From Tribonema minus (taxonomy: Eukaryota; Sar; Xanthophyceae; Tribonematales; Tribonemataceae): DNA of 64,000 nucleotides. The notes below the pieces were generated by a model. The model was not told the origin of the DNA. It was given only the letters and a program-made list of their open reading frames with translations, and searched no databases. Location of the stretch: the NCBI GenBank assembly GCA_017506865.1, contig JAFCMP010000152.1:91588-155587 (forward strand), written 5' to 3'. The first letter of the stretch is position 1, and each line of letters opens with the position of its first letter. Made by a program: the position numbers and the translations under genes. This document shows, piece after piece, positions 1 through 64,000 of the stretch.

Positions 1-3000
1 CCGTCCCCCGCGCCAAAGGCCGGCGCCGACGCCGCCGGCTCCGACATCCTCCTCACCGCGCTCATCGAGGCGTGCCCCTACATGCCGTCCACGTTCCGCG
101 ACTTTGTGCTCACGGCCGTGCGCATGGGGCCCGCGCAGCAGCCGCTCGGCGCCAAGAGCGAGGCGGCGGCGGCGGCGGCGGAGGCGTGCCACGCGAACCG
201 CGGCGCCGTCGCGGAGCGCCGCCGCGCGCTGCAGGAGCGCGTCGCGCGCGCGGAGACGCGCGGCGCCGCCGCCGCCGCGGGCACGTTCCCCGCGGCCGTG
301 GGTGAGTCGCCGCTTGCGCTTCGCTGTTGCTTTTTTGAAAATTGAAGTTGCGGAGCGCTGCTGCCGCGCGCTGCAGGAGCGCGTCGCGCGCGCGGAGACG
401 CGCGGCGCTTCCGCCGCGGGCACGTTTCCCGCGGCCGTGGGTGAGTCGTTGCTTGAACTGTGCCGCTCGAACGTGAAAATTCGCAAGCATTGTTGCGCGC
501 CGCAGGAGCGTGTCGCGCACGCGGAGACGCGCAGCGGGCACGTTCCCCGCGGCCGTGGGTGAGTCGCCGCTTGCGCTTGCTTTTGAAGTTGCCGTTTGAG
601 GTGGTGGAGCGCTGCCGTGCGCTGCAGGAGCGCGTCTCACACTCGGAAAAAGCGCAGTAGCGAAGCCACAGGTACATACCCCTGCGGCAGTGTCAGATGA
701 GGCGCCGCTGGCGCTGGTGGAGTGCCAGCGCTGCCGCCTCAAGGTTGTGCTTGCGCCGAGAACGCTTTGGGCAAGCGGCTGCTGCGGAGGAGTGGAAAGA
801 AACGTGATTTGCGGCGACCTCTGGAAGCACGGCATTGGAAGAATTGCTTGCCAGGCGACACGCGCTCACCTGCTGCACGCTGCTGCTGCGCGTTCCGCAT
901 CGCAGGCGCCGCCGGCGCGGGCGACGGCAGCGGCGCCATGACGACGCACGCGCTGTATCAGACCATGGCTGCGAACGACAGGATCAATGAGAGGCACCCC
1001 GAGGCGCTGTTCGAGGGCGCAGAGCCAAAGAAGCTCAACCGTAATGGCAGCATGGTGAGTCACACTTGAAGTTCTGCCGTATGGTGAGTCACACTTGTCG
1101 CTTTGCTGTGCAAGGGCGTGGAGCCCAAGAAGCTCAACCGCAACGGCAGCATGGTGACTCACACTTGAAGTGTTGATGTTTGAAGTGTCGCTGTTTGAGG
1201 GCGCGGAGCCCACGAAGCACAACCGAAACGGCGACATGGCGGGTCGCACTTGAAGTGTCGCTGCCGTGCCGGCTGCACAGCGTGTGAGAGCGTGGTGCGG
1301 TGCATGATAGGCCCCGCAACTGACATGTCGCTGGCATGAACAGGGCATGGAAAATTGATGGTTGAACGGCGCGCGATAGGCGGCACTTTTAGGGCCAGGG
1401 TTTGGGTCAGCGTTCACTGGGCTGCAATGAGGCACGCCGCCGCTGCCCAGCAAATCTGACAACAGGTGCGACGATTGAATCAACAGATGCGGGGGCGAGT
1501 TGCGCGGCAGGCCGCGCCAACTGCCGTTTGCTGCAAACCATCACATGGACGACGCCAGAGTGATGTCTCGCAGTGGAACGATGCCGGCAATGCTCTACGG
1601 GCGCTGCGGCGTCGTGCGTGGAGCATTGCCAGCATCCTTTCACCGGCATTGTGATTTTGCTGACTCCTAAGTAGGTACGCACCTGCCTCTGTACGTGCTG
1701 CTGGCGCTCAAGCACACCCATCGTCAGGAGCAAGCTGACCGATGCCGCATCTACACACCATCTCCCCCCCCCCACCCCCCACCCCCCCAACAGCACGAGC
1801 TCCAGCGCAAGCTCAGCAACGTGCAGGCCATCACGCGGCGCTTCGAGCAGCAGCAGGAGGAGGGCGGCAGCAGCGGCGCCAAGCCCGACGCGACGCCCGC
1901 GAGCCCCGCCACTGCCACCGCTGCGGAGCGCCCCCCCGCGTCACGTTCGGCGCTGCGACGTCATCGCCAGGCTCGCGGGGGCCGGGGCGCCCAGCGCACT
2001 CTGTCCCCGGACGAGCGACGCGCATGTTCTTCACCAGCGGCGGCATCCCCGGCGGCGGCGGCGGCGGCAGCGGCGGCAGCGGCAGCGGCAGCACCGCCGC
2101 GCCGCCGGCGGCGCCGCCGTCGCCGACGGACGAGCCGGCGCAGTCCAAGGAGGAGAAGGGGGGGTGCGCGGAGGTGCCGCCGACGCCGCCGCTGTCGCCG
2201 CTGCCGCAGCCGCCGGAGGAGGTGGCGGCGGCGGCGGCGGCGGCGGCAGCGGCGCCGCCGCCGCCCGCGCAGGAGTCCACCGCCGCTGCGGCAGCTGTGG
2301 CTGTGGCGGCAGCGCTGACGCTGCAGCAGCTGGAGTGCAGCGACGAGGGCGCGGTGGCGGCGGCGGCGGCGGCGGTGCTGCGCGGCGGGGCGTCCTCCGA
2401 GGCGGTGGCAGCGGGCGGCGGCGGCGGCGGCGGCGCACGCGGCCACTCGCGCACGTACACGCCGCTCGAGGCGTGCAGTCACAACAAGAAGTACGTGGCG
2501 AGCATGCAGAAGAGCAACAACGCGGCCAAGGCGACGCGCTCTGCGCTGTTCAGCGTGCTGCCGCCGGCGCTGTCGCCGACGATGAGCGCCGCCGCCGCCG
2601 CCGCCGCGAGCGAGAACCGCAAGTCGCTCGCGCACAACTGGCGGCAGCGGCAGGCGGGCGCGGAGGCGGCGCTGTCATCGTCGCAGGTGCGCGTCGCTGC
2701 TTGGCGCATGCAGCCGTGTTCTGAATGTATGTGTTTGAAATTAGCAGTTCCGCAGGCGCCACTGATTGGCGCATGCAGCAGGGGTCTGAACGCACGTGCT
2801 TCAATTCAGCAGTTGTGCATTCGCTTTGGGACGTGTCCATAGAATGGAGCCGATCGCTGCGCGCAACTGGCGGCGCACACAACGTGCATGCGCGGCAGCG
2901 GCGCTAGCATGGATGCCTGCGCAGGCGCCTTCGCGCGTCTGCTGCGCGATGCACTGCAAGAGCACTCAGCAGCCAGAGTTGATTTCTTCGAGTCAAGGAC

Positions 3001-6000
3001 GTGCGGCAGTGCTTCACGTAGCTTGTCGCTCACATGAGCAGCAGCGCTGTGCCTGCGCCAGCGACGGCAAGAAGCCTGCTGAAGGCTATGAAGACTCAGA
3101 GTCAGAGTCATTCATTGCGTGACTCTGAGTATCTTGAGGCGTCAAAGCCCTCTGCAATGGCCCTTACACAAGGTGTTGCAAACAGGACCATGGCGCCTCT
3201 CTCTGACGTATCTTGGTCCCCTCAATTCCCGCGTCAATGCTCCCCTTGCACGTGACATGGCAATCAGCCCATTTTCCCTCTGCACTGCCCCCCCTGCACG
3301 TAATACCGCAATGAGCTCAGTTCCCCCTGCAACGCCCCCCCCCTACACGTAGCACCGCAATGAACTCATTTCGCTCTGCAACGCCCCCCCCTGAACGTAG
3401 TACCGCAATGCGCTCAGTCCCCTCTTTAACGCCCCCCCGTGAACGTAATACCGCAATGAGCTCAATTCCCCCTGCAACGCCCCCCCTACACGTAGCACCG
3501 CAATGAACTCATTTCGCTCTGCAACGCCCCCCCCTGAACGTAGTACCGCAATGCGCTCAGTCCCCTCTCTAACGCCCCCTCCACATACACGTTATATTGC
3601 CAAACAGGACGGTGGGACGCCGGATGCGCAGCAGCACGAGCGCCACCACTCCGATGGCACGCCTCAGCAGCAGCAGGAGCAGCCCGTTTCTCTCTGCACC
3701 CCCCCCCCCTGCATGTCATACCGCAATCCCCTCAATTCCCTCTCTAACGCCCCCCCCTACACACACTTGATATTGCCAAACAGGACGATGGGACGCCGGA
3801 CGCGCAGCAGCACGAGCGCCGCCACTCGGATGGCACGCCTCAGCAGCAGTCTGACGGGGGTGACGTCAGCAACAGCGGCCGCGGCGGCACGCGCCCCGAG
3901 AGGGAGGAGGACCTGTTCTCAGAGGTACGTGCATGTATGTGTGATAATGCGGTCATGGGGGTGCGGAGCACTGTGCATGCGGCGTATGTTGGTGTTTCTA
4001 TGTACTCAGTAGGAAGTTCATATGCATACTAAAATGTACGTCATGGGTGCTGACCTGTATGCATGCAAAGTATGTAAAGTATATGTGCGTGTTCACAGTG
4101 GACCGTACCATATGTACGTGCTCACAGACGGATGCTGGCATATGCATGTTGCAGATGTGTGCGTGTATGTTCGCAAGCGTCATCAGGCGTAAACATGTAC
4201 GCATACGCTTTCTCACAGGCATCTACATGTGAAGCATGATTATGATGTACCTTGAAAGTGCCCAAGCAATGACAAGATGGGGCTTCGCACGCCAATAACG
4301 AACCACGCGGAGTCCCGTCATTCAACCTGATCACCATGTGTTCGATTGGCAGCCCGCGGCACCTGCTTCGACATCACAGTGCTGAACTTGAACAAAGCAT
4401 GTTGAACTTCAAGAATGACTCTGCCTCTCTGTGTAGCATGGCGGTACCATGCCCTGCGCCCACTCTGCCGCTTCCGTTCCGGCATTGAGCACTTTGCTTC
4501 CGCCCACCATCGCGGTGCAATGAGCAAAGTCACTTGTTTGACGCAAGAAAATCTGATATTAATGCAATCCAAAAAGCCAAACGAACTTCAGGCTGTGATG
4601 TTTGTTTCCTGTGATTTTAGATTTAGTCCAGCTCAAAGCCTCCAAGAAGTGGTGACAAACCAGAGAGCATCTGCGACTTACCAATGCTGAGCGTCAACCC
4701 TCTCTTGCGCCGCGCTGCCACTGCCGCCGCCGCAGAGGGAGATGCAGGGCCTGAAACTGCTGTTTGCGCTGATGGACTACAACGACACGCAGTACATCGA
4801 CGCCGACGCGCTGCAGCAGTACGCCGGCGAGCACGACGACTTTGCGCAGGTGACGCTCCTTCTTGAAGTGTGAAGTTCAAACTGTTTCACAGGGGCACTA
4901 CTTGCGTTGCTGTCCTCCTTGATTGCGCGGTTCAAACTGTATTGCGGGGGGGGGGCTTGTTGCATTGTTGCGCCTGCGTGCCGCGGTGGCGTGCCTGTAT
5001 GCGTGCAGGGCTCGGCGCGTCGGCCCTGCTTTGCCGTGACGTAGAATGCCAGTGCGTCGATGCCAGTGGACTGGTTAATTTACACTGGCACGTCCGTGTC
5101 TTCATGTTGCTGTGACGCCCGGCCATTGCAGGCAGTCAGACCTGCCGCGCCGCTGATGTGCAAACGCGCATCCGAACAGCGCAAGCAATCGCTCTCCGAC
5201 AACAATTTTTCTGTTGCACATAGCGGGTGCATTCTGGTTGACACGTTCATCTGTTGTCTTGCGTTATACTTCGAAGTATGAATGTACACTTTAGTGTAAT
5301 ACTACGATGCTCGAGACATGCACCGTCGCGCGCTGGACTCCCCAACTGCGTCCAGCAAGCGACTCGCACTCGCCTGACTTCGACGGTTTTGCCTGAGCAC
5401 TGCCGCTGAGCACATGATACACGAGCGCATGCGCCGTGCGACCGAGACACGACAGGCGCGTGAGGTGGAGGCGTGCATCGAGGCTAACCCTGAGTAGTGA
5501 AGTACCTGGCGATATTGTTTACATGTGATCGGCAATGCGCATTGAGACACTTCCCATTGAGCACGTGTAGACTCTGGTAGCAAGTCATGGACATTACCAT
5601 CTGGGCTTTCTCACGCCCTGAGTTTGAGAAAAAATAGTACATGCGCTGAGCACTGATACGCACGTACACGCTGTGCAGGCGCGTGAGGTGGAGGCGTGCA
5701 TCAAGACTAACCAGTAGTGAAGAACATGCGCTGAGCACTGACACACCTACACGCGCGCTACGCGACGTAGGCGCGCAAGGTGGAGGCATGCATCAAGGCT
5801 AACCCTGAGTAGTCAAGTACATGCATTGAGCACTGACACACTTACGCGCTACACAGGCGCATCGAGGCTAACCCTAAGTAGTGGCTAACCCTAAGTAGTG
5901 TAAGACATGTGCGGAGCACTGACACACTCACACGCGCGCTACGCGACACAGGCCGCGCGAGGTGGAGGCATGCATCGAGGCTAATCCTGAATAGTGAAGA

Positions 6001-6484
6001 ACATGCGCTGAGCACTGACACACTTATACGCTACACGCAGGCGCATCGAGGCTAACCTAAAATACTGGCTAACTCTAAGTAGTGTAAGACATACGCTGAG
6101 CACTGACGCACTTACACGCGCGCTAAGCGACGCAGGCGTGCGAGGTGGAGGCGGGCATCGAGGCTAATCCTGAGTAGCGAGCGACATGCGCGGAGCACTT
6201 ACACACGCTACGTGCAGGCGCCGGGGCACCTGCAATCACCGTGCTTGGCCCACTCCGCTGAGCACTGACACACTTGCGCGCGCACTACGCAGGCGCGCGA
6301 GGTGGAGGCGTGCATCGAGGCGGTGGACGTGGACGGCGACAACCGCATCGGGCTCATGGACTTCATGTGCTTTGCGCTGCGCCTCAAGAACGCGTACGAC
6401 ATCAGCCTCGCGCAGGGGCGCCAAGAGCGCCTCAACCGCGAGGTCGCGGAGAAGGTCAAGCTGCAGATGGACGGCGCGGAGTGA
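1..6484 (+). CDS. EF-hand protein gene, 3' part (5' end outside the window)
   Basis: Six exons join in phase: 1-301, 906-1054, 1794-2686, 3784-3924, 4736-4849 and 6293-6484 (stop TGA 6482-6484). The first begins inside coding sequence. Exon 3 opens with a helical stretch (HELQRKLSNVQAITRRFEQQ), then Ala/Gly/Pro-rich low complexity, then SHNKKYVASMQKSNNAAKAT. Exon 5 holds a degenerate EF-hand (FALMDYNDTQYIDADALQQY, weak at loop positions 5, 7 and 12). Exon 6 holds a near-canonical loop DVDGDNRIGLMD with Asp rather than Glu at position 12, then a Lys/Glu-rich helix to the stop. A calcium-binding or sensor role follows from the EF-hand; nothing else was recognised. Exon 3 changes frame (0 to 2) somewhere between about 1931 and 2050, as if one base were missing; a C7 run at 1931-1937 is a candidate. 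Several introns carry copies of neighbouring exon edges. Gene 2 follows on the same strand after 1.46 kb. Confidence 0.75.
302..645 (+). repeat. Donor-side exon echoes after the first exon
   Basis: The last ~80 bases of exon 1-301 and its donor are copied at about 358-440 and 497-558, with a third fragment at 607-645. The donor-like GTGAGTCG falls at 302 (used), 441 and 559, so spacing is 139 and 118 bp. Copies contain substitutions and deletions and are not needed for the reading frame. Confidence 0.8.
1055..1240 (+). repeat. Donor-side exon echoes after exon 906-1054
   Basis: The exon tail encoding EPKKLNRNGSM and the following GTGAGTCACACTTG reappear at about 1111-1170 (donor-like GTGACT at 1154) and, more degraded, at 1190-1240 (GCGGGT in place of the donor). 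A bare extra donor copy sits at 1084. The used donor is 1055. Confidence 0.8.
3250..3594 (+). repeat. 48-bp minisatellite with a three-unit higher-order pattern
   Basis: Units beginning CGCAATG start at 3307, 3356, 3404, 3452, 3499 and 3547, with a diverged unit near 3258. Units 4-6 repeat the variants of units 1-3 in order, giving a ~144-bp higher-order repeat. Each unit has a C6-C9 run followed by ACACGTA, GAACGTA or similar. Two further partial units lie at 3690-3770. The array is in the intron between exons 1794-2686 and 3784-3924. Confidence 0.85.
3597..3690 (+). repeat. Acceptor-side echo of exon 3784-3924
   Basis: The segment TTGCCAAACAG plus ~75 bases of exon start is an upstream copy of 3773-3860, with a few substitutions (for example GATGGG to GGTGGG). 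The two copies are ~177 bp apart and are separated by minisatellite units. Confidence 0.8.
5456..6292 (+). repeat. Acceptor-side echo array of the last EF-hand exon
   Basis: The acceptor and first ~24 bases of exon 6293-6484 (GCGCGCGAGGTGGAGGCGTG then CATCGAGG) recur in degenerate form at 5456, 5679, 5771, 5857, 5953, 6041 and 6136. Each copy stops after ATCGAGG or ATCAAGG and runs into CTAACCCTGAGTAGTG or a variant, where the real exon continues CGGTGGACGTGG. Each is preceded by GCTGAGCACTGACACAC. Spacing is mostly 86-96 bp, then 157 bp to the real exon. Confidence 0.85.
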
Positions 6485-7948
6485 GGGGGCAGCGCTCAGC
6501 ACCAGGGGGGAAGGGGGGGGGGGGGGGGGCGCGGGGGGCATACGTGCCCGCAAGCGCGCGTTCACTCCGCGGTTTGTACGGGGGGGGGCGGCGGAGAGTC
6601 GGCGCGCGCTGCCGCTTTGGCGAAGCGCTGATGCTCAGCGGCGGGGGCGATGGCCTCAGTGGCCGGCGGTCGCCGCGAGTGCGACTCAACGCCAGCGAGT
6701 GACTCGCGAGTTGCCGCGCCGAGTGAGTCATGCTGTCTGCCGCACCCGCGTAGCGCGTCTCTCCCAGTGACCCCATTGCTAGGGCTAGGCGGAGCGCTGC
6801 CCCTCACTGCCTTACCTACCCCCGAGTAGTGCAGGCAGGGCGGGGGCGGGGGGGCGGGGGGGGGGAGGGCACCGTGGCCGCCGCAGCCGCAACACACACC
6901 TATAGCGTCACACGTTGCAACCATGCCGATGTGGAGTTTTATGTGTTTTGAGTTTATGTAGTGGGCAGCGGCCACCGGGGTGCCAAGCGAGTCTGTCTCA
7001 GCTCATGAGCGGTCTCTCTACTCGGTGTGCCAAGGGGGGGGGGGGATCGGGTGCGCGAGCCCCGCACATTCGTGCAGCAGCGCTCGCCAGCTTGACTCGG
7101 TGACGAGCGACTCTGCATTTGGCTTCAGGGCGGCCGTTGTCTCAATTCCCACGATGCCGTCGCACGCGCGGCGCTCGTACTGCGCAGGGGGGGGGGGGCG
7201 GCGCACCTGGCCCTTCCCAAATTAGAGAAGAAAAAGTCAGCACACATACTCAGGTGCCATCGCGTTACACTCCTAAAGCCTAGGCATCGCTGCGCCCATC
7301 CTCTGGTGGTGAGACGGGGGAGCACAGTGCGCAGCACACGCCGTGCACCCTGGTCCAGAACCAGCAGGCAGGCACGCATTTCCACGTACGTGCGACAGTG
7401 TTTCTGTCTTTGGGCTGACAACGGGCACTAAATATATTATTTGTCGCCGTGCATGGTGACCGTTGTTGCTGCTGAAGAGCTTTTGTTGTTGTGCACGGCA
7501 AAGGCAAATGTGTCCTGGCATGGGAACTTGAAGCTTCTTGGTGTGCATGTTGTCGATCCCTTCCTTGCAGAGTTCAGAAGCTGTGCCATGTTGAGGCCTG
7601 CCATGTGATGCATGCAAGCCATGCGTGTGCTGGAGTCTGTATGGCTCGTGCGCCGCTTGGTCATGTCTGCCTTATTAGCCACAGAGTCTCTTCTAAAATT
7701 GGAGCATACATGAGCCTGTCCCACAAAAACTAGCCCTCTGGTGCTCTACGCATACCAACGTGATCACGATGCATTGAGTGATCACTCATGAGGACAAAGT
7801 GAGAGCCAAGCCAGGCTGGCTAGCTCGTGCTGGCTTTCTGCTGCAATCAGCCCCAACTACGGCATTGTTGTGATAGTCAGAAGCAACAAATTGCTTTTTG
7901 CAATCGCATTCTGCAGCAGCAGCCACCACTATCAGCCTGCAGCCTCTA
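6485..7948. other. Intergenic region between the EF-hand and SWI3 genes
   Basis: No convincing gene seen. It holds several G-homopolymer tracts (about 6506-6530, 6838-6868, 7036-7046, 7189-7198) and should contain the 3' UTR of gene 1 and the promoter of gene 2. No TATA box or polyadenylation signal could be assigned with confidence. Confidence 0.5.
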
Positions 7949-10900
7949 ATGGATAACGGCCGGAGCAAGACTTATGGCACAGAAAGTGGCCATGCGCATC
8001 AGCAGCGCCATGATGTGAGCTCGCCACTAGACCACAGACGAAGCAGCAGCGGGAGGGAGCGCCAGCGAGGACAGCGCGACAGTGGCGGTGGCTGGAGAGG
8101 CGGCGACTCCAGGAGTGAAAGGGACTCTGCACGGAGGCAGCAGGATTTTGACACGAGGTGAAATGCTGGATTGATGTTGCTGCAGCTGTTGGTGCGGCGC
8201 AAAACCGGGTACATTATGCTAACTGCAACTTGGCGCACACCGTGACCACATTCCGCAGTCTGTAGGTATCTCTCAGCATCAACTGTTATAAGATTTGTAC
8301 GTTTTGCTGAAAGAAGACATTGCCCGCCGCGTGCAAAGAGCAGGGGTGCGCGGATTTGGCCATTTTTGGCTCCCTTTCCAACATCAGGCCTGGCAGTCGC
8401 TCGTATTTGTGTCACTCAGTTCACCATGCAGGAGTGCGTGCGAAGTTGCCTGAGATATGCTCGGGAAAGAAGAAACTTGACATGCGGCAAAGTTCAGTCT
8501 GTCCTGCAAGTACTCCACCACTGCAGCGACAGATTGACAAAGATTGACAAATATGGCAGTTGGAGTCTCAAGTGCACTTCAAAGTACACATCTGGCACGC
8601 GGCGCACTGCTGCATGCGGCCACTGAGTGAATTAGGGCCTGATACTCATCGCTGCCTTTTTTGGCCATGTCAAAATCACCTTGACACCCCTCCCTTTTTA
8701 GACGCTCCGAACACGGCCACCGCGGCGAGGAAAAGGAGAAGTCATCGCAGCCGCGCAAGGGCGAAAAAACCAGCGAGAGCGGCAGCAGACGCACTCATCG
8801 CGACCGTTCCGAGCCTCGCAGTGACTCAAAACGCAGCCGCGACGACGCAGACAGGCACAGCAGCGGCAGGGATGAGGGGGGGCGGCGCGAGAGGCGGGAC
8901 TCCATGGAATCTGGGAGGGAATCTGGGAGCAGAAAACGGGCGCGGCGCGAAGAGTGTGATGCGCCGCCGACTGCTGCTGATGACGAGCAGGTGGGCGGCG
9001 CGTGAAATGGCTGTTGCTAGTGCAGGTGTGCCGCTGTTGCATCACAGGCGACATGCGATGTGCGCAGTGCCACTTGCGATGGGCGCCGCCCCTGCTGCGC
9101 GGCGTTCTCAGTGGCGAAGGAGTGAGACCGCCGCCGTTGCTGGCAGTGTTCGGAGGCGGCTCAGTTCTCCTTCTTGTTGAGGACGTCCAACGCGGAGTAC
9201 AGTACATGCCCTCGAAGAAGCAGCGTCTCGCTTGAGGTTGTTGTTGAAGTTGCATTGCGGTTGTCAGGCACTGCGATTTCGATGGGTAGCTGCGCCAGAC
9301 ACCCATGCGGCCTAAACATCAACACACCTCCGCGCCAGCAGTTTATGAAACACCCTGAGGCACGGAGCCCTGCCTATTCATATGTGCATCAGTGCCTCAC
9401 GTGCTGTACTTGCTGCGTACGCTCTGTCGCGTTGCCGCTCGCAGCAGGAGCCGCCGCGAACGCGCCGCTCACATCACACGCCACATTCTCCACAGCCATC
9501 CAATTCCGAACTGTCAGGGGAAAAGCGGCGGCGGCGGCGGTCGGAGCATGGCGATGACGAGGGGGAAGGGCATTCAGGGGGGGGGTCAGGGGGCACAGAA
9601 AGAGCGGGCCAGAAAGCAGTGGGCCACAGCAGCATGAGCCAAAGTCCAGACAGTCGAAGAGAGGGCAGCTTGCCTGCTGAGGAGGCTGATGAACACTGTG
9701 GGGGGAGTGGTGAAACGGCGGCAGCGGACGGCGATCAGGTGAGATACCACTGCTCTAAAGACAGCTGTGGTGTTTCGATTCTGCGGCCGATGTTTGCTGA
9801 TGTCTGCGTCGCTTCTGGCCGCATGCTCCGCTGCACATCTGTGGGGCGTACACGCTGTGCGTCATCCTAGCCGCCGCCATTGCCGGGAAGCGCCAAGCGC
9901 TAGAGAGTTCCTGCAGCTGGTGGCGTGATTCTCAATCAGCTGCGTAGTATCTTTGCATGCCGTCTCGTATCCTGTAGCACCATCACTGACCGCGGCGCTT
10001 GCTTGTGCCGGGTGCAGCCGCGCATCGCCAACGGCGGCACGGAGGCGCATGTCGGCGGCTGCGATGGTAGCAGCGCGCAGCATGTTTCAGCAAAAGACGT
10101 ACGGCAAAGCGGTGACACAGCCCACGGGCAGGCATCCTTGGCCACACACGGCGGCGCTGCTTCAAACGGCGCGCACTCCACAGGCGAAAACGAGGGTGTC
10201 ACTGTTAATGGACGGCTCACCGACGATGAAAGAGGGGAGGGGGGGGGCGCGGGGAGCGGCGGTGCACCCGCCGCAGCTGCTGCAGCCGGCGCGGCAGCGG
10301 CAGGTGGGCGGGACGGCGAGCAGAATGGGTCGGGCAGCGACGGCGGAGACAGACGCTCTGCAAGCGCAAAAAAGCGGCGGAAAGGCGCGCCCGCGGCGGC
10401 ACCGCCAGGAGAGCCCGCAGAAGCAGTGGGCCGCAGTGGCGAAGGCGGCCCAGCACCTGCCGCGGCGCGTGCGGACGCGCCGTCGCCGGGCAGCGTCCAG
10501 GCTCGACACGCTTCAGAACGGGCAGGCGCTGAGGAGCGAGATGGCAGCAGCGATGCGCCTTCACAGCGTAGCGATGCTGCTGAATCCATGCGCGCGGAGC
10601 CAGACGCGGAGGGGGGGGCGACGCCGGCAGAGGCGGTGACGGCGGCGCCGGGGGCGGCGGAAGGTGCGGTGGCGGCGGCAGCAGGGGCGGCGCCAAACGC
10701 GGCTGCGCCGGCGCCGGCTGTGCGGTCGCGGAGCGCTGCTGCCATTCACGCTCTGTTCAAAAAAGCAGATGCGGTGCCGCCGAAGGCAGAACCGCCACCG
10801 GAAGGTCGGGCGCAGGCGGGGGCAGCGATGCGGGGAGAAGCGGCGGAGGGGCATGGGGAATGCGCTGGTGACACGGCACAGGTGTGCAGCGCGGCGCCGC

Positions 10901-13900
10901 TGCCGCCGCAGCTGCCGCGGCCGCGGCCACGCTCGCCGTTTGTCGCATCGTGCGCGGAGCAGTGGTTCCGGGAGGAGCGCGTCAGCGGGTTTGAGCGGCG
11001 CATGCTGCCGGAGTTCTTTGACGGGAGAAGGTGAGCGCTGCTGCGCACTTGTGCCAATTTCAACTGCGTCCCTGTGCCAGATGACTTGATGTGATGTAGC
11101 CGCATGTTCAGAGGCGCTGTTGCATGCCGTCTGGACGGCGCAAGCTGTTGTCGATTGAAATTGGACTGTGCAAGTCTCTGCAGATCGATTGCGAGTGTAA
11201 CGTTCAACTGGCGGTTGGCAAACTTGCAGCGCAGAGCACTCCACTAAGTAGGGTGCAGCATGTCGCTTGGGCAGTGTGCGCTGCATTCAATGCACACGGA
11301 CTGCAGCAGATTCTTGATTTAATGCAGTAGCGCCAAGCAAGACTGCACAGCAAGACTGTGTCTTGCTACCAGCTGCTGCGCGAGTTGAAGTTGAACCTCC
11401 GAGCTGCGGCAATTCGCCAGCGGTGCAGCTGCAACGGACGTGCACAGGTGCGTTTTGAACAGAATAACAACCCGTGGTGGATGTGCTGATGGCCGCTGGC
11501 ACGGACAAAGCGCGCTGCTGTCCTGCCCAAGCATCATTACCACAGCCAGTAGGGCATCACGGAAACAGCGCAGAGGCGCTGACGTCGCCGCAGGGCCCTG
11601 CACCGCGGTGCAGAAGCAGCCCATGACTACGCTGCGACACCAGCCATGCAAAGCTGAATATATCTGGCCTGGCGCGCGCTCACTGCTGGCGTGCGCGCCG
11701 CCTGTGTGCGCCGTGGTCACCGTACACGCTACTCCGACGCTGGTGCTGTTTCCGCTGCAGCAGAGGCAGTCTAAGCGCTGCGTTTGTGCGCCGCGGAAAG
11801 TCGCGCAGTGGGTGCGCGCGCGCTGGCAGCACTGTTGCATACAATACCTGCACGGCCTTACTCAGGTGGTGGTGCGCGCGCGAGTTGATGGCGCGTCAGC
11901 TCGCTGCTGGTGCTGCCTACGCACATGTCAACGCTCAGCGCAGCCCGGACGCCGATGTCGCACTGCAGACCCCTGTGAGACGCCATGTGCGGGCGTGAAT
12001 GCACTGACGGCGCGCTGCTGCACTCCGACGCAAGTCGCCGCCGCTGACATTGCCTAGCGCAGCATGGCGTGCGGCTGCTGCCGCCGACATCTTGTGTCAC
12101 TGCTGAGTGCGTCTAGGACGCCAGAGACATGCTGCAGGCCATGTGCGCGTGCGTGGCGCTGGCGGCGCGCCGCGCAAACGTAGCCGCCGCCGCTGCCGAC
12201 GGCGGATTGCGCTGCGCTATTGCCGCCTTTCACTGTCGTGCGATTCGGCTGGCCCTCCCTGAGCCACGAGCCTCCTTCTGGGCCCAAGGCACGGCGCCTC
12301 CCGAGCCTCAGATAGCAGCAGCAGCAGGTCCACAGCTACACACACATTGGCGTGGCTAGCGTGGTACTCGTGACACGCGTATGCACAGTCACCATAACGC
12401 GCGCCCCATCCGCCAGACAAATACATGCCCCCATGTCTGATGTCGGAGCGCTGCTGCTGCCCGCTCCCCCCCCTTCTCCCCCCCCCCCGCGCCGTGCAGC
12501 GCGTCCAAGACGCCCGACTTCTACCTGCAGGCCCGCAACTTCATCGTGCAGCTGTGGCGGGAGCGCGCGGCCCGCGCAGGCGCCGACGGCGACGCGGCGC
12601 GCCTCACAGCGACAGAGTGCAGAAAAAGGTGCGTTGCCCGGGAAGCAGGTGCAATTTCAATTTCAACTTCAATGATGATGTGGGACGTGCACTTAGGGTC
12701 GGAGCGCTGCGTGGTGGTTCGCGCTGCTGTCTGAGGATCGCTGCCAGAGCTGTCCACATCTTCCTAGGCGCTGAGCACTGGTCGGTGCCTTCTGGCCTCC
12801 TTTGGCGGCGTTGCGGCGCGGAGTTGCAGCGCGGGCCTGCAGGGAAAGGCGCACGGGTTGTCACATAGGGGCGTGTGCACAAGAAGAGTGGCATCATCAA
12901 ACCATATGCCCGTAAGGTGCTGAGCACTGGGATCGGGGGGTACACTCTGGCCTCTTTTCGGCGGCGACGTGACGCGCGGGATGCAGCGCTTAGCAGACCA
13001 CAGCAGCGATGGGCGGGTTGTCATGTGGGCATGGTTATACAAAGAGTAAGCGGAACCGTCGCTCCCACCCACAGAGTGCGCAGAGCGCAACCGGAGTGCA
13101 CACAGCGCAACGCGTGGGTCCGCTGTCGCGCAGGCGTGTGGGCCGAGCCTTGGCTGAGGGCTGCGTTGCGGACTGAGGATCACTCCAAGTAGTTGAGATT
13201 GAGAGGCCTGCACCAGCGCGCTGAGCCTCTGGAGCTCGTCCCACTGGCTGGTGTAGCTTGCGAACCGGGGGCACAGCTAGTTGAATTTGGCGCTATGTAC
13301 AGCTGGTTTGCCCGCACCTGACGCAGCAGTCGAACGCGGCAGCAGGTGAGATACTGGCCTATTTGGTCGCTGCTGATTACGCTCCCTTCTTTGTCTGACA
13401 GCTTGACCTACGCGCTGCCGCAGTGGTGCGAGCGCTGCTGCCGCCGCTCGCCTGCGCTCTGTGTCACGCGTCAGCTGCAGGTGCAGCTCGCGCCCATGCA
13501 GCAGCGTCCCTCCGCGCAGGCGCTTGCTTCGTGCCTGGTGTCACTTGACGTGTATTTGGGCTGCGTTTCACTCTTCAACTTCAGAACGCACACAAAGGCC
13601 TTTATAATAAATAGGGACAACACTCACTGTATCACACTCGTTAACTTCAGAACGCGCTGATGGGGAAGTACTAGTAGTAACTTCAAGTTCACCTCCTGAC
13701 GGTACGCGCCTCGTCAACTTGATGTTTGCAGACTCGCCGGCGACGCCGGAGCGGTGCTGCGCATCCACGAGCTGCTGGAGGCGTACGGCGTGATCAACTG
13801 CACGCCCGCAGGGGCAGCAGGTGCGTGCTACGGTCAAAAGAAAGGGGGTAATGTGTTGAGCGCAGCCGTGTGTTGGCGGGGGGGGCACAGCTTGTTTAAG

Positions 13901-16900
13901 TTGAAGTTTCTGGGTGTATTTGAGGTGCAAATCAGAAGTGTGGGGTGTCGCCATTTCGAACACAAGCACTCAGGTCTTGTCGAGTGGAGGCGCCCATGCG
14001 CTCTCAACGGTACAGTCCGTTAGCAGTTTGTCTGTATGTGAATGTCAAAAACTTGAAGTGAGGAAGTGAAATACTCGAGTATTGAGTTTGCAGCATTTGG
14101 GTCTCAGTATCCTACTGGCTGCATGAAGTGTGTGTGCCGTCACCAAGCTGCACATTCGCAGGGGCACGAGCAAGTCATACGGCTCTGTCAAGCTGGTTCT
14201 TGAAGTTGGCGCTTGTGAACTTGGCAGGGCTGCGTGTAATGATGAACTGCACATGGTGTGCCTTTGGGCGACTGTTGAGCACATGGGATAACGTCATATG
14301 GCAGAGCAGCGACGCGCGTCTGTTCACTCAAGACCTGCTATGGCGCCAGCGGCGTGCACCACGATCCCTGACACAGTTGATGTATATCAATACTTGTGCT
14401 CTATTGCTCAGCAGCCGCCCCCCAGGCCTTCACAACGGCTCCCACAGGCTCATCAGCACAAACTCGCGCTGAGCATCATCAGCACGCATAATTGGCTGAG
14501 TGCCGACCTTCGCGTTCCATACCTACGTATTCCCGCAGCGCCGGCCGGCAACGAGGCCATCGTACCCGCCGGCCGCCCCGTGTGCCCCCTGCCCCCGCCC
14601 CCTATCGTGCGTGGTGACCAGTGGCGCGAGGGTCCCCGTGGCCAGTCGCACGGGGGTACCGGCGATCGTGCGCCTAGTTCGCCACTGGACGATGGGGAGC
14701 GGCTCGTGCGATTGGCGGTCAAATGGGCGGGGGACTGGGGGAAAGGTGAGGGGATCTTGGGGGGTGGGGTGGGCGGGGGGGGCTTTTCTGCCGAGCGTTG
14801 CCTGGTGTGGTGCGCGACGCATGTAGTGCATGCCGCTGCCGTTTTCTGCATCAGCGCTGTGCGTCTTCGTGCCTGCGTCCATGGCCGGAAAGGGTTGCAG
14901 GGCGCTTTCTGCCGTATGAGAGACCTAGCCGACTTCAAGCACTTGAAGTCACTGACGTCTGTCGCGCGCGCCGATGTGGTCCAGCATACGCTCTTGTGCG
15001 GCACGGCTCGACCTCGCGAGTGTTGACCGGTACGTTGAGAGATTGCGCTGATAAGAGTTTTCAAAGCTCCAAGGCTGGTATTTGCTGGTGCAAGCACAAG
15101 CACCCGATGAGCACATACTCCTGTGAGCACATGAGCGCCAAGTGGCATGGCGGGTGTGACCCCTGAGCGGCTGCTGCTGCGGCAGCGTGCACTGTGCATA
15201 TAAATATATGCGCCTGTAGGCAGCGGGCACAGTCAGCAGCTGCATGGTCATTTGACTGGGTCACACTGCGTTACGAAGTATCTCTGCCCGCGTACAGTAC
15301 CCCTCGCACACGCCGCCACTACTCGCACTGCGCTTCAGCAGCACCGGCGCCGCAAGCTGCGGCCTCACTCTGAATCATGAGTCAAATTCACGAGTCACTT
15401 GCTCTGGTCCCGCCGCAGTCGCCCAAGAGCTGGGCGCGGATGCGGACCCCGCTGCGTGTCTGCAGCGCTTCATGATGCTGGCATTGGAGGAAATCTTCCG
15501 ACAGCAGGGGGCGGGGGGGCGGGGCGCTGTTGAGGTGAGTGCAGTCATAGCGATTGAATGCACTTCTTAGTTGAAGTACAGCTGCTGCCGCAGTCTGGCG
15601 ATGTCAAGGTGCTATGAGTTGTACTTCTTGACGCATCTACTACAAACCGTTGCATTTGGTGTCAAGGGGTACAGCGCACTGTCGTGCTGTTGTGATGGAG
15701 GGGTGTGCTTAGGGTTAGGGTTAGGGTTAGGGTAACCCTAAGGGTAAGGCGGTGGTGACGCACATGGACATGCCATGCAAAAAAAATATGGCGCATGCCA
15801 CCCTGGCAGTGCCTTTCTGCAGTTACCATGTGCGTAGTGGGCACCTCTGCTGAGCTGAGCCGCAGAGCGAGCATTATGCGCCAGCGCACAGATGCACGCC
15901 CAGTACAACTGACTGATAAGTGCGCATCGCTCAACAGCTGCCGCTGCCTGCTGCTGAGCATTCTCTCCTTTGCTGTGTGCGGCGCGTCACATATCTGCAG
16001 TGGGGGCGACTTGTGCCGTGACCTGAGACTCGACTCACGACTCTTCAGACCGCCGCCGCACTGCGCACCAGCTTCCTGCTGCGTGTTACGGGTTCGATAA
16101 GTGTCAAGTCAAGTCCAGTCGCATCTCCATCAGCTAAATCTCATTCCGACTCTAATTGCTCCCCACACACATTGCCGCAGCACGGCGATATTACGCGGGA
16201 TGCGCAGCGGCGGCCGCAGGCAGCAGCAGCAGCGGCGGCGGCGGCGGTGGACGCAGATGCGGAGCACGCGCCGGCGCTGCTGCTGGCTCAGGCGCTTGTT
16301 GAGCGCTGCCATACGCAGGTGTGTAATGACTCAGGAGTCATGGGTCTTGAGTCATGATGACAGCATCATGCTGTGTACAGATCGCCAGTCCCATGTGCTG
16401 CCTGCGGCGGTCGCGCATGTGGTATGCACTGCAGCATTCAGCGCTGTAGGGTGAGAGGCGTGCGTGTTCTATCTTGTATTTGCCATGCCTGACCAAGAAG
16501 CTGAGCGCTGAGTCTGGCTGCAGTGAGCATCGTGTGTTTGTGCAACATGCAAAGACGTGGAATTTTGCACCAGTTGGCTTGTTTCTGCTTGCATGAATCT
16601 TGCACAAACTCTGTCTCCTCAGAACCAAAGGTTGTGTATATATACACAGGACTTTATAAAGCCGGCTGGTCCGGGATGTGGAGCATCCGGCTCGGCCGGC
16701 CGCATGCTGTGACATTGTCAATGTGGAGGCAGAGCGTACAAGGCTTCTCAGCACCACTGCGCTACGCTGCCGCAGGTGCTCGCCTCAGCGGTGACTGCTG
16801 CCCTGCAAGAGCTGCAGCCGGCGCCGCCGCCGCCGCACCGCACAGCAGCAGCGGCAGCAGTGAGCAGCAGCAGTGATCCACTATCAGGCCACTCACAGCA

Positions 16901-18997
16901 TGCCTCAGCAGAGCCGCAACAAAAGCCTTTGCCCACCGTCGACGGCGATGGCCCTGCTAGCATGGATGTCGATACAGATGGGCCAGAAGCAGCGGCAGCG
17001 GCAGCACCGTCGCTGGCGGCTGCGGCTGCGGCAGCAGCGGCGGCAGCAGCGGCGGACGATGGGCGGCCCAGTGCGGAAAGTGCAGCCGGTGGAGCTGGTG
17101 ATGAGGTGGTGGCTTGTGCGCTGGGGGCGGCGAGCGCGGCAGTGCTGAGCGTTGTGGCTGCGCAGGCAGCAGCGCTCGCCGAGGAGGAGCGCATGGAGGT
17201 ATGTATGTAGTGTGCATGTACTTCAAGTAGCAGGTGAATGCAGGCAATAGGCGTAGCAAATCGTGAAATTTGTGCTAAAAGAGACCTGGGTATCAGCATC
17301 AGTGATTTATGTGCGCCATTTGGTGACCGGCATGTACCCACAGCACACAGCTATAGCAAAGTACTTAGCTGGCTCTGCCAAAAGTATGACAGAACCAGGA
17401 TTGCCTGCTGTCCCGTGGCCGCGTAAAAGCAGTGCTTTGTGTACTACATGAGGTCGAAGAAGGTGTTTTTTTGCGAGGAAAGAGTTCTATGCAGCGTGAC
17501 TACACTCAGTGACAGCGCTCACGTGGCAGCAGCGCATACCGTCGCTGGCTGATACAACAGACACTGAGTACGCTCAGATGCCTGCAGCTTAGATTAAAAT
17601 GTTTCGTTCCGCCATGCGACATCAAATTGCACCGTGTAGCGAAGTGAGGGTGTCGCATGTATTGATTGCAGAGCTTGTCAGTGGCAATATTGATGGGCGT
17701 GAACAAGTCGAGATGCTCAACACATGGACCGGTTTGGTTGTCCTGTCATGATGGAATGACGCTGTACAAAGTGCTCACGCGTACGCCATTGCCATAAATC
17801 AGGGCCTCCCCCTCTGCTACAGTCTGCGCAGCGCCTGCATTGAGCACTGGGACTGTGTGGGTGGCTCGTGCAGTTACACCCAGGGTTGGCAGTTACGCTC
17901 ACGGTTGGCAGTTACACTTAGCGCCCCGACGACGCTACAACTGTGTAGGCACACCTGCGGAGGCAGTGCTGTGTCGCGCGTACAGTGGCAGTTACATTGA
18001 AAAAACACACGTGCTGTGTTCACCAACGCTCAAGCAATGGCTGCGTGTTGGCTTACTTCACTTCAAGTACGTCGTTTTCAGGCAGCTTATGCTTGCCCCC
18101 GCGCTCCTGCTCGCGCACACAGGTGGCGGCCCTGATGGGAGACCTGCTGGAGGTGCAGCTGCAGCAAGTGGAGGCGCGTGCGCAGGAGCTTGCCAAGCTG
18201 GAGCAGCTGCTGGAGGTAATACTAATACACGTAAACTTCAACACCTACGCCCAACGTTTGACAGTTGACCTGAGTCGCGTGATGGTGCTTTTTAGAGGAC
18301 GTAAACTTCAACTCTTACGCCCAACGTTTGACAGTTGCCCTGAGTCGCGTGATGGTGGTGCCATTGAGTGGCGCTTTTTGATGCCGCCCTGCGCTCTTGT
18401 CACCTCTGGCGACAGAGCCACAGCCGTGCGGGTACCTGCGCTGCGATCGCACTTGCGCATCTTGCGCTCCCGTCCGTGTATGCCGACATGTACTCCTGTG
18501 AGGCGTGCACTTGTACATGCTGAAGTTTATGCGTGCGTGCGCGCGTGCTTGACACCACCCGGCGCCTCCGTCGCCCAACCAATTGATTCAGAAACGCGCT
18601 TGTGTCAGCTCTACAGCATCCTTGCCCTAAAAGCCAACCCCAATCCAAACATGTCTTCTCCCATGCACACAAGTCGACAGCCCGCAAACATAGCAATTTT
18701 CGCACGGTTCATCCCGACAAAACGATCGCTGTGTGCGACCGTGACACAAGCAAGTGTTCAGGAGCACATGCATTACAAGTCCCACAGCGATCATCGCGCG
18801 GACCGACAAACGTACGCTCTCGGCAACACATTCTGAACCAGCGCCGTGTGCGCCGCACGCAGGACGAGATGGACGCGATCATGGCGGAGCGCGCGTGCGC
18901 GTTGGAACACGGCGCCAGCGCATGGGCCACGGCGCAACTGTCTGCGCCGCTGCCGCCGCGCGCGGACAGCAGCGGCGGCGCCGCAGCGGGCACATGA
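7949..18997 (+). CDS. SWI3: SWI3/SMARCC-type SWI/SNF chromatin-remodelling subunit
   Basis: Twelve exons join with matching phases into ~1043 codons: 7949-8157, 8702-8990, 9448-9738, 10018-11030, 12500-12628, 13732-13820, 14539-14745, 15419-15534, 16181-16318, 16776-17198, 18123-18215 and 18863-18997. The N-terminus is long, low-complexity and rich in Arg/Ser/Glu/Ala. A SWIRM domain spans exons 4-6 (WFREERVSGFERRMLPEFF, SKTPDFYLQARNFIVQLWRE, LAGDAGAVLRIHELLEAYG). A SANT-like region spans exons 7-8 (DDGERLVRLAVKWAGDWGK, FMMLALEEIFRQQ). Then come an Ala-rich linker and an SMARCC-like C-terminal helix (AAQAAALAEEERME, VQLQQVEARAQELAKLEQLL). SWIRM plus SANT plus coiled coil in this order is the SWI3/SMARCC signature, a core scaffold subunit of nuclear SWI/SNF complexes. 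7949 is the first ATG of the opening exon; an earlier non-coding exon is possible. The first SANT tryptophan is not evident. Confidence 0.9.
15709..15742. repeat. Interstitial telomere-like repeat, head-to-head
   Basis: About four TTAGGG units are followed directly by TAACCCTAAGGG, forming an inverted pair. It lies in the SWI3 intron 15535-16180. Confidence 0.9.
18231..18356 (+). repeat. Tandem duplication inside a SWI3 intron
   Basis: Two ~57-bp copies (about 18231-18287 and 18299-18355) share CGTAAACTTCAA, CTACGCCCAACGTTTGACAG and CTGAGTCGCGTGATGGTG with few differences. They lie just downstream of the donor of exon 18123-18215 but contain no clear exon sequence. Confidence 0.8.
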
Positions 18998-20628
18998 CGG
19001 TGCTGCCGTCCACTAGTAGACGGCTCGGCTGCATTCGCACGCGTCTCGTCGCACGATGCTTCAACTCAGCGCCCCCGCATGTGCGGCAACGGTTTCGCAG
19101 CCCAACGGCAGTTTGGAATCATGACGATCAAGCTCAACCGGCACGCGTTGCACTGGGAAGGCCCTCAGACTGAGAACTGCGCCTGTTGGTGCACAGGAAA
19201 AGCGATGCAGTTCCCCCACGCCGGCGGGCGGCGGCGCCGCATGATGCGCTTCTGCGAAGCGCGCACGGCGGTCATGACGTCAGTACCGACTGAGGCCACT
19301 ACGGTGGCAGTGTTCAGTAGATTCCGAGGCGTGTGCCTTGCCTGTTGCGATCAGCCACGGTTCAACACGACTCGCGGTTTCCGCCATTGTGCCGTCTTCA
19401 TGATTTCCGTCCAACTGTTTATCCCCCACTCCCCGAGCTCCCTGTGCGCAGTGCTGCAAGTAGCAGTGTGACGAATGCTGAACAGATGCTCTGCCTTCTG
19501 GCATTTGGACTGCCCGGCAATCCATGTGCACGTTGCGTGGCAATGGCAACTTTTTACGTCTGTGTGAGCAGGCATGGCGATTGCATGGCATGGCTTCAAA
19601 GATGTCTTTGTTTTGTGTCAAGGGAACTTGGTCAATGTGCAAATCGCAACCAGACTACTTTATCGACTGTGGGCGGCTGCCCTTTGTATGGCAGTAGCAT
19701 CTGCCATTGTGCAGAATTGGTTGGTGGCAATCAAAGAAAGCAGGAAACCATGTTTGTGCAAAAACTCGAATGCAAACAAACAAGCACACAGCAGAGGAAT
19801 TTCGTGCAAAACGTCTGATAGTGTCTCCATGCAGCAGTGCGTTGCATTATCCTTGTGATGTAAAGAGCAGCCAATCTTGGCGGGCCTGTGCAATATTGAC
19901 ATGTGTTTTGACACAAGCTACATTTGTCGATGGTAGGTCCTGCTTGGCGAATCAGAGATATAAGCTGCAACAGCACATGAAGAGAGGAACGTGTCAGTGG
20001 TGTGACACTGCATGATGTAGCACAACTGAAGTTGGCAGGCACACCGGATTATGAAATTCAATCATGTGCTTACATCTGACATTGCACACCGTAATTTTTG
20101 GTCAAGCGCGCCAGACACCATTGGCGCACAATGGCGACTTGCGTGATGCTGCATTCACAAACATGTGAAGTCTCTGCGCTTGAGTGCGCAAGCGCCGAGA
20201 GTGGCTTTTTGAATGGCATTTTCAATGCTGCAAGCCCAATCTGCATCCCCCATTGCTACGCATACAGACAGGTTATTTGTGACCATGTCTGCAGACACAA
20301 AAAACTGCGCACGACCAAGAATGGCTTCACGAAGAGCAATGCCATTGATTAGTGACAACGCGCGTGCACACTTGAAACGCTCGCCAGACACTTGCCGAGG
20401 CCCAAAGCGTCATTGCACCGTTTGACGGCATGGTGAACGCTTGCCACGCACACGAACACGTGCAGACGCACAGCGGCCAAGCAAGCCACTGTATCATGTG
20501 CTGGCACGTCGTAACCCAACCCTAACCCTAAGCCGAAGCGCACATCGGCTGGTTCGCGACCTCCGGCTTGCAGCACACCGCCAGGAGGCGCCAAGAAGAC
20601 AAGTCAGTGTCAGCAAGCCCAAGTAGTG
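18998..20628. other. Convergent intergenic region between SWI3 and SKI2
   Basis: Both flanking genes end here, so it should hold two 3' UTRs. No coding exon was recognised; the reading frames present are AT-richer and lack domain-like sequence. A short CCCTAA-type telomeric tract lies at about 20513-20532. Confidence 0.5.
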
Positions 20629-23600
20629 TCAAGTAGTCCCCACTCGGCAATGTCGTTCGGAGGTGGCCGGCAATGCGCATTCGGACGCTTTGTCACAATG
20701 CACATGTGGATAGAGGCTGCCAGCTACCCAAAAAACATTGCGCCGTGAGAGAAATTGATGAAAAACAGCACTGCCCGCGCACACATGCAACCGCGGAGAC
20801 GACAAGAAAGCCTCCGCGCACACGCACCTGGCGCAGAAGATGACGCCGCGGCGTATCAGCTGGCTCGTGGCCTCCATCTTGCGGTACAGGGTGGGGTCGC
20901 CGACGACGCGCGCCGCGTTGCGCACCTCGCGCAGCAGCTCGTCGAGGCGTGTCACCGTGCGTACTATCGTGCCCTCCTGCACGAGCGTGATCTGGCAGAT
21001 CTGGGGGGGGGAGGGGGGGCGGGCGGGAGGGCAGCATGAGAACCCTCAGACCAGCAACCGTACGCTCAAACGAGCGCTGTGCTCAGCCGCCGCGCCGTCA
21101 CGCTCACACTTGCGCACAGTTTGTGCTGCGCCGCGCGCGTGCAGCAGCACTCGCCTCTGCGAACGACACACCACACTTCATACCCCCCTGCCAAAACACC
21201 TCGTCGAAGCAGCACAAGCACGCGCAAAACACGCCCTCTGCGCCACGCAGCGCATGCGCAGCAGCGCTCACGTCCGCAAACAGCATGCCCCACACCTGAT
21301 GCCCCCCTGCCCAAGACCCCCTCAGACACGGCAACCGCATGCTTCGCCACGCGCTGTGCTCACACGCGCGCTTTCACGCTCAAACGCGCTGCCGCCGCGC
21401 GCGTGCGCAGCAGCGCTCGCCTCTGCAAACGACACACCACACCTCATACACCCCCCCCCCCCCCGGTGCCAGACTCCTCGGCGAATCGGTGTCAGGCACT
21501 TCGTCGAAGCAGTAAAAGCGCGCTCAAAAGACGCCCTCCACGCTGCGCAGCGCACGTCGCAGCAGCGCTCACCTCCGCAAACGGCACGCCGCATTTCATG
21601 CCGGCCCCCATGCATGATGCCGCCTCAAAAAGCGACCATACTCTGTGCTCAAACCACGCAATGTCGCGCCCTGACAGGCGCGCGCATTGCGCTGCGTCGC
21701 GCACATCGCAGCAGCGCTCACCTCCGCGAACGGCACGCCGCGCGCCCAGTCGTACACCACGTCCACCAGGCCAAAGTTGAGGTTCTGCGCCGCGAAGTCG
21801 TCAGGTGAAGTTGGCAGGCCGTGCGCAGCCTGCAGCGCGCCGAGCCCGCGCGCGATGCCCTCCACGCTGGCGCGCGCCGCTTGCAGGCGCGGCGTCAGCG
21901 GCGGCTGGTTGTCGCTGCGCTCCTGGAAGACGAGCGCCGAGAGGATGCCTGGGGGGGGGGGGCAGGCGGGGGGGGGGTGTCAGCAAGGTTCCGTTTGACG
22001 CGGGGGCGATTTTTGATTTATTATGAAAAGCGTAAAAACGCGATAGAAACCATGAAGGACCTGAACAATAATAGTTTCGCTAGCTAGTGGCATGCTCGCA
22101 TCGTAAGCGTAGGCGACTGACTGCCTTGCTCGGGCCTGCGATGCTAGGGGGTTCAAAAAACGTGCGCGTCCGACCTCAACGCAATTAGCACTCAGAAGAC
22201 ATGTCTCTTGCGTAGTGGTTATACTATGTCACAGCCACATCGAGAGTGGCAGACTACAGGCTGATGCACATACATTGTCCACACTCTCAGTTCCACACAT
22301 ACAGCTATGTCAAGGGTGGCAGACCTCATGTAGAAGACGCGTGGCAGACAAGCTGAGCAGTGAGTCAGTCGCCTGCGGGCGCGGCGGCATCAGCCGATTG
22401 TTGCTGCTGCGGTGGTGCTGAAGCACCAGCGGCAGCACGATTGCGGGCACCATTCGCAGCGCGGCGCCACCGAGTCATCAGATGAGTCATACATACGGGT
22501 GTGCCCTTGGCTGCGCATCAGCGCTGTCTGAGCAGCAATTGTATCAGAACCTTGCCGCATGTGTGTAGCCGCGTGTGGAACTGCTCAGAAAAAGGCCGAG
22601 TCTGTGCCTTTCAGGAAGCAACAATAGCCCTACAATGGGGCATGTGGCAGTTACATGCTCATCGCCGTTGGGCACTTGACTGTAACGGCAGTTACACTTG
22701 CCAATGTGGACAAATAACAAAATATGTTTATCGTCCAGCAGCACACGACCGGCATCGGCCTTCTGCTGCTGCAGTCACCTCGATGTCTACCTCTGGCGGT
22801 GTACAGCAACCGTCACATGCTTGACTGTTACGGCAATTACACTTGCCAACTGACATCAACGCTCAGCCGCCCGCTCACCCGCAATCTCCGGCGGGTCGAG
22901 GTGCTGCAGCACGTTCTCAAAGACCATCTCCGTGACCACGAGCTCGTCCGCCGTGTTGACCTCGCACGCGACGCGCCCCTTGAGCTGCACCGTGTCGCCG
23001 GCGCCGTCGACGTAGCCCGCGGCGCGCAGCACGCCGAGGCGCTGCTGGAAGTCGGGGAACAGCTGGAGGCGCTCGTTGGAGGTGAGCGCGCGCACGTGCG
23101 CGATCTTGGCGCGGAGGCGTGCGCGCCTGCGTGGGGGTAGGTATGTATGGATACGGTTAGGGTTAGGGTTAGAGATGTCGGCACGCAGCTGTGGGGGAAC
23201 GCTTTAGTACTGTTGTGGCCAACTTTAAGTTCGGATTGGAGGTGAGCGCGCGCACGTGCGCGATCTTGGCGCGGAGGCGCGCGCGCCTGCGGGGGGTAGG
23301 TAGGTACGTACGCTTAGGGTTAGGGTTAGAGGTCTCGGCGCGCAGCTGTGGGGGGGTATGCTGGTACGCTTTGCAGCCAAGGTCAATCGCAAGCAATTGC
23401 ATGCACGCCGAGGCGCTGCTGAAAGTCGGGGAACAGCTGGAGGCGCTCGTTGGAGGTGAGCGCGCGCACGTGTGCGATCTTGGCGCGGAGGCGCGCGCGC
23501 CTGCGGGGGAGTAGGTATGTATGGATACGGTTAGGGTTAGGGTTGGAGATGTCGGCATGCAGCTGTGGGGGTATGTTTTAGTGCTGTTGCCAACTTTGAG

Positions 23601-26600
23601 TTGGGGCTGGAGGTGAGCGCACGCGCGTGCGCGATCTTGGCATGCAGGCGCGCGCGCCTGCGTGGGGTAGGCACGTATGCTTAGGGTTATGCAAATAGAG
23701 TCTTCACTTTGTCACCCGTGATCACGCCAGGTGCCGAGCTCCTCCAGCAGGCTGGGCTGCAGTATCAGCGAATGTTAGAAGCGGCTTCAGGCAGATGGCT
23801 TTGTCTAGCGTGTGTACTAGTCGCTGTGTCAAGGCGGGTGCGGAGGGTAGGCACGCACGCTGAGGGTGAGGGATATTGGTGCCTGTGGGGAGGGCAGTGG
23901 TATAGAAGTACTATATGTGGGTTAGGGGATGAGTTGGGATAGGCCTAGCCTGAGCCTGCGCAGCTGCGTGCGGCTGCGCCAGCTTGCAGGTAGGTTGAGG
24001 TTTGTTAGTAAGGTCAAGGTTAGCCAGCCCTAGCCAGCGTAGCCTCACATTATAGTTGTATATAGTGCGCGATCTTGGCGCGCAGGCGCGCGCGCCTGCG
24101 GAGGGTAGGTACGTACGGTTGGGGTTAGGGTTAGAGGTCTCGGCGCGCAGCTGTGGAGGTACGTCAGTACGTTGGTGAAGTTCAAGGTGGGGTTAGCCTT
24201 GCCCCGAGTTTGCACAGCTGTATGCGACTGATGGGTAGTTAGAGGTTTGTGAGCAAGGTCGAGGGTAGCCCAGCCCTAGCCTGCGTAGCGTCATAGTGCC
24301 TGCGGGGGTGAGCAGGTGTATTAAGATTAGGGGTGGGTTAGGTTTAAGGTTTAGGGTTAGGGGTTAGGGTTGGAGTAAGCCTGGACATCGCTGGCACAGC
24401 TGCGTGCTCCCCTGCAGGGGGGGGGGGGGGGGGGGGGGGTAGGGCAAGATGGGTGCGCCGCGCAGTGAGCCTGAGATTTACGTGTACGCTTGACATGATG
24501 ACGCTCAACGCACTTGCCAGCCATATGTATACATGCGGGTCACAAATTACAGTTGTCACTGAGCTGTGAGCCTGCTGCTGGCTGCAGATCCATGTTACTT
24601 TACTCAGTGAACTACCGCTGAATGCGAGATGGAAGAGCTGGCCTTAGGGTAAGGATTATGATAACCTAGGGTTAGCAGGGTAATAGACGCCCACGTCACA
24701 ACCGAGCAAGGCCTTGGCGCGCAGAGTCACTTGAGGCGGTAACCCTAACCCTAGTTCTAATTCCTAACCCCTAAACCTGACCGGGAGGAACCAGGGAGGG
24801 GGGAAGCGACATGTACAGCAGCAATGCTGGGTCAACAGTTGTCGCACAATGCTCACACCAGCGCTACCGGTGCTCTAAGGGGTCAACGTACGTTGCGGCG
24901 CACTCTGGACGGATTAGGGTTAGGGTAAGCTGCGCGCCACTTGACAACAAAGCTACTGCTCATTAATGGCTTGGGTCACGCCCACACACATGGCACCACC
25001 GCGGCTGTTGTGGTGCCGCAACCTAGCAATATGGTACTCCAACAAGGTAATGCAATAGTAAGGTAATTTAATGATAAGGTAAATCAAAATAATAATACTT
25101 GTACTTCGTAAGTTAATTTCTGAAGGCGCACTCACTTGGCCCAGAGCTGGTACTGATCGTTGAGCCGTGCTGAGCAGTGACACGGCGAAAGCGCGCGCTC
25201 CGCCATGACCATGCGCAGCTGCGACGCCAGCTCTGATACTTCAATGTCCGTGATCTGCGGCGTATATGGCAGTGAAAAAGGTCAGTCTGATTGCTCAGGT
25301 TGTCCCTAACACTAGTTTTAGAGGCAGCGGTTGAACCAGGTCTTAGCTCCGATACTTCAAAGTCCGTGATCTGCAGCGTTTGTGGCAGTGAAGAAAGTTC
25401 AAGCTCATTGCTCAGGAGGTCCCTAATCCTAGACCTAGATGCAGCGCATGACCCAGGTCTTGTGCTGCAGAGCCAGCAGGCTCAGCAAGTGCGTCGCAGG
25501 TAGTCACAGTGAAGCTCGACGCAGAAGAAACGCATGGAACCAGGAGCACGCTGCGACATAAGCTATCGGGGTGCCCCGGCAATTATGAGGTCAGGTCTCA
25601 ATACACTGAAATACGTACTGAGCGAAAACACACACATTACAGTACACAACAGAGATTGTGCCGGTGCGCGCGTTCCCGAGACTGCTGGCGCAGCGGCGAC
25701 GGGCCACAGCAGCTGCGGCCGCTGTCATATAGGTTGAGCGCTGCTGCAGCATCAAATAAGAGGGTTTGAGTATCACCATCACACAGGCCGCATTGGACAG
25801 GCTCAGCGTTGCTGCAAAGTAATGTGAAGAACAGAGAGGGGTTGAGCATCACCATCACCTTGAGCTCCCGCGCCACGTCGACCGCCGCAAACCCTGGGCC
25901 GCCCTGCACCGGCAGCGTGCGCTCGACGTCCATCATGGCCTGCCAGAAACGGGCGGTGAAGCAGCGATTTGAGGTTTCAATCACAGTTGAAAGAGGGGGG
26001 GGGCGGGGGGACTGGGCCACAGCAATGGTGCGGAACCTGCAGTGCGCATAATGCATGCATGTCAGCGCACAGACCTGCTGATTTGAAATAACTGGAGAGA
26101 TCGTCACCACAGAAGGCCACCATTGACAGGTGCGGAAGGAGTGAGTCTTGCGGTCGACTGAACGCCATCGCAGCGGCGTGCGCGTTGGGTGAAATTGCAG
26201 ATGAAGTTGGCATGCCTTGATAAGGGTCAGTGTATCGGTGTGCTGCGAGTAGTGACAAAGCCACTGCAGCGCTGCAGATGGACATGCGCCCGAGGACTGC
26301 CTGCTTGAGGTTTGAGTTGAAGTTGATGCACCTCCGCAGATGCTGAGTGGTAGAGCACACCAGACAAGCGCCAAAAGGGCAACGAGCTTGCACAGAATTG
26401 GAGCTCGGGCGAAGGAGGGTAGGTGTGTGATGCCAGAGACAGACTCAGCGACTTCACAGCAGCCTTCTTTGGTATTCGCACGCGATCGCACAGAGGAGAG
26501 TGAAAAAAGTTGTTGAAGCTCTGGCCAACCTACGTGACCGCGGCATACAGCGCAGTCTCCGCAACCTTGTCACCCATGCCAACCCACGGCAACGGTCTCT

Positions 26601-29600
26601 TCTTCGTTACACCCTTGATTAGCATTGCCATGAGGCCAGCATTGCATTGAGAGGTGCACGGCAGCAGCAGAAGCTCGATTTTGATGTCTGCGAGCAGCCG
26701 CGCGCAACGACGTCAACCATGTTATGGAGGCACGAGTTGCGGCTTCAGTTCAGGAGTACCTCGATCGGCCCCCAGTGGGGGCACGGAGATTGGATGTCAG
26801 ACTTGAAGTTGACTATTCAGAGTTGAAGTTGACACACCTTGACAGCGGCAGCCAGCGCCGTCTTCTCCGCCTTGTAGAGCAGAGCCTGGATGTCCACGCT
26901 AGATCGGGCCTTGCCCACCTCCACCACTCCCCGCAGGGGCAGCTGCGGGCGCGGAGGCGGCAGGGGGGGTTCAGGGAGATTTTCTGTTGGGTGTATCCCA
27001 ATTGTTGTACCTTTGCAGACACGAAAAGGAGGACCGACGAGAATCTGAACCAGCAGAGGGAACGCGCAGTGCAGCAGCATAGACGGCAGTAGCCGTTGGC
27101 ACCCGCACCATGAGCTTAAGCTGGGCAGCGCATAGCAGCCCTGCGCGCCAAGTCGGTGGTGACCTGGGCGACGAAGGCAGCTGAGCCTCTGTTGCTACGC
27201 ATACGGCGTGCAAAGAGCCAGTGCTCAGTGCTCAGTCGTCGTGTCAGCGACACAAACGCATACCCATACCCACCACAGAGGAGACCATGCGCTCAATGCT
27301 AAGTCTTTGTGTCAGCGACGCGGCGAGGCGTGCGCAGAGGGGGCATACCCATACCCACCCGTGCGCTGCGCGAGCCCGCCTATGTAGCAATAGCAGTCGG
27401 GTCATCAGACACGTGCGATGCCTCTCGTCGAGCGCGCGAGCGGCTGCGGGCCACGAGCGCCATCAGCACTGCACCGCAGCGGGCGGGGCGCTGCGGACGC
27501 GCGCAGCACGCCAGCGGCGCGCTGCCTCGAACGCGCTCGCTGCGTCGCACACCCGCGGTATGTACGTCCGCCGTACACGCGGCGCAAATGCCAATGTTCA
27601 ACATCAGCAGCAGCGCACACAGGACCCGCTGCGAGCGCTGCTGCGAGGGATCACTTCCGCCCACCTCGACCACGGCGTACACGCGCCCGCACGCCTGCCC
27701 AAACTCCCCCCCCTTTAGCGCAGGCTCCCCCCCTCCCCCCCCAGACTCCCCCCGCCCCCCCACGCGCCGCACCGACAGGTCCTCGAACGGATCGAACGCG
27801 GCCTTCCTGCGCGGCGGCGCGGCGCTGAGCGCTGCTGCAGAAGCGTCCCCCTGCTTCCCCTCCCCCGCCTCCGGCATCACGAACCCCTCCGGGCACAGCA
27901 CGAGCGCCAGGAGCGTCCTCACGTCGTCTGCCACGGCGGCGTCGGCGGCGGCGGCAGCGGGGGCGGCGGCGTGCGGCGCGCGCAGCACGACGGCGGGCGC
28001 GTTGACAAAGCGCCGCGTGGTGACGAGCAGCGCGCGGCCGGGGCCGAGTAGAGACTTGCCGCCGCGCGCCGTTCTGCGGGGCGGGAAGGGGGAGGGGGAA
28101 GGGGGAGGGGGGGAGGGGGGGGGAGTGGTTGAGCACAATAACGTAACCAGAGTGTGTTGCAGAATGATGTCGTGATAGCACGCGCGATGATGACGTGGCC
28201 GGGCCCCAAGAGCGACTTGCCGCCGCGCGCCGTTCTGCAGTGGGGGGGGGGAGAGGGGTTGGGTGGGGAGGGGGAGGTCGTTGCGCACTTCATGATGACA
28301 AAGTCGAAGTACATGGCTGACTGACATTGTGATGAAAATGCAGCAAGTGCTGCCGCGGGAGGTCGTGCAGGGTTGCATGCGTGTGCATGCATTTGCAGGG
28401 GAGCGAGGGAGGGGGGGCGTGGAGGTCATTGTGGCGCATGCAAGCGGATGGCATGCATCGGGTCAGCGCAGCAGCGCTCCACACGGCTGTGCATGGGCTA
28501 GAATGCTGCACGCTGTAGCAAGACTCACATGGAGCGGCGACGGATCGCAAAGCTGTCACCGGCCATACTTATGGTAGCAATGAGAATTCTATCTTTGTCG
28601 CTGTTCGACCACACATCATGTCCAGTCATACGGCGCTTGCTTGTCACTACGATGTTAGTTGCATGCAATGCGTCCATACACAAGCAGAGCAGTGTGTGCT
28701 TCTGCTTCGCTGTGGTGCACCGCGCAGCACTTCAACAAGGCTCGCCTGCATCCAAATAAGTCGGACGCGGCTGCGACGCTCCATCTTTGTCAAACTTCAA
28801 CGGCACAGCTCAGCAGCCACTGTCATGCCTGTCACAAACTTGGCCCAATCGTCACTCAGGCGTGCCTACAGTCCTAACTGTGACACTTCTTAGTGTCAGC
28901 CTAATCCTTACTCTAGTTGCTCGCTTGCCTGAATGCGTACGCGAGCAGCGCGCTGTTGAGATCTGCAGCCTGCTCGCTCAGTGCGAGATACTCTTTTAAG
29001 GCTTCTGCGTCCACGGCGCCGCCATCCGCCTGTTGCCAGCAGCAGCGGCGGTAGTAGCAGCGGCGGCAGCAGCAGCAGCAGCCGCGGCGGCAGCGGCGGC
29101 GGCGGCAGCAGCAGCGGCAGCAGCGACACGCACATGGTCAGCGGAGGTCGACAATCGGGCACGATTGTAGCAGCGGCACCAAAAGCAGCCATGATAACGC
29201 TGCACAGAGTCCTCAAAATTGGAGGCAGAAGGGGCAGCGGGCAGCAGCAGCGCTCAGGTGTGTTGTGCCGGCGTCTGATTGGTCTGTACAACGGTGCGTG
29301 CACCGTCCAGCAGCGCGCGCGCCACTGACGGCTCTTGAAGCGTTTGGGAAGAAATTGAACCTCAACCCTAATCCTAACCCTGGCCCTAACCTACTCTAAC
29401 CCTAAACCTAGCCCTAACGCCTGCGCGCATCCAGATATGCACGGCGCGGACCACGCGGCTGCGGCTAGGCGAGAGATAGGCTTATCGTAGTCATGATGGT
29501 AAGGCTGGACCGTGCCTGCGCTGCAGCCGTGCGCGCCATGAACCTGGGCACGGTGCGCACTAGCCCTGACCACAGTTCTGTTGGTAAAAGTGCCACGCTG

Positions 29601-32600
29601 CGCACATCGACTATCAAAAGCACGCACTGCAGCAGCAACGGCGGCGGCGGCGAGCTTGTTGAGGCGCGTACACGTGCGCCATGAACTTGGGCATGCTGTG
29701 CGTTTGCTTTAACCCTAAGGCCAGGCGTGCTCTGACCCAGGATGAGAGCCCACTCTGACCTTCAGTCAGCCAGGCAAAACGCAGGCCACGTTGTGCACAT
29801 CAACGTCATGAGCACTCACCGAGGCAGCGGCGGCGGCGCGCTTGTCGAGCCGCGCCAGCGCCGCGTCCGCGCGCGCCATGAACTTGGGCACATTGTGCGC
29901 GCCTAGCGCGCGCTGCGTCGCAAACTCGCTGAAGGAGCGCTTGATCATGTCCTCCACCGACATGTCCTCCACGCGCAGCAGGTTGAGGATCATGCTGTAC
30001 TTCAAGCGGAACTGTGACTCGAGCTTCGTCGCGGAGCCCGTGAGCATAGCGCGCAGCGCCGGCAGCGGCGGCGGCTCGCTCCACGCGGTGATGAGGACCG
30101 TGCCCACCTGTTGAAGTTGGAGTCAGGAGCACACAGCGCATAGTTGAGGTCGAGGGTGGCGTCACGGCACATGCAGCACGTGAGCATTGCGGGCAGCGCC
30201 GGCAGCGGCGGCAGCTTGCTCCACGCGGTGATGAGGACCGTGCCCACCTGTTGAAGGTGAGGTCGAGGCTGGGGGCACACGCAGCAAGCGCAATCAGTGC
30301 GCACGCTGAATGGGGAACAGGCCCTGGGTGTGGAGCTTTAGCAAGGAGACTTGTGATGACAAACGACAATCAGCAGCGTCGATTGGCATGGGCGAACGCA
30401 ACTGCGGCAGAGCCCTGGCTGGTAGGCAACACGAGAATTAGTTGGGCCTGCCCTGCCTGCATTGCCCCTAGCGTATGCCATGCCAAACTTGTCGGGCTTT
30501 AAACCTCTTGCACTTTCAGGCAGCATCGCTCCTTCAAAAGCAGAAGCGCTGCCGGCGATGGAAGTTCAACAAGGATGTGAAGTCATGAACCCTCCTTGTC
30601 GAGGCCGCGGCGCCTGAGGTTAGCACCGCTGCCTAAACAAGAGTGTCAAGTTGTTACAGAAATCAGAGTTCAATCAGGGCGTGACGTCATGAAACGCGCC
30701 TCGTCAGAAATTGAAGTTCAACACGGACTTGGAATTGTTAACTTCACTTTGTCGAGGCCGCGGCGCCCCGCGCGCCCCGCCATCTGCGTGTACTCCCCAG
30801 GCAGGAGGTCGCGGAACTCGCGGCCGTCGTGCTTGCGCAGGCCGTTGAATTGAAATCGAAGTCTGATCAGACCCTAAATGAAATTGAAGTTCAATCAGGA
30901 CCGGAAATTGTCCAAAACTTCACCTTGTCTAGGCCGTGGCGCCCCGCGCGCCCCGCCATCTGCGTGTCCTCGCTGAATTAGAATTGAAGAATCCATTGTT
31001 GAAGCTCAAAATCAGGACATGAAATAAGAACCTCACCTTGTCGAGGCCGCGGCGCCCCGCGCGCCCCGCCATCTGCGTGTACTCCCCGGGCAGCAGGTCG
31101 CGGAACTCGCGGCCGTCGTGCTTGCGCAGGCCGTTGAATTGAAATCGAAGTCTGATCAGGCCCTAAATGAAACTGAAGTTCAATCAGGACCAGAAATTGT
31201 TCAAAACTTCACCTTGTCTAGGCCGCGGCGCCCCGCACGCCCCGCCATCTGCGTGTACTCCCCGGGCAGCAGGTCGCGGAACTCGCGGCCGTCGTGCTTG
31301 CGCAGGCCGTTGAAGACGACCGTGCGCGCGGGCATGTTGACGCCCATGGCGAACGTCTCCGTCGCAAAGAGGACCTTGACAATGCCGCGCGAGAAGAGGA
31401 TCTCCACCGTCTCCTTGAGGATGGGCAGCAGACCTCCGTGGTGGACGCCCTGCGCAAAAATCGGGGGGGGGGGGGGGGGGGGGGGGGGGGAATAGGTAGG
31501 TATAGGTGTGTGGGGGGGTAGGTATTGGTAATGCTATGCGGGGTATGTACCGGGGTCGCGAGTTGACGATGCCTCGCGAGAAGAGGATCTCCACCGTCTC
31601 CTTGAGGATGAGCAGCAGGCCGCCGTGGTGGACGCCCTGCAAGGAGCGTCAAGGCGGTACGCATGTATAGGTATTACCACACGGGGTATGCACCGGTGGC
31701 GAGTTGAAGATGCCGCGTGAAAGCACGTCTTCTTTTGGCAATTTGAGGATGGGCAGCAGGCCGCCGTGGTGACGCCCTGTGTGGAGGCGTCGAAGGGGTA
31801 TGTATGGCTATTTATTACTCTGCGGGGTATGCACCGGGTGGCGAGTCGGAGATGATGCGTGAGAAGAGCATCTCCACCGCCTCCCTGAGGATGGGAAGGA
31901 GGCCGCCGTGCCGAACGCCCTGCACGGAGGCGTCAAGGGGGCATGTAGGAATGGGTACTACCGTGCAAGCGGCGGTGTCACTCACCACGCCATGCCACAG
32001 CATCGCGTGCAAGCGCAGCGCTCGCGCCGGCGCGGCGTTGGCGGGGCCGAGGCGCCGCTAACCCTTTGAACCAAGCCGTTTGGAGGTTTGAACAACTTGA
32101 ACTTATGTGGATTTGGTCGACTTCAACTAGTGTGGACTCACCACGTCGCGCCGCAGCATCTCGTGCACGCGCAGCACCTGCGGCAGCGCAACGTCGGCGG
32201 GGCCGAGGCGCCGCTAACCACTTCGAACCAAGCCTACTGGAGGTCTGGTCAACTAACTAGCGCTAACCCTCCAAGCCACCCCTCTGGAAGGCCGGTCAAC
32301 TTCAACTAGTATGGACTCACCACGCCACGCCGCAGCATCTCGTGCACGCGCAGCACCTGCGGCAGCGCGGCGTCGGCGGGGTCGAGGCGCCGCGCCGCCG
32401 CCGCGCACGCCGCGTGCGCAGACGCCTTCTCCGCGGCGTCCGTGAAGTCAGCGCTGCTCAGCGCGTCGGCGCCCTCCTCGCACTTCTTCTTGCTGAACGA
32501 GAAGACGACGGCGGGGGTCAGCCCCTCCTTCCGCAGCCGCGCCACGAGCGCCTGCCACTGGGACTTGGACCCCTGGGTGTCGCGGCCGCCGGGCCGGGAG

Positions 32601-35600
32601 CTGCCGCCGCCGCCGCCGCCGCGACCGCCGCCGCGCGCGCCGCCGCCGCTGCCGCCGCGGCCGGTGGCGTTGCCTGCTTGCCGACCGCCTTGCTGAGAGG
32701 GTGCTTTCTTGTCCTGGAGGCGGCGTGGCGAGGCGAGCGTCGGCGATGCGTGAGCTTCGGCGCAGCAGCGCTCAGGCGCTGTGAACAGTCGTGGATGATG
32801 TTTTACGGATGATGTTATACGGTCAAGCTGCCATCGGCGGAACCGTGCAGATGACGGCAGGCGTGACGGGCGTATAGCGCGCACCGCAAATTCAGCGATG
32901 GCGCAGCGTCGCCGGCGCCTCAGCCGCCCTTCCAGGCACCGCGCTTCATCAAACAGCGCCCGAACACCTGGTCATCAAACCTGCAAGAAAGAAGATTTTT
33001 TTTTTTGCCGTTCTGACGTGTGCATGCGCAACCGCTCGGACAAGTCACAGCGTGTGGTCGTAATGTACCTCCTTCGCCGCCAGCTTGGCTACCGCGGCGG
33101 CCTCACTCCCCATTCCAGGCAGCCCTATCATCAGACAGCGCCCGCAACCCACTCATTTACGTTGAAAATGAAACATTTGGAGGCATGTGTCGCGGCGTGC
33201 GCGCGCGCGTACAAACGCTCAGCGACGTCGCATACGGAGTGACGAACGGAGTGGCAAACGCACGATGAACGCGACAAACGCACGGAGTGACAGACGCACC
33301 TCCTTTGCCGCCAGCTTAGCGGCCGCTACAGCGTGGCCCTCCGCCAGGAAGTTCTTGCGGTGGTCCATGACCTGCATGGCAGCGGCGGGGGGGGCGCATG
33401 CAGGCGGGCGGCAGCGGCGGGGCGGTGGCGCGCGTGGCGTCAGTGCGGAGCGCTGCTGCTGTTGGCAGCGTCACCAGGGTATAATGGCAAGGGAGGGCCC
33501 CGCGTGTGGTGGCGCGCCCCTGTGCAATTGGCGGTGCGCACGGCGTGCTGCTGCTGCTGGCGGCGCCAACAGGGTATCACGGCGAAGCGGAGGGGCGCGT
33601 CTGTCGTGGCGCGCACCCTGCGCGATCGGCATTGCTACTCCGGCGCGGGCGCGCTCGTCAAAAGCTCGAAAGTACGTGCTTCAACTTGCTGCGGAGGAGG
33701 CGGCTGGCGCGGCGACACCGGCGCGACGCGCAGCAGCAGCAGCGCTTGATATGCGCAATTGCGGTCCGCAGCCGCCGCGCAGGCGGCGAGAGTGCAGTCA
33801 ATGTCAACGCGCGAGCAGGCGCATGGAAAGCGCCGCACTGCGCAGCTGCAGCAGTGGCGCCGCCAACGCCGGAGCGCGCAGCGGCGGCGTGCGAATGCGT
33901 GGCACCGCAGGCGGCACGCGCACGCTTCCGGGCCTGCCGACGCGCTCAACTCATCGGGTCAAATGTCCACGCCGCAAGGGGGCACAAAAAAAGCGCCGCC
34001 GCGCGCGCCGCCGCGGCCTGTGCGCGCAGAGCGATGCCGCGAGGGCCGCACCGGCCGCCACGTGCGTGTGGAGCGTCACCACTCGAACAACTGCCACTTG
34101 AAGTGGCGCGTGCACGGTGCTGAGCGCTGTGCTCTGCGCGGAGCCATGCGCCGCGCGCGCCGGGGGGCTCCGGGCGCGGCGGCATGGGCGCGCCGCGGGG
34201 CGTATGACTCAGGATGAGTGCTGCTGCGCGACGACTGTCGGAGTAGCGAGGCTCTTGTACGTCGGCTAGTGCATCAGTCGTGCAGGGTTGCGGCTGGCTG
34301 GTGTTGTGCAGTACGGGGTCACAGCGTGTTCTGCACGTCATTCTGGGCGTCCCGCTATCTTCCAGCAGCTCTCCACAGCACCATTTTTTTAAATGGTCAG
34401 GGCACGCTCTGCTTGCCCATCTTCCCTGATTCACTGCTTGCTCTCAGCAGCGTAACTCTCTGCGGACTTTGCTCACTAAGAAGCCACATCATACTCCACA
34501 TGTTAAACAACGGCGGTGGAGCCGCTGCGACCGTTCAACTTCAAGCAGCAGCGCCAGACTGGCGAGCGCCAACTGGTGAGGAGCATTATGAAGTGGATGG
34601 TTTGCAGCCCGGGTCTGCCTACGACAGCAGGCATGACCCTGGAGGTAGGAATCCGATTTTCCGTGCATGGGACGGCTGGTATGAGACATTGAAACAATGA
34701 ACATGAGCTCCTTTGCAATTTATGACTATGAATTCACTGCAGTTCATGGAACAACACAATGGTGGGGCGGCTTCAAGGCGGCAGCTTATCCTTCAGGAGA
34801 GCTGTGAGCACTGTCACATCTCGTCGGCTGGCCTCAACAAGACTTCGCCGCTCACAGTGAGCAAGTGAGCTTAGCAAAAACGATTGTGAGATGCTAGAAT
34901 AGCAAAGAAAAGAGTTCCAAAAATGTGAAGTGTTGCGACTCCTCGGTTGCCAGACATAAAACACGCAACACCTGAGAAACACAGCAACAATGTGAAAAGG
35001 AACTTCAACAGTGACGCACCTTGTGCATCTCGCCGCCGGCGTAGATGAAGTGCTGGAGCGGCACGGGGCGGTAGTCCGTGGTGATGACGTGCACGGGCTG
35101 CGCGCAGCAGCAATGCTCAGCAGCAGGGCGAGCGTCAGTGCTCCGCATTGGACAGGTATATCTGCACATGCCGCATGGACAGCCTGGCGCAGCACCGTGT
35201 GACGAGCACACGTGTGGTTGTCAGTATGCCGCGTGTGCACCGTACTTGCAGAACAACTCACTTACATAGCCTGTTGCTGCAAGTACACCAATATCAAGGC
35301 GACCAATGCAACGGAAGACCGATGCCAGTCGCGTGCTGCAAGCAGTGAATATATGATTGCACTGCGACACCAGCACTACAAAATACCGTCTCGTCTTCAT
35401 TAAAATGCAGTTAAAACTGCATGAGACTGCCTGCTTTTCTCTTCCTGCTTTGACGGATGCGTAGTGTTGCGCTGTTGAAGTTCAACAGCGCTTTGTGCGG
35501 GTGACGCACCTTCTTCTTCGTCCGCCCTATCCAGTCGGAGAACTCAATGGTGTTGGGCGTCGTCGCCGAGAGGAAGATCATGCCGGCGTGCTCGGGCAGC

Positions 35601-38600
35601 ATGATGATTACTTCCTCCCACACCACGCCGCGCTCCGTATCATTAATGTAGTGGACCTGAGCAATGAGGCAGCAGCTAATAAATTGAGATAAATGTGTGT
35701 GGCATACTGGCGGCGGCGTCGTTTTTAAAGCATGCTCAGAATGCTTAAGAGAAGATCGTGCCGGCGTGCTCGGGCAGCATGATGATTATTTCCTCCCACA
35801 CCACGCCGCGCTCCGTGTCGTTGATGTAGTGCACCTGAGAGATGAGGCAGTCAATCACGATGTGATGCTGGATGTGTACACCCTAAAACCTAACTCTGAC
35901 CCAAAGCGCGCACACACACATATACACAATGTATGGAGTACGTGTCCACATTTCTGGAAGTATGAAGTACTTCGTGGAGTTCACCTACAGCAGTGAAGAT
36001 GGGCTCACTTTTTGTACTGCAAGCTAGATTGCCCCCAAGTGGTATACACGCACTGGTTAGCATGCTGAGTTACAGCCTACCCACTCAATGTCGCGCGAAA
36101 TGTCGGCGGTGCAATACACAAGGGAGTGCAGGATCTCAACGGTCATCATCACGCACGACGCCTTCAGGCTGCAAAGTAAATACTTCCAGGTGTTCATCAA
36201 AGTTATCTGAACGCCATACTTGTGTACATGCTTGCTTCAGACTGCCTCGTCAAATACGCGTCTGGGCTTAGAAGTGTGTATACATGCATACCTCGTCAAA
36301 GATGACCCACTCAATGTCGCGCATAATGTCGGCGCTGCAGTACAGCATGGAGCGCAGGATCTCTGTGGTCATCGATGATGAGGCATGATGCCTCCGGAAT
36401 GCGAATTACGCAGAAGTATACGTATACGTGTGTCGATTATCTCGCTATCACATATCCGAACACATGTATAATTCAAGTACCGCGTAAAAGACGCGCTCCG
36501 GGTTGCACGTAATGTACACATACCTACCTCAGCTATTTGATTGCACATGCTTTGAAGTACTTGATTGAAGAGTTGATGACCTGCGTACCTCATCGAAGAT
36601 GACCCACTCAATGTCGCGCACAATGTCGGCGCCGCGGTACAGCATAGAGCGCAGGATCTCTGTGGTCATGATGAGGCACGACGCCTCCGGGTTGATAGAG
36701 ACGTCGCCGGTGATGAGGCCCACGTCGTCACCAAACCGCTTCTGCAGCATGAGAGTTGAAGTATGAAATGAGTTGAACTTTGATCAAACACGCCGGGTCT
36801 GTCGCCGAGCTGCTTCTGCAGCAGCGAGCAGCACAAAGAGGTGCAGGTTTAAGTTCTCATGGTGAGTCATACGTGAAGTTCACCTTGAAGTCGCGGAACT
36901 TATGGTTGGACAGCGCTTGGGGGCGACGTGTCGATGGCGCGCGTAATGTGCATGCCTGCTGCATCCGCATCAAGTACGCGCGTCACACACTTAAAGTGAA
37001 TAATGAAGTCACGGTACTTCTGGCTGGACAGTGCCTTGATGGGCGACGTGTGGATGGCGCGTGTCCACACACATATGTGAGCCACACTCTATGTAAGTTC
37101 TCACAGTGAGTCACACTTGAAGTTCACCTTGAAGTCGCGGTACTTCTGGTTGGACAGCGCCTTGATGGGCGACGTGTAGATGGCGCGCGTCATGTGCGCG
37201 GCGGCTGCATTCACATCAATTCTGAAGTACGTGAGTCACACTTGAAGTTCACCTTGAAGTCGCGGTACTTCTGGTTGGACAGCGCCTTGATGGGCGACGC
37301 GTAGATGGCGCGCGTCATGTGCGCGGCGGCGAGCGCGATGGCGCACTCCGCCACGACCTTACTTCATGTTTGAAGTTTACCCTACTTCAAGTTTGAAGCC
37401 TACCTTGAAGTCGCGGTACTTCTGGTTGGACAGCGCCTTGATGGGCGACGTGTAGATGGCGCGCGTCATGTGCGCGGCGGCGAGCGCGATGGCGTACTCC
37501 GCCACGACCGTCTTGCCCGCGCTAGTGTGCGCCGCGACAAAGACGCACTCGCGCCGCTCTAGGCGCGCCACCGCCTGCTTCTGGAAGGCATCGAGCTCAA
37601 AGGGGTACTCAATGGCGGGGTTCGGAACGAGCGACCTGAAAGGGGGGGTGGGGGGTGAGGCAGATGAGGGTTGGTGAAGATTTGAAATGCGCTGATGATG
37701 AGCAAGGTGACATGTGCTAACCTAGCAATGAGCAACGGGGGCGCATATTTCATGCAAAACATGGACGTGCTGCAGGGACACGTCCAGCAACGCCGTCACC
37801 GTCCACGACTCCCGTAAAGACCACGCTGCCGCCACCACACCTACGTGCACTAAAAAACCCTACACTTACATATTTGCAGCATGAACCAACCATACCTGAA
37901 GGCTGACACACATCCACTCACTATACCTACATACATACCTGAAGTCGGAGACGTCGAGCGACGCCGTCACCGCCCACGACTCCCGCGCCTCCGCGCGCCC
38001 CGCCCCCAGCAGGTGCGCCATCATCGCGCGGTGCTGCAGCGCCCCCGCCCCCCCGCCCCCCCCCGCCGCCGCGGGGGCGCCCAGCAGCATGTCGAGCACT
38101 GCCTCCTCGTCCCCCTCCCCCCCCTGCCCCCCTTCTCCCCCGAGCGCCGCGGGCACGCGCAGCTTCGCATTAAGCGCGGCTAGCGCGTCGGTGGCATCCG
38201 CTGCCGGCGCCAGTTCCTGCTGCTGCTGCCGCACTTGCGACGATGGCTCCGCGGTCTGTTGGACGGTGTCTGCCGCCTCGGCTGCATCGGACTGAGCGCT
38301 GTCCTCGCCGCTCGTGTAGCCGCCCTCGCTGTCGCTGCTGCTGTCGCCGCCGCGGAAGATGGCGGCGAGGTCGATGGTGGCGCCTGCGCGCGGTGCGTTG
38401 CAGCGCGGCGGCAGTGATGATCGGTCAGCGGCACTGGTGATTTGAGGGGGTGGGGGAGGGCAGCGCGCCTGTGGACGCACACAATACTTGATGTGGGTAT
38501 TCATGGGGTGGTAGTCGGGTGGGCGGGGCAGGGGGGGGGGCTCAGCAGTCCATGATGCGCATGGGTTAGTGTGGCAGGGGGGTGGGGGGAGGGGGCGGGT

Positions 38601-41006
38601 GAGGGTCAGCAGCAGCATGGTCCATATCAGGCATAGCACCGCAACGCTAAAGCAAAGTTGTCATTGTCAGCAGGCGACAACGGCAGTAAACTGCCACAGA
38701 TGCTTAGATGCGCATTTGAGGCACTGAGGCATGCTCCGTGCTCAGATCATTGTCTGACGGTTACACTTGACAACAGACGGTTACACTTGACAACAGGCAG
38801 ACGATCATCCTGGTGCGGGCCGTGCAGCCAGCCATTGCACTGATCGCACACAAAAAATGACGTCGATGACTTCAACAACCGACAAACCTGTGGTCGTCGT
38901 CGGCACCTGCAACGGCCGCTGTACGGCTGCTGCCGGGCGCGGCGGAAGGCGTTTTTCCTCTTCCCACACAGACTCAATAGCGGCAGGCAGCTGCGCTTCC
39001 TCCGCTTCTGCATGTACAAGCGCAACGTCATGAGCAAATCGTGTGGGGGAGGGCCTGTGAGCGGAAATTACAGTTACCACAATTGCAATTGCGTGTGAGC
39101 GGAAACCACACAATCGAGCAATTGGGTTATACCTGCTCTGTTGTGTGATGCGCCCGAAGATGGTGACATCAGCGAGCCCGTGTTTGTCGTGCGGATCAGC
39201 TGACAAAGCGTGCAGATTGGCGCAATCACGGTACTAATGCAGTTGCCGGCGCAGCAGCTCGCGGTACTGCACACAGCTCGTCACGTGAACGCACAAGCAG
39301 CGGTGCAAAAGCAAGCGGCAGTAAACGCAGGGCAGAAGAGCACAAGCGACCGTAGCGAAGTGACGCATATCACACGCTCCCGAGATTCAACAACCGCCAC
39401 ATAATCGCCAAACGAGGTCCTGCATCGCCAAACGAGGTCCTGCAGCATGGCAAAGTCGCTCACCGCTGCCCGCGCTAGCCGTTGCCGCTGCCGCCGCAGC
39501 AGCAGCAGGCGGCGCGCCGCTGCCGCGCCCCAGCACTGCATCCACATCCGCGCGCGTCAGCCCGCGCGCGAGCCCCGGCGGCGCCGCGATCAGCTGCTCA
39601 TCCGTCCACGCCCCGTCCAGCACCACGAGGCTCGCCGCGACTGCAGCATCGCTCCGGTACGTGGCGTCCCTCACAAGCTTGGGGGCGCCCAGCTGCTGAG
39701 CGGTGGCGCCGCCCCCCGCGTCGCCCCCCCCCCCGGCTCCATCCCCCCCGGCGCGAAGGGCTTCATGGCGCCTGTCTTGCCGCGCGCGTACTGCGACAGC
39801 GCCGCCGTCGGCTTCTCCAGCGTCCCCACGCCGTAGCCAGTGCTGCCGCCGCCGCCGCTGCCGGTGACGCTTCCGCCCTCCGGCGCCGCCTCCTCCTCCA
39901 CGAGCGTCCACTCGCCGGTGGCGAGGAAGTGCGGTGCGGGGACGCGCGTGAGCGTCGTGCGCGCCGCGCCCATGGTCAGCGTCTGCAGCGTCGGGCCTGC
40001 GCTGGGCGCCCAGGTGTTGTCGCGCAGCCACTGCGCGGGCGGCGCCGCCTCCTGCTCCGCGCGGATCTGCGCCGCGGCGCTGCGTGTTGCACGCGCGAAC
40101 GAAGAGACGAGCGCGTGTCGGCAATGAAAGCGGGTCCTTGTCAGTGCGATCAGTGAGGTGGGTGAGGCTCTCGGTGTCGTGTGGTGCCTGCGATGACGGC
40201 TTTGGCGGCATGCGCGTCGGTTGGGCTTGTAGTGCGTGACGATGCCGTCCTCCCATCAGAGGTGTGCGGGTGGCGCTGGCAAGAATAAATGTGTGCACTT
40301 ACAAGCACGTTCAATGCATCGCTGTTCTGCAGGGCTCCGTGATTTGAGGTTTTCATGCTTCAACACATAATTGGAGGACTTGCTCACTGCTTCTGACAAT
40401 CCCACAACAGTGCTTGCGCAGCTCTCATGCTTTCATATGTGCTCACCTGAGGTGCGCTTCTTCAAGGTACTCTTTGCCAAGCTCTGAGAAGCTTGGCAGC
40501 GAAGCTGTTCCAAGTGGCAAGGTGTTGCAGGGGCAAATCGAGAAACCATCCCAAGGCACCAGAGCAGCCGACCCGAAGGCACCCGCCTGAAACGTGAGCA
40601 CAGTGACGACAGCAGCTGTGTCACCAGGCGCAATCATGATTATGGTAAAAGGATATCTCCGGCACCTCTGTTGAATTGCTGGACTGGTTGATGAAACAAA
40701 GACACACGAGTGACATGCACACTTTCATGTGTGTTGGCAACACAGGTCGTGCAAGAGATGCGGGTCAGTTGCATGCAAAGGGCAGATGACCACCGCATAT
40801 AGAACTTTGCAATACCAAGTGCTGCTGTGGTCATAATCACGGTAATCATCACACCAGCAGGCATGCACGGATATATATCCACAATCAATGCTCGCCTGCA
40901 CAACTCTGAAACATGGCTGCTGCTCTGATACGCTGTCCCTGCGCTCCACGTCCAGCAGCTCAGCTTCCTCCAGGATTTGCAGTAGCTGCTGCGCAGTGGG
41001 GTTCAT
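20629..41006 (-). CDS. SKI2: SKI2-type DEVH RNA helicase (Ski complex; exosome cofactor)
   Basis: About 22 exons, 5' to 3': 41006-40896 (3' end uncertain), 40586-40447, 40079-39464, 39007-38888, 38383-37939, 37635-37404, 36741-36589, 35656-35510, 35097-35020, 33371-33300, 32713-32321, 31449-31213, 30107-29820, 29029-28929, 28073-27665, 26942-26838, 25939-25859, 25254-25136, 23126-22879, 21948-21722, 21000-20828, 20716-20629. All junction phases agree except for one frameshift in exon 3. Motifs in order: [32 protein letters not shown] (Walker A); [24 protein letters not shown] joined to VHY (DEVH); [48 protein letters not shown]; then DSHCT segments ([40 protein letters not shown]). KPFAPGGME favours SKI2 over MTR4. 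The family unwinds RNA for 3'-5' decay by the cytoplasmic exosome. The frameshift lies in an 11-G run (plus strand C at 39724-39734), as if one base were missing. Introns hold extensive exon-edge copies. Confidence 0.93.
21154..21721 (-). repeat. Donor-side echo array of SKI2 exon 20 ([12 protein letters not shown])
   Basis: The exon tail encoding GVPFAE and the donor GTGAGCGCTGCTGCG are copied downstream four times. Exon/donor boundaries on the plus strand: 21721/22 (used), 21572/73, 21420/21, 21271/72 and 21153/54, i.e. steps of 149, 152, 149 and 118 bp. Donor dinucleotides alternate GT (used), GT, GC, GT, GC. Confidence 0.88.
22879..24095 (-). repeat. Acceptor-side echo array of SKI2 exon 19, interleaved with TTAGGG repeats
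   Basis: The acceptor plus exon start ([20 protein letters not shown] region) of exon 23126-22879 is copied upstream with acceptor boundaries at about 23286, 23500, 23657 and 24095 (steps 160, 214, 157, 438). The copy ending at 23500 is the longest (from about 23404). GGTTAGGGTTAGGG tracts lie beside most copies, at about 23155, 23312, 23530, 23679 and 24118. Confidence 0.85.
24320..24930. repeat. Cluster of telomere-like tracts and a G homopolymer in a SKI2 intron
   Basis: Irregular TTAGGG-type tracts at about 24328-24372, 24645-24680 and 24912-24926, and CCCTAA type at 24737-24770, surround a ~22-bp G run at 24418-24440. No exon was seen in 24100-25135. Confidence 0.8.
25255..25500 (-). 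repeat. Acceptor-side echo and intron duplication beside SKI2 exon 18
   Basis: The start of exon 25254-25136 (ATCACGGACATTGAAGTATC) and its acceptor are copied at about 25335-25377 (boundary 25370, 116 bp upstream). The adjoining intron text 25276-25345 is also repeated at 25391-25470, so the unit is ~115 bp. Confidence 0.8.
28074..28240 (-). repeat. Acceptor-side echo of SKI2 exon 15
   Basis: About 38 bases of exon start plus CTGCAG are copied at 28197-28237 (boundary 28234), 161 bp upstream of the used acceptor boundary at 28073. Confidence 0.8.
29037..29125. repeat. CAG/CGG trinucleotide tract
   Basis: Imperfect (CAG)n/(CGG)n microsatellite directly upstream (in gene sense) of SKI2 exon 14 (29029-28929), beginning a few bases from its acceptor. 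Confidence 0.85.
29350..29425. repeat. Degenerate CCCTAA telomere-like tract
   Basis: Run of CCCTAA, CCCTAAT and CCCTAG variants within SKI2 intron 29030-29819. Confidence 0.8.
30108..30250 (-). repeat. Acceptor-side echo of SKI2 exon 13
   Basis: About 70 bases of exon start and the acceptor with TTCAACAG are copied at about 30178-30250 (boundary 30247), 140 bp upstream of the used acceptor at 30107. Confidence 0.85.
30590..31212 (-). repeat. Donor-side echo array of SKI2 exon 12 (motif VI exon)
   Basis: The exon tail encoding [17 protein letters not shown] and the donor GTGAAG are copied at boundaries 31037, 30924, 30748 and 30595 (used 31213; steps 176, 113, 176, 153). The copies at 31037-31133 and 30748-30845 are ~100 bp long and almost identical to the exon, ending at the same point (GGCCGTTGAATTGAA). 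Confidence 0.92.
31450..31925 (-). repeat. Acceptor-side echo array of SKI2 exon 12
   Basis: The exon start encoding [20 protein letters not shown] is copied upstream with acceptor boundaries at 31636, 31776 and 31919 (used 31449; steps 187, 140, 143). Copies are progressively more degraded with distance. A ~29-bp G run (31461-31490) sits just outside the used acceptor. Confidence 0.9.
31980..32320 (-). repeat. Donor-side echo array of SKI2 exon 11
   Basis: The exon end encoding [15 protein letters not shown] and its GTGAGTCC donor are copied at boundaries 32142 and 31986 (used 32321; steps 179 and 156). Each copy ends GAGGCGCCGCTAACC. Confidence 0.88.
33060..33299 (-). repeat. Donor-side echo of SKI2 exon 10
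   Basis: The exon end encoding [11 protein letters not shown] and its donor are copied at about 33066-33100, 231 bp from the used boundary at 33300. Nearby intron text 32920-32965 is also repeated at 33105-33150. Confidence 0.7.
35657..35836 (-). repeat. Acceptor-side echo of SKI2 exon 8
   Basis: About 85 bases at 35748-35834 repeat the start of exon 35656-35510 ([15 protein letters not shown]), 178 bp upstream. Of the differences in the first 17 codons, four are synonymous and one is Val to Ile. Confidence 0.9.
36060..36588 (-). repeat. Donor-side echoes of SKI2 exon 7 (DEVH exon)
   Basis: The exon end encoding [20 protein letters not shown] and its GTAC donor are copied at about 36292-36400 and, more diverged, at about 36075-36170. 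The used boundary is 36589; the first echo lies 297 bp away. Confidence 0.85.
36884..37403 (-). repeat. Donor-side echo array of SKI2 exon 6 (Walker A exon)
   Basis: The exon tail encoding [20 protein letters not shown] and its donor are copied at boundaries 37253, about 37128, 37002 and 36884 (used 37404; steps 151, 125, 126, 118). The nearest copy reaches ~118 bp into the exon. Sequence decays with distance. Exact 20-base copies of GTGAGTCACACTTGAAGTTC lie beside two copies, at 37106 and 37231. Confidence 0.92.
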
Positions 41007-41288
41007 TGCCTCGGCACTGCAAGCTTAAAGCTTTCTCAGTCGTCTTCTTCAAGTCCATCTTGAAGTCCAAAATTTGAATGAAAGGCAACTCTCGTGGAGA
41101 GCCCTCAACGAAAGTAGACCAGACCAGGAATGCAGCGGGCTGTTGGCTGGCACAGGTCTTAGCCCAGCAAGGCGGCTGGCGTGCCGTCTAGGAGCAGCCT
41201 CACACCACCGCAGGCGGCTCTCGCGGAGCCTCTGTGCGTGGGCTGCGAAAAAATGATCGGTCTGTAGCACCAGGAGCTGGGCTTTACC
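41007..41288. promoter_or_regulatory. Compact divergent promoter region for SKI2 and the ankyrin gene
   Basis: The two start codons (41006 minus, 41289 plus) are 282 bp apart and face away from each other, so both promoters and 5' UTRs must fit here unless upstream exons were missed. It contains a palindromic AAGCTTAAAGCTT and the inverted pair CTTCAAG/CTTGAAG. No TATA box is evident. Confidence 0.55.
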
Positions 41289-44200
41289 ATGCCGCAGCGC
41301 CCGGAAGGCGAGCGCATCTTTTCTGCAGTGCGCGCGGGGCGAATTAACGCGGTCGAGCGCTGGATCAATGACGGTGGTGATGTCAATGGCACGGACGAGA
41401 ACGGCTGGTGAGTAGCAGCCCTGAAAATCATGTCGTCAGGGGTTTTCGGCAGCTGTTGTCGTTGAGGCCCTTTGACCAAGGCATATGCTGCCGCCGACAG
41501 CGGTGAATCATTCTATCGTGCTCATGTTGGTGCATGAATGCAGTCCGCGCCGGACCCATTGGTTAGTTAGTTGCTATTGTGCCTGTTTCAGGACGAGACA
41601 CGACCAGTGATCATGCTGCTGCTGCCGTTGCTGCTCTGCACTTGACTTCGTCTACTTGCAGGTCGCCGCTGCACATCTGCTGTGAGGCGGGAAACTACGA
41701 GCTGGCAGAGCTTCTGCTAGAGAACAGTGCGCAGGTACGTCAGCCATGCACATTTTTTCCAACCGCCGCAACATATGATATACGACAGCAACAGCCCGCC
41801 AAACCACAAAGCAGCCAATGTCAGGACTGCGGCTATTCAAATTAGCTGGAGGTCACTCACATCCTGCAGCGGCTCTTCTGATGGTGTCGTTTACGGTGGC
41901 CGCCCAAGCGCGCGCGCATCAACTGCTGTGCTGTGCTGCCTGCTGCGAGGGAATCCGAGTTTGCCAACGGCATGGCTCTCCTGTCAAGACATGCATTCTG
42001 ACCGTCGCTTTTGCACATGTGTTTTACAGGTTAATACAAGGGGTGGGCTGTCCAAGTGGTCCCCTCTGCACCTGCCGCTTACCGGAACAGGTGGAAGGTG
42101 GTTGAGCTGCTGTTGGACTCTGGGGCCACGTGCGACGTGCGGGGAGCGTTTGCGAGGACGCCACTGCACTGTGCAGCCTTCAACGGTGAGTATGCTCTGT
42201 AATCCGGTGTTGGAGGAGCAGTCTGTGGCCTTGTGCAGCAACCAGGTGGTCACTTTTTGCTGTTTCCTATCAAGCACTTGATGCAGATCAGCCGTTTCAT
42301 GCTGAGCAGCTTCTATGCAGCGGCAGCTACTCGCGCAGTGCACGAGTCTCCGTTGGCAGCGCTTTCAATGTCGTGCGTTGGCGCTCCAGTGCGCAGCACG
42401 GCACGCGATCGGTCATGACGGTCATGATGCCGCTGTACAGTCGCGGCACGGGCCCACAGGTGCACCACACAGCCTGACACGAATGAAATGCGCTTCACCA
42501 CCGGCAAGTGACACGCTACAGGCAGAAATTTTCATGGCATGGCTGTTGGCATGTCTGCAGCGCACAGCAGCGCTTATCTCACCGCCATCGCCGTCCTTAC
42601 GGGCTTACACCCAATGTAACCGCCGCTGTGCCGCCGCCGCCGCTGCAGGCGCGGTCCAGACGGTGAGGATGCTGCTGGACGATGGCGCGGACCCGCTGGC
42701 GCGCGACGCTGCGGGGCGCTGCCCTGCTGACACGGTGGAGGACGCGCTGATACTGGACGCGCAGCGCGAGGTGCGTGTGTTGCTGAGCGATGTGACACAT
42801 GGACGAATCAAAAGATCGACGCACTGATACTGGACGCGCAGCGCGAGGTGCGTGTTGCTGAGCGCTGTGACACATGGAAACGAGTTGTGACACATGGAAA
42901 CGAATCAAAAGATTGTGGAGCTATATCTATGTGACAAGGTGCGGTTAGCCGCAAATGCCTTCCACCGATAACCGTGGTCGCCGCTGCTGCAGCATTCGGC
43001 CATGAGTCAAACAGTGCCACCAATGGACCACCATATCCGCAGGAGCCGAAAGACTTCTGTGTGCAACACATATTGCTCAACGGCCGCCCCGCTGCCGCGC
43101 GTGCGCAAGTGCGGCGGGGCCACGCGCGAATGCCGTGAAGACACAAGATGGTTGCCGTGTGCAGCACTCACGATGCTCTGATAAGTCACAACTGCAGTCA
43201 TTGGGCCGTGTGCAGTACTTCAAGTTGAAGTAGCATGGGCGCGCGCTTGCACGCTGGAGAAGCCAACATACGGGTGCGGTGTTTCACGCCACCGGTGCTC
43301 TGCATGTATCCTCGCTGCCATTGGCGCTGACAGAAGTGTGGTGTGGCACGTCAGGCACTATGCAAATTTGCCTGGGTTGATGCTCTCAATCGCGACGTGC
43401 AGCGGCAGCGAGGCGGCTCTGATGCGTCTCAGGGCCTCAGTGTGCGTGAGCAGTAGCCAGCGCGCGCACGCCCGTCGACGTACTCAGCGTGCATTGCGTT
43501 GTTCCCGCTGACACGACGCACGACCGCCTGAAGGAACCCGCTGCGAGTGGGATGTGCACCTCAACCACCTTGAGCTCAGTGCCAAGCACCTGCGTATATA
43601 TCTGCTGTAACTGCAATTTGCCTGCACATGCCCATTTGCCATGGCAGGCTGGTGGGGCGACTGAAAAGGCATTGAAGCCATATTTCGAAGACGTCGGCGC
43701 GCTTTTCTCACCATCGGGGGTGTCGACAGCAGCACTGCTCAGTGCCGCGTACACGCTTCGCAAAAGCGCATTTCCTGCCCCTCGCGTATACCTACATATT
43801 CACCGCGGTCCCTTCGTCGCTGCGCGCCGCCGCAGGAGATACTGGCGCTGCTGCGCGATGCCGCAGCGCGGCCGCGCCACCACATCGGCAGCACGCAGCA
43901 GCACGAGCCGCAGCGCCAGGGGACGCCGCAGCAGAAGCCGCTGCTGTACTTCCAGCACCAGCAGCACCAGCAGCAGCAGTGTTCAGCTACCCCCTGGTCC
44001 AAGCCCCAAGCGGCGGTCCCCCCCCTGGGCGCTGCAGCCCCCTCCATCATCCCCCTCTCCCCTCACCGCATTGACGTGCGCGCCGGCGACGGCAGCAGCA
44101 GCAGTGGCGGCGGCAGCAGCGCTCCGCGCTTTGAGCTCAGCAGCAGCGGCAGTGGCGGTGGCGGCAGTGCTCCTGCGGCGCTTGAGGGCGGATGGAATGG

Positions 44201-44459
44201 GTACAGGGTGAGCGGAGGCGGCAGCGCCAGCGGCGGCGGCGGCGGCGGCGCCCGCGTTCCGCCGCAGTCTGACGCGGCCTCTCCGCAGCGGCAGCAGCAG
44301 CTGCACGCAGGCGCACGCCACCAGCTGTGCCGCGGCTGCTCCACGCCGATCGCCAGCGCGAGCTACAAGTTCTGCCCGGAGTGCGGGTGTCAGCAGCGCG
44401 CTACGTCGCCGCCGCCGCAGCAGCAGCAGCAGCGCTCCGTCATCGCGCCGCGGCGGTAG
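41289..44459 (+). CDS. Ankyrin-repeat protein with C-terminal zinc ribbon
   Basis: Five exons in phase: 41289-41407, 41662-41734, 42030-42185, 42649-42770 and 43836-44459 (TAG). The N-terminal half is ankyrin repeats: IFSAVRAGRINAVERWINDG; SPLHICCEAGNYELAELLLE; VVELLLDSGATCDV then TPLHCAAFN; VQTVRMLLDDGADPLARDA. The C-terminal half is Gln/Ser/Gly-rich and ends in a probable zinc ribbon, CRGC then 14 residues later CPEC. Ankyrin repeats mediate protein binding; the partner is unknown. Exon 3 reads out of frame around 42074, where one G appears to be missing: the text before reads WSPLHL and that after reads RWKVVELLLDSG in another frame. This could be assembly error or a disabling mutation. 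Exon ends and phases otherwise agree. It diverges from SKI2 and converges on the CFAP97-like gene. Confidence 0.8.
42771..42850 (+). repeat. Donor-side echo in the ankyrin gene
   Basis: The end of exon 42649-42770 (CTGATACTGGACGCGCAGCG CGAG) and donor GTGCGTG are repeated at 42825-42854, 77 bp downstream. Confidence 0.88.
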
Positions 44460-46048
44460 GCAGCGCTCGGCGCGCCCCGCCGCTGCTGCGCGGCGGCAGC
44501 AGGCAGCTTCACACCGCCCAAGGGGCCTTGTGTGCCAGCTGCACTGCCTTGCTCAACCCTCCCTGCCTGCGGGTCTGCGGCGTGGGGGTTGGCATGCATG
44601 CGCCGCGCCGCTGCGCGCGAGCGCGCCTGACGCTTTTGGCGGTAGGGACGCGCGCCGCAGTGCGTGCGGCACCACGGCGGCAGCCGGCGCCGGCGCGTTG
44701 TCGCGAGGCAGCTCGTGCGCACGTGCGTGCTGCGCTGCGCTGAGATTTCTATAAGACGTGAGCAGAGGGTGATATGTCGTCTGCACGGCGCGGCTGCATT
44801 GACGCACCGCTCCGTGCTATCTTTTTCAGAGCCCCTGCGAGGCTGAGGCTCAGATCTGCGCAGGCTTCCCGCCGGGCACAGATGCCCGACTCAATCGTGT
44901 AAGCAATGCTTTGTGCTCGGGGTTTTACTGGCCTCCGAGCCATAACACACACACAGTGAGGACGCAGCAGACGAGGAACATACCTGGATTGCGCGACACG
45001 TGTTCTATTGGTGCAAGTGCAACAGACTGTTACATTAGATCCCCCCCCCCAGCTCCCCCCCCCCCCCCACCCACCCACCCCGTCGACTAAAATTTGTTCA
45101 TGTGCATTCAGGCTCATGCCCAGGCATGCATCGGGCGCGGAGCACTGCTTTCTGACCTGACGCTGCGTGGAGCGCTGCCATGTGATCCGTGTGCGTTGCC
45201 ACTCGCCGCATCCATTATTTCTGCATGACAATACGACGTGAGACGCGCCTGTTCAGCCACGCATGCCGGTCTACTTGCGCTGCAATATCGCCATTGTGAA
45301 TGCCGGCGCATGTGATGAATGTCATATGTGTTGCCAGCCCTTGAGACATGGCAGCGGATTGTGCGCGATGGACGGAGGGAGTTGCGAATGCGTGTAGGTT
45401 AGAAGGACAGGCATGGAGGTGAGCGTACGATTCCGCTGCGCTTTGTGTGGCCTGGGGGCAAGGCCCGCTCCTGCACAGACTGACATAATGCCTGAGCTCC
45501 ATTGTCTTGATTACCGGGGTTCATAGAGCTTGTTCAATGGGTTTATGAACTTGTGCAAGACAACTGCGCATACATACACACAGGGCAGGGTCAACAGCTT
45601 GCACGAGTGAACGGCCTATGTCGCTGCTGGGCTGGTGTGCAAATATTATCATAATTACATGCATGTGTGTCCCCTTCCCCTCGCTTGATACATGGCCAGA
45701 CGCATGGGGCACACGAGCCGTGAAACGTGGACATCGATTTGTGAATGGTCTCCCATGTGACATGTATCGGCCGGTGCGTCCGTGTAGACCACTTGCTAGA
45801 GCTCTCGCGCTCTCATGTAGCGGCACACGCAAATGCGTGCAATGTAATGAACGCGGGCCTTGGCGGGGGCAAGCAGGCGCTGCGCAAATGTCATATATTG
45901 CGCCACTTTGGCAACCGGTGGCAGCACTCGACAACCTTTAAGCGCACACCGGGATGCTAATGAGGGGAGGGGGGGGGGGGGGCTGCTGTAAACCTCGACT
46001 GCGAAGCAGCCGCTGCGCCTGCCGTGTGCGTGAGCGCTGCCACGTGCG
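44460..46048. other. Convergent intergenic region
   Basis: Lies between the ends of the ankyrin gene (+) and the CFAP97-like gene (-). No coding exon recognised. It contains C-homopolymer tracts at about 45042-45070 and a G run at 45966-45981. Confidence 0.5.
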
Positions 46049-49000
46049 TCACGCTCCCGCCACCGCGCCGGAGCTGCTGCGCCGCCGCCACTGCCCCACC
46101 TCAATTCTCTCCACCATCTTTCTCACTCGGCCCGCCTCCACGAGCACATTGCCGCTGCCGCTGCCGCCGCCGCTGCCGCCGCTGCCGCGGAAAGACCGGC
46201 GAGTCAGCCGCTGCGGCTGCGACGCCGCGTCGCCAGATTGCCTTGGCTCCTGCTGCTGTGCGGGAGGGCGCGCAGCAGTGCCGCTCGGCGCGTCAAGCGT
46301 GTCTGCAGCAGCGGCGACGGGCGCGCAGCCGGTCGCATCGCCGCCGCGCTGCGCACACGCACTGGCATTGGGCGCTGCTGCCGGCGCTGCGGCGGCAGCA
46401 GCAGCTGGCCGTGCTGGCGCAGCCACAGCTGGCACAGCTGCGCTTGGGCTGTCAGACGCGCTGGTGCGTGCGTTGTTCTCATCGTCGGCGCTATGGTCAC
46501 CACCTTCAGCACTGGCGTGTTCCGGCTCGAAGTCTGCGTCATAATGCTCCGTGCCGTCGCTGCCGGCAGATGCGGGGCGCTGAGGGGACATGTGCTGTTG
46601 CGGTGCTGCTGCCACGTCTGCTTCTTCTGCTGCGGCCACTGCTTCTGCTGCTGGCGCTGCTTCTTTTGCTGCTGCCGCCGCCGCCGCTGCTGCTGCTGCC
46701 GCCGCCGCCGCCGCCGCCGCTGCCGCCGCCGCTGCTTCTGCTGCCGTCGCATCTGCCAGTGCTTCAGCTGGCGCCGCAGCCGCCTCCGCAACGCCTTGTG
46801 GCATGCCGCCGCCGCCATTGCCGCTGCTGCCGCCGCTGCCCACGCTGCTGCTCAGTAGCGGCGTGGCTTCGCGACGTGTGCTTGCCGAGACGCGCTGGCG
46901 CTTCGCAGGCGCCGCTGGCTGCCGGTCCCGCAGTGATTGCTGAGCGCTGCCGCTGCTGGTGCTCGCGCCACTTTCCTCGCGAGTTCGCAGCGCCGCTGCC
47001 GCCTTAGACGCGACGGCGTCTTCGGACGTGCGCTTCTGCTTCACTGCCGGCGACCGCTGCGGCGGCCAGCTGACGCGCTTAGCGCTGACAACCGCTTTGC
47101 CTCTGCGCTGCGGTGCGCCGGCGGCAGCAGATGCAGCGGCGGCGGCGCTCGTGACAGCTGTCAGCTGCTGCCGCGGCGCCGACGCCTTGCCGTGATCACT
47201 GCCTTCTGCACTCCCGCCAGCGACCGGTTGTGGTGAGGTATCGGCCCTCTGCGCGTCAGCTGCGTGCGGTGCGCTGGCGGCAGCAGATGCAGCGACGGCG
47301 GCGATCTCAGCAGCAGACTGCTGCTGCTGCGCCGCCACCCCCTTGCCGTGAGCGCTGCCTCCTGCACTCCCGCCAGCGACCGGTCGTGGTGAGCTATGGG
47401 CCGTCTGCGCGCCTGCTGCGTGCGGTGTGCTGACGGCAGTAGATGCAGCGATGGCGGCGCTCTCAACAACAGACTGCTGCTGCTGCGCCGTCAACCCCTT
47501 GCCATGGTCGCCGCCTTTTGCACTCCCGTCAGCAAATGGTTGTGGCGAGACATCGCCCGCTTTTTGGGAATCAGGGCCCGCAGCATCTGTATTTGACGGG
47601 TCTGAGCCTTCCTGCTGCAGCGCTGCCGCCGTTGGCTGCGCGCGCGGTGACTCTGCGTGCTGCGTGCAGTGGCTCTGCTGCTCGCTGCCATCTCTCGCTT
47701 CAGCGTCAGCGTGCAGCGCTGCTGCGGCGGCTGACGTAGCAACGCTCACCACATCTGCCGGCATCACATGCTCGTTGGAACTGGGTTGTTGTTCATCTGT
47801 TCTGTGGGCGGCTGGCTCACTGCTCGCCTTGCAGCCCATCGCCGAAGAGTCATCGCCGCTGCGCTGCGCCGCCGACACGCTGCGCGCACCGCCATCGCCG
47901 CCTGACCCGATCGCTTGAACGTGGCATGGCGCAGCATCCGTTGCTGCTGCTGCTGCTGCTTCCGCCGGTTTCCCGCACGGCGACGCCTGCATTAAGCCAA
48001 GCGCAGCAGTCCGCGCGCCCGCGTATGCAGACGCTGCGGCTCTCGGCGAACACCTTTCCGGCGGCCGCGCCGACAGCGCGCACGCCCCTGCGTCCACGCT
48101 GCGCGCATCGCAGGCTCTGTGGGCGCCGGCAGGCGGTGACGAGGGCAGTGTTGACGTGCCCGCATCAGGAGAACGTGAGACTGTTGAGCGGAGTGGCGGA
48201 CCGTGCCTCGGTGACCTCCGTGGCGACCCATCATCCGCATGCGCGCGGTGGGCCTGCCGCGGCGAGCGCTGCAGCCTCCGCAGGTGCGACTGCTGCTGCT
48301 GCCGCTGGTGCTGGCGCCACCGCTGCTGCTGCTGCAGCTCCTGCGGCGACCGCGCAGTGGCTGCAGGAGCGCGCCCCACAATGCGCGCTTGATGCCGGTA
48401 TGGGCTGTATGCGCCGCCCCGCGCCTCGGCCGACGGCGGCACCGGCAACCTCGCCGCCACCGCCGCCGTTGCCGCTGCTGCTGCCGCATCATCACCGACG
48501 CGGCGCGTTGCTACTGCTGCAGCTGCCAAAGCTTGAGCCGCTGCCGCTGCCGCCAATGCTTGAGCGTGCCTGCAGCGGTGCCGCGCCACAAGCGCCCGCG
48601 CCACCGCCCTGAACCGCTCCGCCGCCCTGCGTTTGCGCGCGCGCGCGCGCGCCGCGCGCCCGCGCGCCACCGCCTGCAGCCGCGCAACGCCGCGCCGCAG
48701 CGCCCCGAACGCGCGCCGCTGTCGCCGGCCGCGCGCCGCTGCCTGCAGCCGCGTCGCCGCGGCCGCGTGCGGTGGCGGCAGCACCGGCACCAGCGCCCCC
48801 CCCATGCGCCCCCCCGCCTGCATGCTGCAGACAAGCCCGGACTCCGCCGAGCCGCGCTGCTCCAGCGCCGCTGCGCCCGCCAGGTCCTCCCACGCCGCAG
48901 CGGCGGCGGCGGTGCTGCGCGAGACTTCCAGCGCCGCCGCGATGCGCAGCCACAGCGGCGCGGTGCGCGGGCCGGCGGCGCCGCGCAGCAGCATGCGCGC

Positions 49001-51037
49001 GAGCGTCGCGCTGCCGTGCAGCAGCGCCGCCAGCTGCGGCAGCGCGAGCACGGCGTCGTGCTCGCGGCATGTCTCGGGGCAGTAGCCGCGAATGTGGGCG
49101 GCAGCGGCGGCGGCGGCGCCGGCGGCAGCGGCGGCGCCCTCGCAGCATCGCGCCGTCAGCACCAGCAGGCGGCCACCGCGCACGTGTACAGCCTGCATGC
49201 ACGAGGGACGCCGTGAGTGAGTGCAAGGGTAAGCTCAAGCGGTGACTCCATCAGGTGGATAGGAGCGGGCGGTAGCAGACGCATCTGTCTGCGGCGACAT
49301 GTGCGATTGCAAGGCTCGTTCTGCCTTGGCATGCTTGCACAGTGCGCTGCTGACCAAATATTATCAAATACCAGAATGTGACGCCGGCACAGTTGGTACA
49401 ACCTCTGCCGCCTTTGGCGTCGCGAAGGCAAGTCCACAATATGTGCAGGGCTTGACTGAATGTTAATGCTCGTCAGCGCCTTCAACACGGCATGCAGCAG
49501 TCGCTCCTATATCGAACGTCTGAATGGCTGAATTGCTCGGCATGGCACCAGCTGCTAGCCTGTGAGCCAAGCCATGCTCGAAGTGTGGATAGTCGAAACT
49601 ACTACCAAGGACAGTGTGGTGGTATGAGCATACCCCATGTCCGAAGTTAATATGCACTAGAGAACATAAGTTTTCACCAGTTTGAGCTTTGGTACCTACA
49701 TGCTTGTTCAATGCCGCATCTTCCGTTCATGGGCGCAGCACCAGTTGCCAATGCCCACTGCCTATTGCTTGCCTGGTGGAAGAGCACGAGCCCCGTGTCC
49801 GTCGCCTGCGGGCACTCAATTGAAGTTGACGAGCCACTGCCGCTGCTGAGCGCTGGCCGCAGCAGCGACTCCGGCCAGCCCCACTGCTGCAGCTGCATCG
49901 CCACCAGACTCTTGTCCACGTGTCTATGGGCCGCCTTGCTCCTGTGCACCGGCTCCGGCGCCCTGACGCTGATTTCATACGACACCGAGGTCATGCTGCT
50001 GTTGGCAGCAGTGCTCGCGTGACACGGCTTGCTGCTGCTGATGCTGCAGCTAGCGCCACACAGCAGCGGCGTCGATGGCGGCGGAGGCGGCTTCGTCGCC
50101 GCCTGAGTCCCCGCACCGCCCTTCGGGTGCCTTGCGATCACGTATAGGCTCTTGGCTTGGCGCACGCGCTGCACATGGAAGTTGTTCTCGCGCTGTATTC
50201 TGCCCGCCTCCTTCCGACGCGCCAGCGCTGAGGCCGCCGCGCGCGGCAGGTGCACCCCCTGTTATGGCAGCACGTGGTGCATGTCATGTTTAGTTGCTGC
50301 AGCTAGGGGTGTTGACATGTCATGGCCACGCGCTTCTGTCCTCGGGCGCCAGCACCAGGGCTGTGCTTAAGTTCAACTTTGAGAGCTTGCTGTACCAGCT
50401 ACCTTGCTTGAGAAAGGATAATCAAATTAGGCGAGTCATTTTGCTTGTTGTAGGATAACAACAAAAGATGTTGGTTCTCCATGAGTGCCCACTGGAACAG
50501 GCAGCAATGGCCAGCGCAAGTAGAGCGACCTATCATGCTGGCACCAATGACAACAGGTGGCACAAAATCCTGACGCGCACACGCTTGGTGTTATTTATGG
50601 TACCTGTGGCTTTATCCTCCTGTGGTAAATGGCCGTCATGCGCTTCACCAGCCTGCTGTTGCTCCTGTCTACTGCCAGCAAGATGGCATTACGCAGGAGC
50701 TGGTGCTTCCTGTCTGCCTCCACGCCCAGCACCATCGAAAATGTCCTTGGCTCCGAGGAATCCACATGGGGCCGCACTGATCTGACGGTTCGCCTGCAAC
50801 GCTCACATGGAACAACGTGCTTGCAGGGATGAGGCGCACACGTCGGCGACGTTGATGGACAGAACAATGATTGCAGATGAAAAGGAGTTTTCGTCGACGG
50901 TCTCTTGATCGCACGTTAGCGCTGCTTACGCCAGCTTAGCGACCGTAAAAGCTTCAGCACGCAGCATACCTGTGCCAGACCATGTTCCCTCGAGCATCCC
51001 GCTCATCCACAGCTCGTCGTCTCGGCGACCCAGGCAT
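46049..51037 (-). CDS. CFAP97-like/IQ-motif protein (probable ciliary protein)
   Basis: Four exons, all phase-consistent: 51037-50970 (start), 50793-50604, 50258-49773 and 49192-46049 (stop), ~1295 codons. Exons 2-3 hold ILLAVDRSNSRLVKRMTAIY and LARRKEAGRIQRENNFHVQR, which together resemble the CFAP97/Hemingway (KIAA1430) domain, linked to cilia in other organisms; this is by eye. Exon 4 opens with AVHVRGGRLLVLTARC and carries two IQ-like calmodulin-binding motifs (TRLQAAARGRRQRRA and RLQAVARGRAARARARKRR, roughly 48.6-48.8 kb). It then becomes a ~750-residue Ala/Ser/Gln-rich tail with three ~45-residue tandem repeats (SPQPFADGSAKGGDHGK type, about 47.1-47.6 kb) and poly-Ala runs. The third intron begins GCAAGC, a GC-AG intron. 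No exon echoes are obvious here, unlike the neighbours. The domain call is moderate; the gene model is good. Confidence 0.75.
47130..47620 (-). repeat. In-frame tandem repeats of ~45 codons
   Basis: Three imperfect ~135-bp units encode SPQPxxxGSAxGxxHGK, QQQQSxxE and AAIAAS-type segments inside the last exon of the CFAP97-like gene. Unit length is a multiple of three, so the frame is kept. Confidence 0.8.
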
Positions 51038-51298
51038 GATGGCACCACCCCCACCGACCTACTAGTAGCTGGTTTTGCTAGAAAGGCTTCAGAGTAAGCC
51101 TACAGGAAGGCCAGGAAGCCCAGCAGTGCGGCGTAACACTGGCATACCGTGTCTTCATGCTGATCAATACAGCGCGCCGCGCCTTTATTGCCACGCAAAG
51201 GCTAGGCACGTCCAACTCAACTTGGCGTTACCTGTTCTCGGGAATACCGTTCCCGGGAAAATCTTGCAAAGTTGAAGTTCTTGGATTTGCAAAAGAAA
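51038..51298. promoter_or_regulatory. Compact divergent promoter region
   Basis: The CFAP97-like gene starts at 51037 (minus) and the methyltransferase-like gene at about 51299 (plus), leaving 261 bp for two promoters. It contains the palindrome-like CGGGAATACCGTTCCCG and AAGTTGAAGTTC near the plus start. No TATA element was assigned. Confidence 0.45.
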
Positions 51299-54200
51299 AA
51301 GATGATGCTCGTAAGCTGCCGATGCTATTTCGGCGGTGGGCCGCGGGTATGCAGAAGTCTAAAGAATGAGTTCAGGAAGCGATGTCTGACACCCTGCTGC
51401 CTCACCAGAGCCAAATCTACTCTAAGAATCGCACCAACTTCCAGACCGCCAAGAGCCCAGCATTCGGTTCTCCTGGCTATTGCAGGACTTTGTGCGACAG
51501 GACTCTTCTTGAAACAACAGCCAGCTCAGGCGTTCTGGCCGTTCACAAGCAGGTGATGACTCATGTACAACTGCAGATGGCAACTGTCAGGTAGAAGATG
51601 TGTGCAAGAAGGGGGTTCACACACACGCCTTTCACGGATGACTGCCTCACATGTTGCAGCACCGCCCAACGTCCCAACTCTCTGCAATATATATATGGTT
51701 TTTGTTGTCGTGCTCATGTAGTGCCATCTCATCCGATGGCACTGGCCTCTCTCAGGAAGCCCGCCTCGCCCTTCGAGTACCCGGAACTCAGGCGAGGTAT
51801 CAAGCGGCGCAATGCGGCGGAGACGGAGTTGCGGCTATACATGGAAGGCATGCGCAGCACGGTGCAAGACCTGGTGCAGCAGTTGCAGACAAGCAAGGTG
51901 CAGTTGCAGACAAGCAAGGTGCTCACGTCTGAAACTGACAACAGCCTGCTCACATGGCGTGCTGTCGTGAGCCAGCGCTTCTGAGGGGGATGGTGCTGCG
52001 TCGCTGAGCTGTCCCTGCGTTGACAGGTACGCAGCTGTTGACAGCAGTCGTAGCAGTAGAAGCAGCTGCACGAGGTGCCGTTGAAGCACGCCTCATTCCT
52101 CAGAGCAGACTCCGCGCCTTCTCGCGTATGGAGCACATCCCCTCAGCTGCAGCGGATGGCTCACTTTACGCGCACACGCCCACCTGTCATGCTGGCTATT
52201 GTTGTTTGAGAGCAAGTTCCATGCGCATGCCTTCATTTACCCGTCCGCATCCTGATCCCGCCTCGGGCGCAGCGCGCAGGCACACACCGAGACCTGGTGC
52301 TGTACAGTATGTATTGAGATTATCGTCTTTGTGGGTGCCGGCAAGGCTGCAGCAACGCGGCGCTGTGCACTGTATTAAGAATTCAATGCTGAGTCACGGA
52401 TGCCTGGGCGTGCAGCGCCCCCCTTCATTCAACTGTTGAACTTCAACAGCAGACCCCCCAAAGGCACATTAATCCATGAAATGTACATTTCCACACCTGG
52501 TAAACAATTGAGTACATGGGCGCATGTGTGCTGGCTGCCGTGCAGAATGTTCGCGTCGCCACCGACGCGCACATGCGGGCGCTGCACGCGGAATCCACTG
52601 CCACCTGTACACTTCAAAGTGCATGATATGTTCGCCAACTTCACTTTTCATGTGGCGAACACTGTGCCTTCCCCTCAACGGACCGCCATCTACATGTAAC
52701 GCGCACGCGCAACGTGCCGCCGCGCAGATCGACCGCGCGCCGCCTTCGACGCGCGCATGCGCGCGCTGCGCGCTGAGTCCGCGGTCATGTTTGGTGGCGT
52801 CATGTGCTTTCCCTTTGTGCGCTGAACAGTATTGTCGCCGCTCAATAGACAGTTACATACATGGCCGCATGTGCGGTGGCTGCCTGCCGCGCAGATCGAC
52901 CGTGCCGCCTTCAATGCGCGCGCTGCGCGCGGAGTCCGCCGACTTGTGTACACCATGAAGTGCACTGTGATGTGTGTACATACCTTGTACTTTTCGTGCA
53001 GCAAACACTCGTCACTTCCCTTGAACCCGCCGCCGCGCAGATCGACCGCGCTGCCTTCGACGCGCGCATGCGCGCGCTGCGCGCGGAGTCCGCCGCCGCG
53101 ACGCAGCGCATCGCGTACGGCGTGACGGACGACGGCGCGCGCGCGCGCTACGAGCGCGACTTTGGCTGCGCGCGCTGGACCGAGGCAGCGCTCGCCGCCG
53201 CCGCCGCCTACTCGCCGCTCATCGAGGCAAGCAACGCGCCGAACATCTTGACGCTGTACTTGGAATAGTATTCAGCAGAGCTGTGCTTTGTCGCTGAGTC
53301 GCCCAGAGCGGCAGCAGCAGCTGCGCCGTTTAACGGCTGTCGAGCCTACTCGCCGCTCATCGAGGCAAGTGCTTGCGCCACAAGGGTTTAGTGTTGAAGT
53401 TGGAGTAGGGTCGAGCAGCGCTGTGCTTTTCGCTTGCTCTGTGGGAGCAGCAGAGGGTTCTTTTCGGTTCAGCGTCAAGCCATCGCAACAATACGCGTGT
53501 CATTTGCTTCCTGTAATAAGCTCGGTAGCAGAGCAGCAGCCGCGGCGGCAGCAGCAGTGGGGTGTTGTTATCTCTGAGTGCTGGCCCGCGCATTACGGCC
53601 GCATAATGTCAACACTTTATTGACAGACACAGGCAGGGCTTGACGCCACCGCCACGCATGTCTGTTGTGAGGCAAGTGATGTGTCTTACAGGGCACGAAT
53701 CTCGTTTGCGAAGAGGCCGTTGTGGGTGGGTGTCACAGGGTTTGTAGAGTGAAGGCTAGGTTTAGGGTTCGGGTTCGGGTTAGCAGCAGCACCTTCACCA
53801 CCATCAGCAGCAAGTGTCGTCACTTTACCACTTGGTGCATCTAGCTTGACTGCCACGTGCGTCGTGCCGAAACAGAACCACGTAAGGAATAACAGCACCC
53901 AGCATCACTGCAACGCATGCCGATGTACTGCCAGGTTGTGCACATCGTCCGCATGCACTGCCATTGAGTTGCGGTCATTGCCAGCTTGAAGTTCACATCG
54001 TCACTTTCAGGTGCACTCTGCCGGTCGCGATGCAGCAGGGCAGGCTGCTGTAGTGCAGATAGTCAATGTAATCAACATGCGATGCGCGCTTTGGCGTGCG
54101 CAACGTAAGCGATAAACATGCATCACCCTTACTCCTGACCCCTATACCTAGTCCCAACCCTAACCCAACCCTCAGCTAACATCCTAGTCGGCGCTCGTCT

Positions 54201-55737
54201 CGCATACTTCGCGATGCCTTAAACGTCACAGGGCGCAATACCACACTCTCGGCACAATGGCGGGGCTGAGAGTCAAACGCAACAATGCAAGCTGCCCGAC
54301 ACACCATCTCACGCGCTTCCCAACGCATTCCTGCTCACACAGTGTGGCGCAGAGCCATTTGGGAGGGGGGCGGGGTGTCAAACAGTCATTGACTGGTGCA
54401 AATACAACCTCTTTGCGGATACGTTTCTGCTAAGCGCGCTTGTGGGACCATCAAGTGTGAATGCTTACTGCGCAGATTGGTGCGGGGACGCGGCCACTTA
54501 TCCTAACCCTAACCCTAACCTAGCCCTCAGCTCACGCTCCCTACCGTCTGCGCATGTCTCACGTACTTCACACCTTTCGCAGGGCACACTCTCGGCACAA
54601 CACAGGCCCCAAAATGCCAGGCACACCATCTCACGCACTTCCCAATGCGTTCCTGCTCACATACATGGGCGCGGCACGTGGTCACTGGCAGCGGGCGCTG
54701 TCGCGCGCAGGCGCACCCCTCATGTTGATCCTCAACTCCAGCTCTCACTTTCAATTAACACTCAGCCCCCGCTTTCTGAGTTGGCGCATGTCTCACATAC
54801 TTTGCGATGCCATCGGCGTCACGGGGCGCAACCTCACGCTCCTGTCACCGTGCCATGCCCGAACTCTTCAGCAGCGAAAAACCAACGCAACAATGCGAGC
54901 TGCCAGACACCATAGCACGCGCTTCCTGCTGCATTCCTGTCCACGCAGATCGGCGCAAGGCCAATTTGGGGGGGGGGGGGGGGGGGGGGGTGGATAGCAA
55001 CCGCCACAAATGAAAACGAATCAAAAGATCGAAGACAATATCGCCTCTCTGCCAATGCATTCCTGCTCACGCGCTTGCGGGACCACCACGTGTGAACGCT
55101 TGCTGCGCAGATTGGCGCGGGGCGCGGTCATTGGCAGCGAGCGCTGTCACGCGCAGGCGCGGACGTCCTCGCCTTTGACAACGGCTCCTCTCCGCAGCCG
55201 CTCGCCGCGCTGCCGCCCGTCGGCAAGGTCGCCCCCGGCGATGAGTCAGCGCTCAGCAAGGTGTCAAACGATGCTAATAATGCGTTCCTGACTGCCACGT
55301 TCGCGTGGTTGTCGTGCGCGGTTGTGTGAAGCGTGTGTGAATTCAGGCTGCGTCTTCGTACGGCGTGGCGGCTGTCGTGCTGTGCGCACCATAGCAGCAA
55401 ACCCGAGTGCGCCATCTGGTACCGGGGGATACACGGCCGCTGCTGCCGCTGTGCGCTCCGCGGCGCAGCACCCCGACCGCACGCTGCCGCTGGTATGCCG
55501 CATGGCGGTACTGCGCGCGCGATCCACGCACTTGAAGTAGATCAACTTCAACTCTGTGCTCGCCCGGAATGCCCCTATGCGCAAAGCCTGATGCCCATCT
55601 AGCAACACAATCTCTTGCTGAAATGAGCACATGCCAGCAAACCTGAGTGCACAACATGACAACAACCCCGAGTATGCCATCTGCTAACGGGGACGCACGG
55701 CCTCTGCTGCCGCTGCTGCTGCTGCTGCCGCCGCTGC

Positions 55738-55783
<46 letters not shown>

Positions 55784-56760
55784 GCTGCTGCTGCTGCGCG
55801 CTCCGCGGCGCAGCACCCCGACCGCACGCTGCTGCTGGTGTATCCGCCGCCCGGCGACATGGCGCTGCGCTGCGTGCGCGCGTATAGCGGCGACGTGATA
55901 GTCTACGTCGGGGAGGGGCGCGGCGGCGTCAACGCGGACAACGCGTTCTTTGCCGCGCTCGAGGAGGGGTGGCAGGTGCGTCGCGCAGCGCACGCGAGTC
56001 AGAGTCATGAGTGGAGACCGATGCGAGCAGTGCACTTCATGCAGGAGTATCGTGGGGCGAAGCTGATGCGCGAGACGCTTAGGGGCAGAGATAGGGTTAG
56101 GGTTAGGGTTAGGGTCAGGGTTAGGGTTAGAACCCTAACCCTAACCCTAACCCTAGGGCAGGAATATGGGATACATTGCGTGACGGCAATGGTGGCTCTC
56201 ACGCAGTTGAAGCGGGCTCGCCGCGCGCACGACAGCATAGGAATGAAAGCTGGAACATGATCGCGAGCATCTCAGTATCAGAATTAGAGTAGTTCATGCA
56301 GGTGCAGGTGGCAGCAGGGCAGTCACCATGCCGGCCATGCTGTTCTCAACAAGCGTGAAGGGGAGGGAGGTTGGCAGGTAAGCCGGTGCGTGAGGAATGC
56401 CACCAATATGTTCGATAGGGTATAGGCAAATCTAGGTTGCCTCTATCCCCAGAGGGCCTGTGCGCGAGCAACTTTCAGACCGCTTGTGCAGGCAGTGCCC
56501 AATCGTGGTAGGTGGATCGGACCACAGTGTTCATCTGAGTAAGTGACGAATCACGCTGCGGCAGTGCTCAAAACCCGAACGCAGTCACTTCAGAAAAAGG
56601 AAGAAGTTCAACTCGTGTCGCTTGCTTTTGGCTGCAGGTGGAGCGCGTCATCACTCTGGAGCCGTTCCCTGAGTGCTTTGAGCGCATGTTCATCCTGAGG
56701 CGCAAGCCGCAACAAGCAGCGGACCCGCCGTCCAAGCAGCCTGCCACGCCAGCCACGTGA
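51299..56760 (+). CDS. SAM-dependent methyltransferase-like protein, possibly plastid-targeted
   Basis: Proposed exons 51299-51552, 51660-51897, 53041-53226, 55111-55260, 55814-55975 and 56638-56760 (TGA), ~370 codons, phases consistent. The last four exons are firm: ARYERDFGCARWTEAALAAA, then a Rossmann motif I (PLIE joined to IGAGRGHW) with DVLAFDNG after it, then HPDRTLLLVYPPPGDMA, GDVIVYVGEGRGGVNAD, FFAALEEGW, and a final MFILRRKP strand. This matches a conserved uncharacterised SAM-binding family known from algae and plants; its substrate is unknown. Exon 2 is probably helical (AETELRLYMEGMRSTVQDLV). Exon 1 is tentative: basic residues, a hydrophobic stretch (VLLAIAGLCATGLFL) and QPAQA then FWPF, resembling a thylakoid-lumen signal with an A-x-A cleavage site. 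Exon 3 ends in a GC donor (GAG then GCAAGC). Introns carry many exon-edge copies. Confidence 0.72.
51898..51918 (+). repeat. 21-bp in-frame duplication carrying a second donor
   Basis: GTGCAGTTGCAGACAAGCAA G duplicates the last bases of exon 51660-51897, so AAGCAAG followed by GTGC occurs at 51897/98 and again at 51918/19. Use of the second site would add seven codons without changing the frame. Confidence 0.8.
52546..53040 (+). repeat. Acceptor-side echo array of exon 53041-53226
   Basis: GCGCAGATCGACCGCGC and up to ~60 further exon bases (CGCGCATGCGCGCGCTGCGC) recur with exon-start points at 52895, 52728 and 52546 (steps 146, 167, 182). The copy at 52546 is the most diverged. Confidence 0.9.
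53227..53367 (+). repeat. Donor-side echo of exon 53041-53226 with GC donor
   Basis: CCTACTCGCCGCTCATCGAG followed by GCAAGT at 53345-53370 copies the used exon end and its GCAAGC donor (boundary 53364 against 53226, 138 bp). Confidence 0.9.
53755..53785. repeat. Interstitial telomere-like tract
   Basis: GGTTTAGGGTTCGGGTTCGG GTTAG, a degenerate TTAGGG tract in the methyltransferase-like gene's intron 53227-55110. CCCTAA-type tracts also lie at about 54140-54175 and 54500-54525 in the same intron. Confidence 0.8.
54339..55110 (+). repeat. Acceptor-side echo array of exon 55111-55260
   Basis: The exon start ATTGGCGCGGGGCGCGGTCA and its flank GCGCTTGCGGGACCA recur with exon-start points at 54949, 54665, 54476 and, weakly, ~54339. 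The 54665 copy retains ~54 bases that would encode MGAARGHWQRALSRAGAP. The 54476 copy keeps ~45 bases of matching upstream intron. Confidence 0.85.
55440..55525 (+). repeat. Acceptor-side echo of exon 55814-55975
   Basis: CTCCGCGGCGCAG plus CACCCCGACCGCACGCTG and ~30 more bases repeat the acceptor and exon start, 345 bp upstream (start point 55469 against 55814). Confidence 0.9.
55700..55800. repeat. Long CTG/CCG trinucleotide tract before an acceptor
   Basis: About 30 mostly perfect CTG units with CCG interruptions, ending 14 bases before exon 55814-55975. A shorter version precedes the echo at 55469. Confidence 0.92.
56092..56157. repeat. Head-to-head telomere-like inverted repeat
   Basis: About six TTAGGG units (one reads TCAGGG) are followed immediately by about four CCCTAA units, able to form a hairpin of ~25 bp. 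It lies in the methyltransferase-like gene's intron 55976-56637. Confidence 0.95.
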
Positions 56761-58622
56761 GGTGCTGGCCCAGTAGATTCGTGCCGCTGAAGCGTGGGGG
56801 TGAATGGAAGCGCACAGTGCCGCCTGAGCTTGCAGCCTTGAGTTCACAAGGCGCCGTGGCGGCAACCACAGCGGCTGCTGAACACGGTCATTCTACAATG
56901 TCGGGGGCGCAGAGGCCACGCAACATAGCTGGCATGCTTTGAGTCATGACCACTGACGGGGTCACCTGCATGCTCCTGAGGTTTACTGGGTCGGCCCTTA
57001 TGGACGGCTGTCATGCACGCACTTGGCTGCGGTGCCGAACTCTGTCTTGTTGCACGAAACAAACGCTGGACTATATCGGCCAACACATAATGAAGCTTCC
57101 AGACACTTCCTGTGCCAACACCGCGTCTTTGCTAGCGTGAATCGCCCGATGTCTCAATGATGGGATGTTCTCGCATCGCTCATGTTGGCTCGGATGACCC
57201 CCAGAGCCTGTTGAGATGACAGCAGCTCATAGCGAGCGTACACCTGCGGCAGGCTTAATTATAGCGTTGTCCACTGTGTTTGCAACCACCAGGGGCTGGC
57301 TTGCGCACGCGGTGTCGCCCATTCTCATTGGTCAGCTAGCCTACATAATGATGCACGCAAGCATGCTGACACGAATGAGCCAACCCCTTAAACAATGCAA
57401 GCAGCCAGCAGGCTCGCACACAGTTGGCAGCAGAACAGGATACAAAAATGACAACAACGCACTGCGGACCATGCATTCACAGGCTGGAGTGCACCACTGC
57501 TGCCCTCAGCATACACACCAAGAGAGCCTTTCACCAAGACAACTCTGAACAGTAACCTTAGCCAGGGACACAAAACGCGCACAGCTGCTACTGCCTGTGC
57601 GCCACAACAGGTGTAGTCACTTCAGGAATTCATCTAGCGCATTGCCATGCTGCCAGCCGCCAATGTGCATGGCCTGCTGGCTGCACATGTCTGTAAAAGC
57701 TCGCCATGTGTCCTGTCAGCCTGGCTTGTAAGCGGTAGAGGAGGTCGCTGTATACCGGTCTACCGGCCAGTGCTGGAGCGTAACTGAGCCTTGGGAAGTA
57801 CATTGCAGACATAGTACAAATTGTCAACAGGAGGAGGCAGCGAAGGAGGAGCCGCTGGCGGAGCGGCGGCGCGGAAGGCGAGGATGCACAGGGGACACTG
57901 AGGGCACAGCAGCACCGCACGCTCAACCTGTCGGCCTGGCTACAGCCGAGGACTAGAGAGCGGATTTTCGCTCCACCGCGGGCCTGAGGCGAACAAGGCC
58001 AGACACGCAGCGTGGGTCGCCGGTGTAAGCAAGTAAGCCTCGCATTGATATTGCTAAAGCTACCTACGCACACAGCGACATCGGCCGAAGCACAAAAAGG
58101 GCAAACTAAAAAAACTAAAAAAAAAAAAAAGAAAACATCAGACGATATCGCCGTCGACGGATCGGGAAGGGGGAACCTAGGGCACACTGGATCGCAGGGC
58201 AGTAGATAGCAGTTCACCAGATTAAGGTTTGAACGCTTGCTGACCAGCTTGATTTGCAGCCGCACAAGGGACCTCGCCTGGCAGAGACTGACTGCATTCA
58301 GCACACGCACAGACACGACAGGACCACGACACTGCAGCGGCAAGGACACGAATTGCACAGCATTGCATTCAACCTAGCTGCCTTGTGTTGGTCAGAGGCA
58401 GAGAGCTTGAGCACACCGACTCGTTCCACCACCGCTCGTTTCACGACGGCGGGAAAAGCACCTCACCAGATAAACCAGAGCAGGGAGTGATCTTGAACTG
58501 GTAGTGGTATAGCTGTGCAGGGACGTGTTCGCGGTAGGCAGCCGCGCTTTCGAGATCGAGCCTGGGCTCTTTTTTTTTTTTTTTTTTTTTTCTCTCGCCC
58601 CTCAAAGTCGCCTTTCAAAGCT
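56761..58622. other. Region between gene 6 and the retroelement ORF
   Basis: Should hold the gene 6 3' UTR and the 5' UTR/promoter of the retroelement; the element's 5' boundary was not located. It contains an A-rich tract at 58107-58133 and a T23 run at 58569-58591. Long frames on the minus strand at 57630-58358 look non-coding. Confidence 0.45.
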
Positions 58623-61600
58623 ATGGCCCTCCACTGGCTTACCAGCCCTACCTCACATGGGGAGGGGTCACCTCTGAAACGCAAACGGGAACAGCGCAAC
58701 CACGGGCTGAATACTGGCTTGTGGTGGTGGCAGGTCAAAGCTGCACGCCAATCTGACACACGCCGCAGACGCCGCCATGGTGTTGGCCGTTGGGTACGCC
58801 TAGTGATACCGCCGCCGCCACCGATCCCGGGCCCGCCGCCAATCCCGGGCCCGCCGCCGATCCCGGGCCCGCCGCCGATCCCGGGCCCGCCGCCGATACC
58901 GGGCCCCCCGCCGATACCGGGCCCGCCGCCGATACCGGGCCCACCGCCGATACCGGGCCCGCCGCCGATACCGGACCCGCCACCGATACCCGGCCCGCCA
59001 CCACCTCAGCTGATGGCCCAGAGCTCTAGACCGCGGCCGATGCCAGAGGTGCCAGTGTGCAGTCAGGTTGCAGAGCTGTGCAGAAGCATGCGCAGACTAC
59101 ACTTGTCGTCAGCCGACTCGGACGAGCCTCAGGGCAGTGGCAGCCACGCGCACGTCAAGAAGCGCCGCCGCCATCTGTCTAGCCCAGGTGCCGCTAATCA
59201 CTGTGACAGGGGATGCTCACAGACGAAGCGCCCGCGGCATCAGCCTGCCAGTGACTCGGAGTCTCAAGCGGCGAGTTTACGGGAGGCACTGCCGCCAGCA
59301 GCGATGATTGTACTGAGCTTGGTGGTACTACCGCCACCAGCGGCAAATAAACGCCGTCGGGCGACACTGCCGCCGGATTCACCAGTAGCGACAACGCCAA
59401 TGCCAAAACGACGTTCGCGGCGGAAAACGCCTTTAGTGACGGCTGCCACTGCCGCACCAGCGGCGGGGCCCGCACCGGCCAACCCGGTGGTTGCACAGCC
59501 ACGGACGACTGTCACAGCCGCCGCTGCATGCGGTCGCAAGGTTACCTCCGGCTTAACGGCGGCGGCAACGCCACGTGCGGCAGACATGGTGCCAAAACCA
59601 CCGGCAGGCGCTGCCGCATCAGATGGCCAACGCGGGGCAGCTGCATCCCGGCGGGGTCGGCGTCGCGGCGCCAGCGCCGGGCCGCCCCCGGGACGCCTCG
59701 GAAGCATTGGCAGCATCAACCGCCCAGAGTCGCCGTCTGGCAAACTGAGTGCGCTGGCAAAGGCGGTCACCACGACCGTGCCCGTACCGATGGAAGTTGG
59801 CGAACCTACCAGTGGGCCAGCGGGTCACCAGAGACGGATCACGTCGCGGCCTTCGCAGCCAGCTAGCAGCGGCGCCTCTCCCCAGTGGCATCCCGGTCCT
59901 CAGCCGATGGAGGTCACCGCAGCGGAAACCTCATGTACTGCAGACATGGTGACAACAGCACCAGCGGCCGCAGCGGCTGCTGCACCGGGCGGCGAACGTG
60001 GGGCGGCTGCACCCCGGCGGGGTCGGCGCCGCGCCAGCGCCCAAAGCACTGGCAGCGTCACCCGTCCAGAGCCACAGTCTGGCGGTGCGCTGGCAAAGCC
60101 GGTCACCGTGACCATGCCTGTACCGATGGAAGTTGGCGAACCTGGGCCGGCGGGTCACCAGAGACGAATCACGTCCCGGTCTTTGCAGCCAGCTGGCAGC
60201 GGCGCCTCTCTGTCAGGCGGCAGCGTCACCTCTGACGGTAACAGTCGCAACGGGCACCCAATATCCGGCATCACCGCTATGACAGTTTTGGCGCCCGCCA
60301 AGACACCCGCTGCCAACCGGAAGGTCAATATCCCGGGGCTGGACTGCCGCATGTGCGACAAGTTCATAGTGCGAGCAAATCCTCGGGCCCCGGGAAAGAA
60401 TTGCCCAGCGGCACACGCATGTGCACACCAGCGCACGCGCCACACAGGGAAAGGGAAGCAATTTGCAGAACTGCATGTTCAGCTTTTCCTAGACCACCGA
60501 CCAATATGCGGCGGCCTGGAGCAGGTCTGCGATGGGTGCGGCAACCTCTTCATCAGACGCACAGCAGCAAGCGCCACGACACCATCTGGTGATCTAGGGG
60601 CCCTGGACCAGTGCGACGTGTGGCGCTGCGCCGACTGCCTCGCAGGCCCGGTCGCCGCGACAGCATGCACACTGTCAGGCTGTGACCGTGCATCAGGCCA
60701 TGATCACATTGCTGACATACACACCCGACCAACGACATGCGCGGCGGCAGCGGGTGGTGCAGCTGTTGGTGGGGGGAATAGCCTGAAGCCAACAGCCGCG
60801 CTGCTCGCCGCCGCTAGCAAATGTGGTCCCATACGCAAAATCCTCGGATGCGAGCACCTGGGGGTAGACCCCAGGCAAGCCCATGCATCTACGTTGGACG
60901 GTGTGGCAGATGCGCCGCTGCCGAGACTGACCCGGAGCAGCACAATGGGTGTGCTGCCTGGCGAAAGTCGTGCTAGCGATAGCGGCGCAACGATGTCAAG
61001 CAACGATCGTGTGCCCAGCACACCTGGCAGTGCCGCAGCTGCTGTCGCAGCGGGCGCTCAGTCTAGCGAATGCCCCAGGGACCCGACGGGATCACACTGG
61101 CAAGGCCTGCTGGGGGCGGCTGGCGCACTCGCGCGCAGGGTACGTGCACTGGCCCTTGCCCCCAATCGGGCACGCGTCACGGTGCTTTGCGCTTGGCCGA
61201 CGGGTACCAAGCTTGGACCCTTCCGCACGTCACGCCGACTGCATATGCGGCCGGCGCCCAGCGACGCGCCAGCAACACAGACCCTGCTGGGCCGGACTTC
61301 CTGCGCACCGCTGGCGAGTCAGATGCATGACCTGACGGTCACGTTCAGCTTGCTCTCCCTCCGAGAAGAAGGTAATGACCTGGCAACGGTGTTTGACCAA
61401 CTCTCCCTTAGGGAACCGGTCGTTGCCAGGTCGCCTCGCCAGCCAGCCGGGAAACGTGGTGAGTCAGACGTAACGCAGGCTGGTGATAACAGCACCCACG
61501 CAACAATGACCGAGACAGCACCTGTCACGGCTATGGTTGCCAGTGGAAAGCGCAGTCGACGCAGAGGTAAACACAGACGGCGGACGCAGGAGCGACAGGC

Positions 61601-63548
61601 CCAGTGCGACAATTCTCGTGCACCCCTGGCACCAGCCACCACACCGCCGAGGGGCGGTGCCTCTGCCCCCTCAGCACCAATATCCGGGCCGGCGAAGGTC
61701 ACCACCGTGACGGTGGCGACCCGGATACCCTCAACCGTGTGCCATACAGTCACCGTGGAGGAGCAGCAAGACGCGCTGGCAAAAGCCACCAACTATGGTT
61801 TTTCCACTTGGCACACGGGCCTGCAGGCACTCCACAAACAGGCGCTTGGGGAAAACACAGCGACGCTAGCACGTGGTGGGGAGCTTCGCCCCGTGAGCAA
61901 CGTGGGCAACGGCAACTGCCTGATTCATACAGCTCTACACGGCATAGGCAGCGTCGCAGTTGAGCACGGACTGCCGGCCCCAGCACTGGTGATTGCCATG
62001 CGAGAGGCACTGCTGGACGGGATGGTGGCATACGTCACGCAGGGGGCGGGCAAACAAGGGGCCAGCATGTCATCGATGCGTCAACTGACCGCGCATGCAG
62101 CAGCCCAACCTGCGTGTACACGTGAACAATTCGACACGTACGGGACACGCGCTCGCTGCCTCGCAATCGAGTACGGCACAAATGAAACGGACAGCGCGGA
62201 CAGCGGGCACACGCTCCTGCTGCAACGCCTACAGGAAGAGGGCGTGTGGGGACGGCCCCTCGGTTTGTCTGTGTGGGCCATTGTTGCAGCGGTCTACGCG
62301 GTCTCGGTGACGGTGTGGCAGGCCGAGCCTCAGGCCACTGGCAGCACGCAAAAATCAACAGGGCTGGTGCTGGCACAACTGATGGGGCTGCCAGCGGTAT
62401 TCGCACCGGTAACTCCAGCTCAGCCTGACTGCCATCTGGATGTGCTGTGGACGCCGCCTGGGCTATATACAAATGTGGGACACTTTGAACTGCTTGTCGC
62501 CCCTGCGGCAGCTCCGCCCTTGCCAACCACTATGACAGCGTCGGCGACCACTCAAGCTCACAGCACCCACATCACGGCTCCGAGTCGGACACAGCCCCGT
62601 ACTGCGCTACAGTTGCCACAGCAGCATGAGCCACTGAGGTGTCCTTTATGCACACTGGCATTTTGGCAGCTTGGTCAGAAAGAGGACAGCAAACAGCGAG
62701 GCAAACTGTCAGCTGCGAGCCGCATGGCACCGGTAGTGGCCCACTTCAACGGTGGTAGCTGCACGAGGTCGATGCTGAACCCTGAGGCGAGCACATCACA
62801 CTGTCAGCAAAATCTGGCGGCAGCATACGCCAAGGGCATCCGGCAGCAGGTTGATCACGACCCATCCGGTGACCGTGCCCCTTCAGGCAGCAGTACCTGC
62901 AACACTGGGGCACACCATGCCAAGCGTGTGCAGGAGATGAGCACCATGTATGGTTGCACGGCAGAAGACTTCCTACGGGCGGTAAGGAAGCTGAGTGCAT
63001 GCACAGGTGCCTGCGGTCTGGTCCATATGTCAGCCAGCGCGGGGCAGAGGCAATGCGCGCTGACCTCGCCATGCCACACGTGTCGACGGAATGGAAGCGC
63101 CCCCACGCGCGCACGCCCGGCAGTACCCCCGGGCCAGTCCGAGGGCGGGGGTGCGGGTAGCGACGGCGCGGCCGCGGCGGCGGGGGCTGCCGCAGCGACA
63201 CCTCCAAAGCCACCGGCGGTGCCGGCTAGTGGCGCTGCCAACTCAAAGTCCAGCAAGAAACGCCCGGCGGCCACGGCAACCGGCGCGCAACGCCGGCGCC
63301 GAACGGCAGCTGCTGCGGCACCGCCTGGCAGCGCCGGCAGCCGCACTCAGTCTAACAGCCTAAGGCTGCAGGACAGCAGCCCCCCCCACGGGACGGCCGT
63401 GGGATGGGCGGACATGGACTTGGACCCGCCGGACGATGCCGCGTCACCGCCCCCCCGACCACCACCACCAGTGGCAGGCCCTCAAAGCCCCAGTCACGAG
63501 CATCCTGGCTTGGGACCTCTCGACGCCCTCGGTCGTCCACGCACTTGA
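58623..63548 (+). CDS. Retroelement ORF1: Gag-like protein with zinc-finger-like clusters and OTU cysteine protease
   Basis: Start 58623 is preferred over in-frame 58515, which would translate the T23 run into poly-Phe. 1641 codons. N-terminus: basic segment, then ~12 IPGPPP-type repeats (58809-59010). Next come basic Ala/Pro-rich sequence and a ~100-residue internal duplication (about 59580-59880 and 59940-60220, sharing VPMEVGEP and GHQRRITSR). A Cys/His-rich region follows (CRMC at residue 575, through CDGCGNLF, WRCADCLAG and DRASGHDHI, to ~60.73 kb). The OTU-like domain has catalytic Cys1099 in NVGNGNCLIHTALHGI and candidate His1287 in GHFELLV; the usual Asp of DGNC is absent. A C2HC-like finger follows (CPLC at 1340, H1374, C1380), then CTGACGLVH, a basic KKRPAATATGAQRRRR patch, and a Pro-rich end. 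OTU domains cleave ubiquitin-like or self-polyprotein bonds; in retroelements their role is unclear. Confidence 0.75.
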   Translation: MALHWLTSPTSHGEGSPLKRKREQRNHGLNTGLWWWQVKAARQSDTRRRRRHGVGRWVRLVIPPPPPIPGPPPIPGPPPIPGPPPIPGPPPIPGPPPIPGPPPIPGPPPIPGPPPIPDPPPIPGPPPPQLMAQSSRPRPMPEVPVCSQVAELCRSMRRLHLSSADSDEPQGSGSHAHVKKRRRHLSSPGAANHCDRGCSQTKRPRHQPASDSESQAASLREALPPAAMIVLSLVVLPPPAANKRRRATLPPDSPVATTPMPKRRSRRKTPLVTAATAAPAAGPAPANPVVAQPRTTVTAAAACGRKVTSGLTAAATPRAADMVPKPPAGAAASDGQRGAAASRRGRRRGASAGPPPGRLGSIGSINRPESPSGKLSALAKAVTTTVPVPMEVGEPTSGPAGHQRRITSRPSQPASSGASPQWHPGPQPMEVTAAETSCTADMVTTAPAAAAAAAPGGERGAAAPRRGRRRASAQSTGSVTRPEPQSGGALAKPVTVTMPVPMEVGEPGPAGHQRRITSRSLQPAGSGASLSGGSVTSDGNSRNGHPISGITAMTVLAPAKTPAANRKVNIPGLDCRMCDKFIVRANPRAPGKNCPAAHACAHQRTRHTGKGKQFAELHVQLFLDHRPICGGLEQVCDGCGNLFIRRTAASATTPSGDLGALDQCDVWRCADCLAGPVAATACTLSGCDRASGHDHIADIHTRPTTCAAAAGGAAVGGGNSLKPTAALLAAASKCGPIRKILGCEHLGVDPRQAHASTLDGVADAPLPRLTRSSTMGVLPGESRASDSGATMSSNDRVPSTPGSAAAAVAAGAQSSECPRDPTGSHWQGLLGAAGALARRVRALALAPNRARVTVLCAWPTGTKLGPFRTSRRLHMRPAPSDAPATQTLLGRTSCAPLASQMHDLTVTFSLLSLREEGNDLATVFDQLSLREPVVARSPRQPAGKRGESDVTQAGDNSTHATMTETAPVTAMVASGKRSRRRGKHRRRTQERQAQCDNSRAPLAPATTPPRGGASAPSAPISGPAKVTTVTVATRIPSTVCHTVTVEEQQDALAKATNYGFSTWHTGLQALHKQALGENTATLARGGELRPVSNVGNGNCLIHTALHGIGSVAVEHGLPAPALVIAMREALLDGMVAYVTQGAGKQGASMSSMRQLTAHAAAQPACTREQFDTYGTRARCLAIEYGTNETDSADSGHTLLLQRLQEEGVWGRPLGLSVWAIVAAVYAVSVTVWQAEPQATGSTQKSTGLVLAQLMGLPAVFAPVTPAQPDCHLDVLWTPPGLYTNVGHFELLVAPAAAPPLPTTMTASATTQAHSTHITAPSRTQPRTALQLPQQHEPLRCPLCTLAFWQLGQKEDSKQRGKLSAASRMAPVVAHFNGGSCTRSMLNPEASTSHCQQNLAAAYAKGIRQQVDHDPSGDRAPSGSSTCNTGAHHAKRVQEMSTMYGCTAEDFLRAVRKLSACTGACGLVHMSASAGQRQCALTSPCHTCRRNGSAPTRARPAVPPGQSEGGGAGSDGAAAAAGAAAATPPKPPAVPASGAANSKSSKKRPAATATGAQRRRRTAAAAAPPGSAGSRTQSNSLRLQDSSPPHGTAVGWADMDLDPPDDAASPPPRPPPPVAGPQSPSHEHPGLGPLDALGRPRT
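58809..59010 (+). repeat. 18-bp tandem repeat encoding IPGPPP
   Basis: About 11-12 units of CCGATACCGGGCCCGCCG with CCC/ATA and GGG variants. The period of six codons keeps the retroelement ORF open. Confidence 0.93.
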
Positions 63549-64000
63549 CCAGACCAATGAGGCGGATCTACTGCTGCTACGGTTCACCACGACTGCCAAC
63601 CCCTTCCGCACTCAGCTGCAGTGCACCCAGTGGGCACGGCTAGTGGAGCACGCCACACGACTACTGGCGGACGCCACAGACAGTGCACGTGAGGCGGCAC
63701 GGGTGCGCCTCCACCATGGTGCCGGGGCGTTTGCTCATCAGGTTTCTCAGACTCTAGTGCAGCGCGGCTACAGGCTGCTGCACCTGCTAGCAGCAATGGC
63801 CTTTGGTAGGCAACCGGAGGGAACCGGTATGCCGCCTGCGGCCCGGCTGGCAGCGTTGCTGTCTGGGCGACTTTGCGGAGCTACTGAGAAAGACGCTGTC
63901 AGCAGCAGACGGCGCTGCGGGCCCCCAAACCAAACAACGCAGCTAGGCGTCGCCCAAACGAACTCTTCGACGCCGACTGGACGGAGGCTGACCCAGGCAG
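63364..64000 (+). CDS. Retroelement second ORF, overlapping ORF1 and running off the window
   Basis: Frame +1 relative to ORF1 is open from 63364 to the window end; its first ATG is 63436, giving a 113-bp overlap with ORF1. It reads protein-like (ALKAPVTSILAWDLSTPSVV, WARLVEHATRLLADATDSAR, VSQTLVQRGYRLLHLLAAMA). Near 63.9 kb a third frame becomes more protein-like (PNELFDADWTEADPG), hinting at a further shift or decay. C8 at 63380-63387 and C7 at 63450-63456 are possible slippage or indel sites. No conserved domain was recognised in the visible part. Confidence 0.5.

What the first reader, a model, noticed from the sequence alone, without database searches (positions are those of the whole stretch)
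302..55525. Introns carry serial 'echoes' of their flanking exon edges and splice sites
In four genes on both strands, at least fifteen exon edges are followed or preceded by 1-7 truncated copies of the exon end plus its own splice site (examples: 302-645, 5456-6292, 21154-21721, 30590-31925, 36884-37403, 52546-53040, 54339-55110). Copies usually decay with distance from the used site. Units mix exon and intron sequence, so they are junction duplications, not whole-exon duplications. Seen directly: the copies and their order. Inference: introns grow by repeated tandem duplication across exon-intron junctions, and splicing keeps using the copy joined to the intact exon. I do not know a named system that matches this.
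Basis: partly seen in the sequence, partly recalled or inferred. Interest (0 to 1): 0.88.

Follow-up and report, generated by a model that had tools for sequence, protein, structure and literature searches.

The report
Serial exon-edge duplications lengthen introns
In this unnamed eukaryote, short stretches spanning an exon end and its splice site have been copied again and again into the neighbouring intron, where the copies decay like non-coding DNA and make the intron longer; in the introns examined, such repeats sit at exon edges far more often than random placement would give.

Summary
In 42 modelled introns, 31 of 84 splice sites have a direct copy of their own 150-nt junction in the same intron above every null; inverted copies 0 of 84. 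Elsewhere in the genome, 21 of 74 edges of exon-sized Pfam hits have copies, against 3 of 46 hit edges in long open frames. Repeat families gather at exon edges: 25 of 30 with score 20 or more, 8.3 expected by random placement; all families 26 of 36, 9.8 expected. Exon/echo differences at codon positions 1, 2, 3 are 6.6, 6.6, 14.2%, as expected for a constrained exon and a neutral copy. Three of the youngest repeats are exact head-to-tail duplications of 90-101 bp with 0-1 bp overlap. Best reading: repeated small tandem duplications across splice junctions, tolerated because the outer splice site is still used, then neutral decay. Single events of this kind are known (potato RdRp); ten paper searches listed no serial, edge-biased form. 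Why junctions are hot is open. No RNA was available; one gene of the window (10 introns) has none.

The parts
208..660 (+). Gene 1: exon end with donor at 302 and three donor-side echoes
   Evidence: scores 82.9, 66.9, 47.6 against null maximum 33.4; sequence
1005..1267 (+). Gene 1: donor at 1055 and two echoes
   Evidence: 53.0 and 45.3 against null maximum 18.3
2681..2830 (+). Gene 1: donor at 2687, weak donor-side copies, largely intronic
   Evidence: 26.6 and 25.9 against 24.4; counted as internal (starts 5 nt into the intron)
3580..3849 (+). Gene 1: acceptor before 3784 and one echo
   Evidence: 92.5 against 27.0
5453..6321 (+). Gene 1: acceptor before 6293 with an array of echoes, some of them copies of copies (184-bp period)
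   Evidence: five copies, 48.7 to 36.8 against 26.8; period
20830..37635 (-). Ski2-type RNA helicase gene, exons A-F and G-J (A 37635-37404, B 36741-36589, C 35656-35510, D0 35097-35020, D1 33371-33300, D 32713-32321, E 31449-31213, F 30107-29820, G 25254-25136, H 23126-22879, I 21948-21722, J from 21000)
   Evidence: exons between F and G not modelled
37776..37985 (-). Exon upstream of A: donor at 37942/37941 and one echo
   Evidence: 31.8 against 21.0
36850..37510 (-). Exon A donor side: four echoes
36078..36694 (-). Exon B donor side: two echoes
35510..35846 (-). Exon C acceptor side: one echo
31980..32393 (-). Exon D donor side: two echoes
31376..31962 (-). Exon E acceptor side: three echoes
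30707..31314 (-). Exon E donor side: three echoes, copies 1 and 3 related to each other
30035..30264 (-). Exon F acceptor side: one echo
29510..29907 (-). Exon F donor side: echo
   Evidence: 48.6 against 24.9
25229..25461 (-). Exon G acceptor side: echo
   Evidence: 51.5 against 19.6
22880..24194 (-). Exon H acceptor side: four echoes
21043..21746 (-). Exon I donor side: four short echoes, copies 2 and 4 related to each other
42740..42900 (+). Ankyrin-type gene: donor at 42771 and one echo
   Evidence: 50.8 against 24.6
52501..53097 (+). Methyltransferase-like gene: acceptor before 53041 and echoes
   Evidence: 58.8 against 28.7
53152..53453 (+). Same gene: GC donor at 53227 and one echo
   Evidence: 30.8 against 21.0
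54147..55160 (+). Same gene: acceptor before 55111 and echoes
   Evidence: 47.0 and 37.6 against 22.5

Best explanation
These are serial small tandem duplications at the DNA level. A segment, mostly 25-250 bp, that spans a working splice junction is duplicated head to tail. On the donor side the first splice site stays joined to the intact exon, on the acceptor side the last one does, so the mRNA is unchanged and the extra copy is buried in the intron. The copy then drifts neutrally while the exon is held by selection. Further events often start again from the exon, so older copies lie farther out, most clearly on the donor side, and the intron lengthens. Shown by computation: the copies, their direct orientation, the exon-edge bias, the coding/non-coding pattern of decay, and, for the two arrays searched, that they are local. 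Inferred: that the outer sites are the spliced ones, and that the events come from break repair of the kind described for small tandem duplications (staggered nicks, fill-in, end joining with little microhomology). Not explained: why splice junctions of many but not all genes are hot.
For: 31 of 84 junctions have a direct copy above every null, 0 of 84 an inverted one. 25 of 30 families with score 20 or more are exon-anchored against 8.3 expected, P 2.6e-11 (odds doubled 7e-7, fourfold 1e-3, whole array span 1e-3); all families 26 of 36, P 2e-9 (doubled 3e-5, fourfold 0.02, whole span 0.006). Kinesin introns alone: 8 of 9, P 4e-4, doubled odds 0.009; all families 8 of 11, P 0.002 and 0.04. Codon-position differences 35/532, 35/529, 76/535 in Ski2. 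Head-to-tail repeats with 0-1 bp overlap in L072/L060, L025 and L035. Arrays make up much of the affected introns, which are longer. Two arrays have no dispersed copies.
Against: Ten of 36 families are internal, 18 before merging. Of the near-identical repeats, L025, L072 and L011 could not be placed at a known junction, and L011 (99% identical) is 16 bp short of head-to-tail. The SWI3-like gene has none in 10 introns. Several echoes share only a few intron bases with the present junction (exon E acceptor, 3-4 nt), so later changes must be assumed. Decay with distance fails on the acceptor side in 3 of 5 arrays. No RNA, no relatives.
Confidence: 0.72

Rival explanations
1. Ordinary random stutter: small tandem duplications fall anywhere, and junction-spanning ones are only easier to see because the exon copy does not decay.
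For: Internal families exist (10 of 36); three of the near-identical repeats are not placed at a junction; some copies are copies of copies.
Against: The bias survives doubled and fourfold odds for visibility and, at score 20 or more, doubled odds in kinesin introns; four intergenic pieces (6.7 kb) have no family; copies share fewer derived changes than a model that duplicates any unit of the array (P 0.05; 0.003-0.04, where the exon-only model fits two of three age settings and is itself strained, P 0.011, in the third).
Confidence: 0.17
2. Functional splice-site arrays: echoes are kept as decoys, enhancers or alternative sites.
For: Most copies still have a plausible site: AG 15 of 16, GT 14 of 20 with GC in four of the other six.
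Against: Retention does not differ from what overall divergence predicts (P 0.14 and 0.13); differences at codon positions fit a neutral copy; in Ski2 the ten acceptor extensions meet a stop or break the frame, and stops follow five used donors within 9-123 nt.
Confidence: 0.07
3. Introner-like or other mobile insertions, or reverse-transcribed gene pieces.
For: Introners can fill genes of algae (PMC9860276, passages).
Against: The two arrays searched match only their own locus plus one short diverged piece each on another contig; copies keep intron sequence next to the exon end and the same orientation.
Confidence: 0.02
4. Assembly artefact.
For: None found; reads were not available.
Against: Many copies differ from the exon by several per cent to 28%, with indels and truncations, and similar cases occur on many contigs.
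Confidence: 0.02

Closest known systems
Tandem genomic duplication crossing an intron-exon boundary, potato RdRp gene (PMC4974935; passages and results section)
   Same: A tandem duplication that spans an intron-exon boundary and carries the splice site with it.
   Different: One event that created a new intron and extra exon sequence; here many events, serial, with the copies buried in an existing intron.
Tandem-duplication model of intron gain (Rogers 1989, as told in PMC3443670 and PMC4974935)
   Same: Duplication of exon sequence next to splice signals.
   Different: The model duplicates an exonic AGGT segment to make a new intron; here copies hold exon end, splice site and intron sequence that already existed.
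Small tandem duplications from 3'-overhang breaks, Pol alpha-primase fill-in and end joining (PMC8355091; abstract and passages)
   Same: Short head-to-tail duplications; the youngest cases here have 0-1 bp overlap.
   Different: Described in mammalian cells at induced breaks, with no link to splice junctions.
Direct repeats at intron borders (Rogers and Bendich 2025, PMC11782384; abstract and first part of discussion)
   Same: Direct repeats near splice sites.
   Different: 4-30 bp repeats pairing the 5' with the 3' border, read as insertion scars; here longer copies of one border lie inside the intron.
Introners (PMC9860276; start of abstract and passages)
   Same: A source of intron sequence, also found in algae.
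   Different: Dispersed mobile elements; the two arrays searched here are local.

Membership tests
Small tandem duplication | Copies in direct orientation | tested here: met
   direct 31 of 84, inverted 0 of 84
Small tandem duplication | Copies adjacent, head to tail | tested here: met
   exact in L072/L060, L025, L035; most older pairs have a spacer or truncation, so met for the youngest only
Intron gain by exonic tandem duplication (Rogers model) | Duplicated segment is exonic and supplies both splice sites of a new intron | tested here: not met
   37 of 40 copies extend across an existing splice site
Intron gain by exonic tandem duplication (Rogers model) | Intron absent in relatives | not testable with these tools
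   no related genome is held
Introner | Similar copies in many genes | tested here: not met
   two arrays only
Introner | Terminal inverted repeats or target-site duplications | not tested
   -
Whole-exon duplication | Copy holds the whole exon with both splice sites | tested here: not met
   Ski2 copies cover one end of the exon
Minisatellite-type array | Copies turn over among themselves | tested here: inconclusive
   5 of 108 differences shared at codon positions 1+2 in Ski2, but copies of copies in Ski2 E-F, I-J and gene 1 intron 5
Functional splice-site decoy | Splice dinucleotides kept better than the rest | tested here: inconclusive
   AG 15 of 16, GT 14 of 20; P 0.14 and 0.13

The most novel reading that the evidence does not exclude
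Duplication is coupled to splicing itself. Echo copies carry nearly the same DNA as the junction, yet new copies arise mainly from the junction in use, and coding edges that are not spliced rarely have them (1 of 25 against 31 of 84, a rough control). What marks the site would then be its use: a co-transcriptional event such as pausing, an R-loop or spliceosome-linked nicking that leaves staggered breaks at working splice sites. Introns would grow because they are spliced.
Probability: 0.2. Interest if true: 0.9.

Novelty: new variant of a known kind. Interest (0 to 1): 0.66.

Why it matters
Where the sequence of long introns comes from is usually answered with transposons or left open. Here more than half of the length of the affected introns lies in repeat arrays tied to the neighbouring exon edge, with a built-in clock: the exon is a preserved master and each copy a neutral relic of it. 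That makes rate, order and cause of intron growth measurable within one genome, and makes a specific idea, duplication coupled to splice-site use, testable. Gene predictors that meet many near-identical splice sites could also be misled.

Tried and rejected
Self-BLAST per intron gave a stronger edge bias (25 edge to 1 internal in 42 introns) but missed close tandem copies, so it was replaced by a scan of all diagonals (28 edge, 18 internal before merging; one search merged internal pieces that lie in an edge array at a matching offset). The control (16 of 67 with a match in another locus) compared paralogous loci and is not usable; one search replaced it. In one search two of the three positives among 'long frames' (L048, L052) may be true exon edges; L052 had a frame of only 149 aa when I re-read it. 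Links of echoes with G/C runs or telomere repeats were not significant (9 of 22 v 4 of 20, P 0.19; 7 of 22 v 2 of 20, P 0.13). A nucleosome-sized unit is not supported: offsets of the 129 families are broad (127 of 129 below 250, mode 100-124; some loci overlap, so a few families are counted twice). Selection on echo splice sites: no signal. The totals fed to (41 shared of 405) were added up by hand; the simulations rest on assumed age distributions. In one search, of 22 loci one had no stop in reach and two with frames under 300 aa (L052, a strong hit, and L063) were left out afterwards to give 1 of 19; many of these frames may be mobile genes, and some stops may lie in introns. Names of genes other than Ski2 and kinesin come from my reading of the frames, not from a family search. 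L078 was fetched but used only. The organism could not be named: among the 120 listed relatives of Ski2 the best are about 64% identical over two thirds of the query, the named ones among the top being oomycetes and diatoms.

Full report
WHAT IS THERE. The window lies in an unnamed eukaryote assembly of 158.2 Mb in 554 contigs; the window has 61% G+C. Exons A-F, separated by GT-AG introns, join to one open frame of 533 codons, and G-J to another; the protein matches Ski2 helicases in the database. Further introns were modelled in gene 1, a SWI3-like gene, an ankyrin-type gene and a methyltransferase-like gene of the window and in seven kinesin genes elsewhere, placed by Pfam matches. Together 42 introns, 35,697 bp.

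CHECK AGAINST CHANCE. For each of 84 splice sites the junction (100 exon + 50 intron nt) was aligned to the rest of its own intron and compared with introns of other genes and block-shuffled versions of its own intron. 21 of 44 and 10 of 40 exceed every null; 16 of the 44 score 40 or more. With the intron reverse-complemented 0 of 84 pass. The scan of all diagonals found no segment at its threshold in one shuffled version of each intron. Outside the window, edges of exon-sized Pfam hits (open frame up to 300 aa) for helicase and kinesin have copies in 21 of 74 cases, hit edges in longer frames in 3 of 46 (Fisher P 0.004).

EDGE BIAS. The diagonal scan gives 36 repeat families after merging: 26 include exon sequence (13 donor, 13 acceptor) and 10 are internal; at score 20 or more, 25 and 5. 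If units were dropped at random into these introns, 8.3 of the 30 would touch an exon (P 2.6e-11), or 9.8 of all 36 (P 2e-9). Exon-anchored copies stay visible longer because the exon drifts less; doubling their odds leaves P 7e-7 (all families 3e-5), fourfold odds 1e-3 (all 0.02). Using the whole span of each array instead of its unit leaves 1e-3 (all 0.006). The window was chosen because a reader saw echoes. The kinesin introns, placed by Pfam matches, give 8 of 9 against 2.9 (P 4e-4, doubled odds 0.009), or 8 of 11 (P 0.002, doubled odds 0.04); one of those genes (L075) had shown an echo before I fetched it.

ANATOMY AND DECAY. 37 of the 40 copies have the splice dinucleotide inside the alignment. 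Among the 36 of these that score 25 or more, AG is intact in 15 of 16 and GT in 14 of 20, with GC in four of the other six; neither differs from what the overall divergence predicts. Against Ski2 exons, copies differ at 35 of 532 first, 35 of 529 second and 76 of 535 third codon positions (P 1e-6). A doubled rate at third positions is expected if the copy changes everywhere at about 7% and the exon adds only silent changes. The nearest copy is more similar than the farthest in 10 of 13 arrays: 8 of 8 on the donor side, 2 of 5 on the acceptor side.

DESCENT OF COPIES. Pairs of copies in Ski2 arrays share 5 of 108 differences from the exon at positions 1+2, so most seem to descend from the exon separately. 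A model in which any unit of the array is equally likely to be duplicated predicts more sharing, but the rejection is moderate: P 0.05 on Ski2 alone, 0.003-0.04 on 14 arrays depending on the assumed ages. The exon-only model fits two of the three age settings and is strained in the third (P 0.011). Ski2 E-F copies 1 and 3, I-J copies 2 and 4, and copies 1-3 of gene 1 intron 5 look like copies of copies.

HOW IT ARISES. Of the 40 highest-scoring families shown, three independent ones are exact head-to-tail repeats of 101, 93 and 90 bp with 0, 1 and 1 bp of overlap (L072 = L060, L025, L035; 97-100% identical); a fourth near-identical one (L011) is 16 bp short of head to tail. In L035 the repeat lies in the intron next to the helicase exon and includes the start of an existing echo; the other three could not be placed at a known junction. 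Across 268 kb of gene-centred loci there are 129 families, 127 with offsets below 250 bp; four intergenic pieces of the window (6.7 kb) have none. Small duplications with little microhomology resemble those described for breaks with 3' overhangs that are filled in by Pol alpha-primase and joined (PMC8355091, abstract and passages). That this pathway acts here is inference.

EFFECT. 22 of 42 introns have edge families. In these, repeat arrays span 11,727 of 21,464 bp and the introns are longer (median 893 v 646.5 bp, P 0.023). Genes differ: SWI3-like 0 of 10 introns, all others 22 of 32 (P 1e-4). Gene ends look different from splice edges: 0 of 6 starts and stops in the window and 1 of 19 stop-codon ends of long frames, against 31 of 84 (P 0.0009). 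This control is rough, and two loci were left out of it after the fact.

COMPARISON. The potato RdRp gene holds one tandem duplication across an intron-exon boundary that made a new intron (PMC4974935, passages and results section). A review lists tandem genomic duplication and break repair among proposed ways to gain introns (PMC3443670, passages). Rogers and Bendich report 4-30 bp direct repeats at intron borders (PMC11782384, abstract and first part of the discussion). Introners are dispersed elements (PMC9860276, passages); the two echo arrays that I searched are local apart from one short diverged match each. An intron-rich chlorarachniophyte genome paper shows no such arrays in the passages I saw (PMC12730881). 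Gao and Lynch 2009 is not held. Ten paper searches listed nothing that describes serial, decaying, edge-anchored arrays across many genes; the library lacks most subscription papers.

VERDICT. A real, non-random form of small tandem duplication at splice junctions, seen in several genes of the window and on many other contigs, neutral by the tests that I could make, and a source of intron length. The event type is known; the serial exon-edge form is a new variant. The cause of the hotspot is open, and the possibility that splicing use itself marks the site is the part most worth testing.

Noticed in passing
42 modelled introns (window and L071-L077): The words TTGAAGTT/AACTTCAA are over-represented in the window and lie near donors: 12 of 30 within 100 nt of a donor, where 11.8% of intron sequence lies (P 8e-5). 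Function unknown.
   Followed up: partly
window 15709-15733, 24335-24371, 29364-29418, 56092-56155: Short TTAGGG/CCCTAA telomere-like arrays inside genes, mostly in introns.
   Followed up: partly
window 31463-31490 and near other acceptors: Long C tracts (G on the plus strand) just upstream of acceptors of the Ski2 gene, such as exons E, I and J, perhaps serving as polypyrimidine tracts.
   Followed up: no
window 3235-3579: A 48-bp minisatellite inside gene 1 intron 3, the strongest internal repeat family.
   Followed up: no
window 53227: A likely GC-AG intron whose echo also starts with GC.
   Followed up: no
L079 (G000:C334:714136-714324): A RuBisCO large-subunit fragment in a nuclear contig, perhaps a plastid-derived insertion; it reads to me like the red-type form (recalled), which would fit a red-plastid alga.
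   Followed up: partly
window 58815-58999 and 59556-60210: An open frame region with ten 18-bp repeats and a diverged internal duplication of about 300 bp; not identified.
   Followed up: no
window 8000-19000: A SWI3-like gene (my reading) whose ten modelled introns have no exon-edge family, unlike its neighbours.
   Followed up: partly
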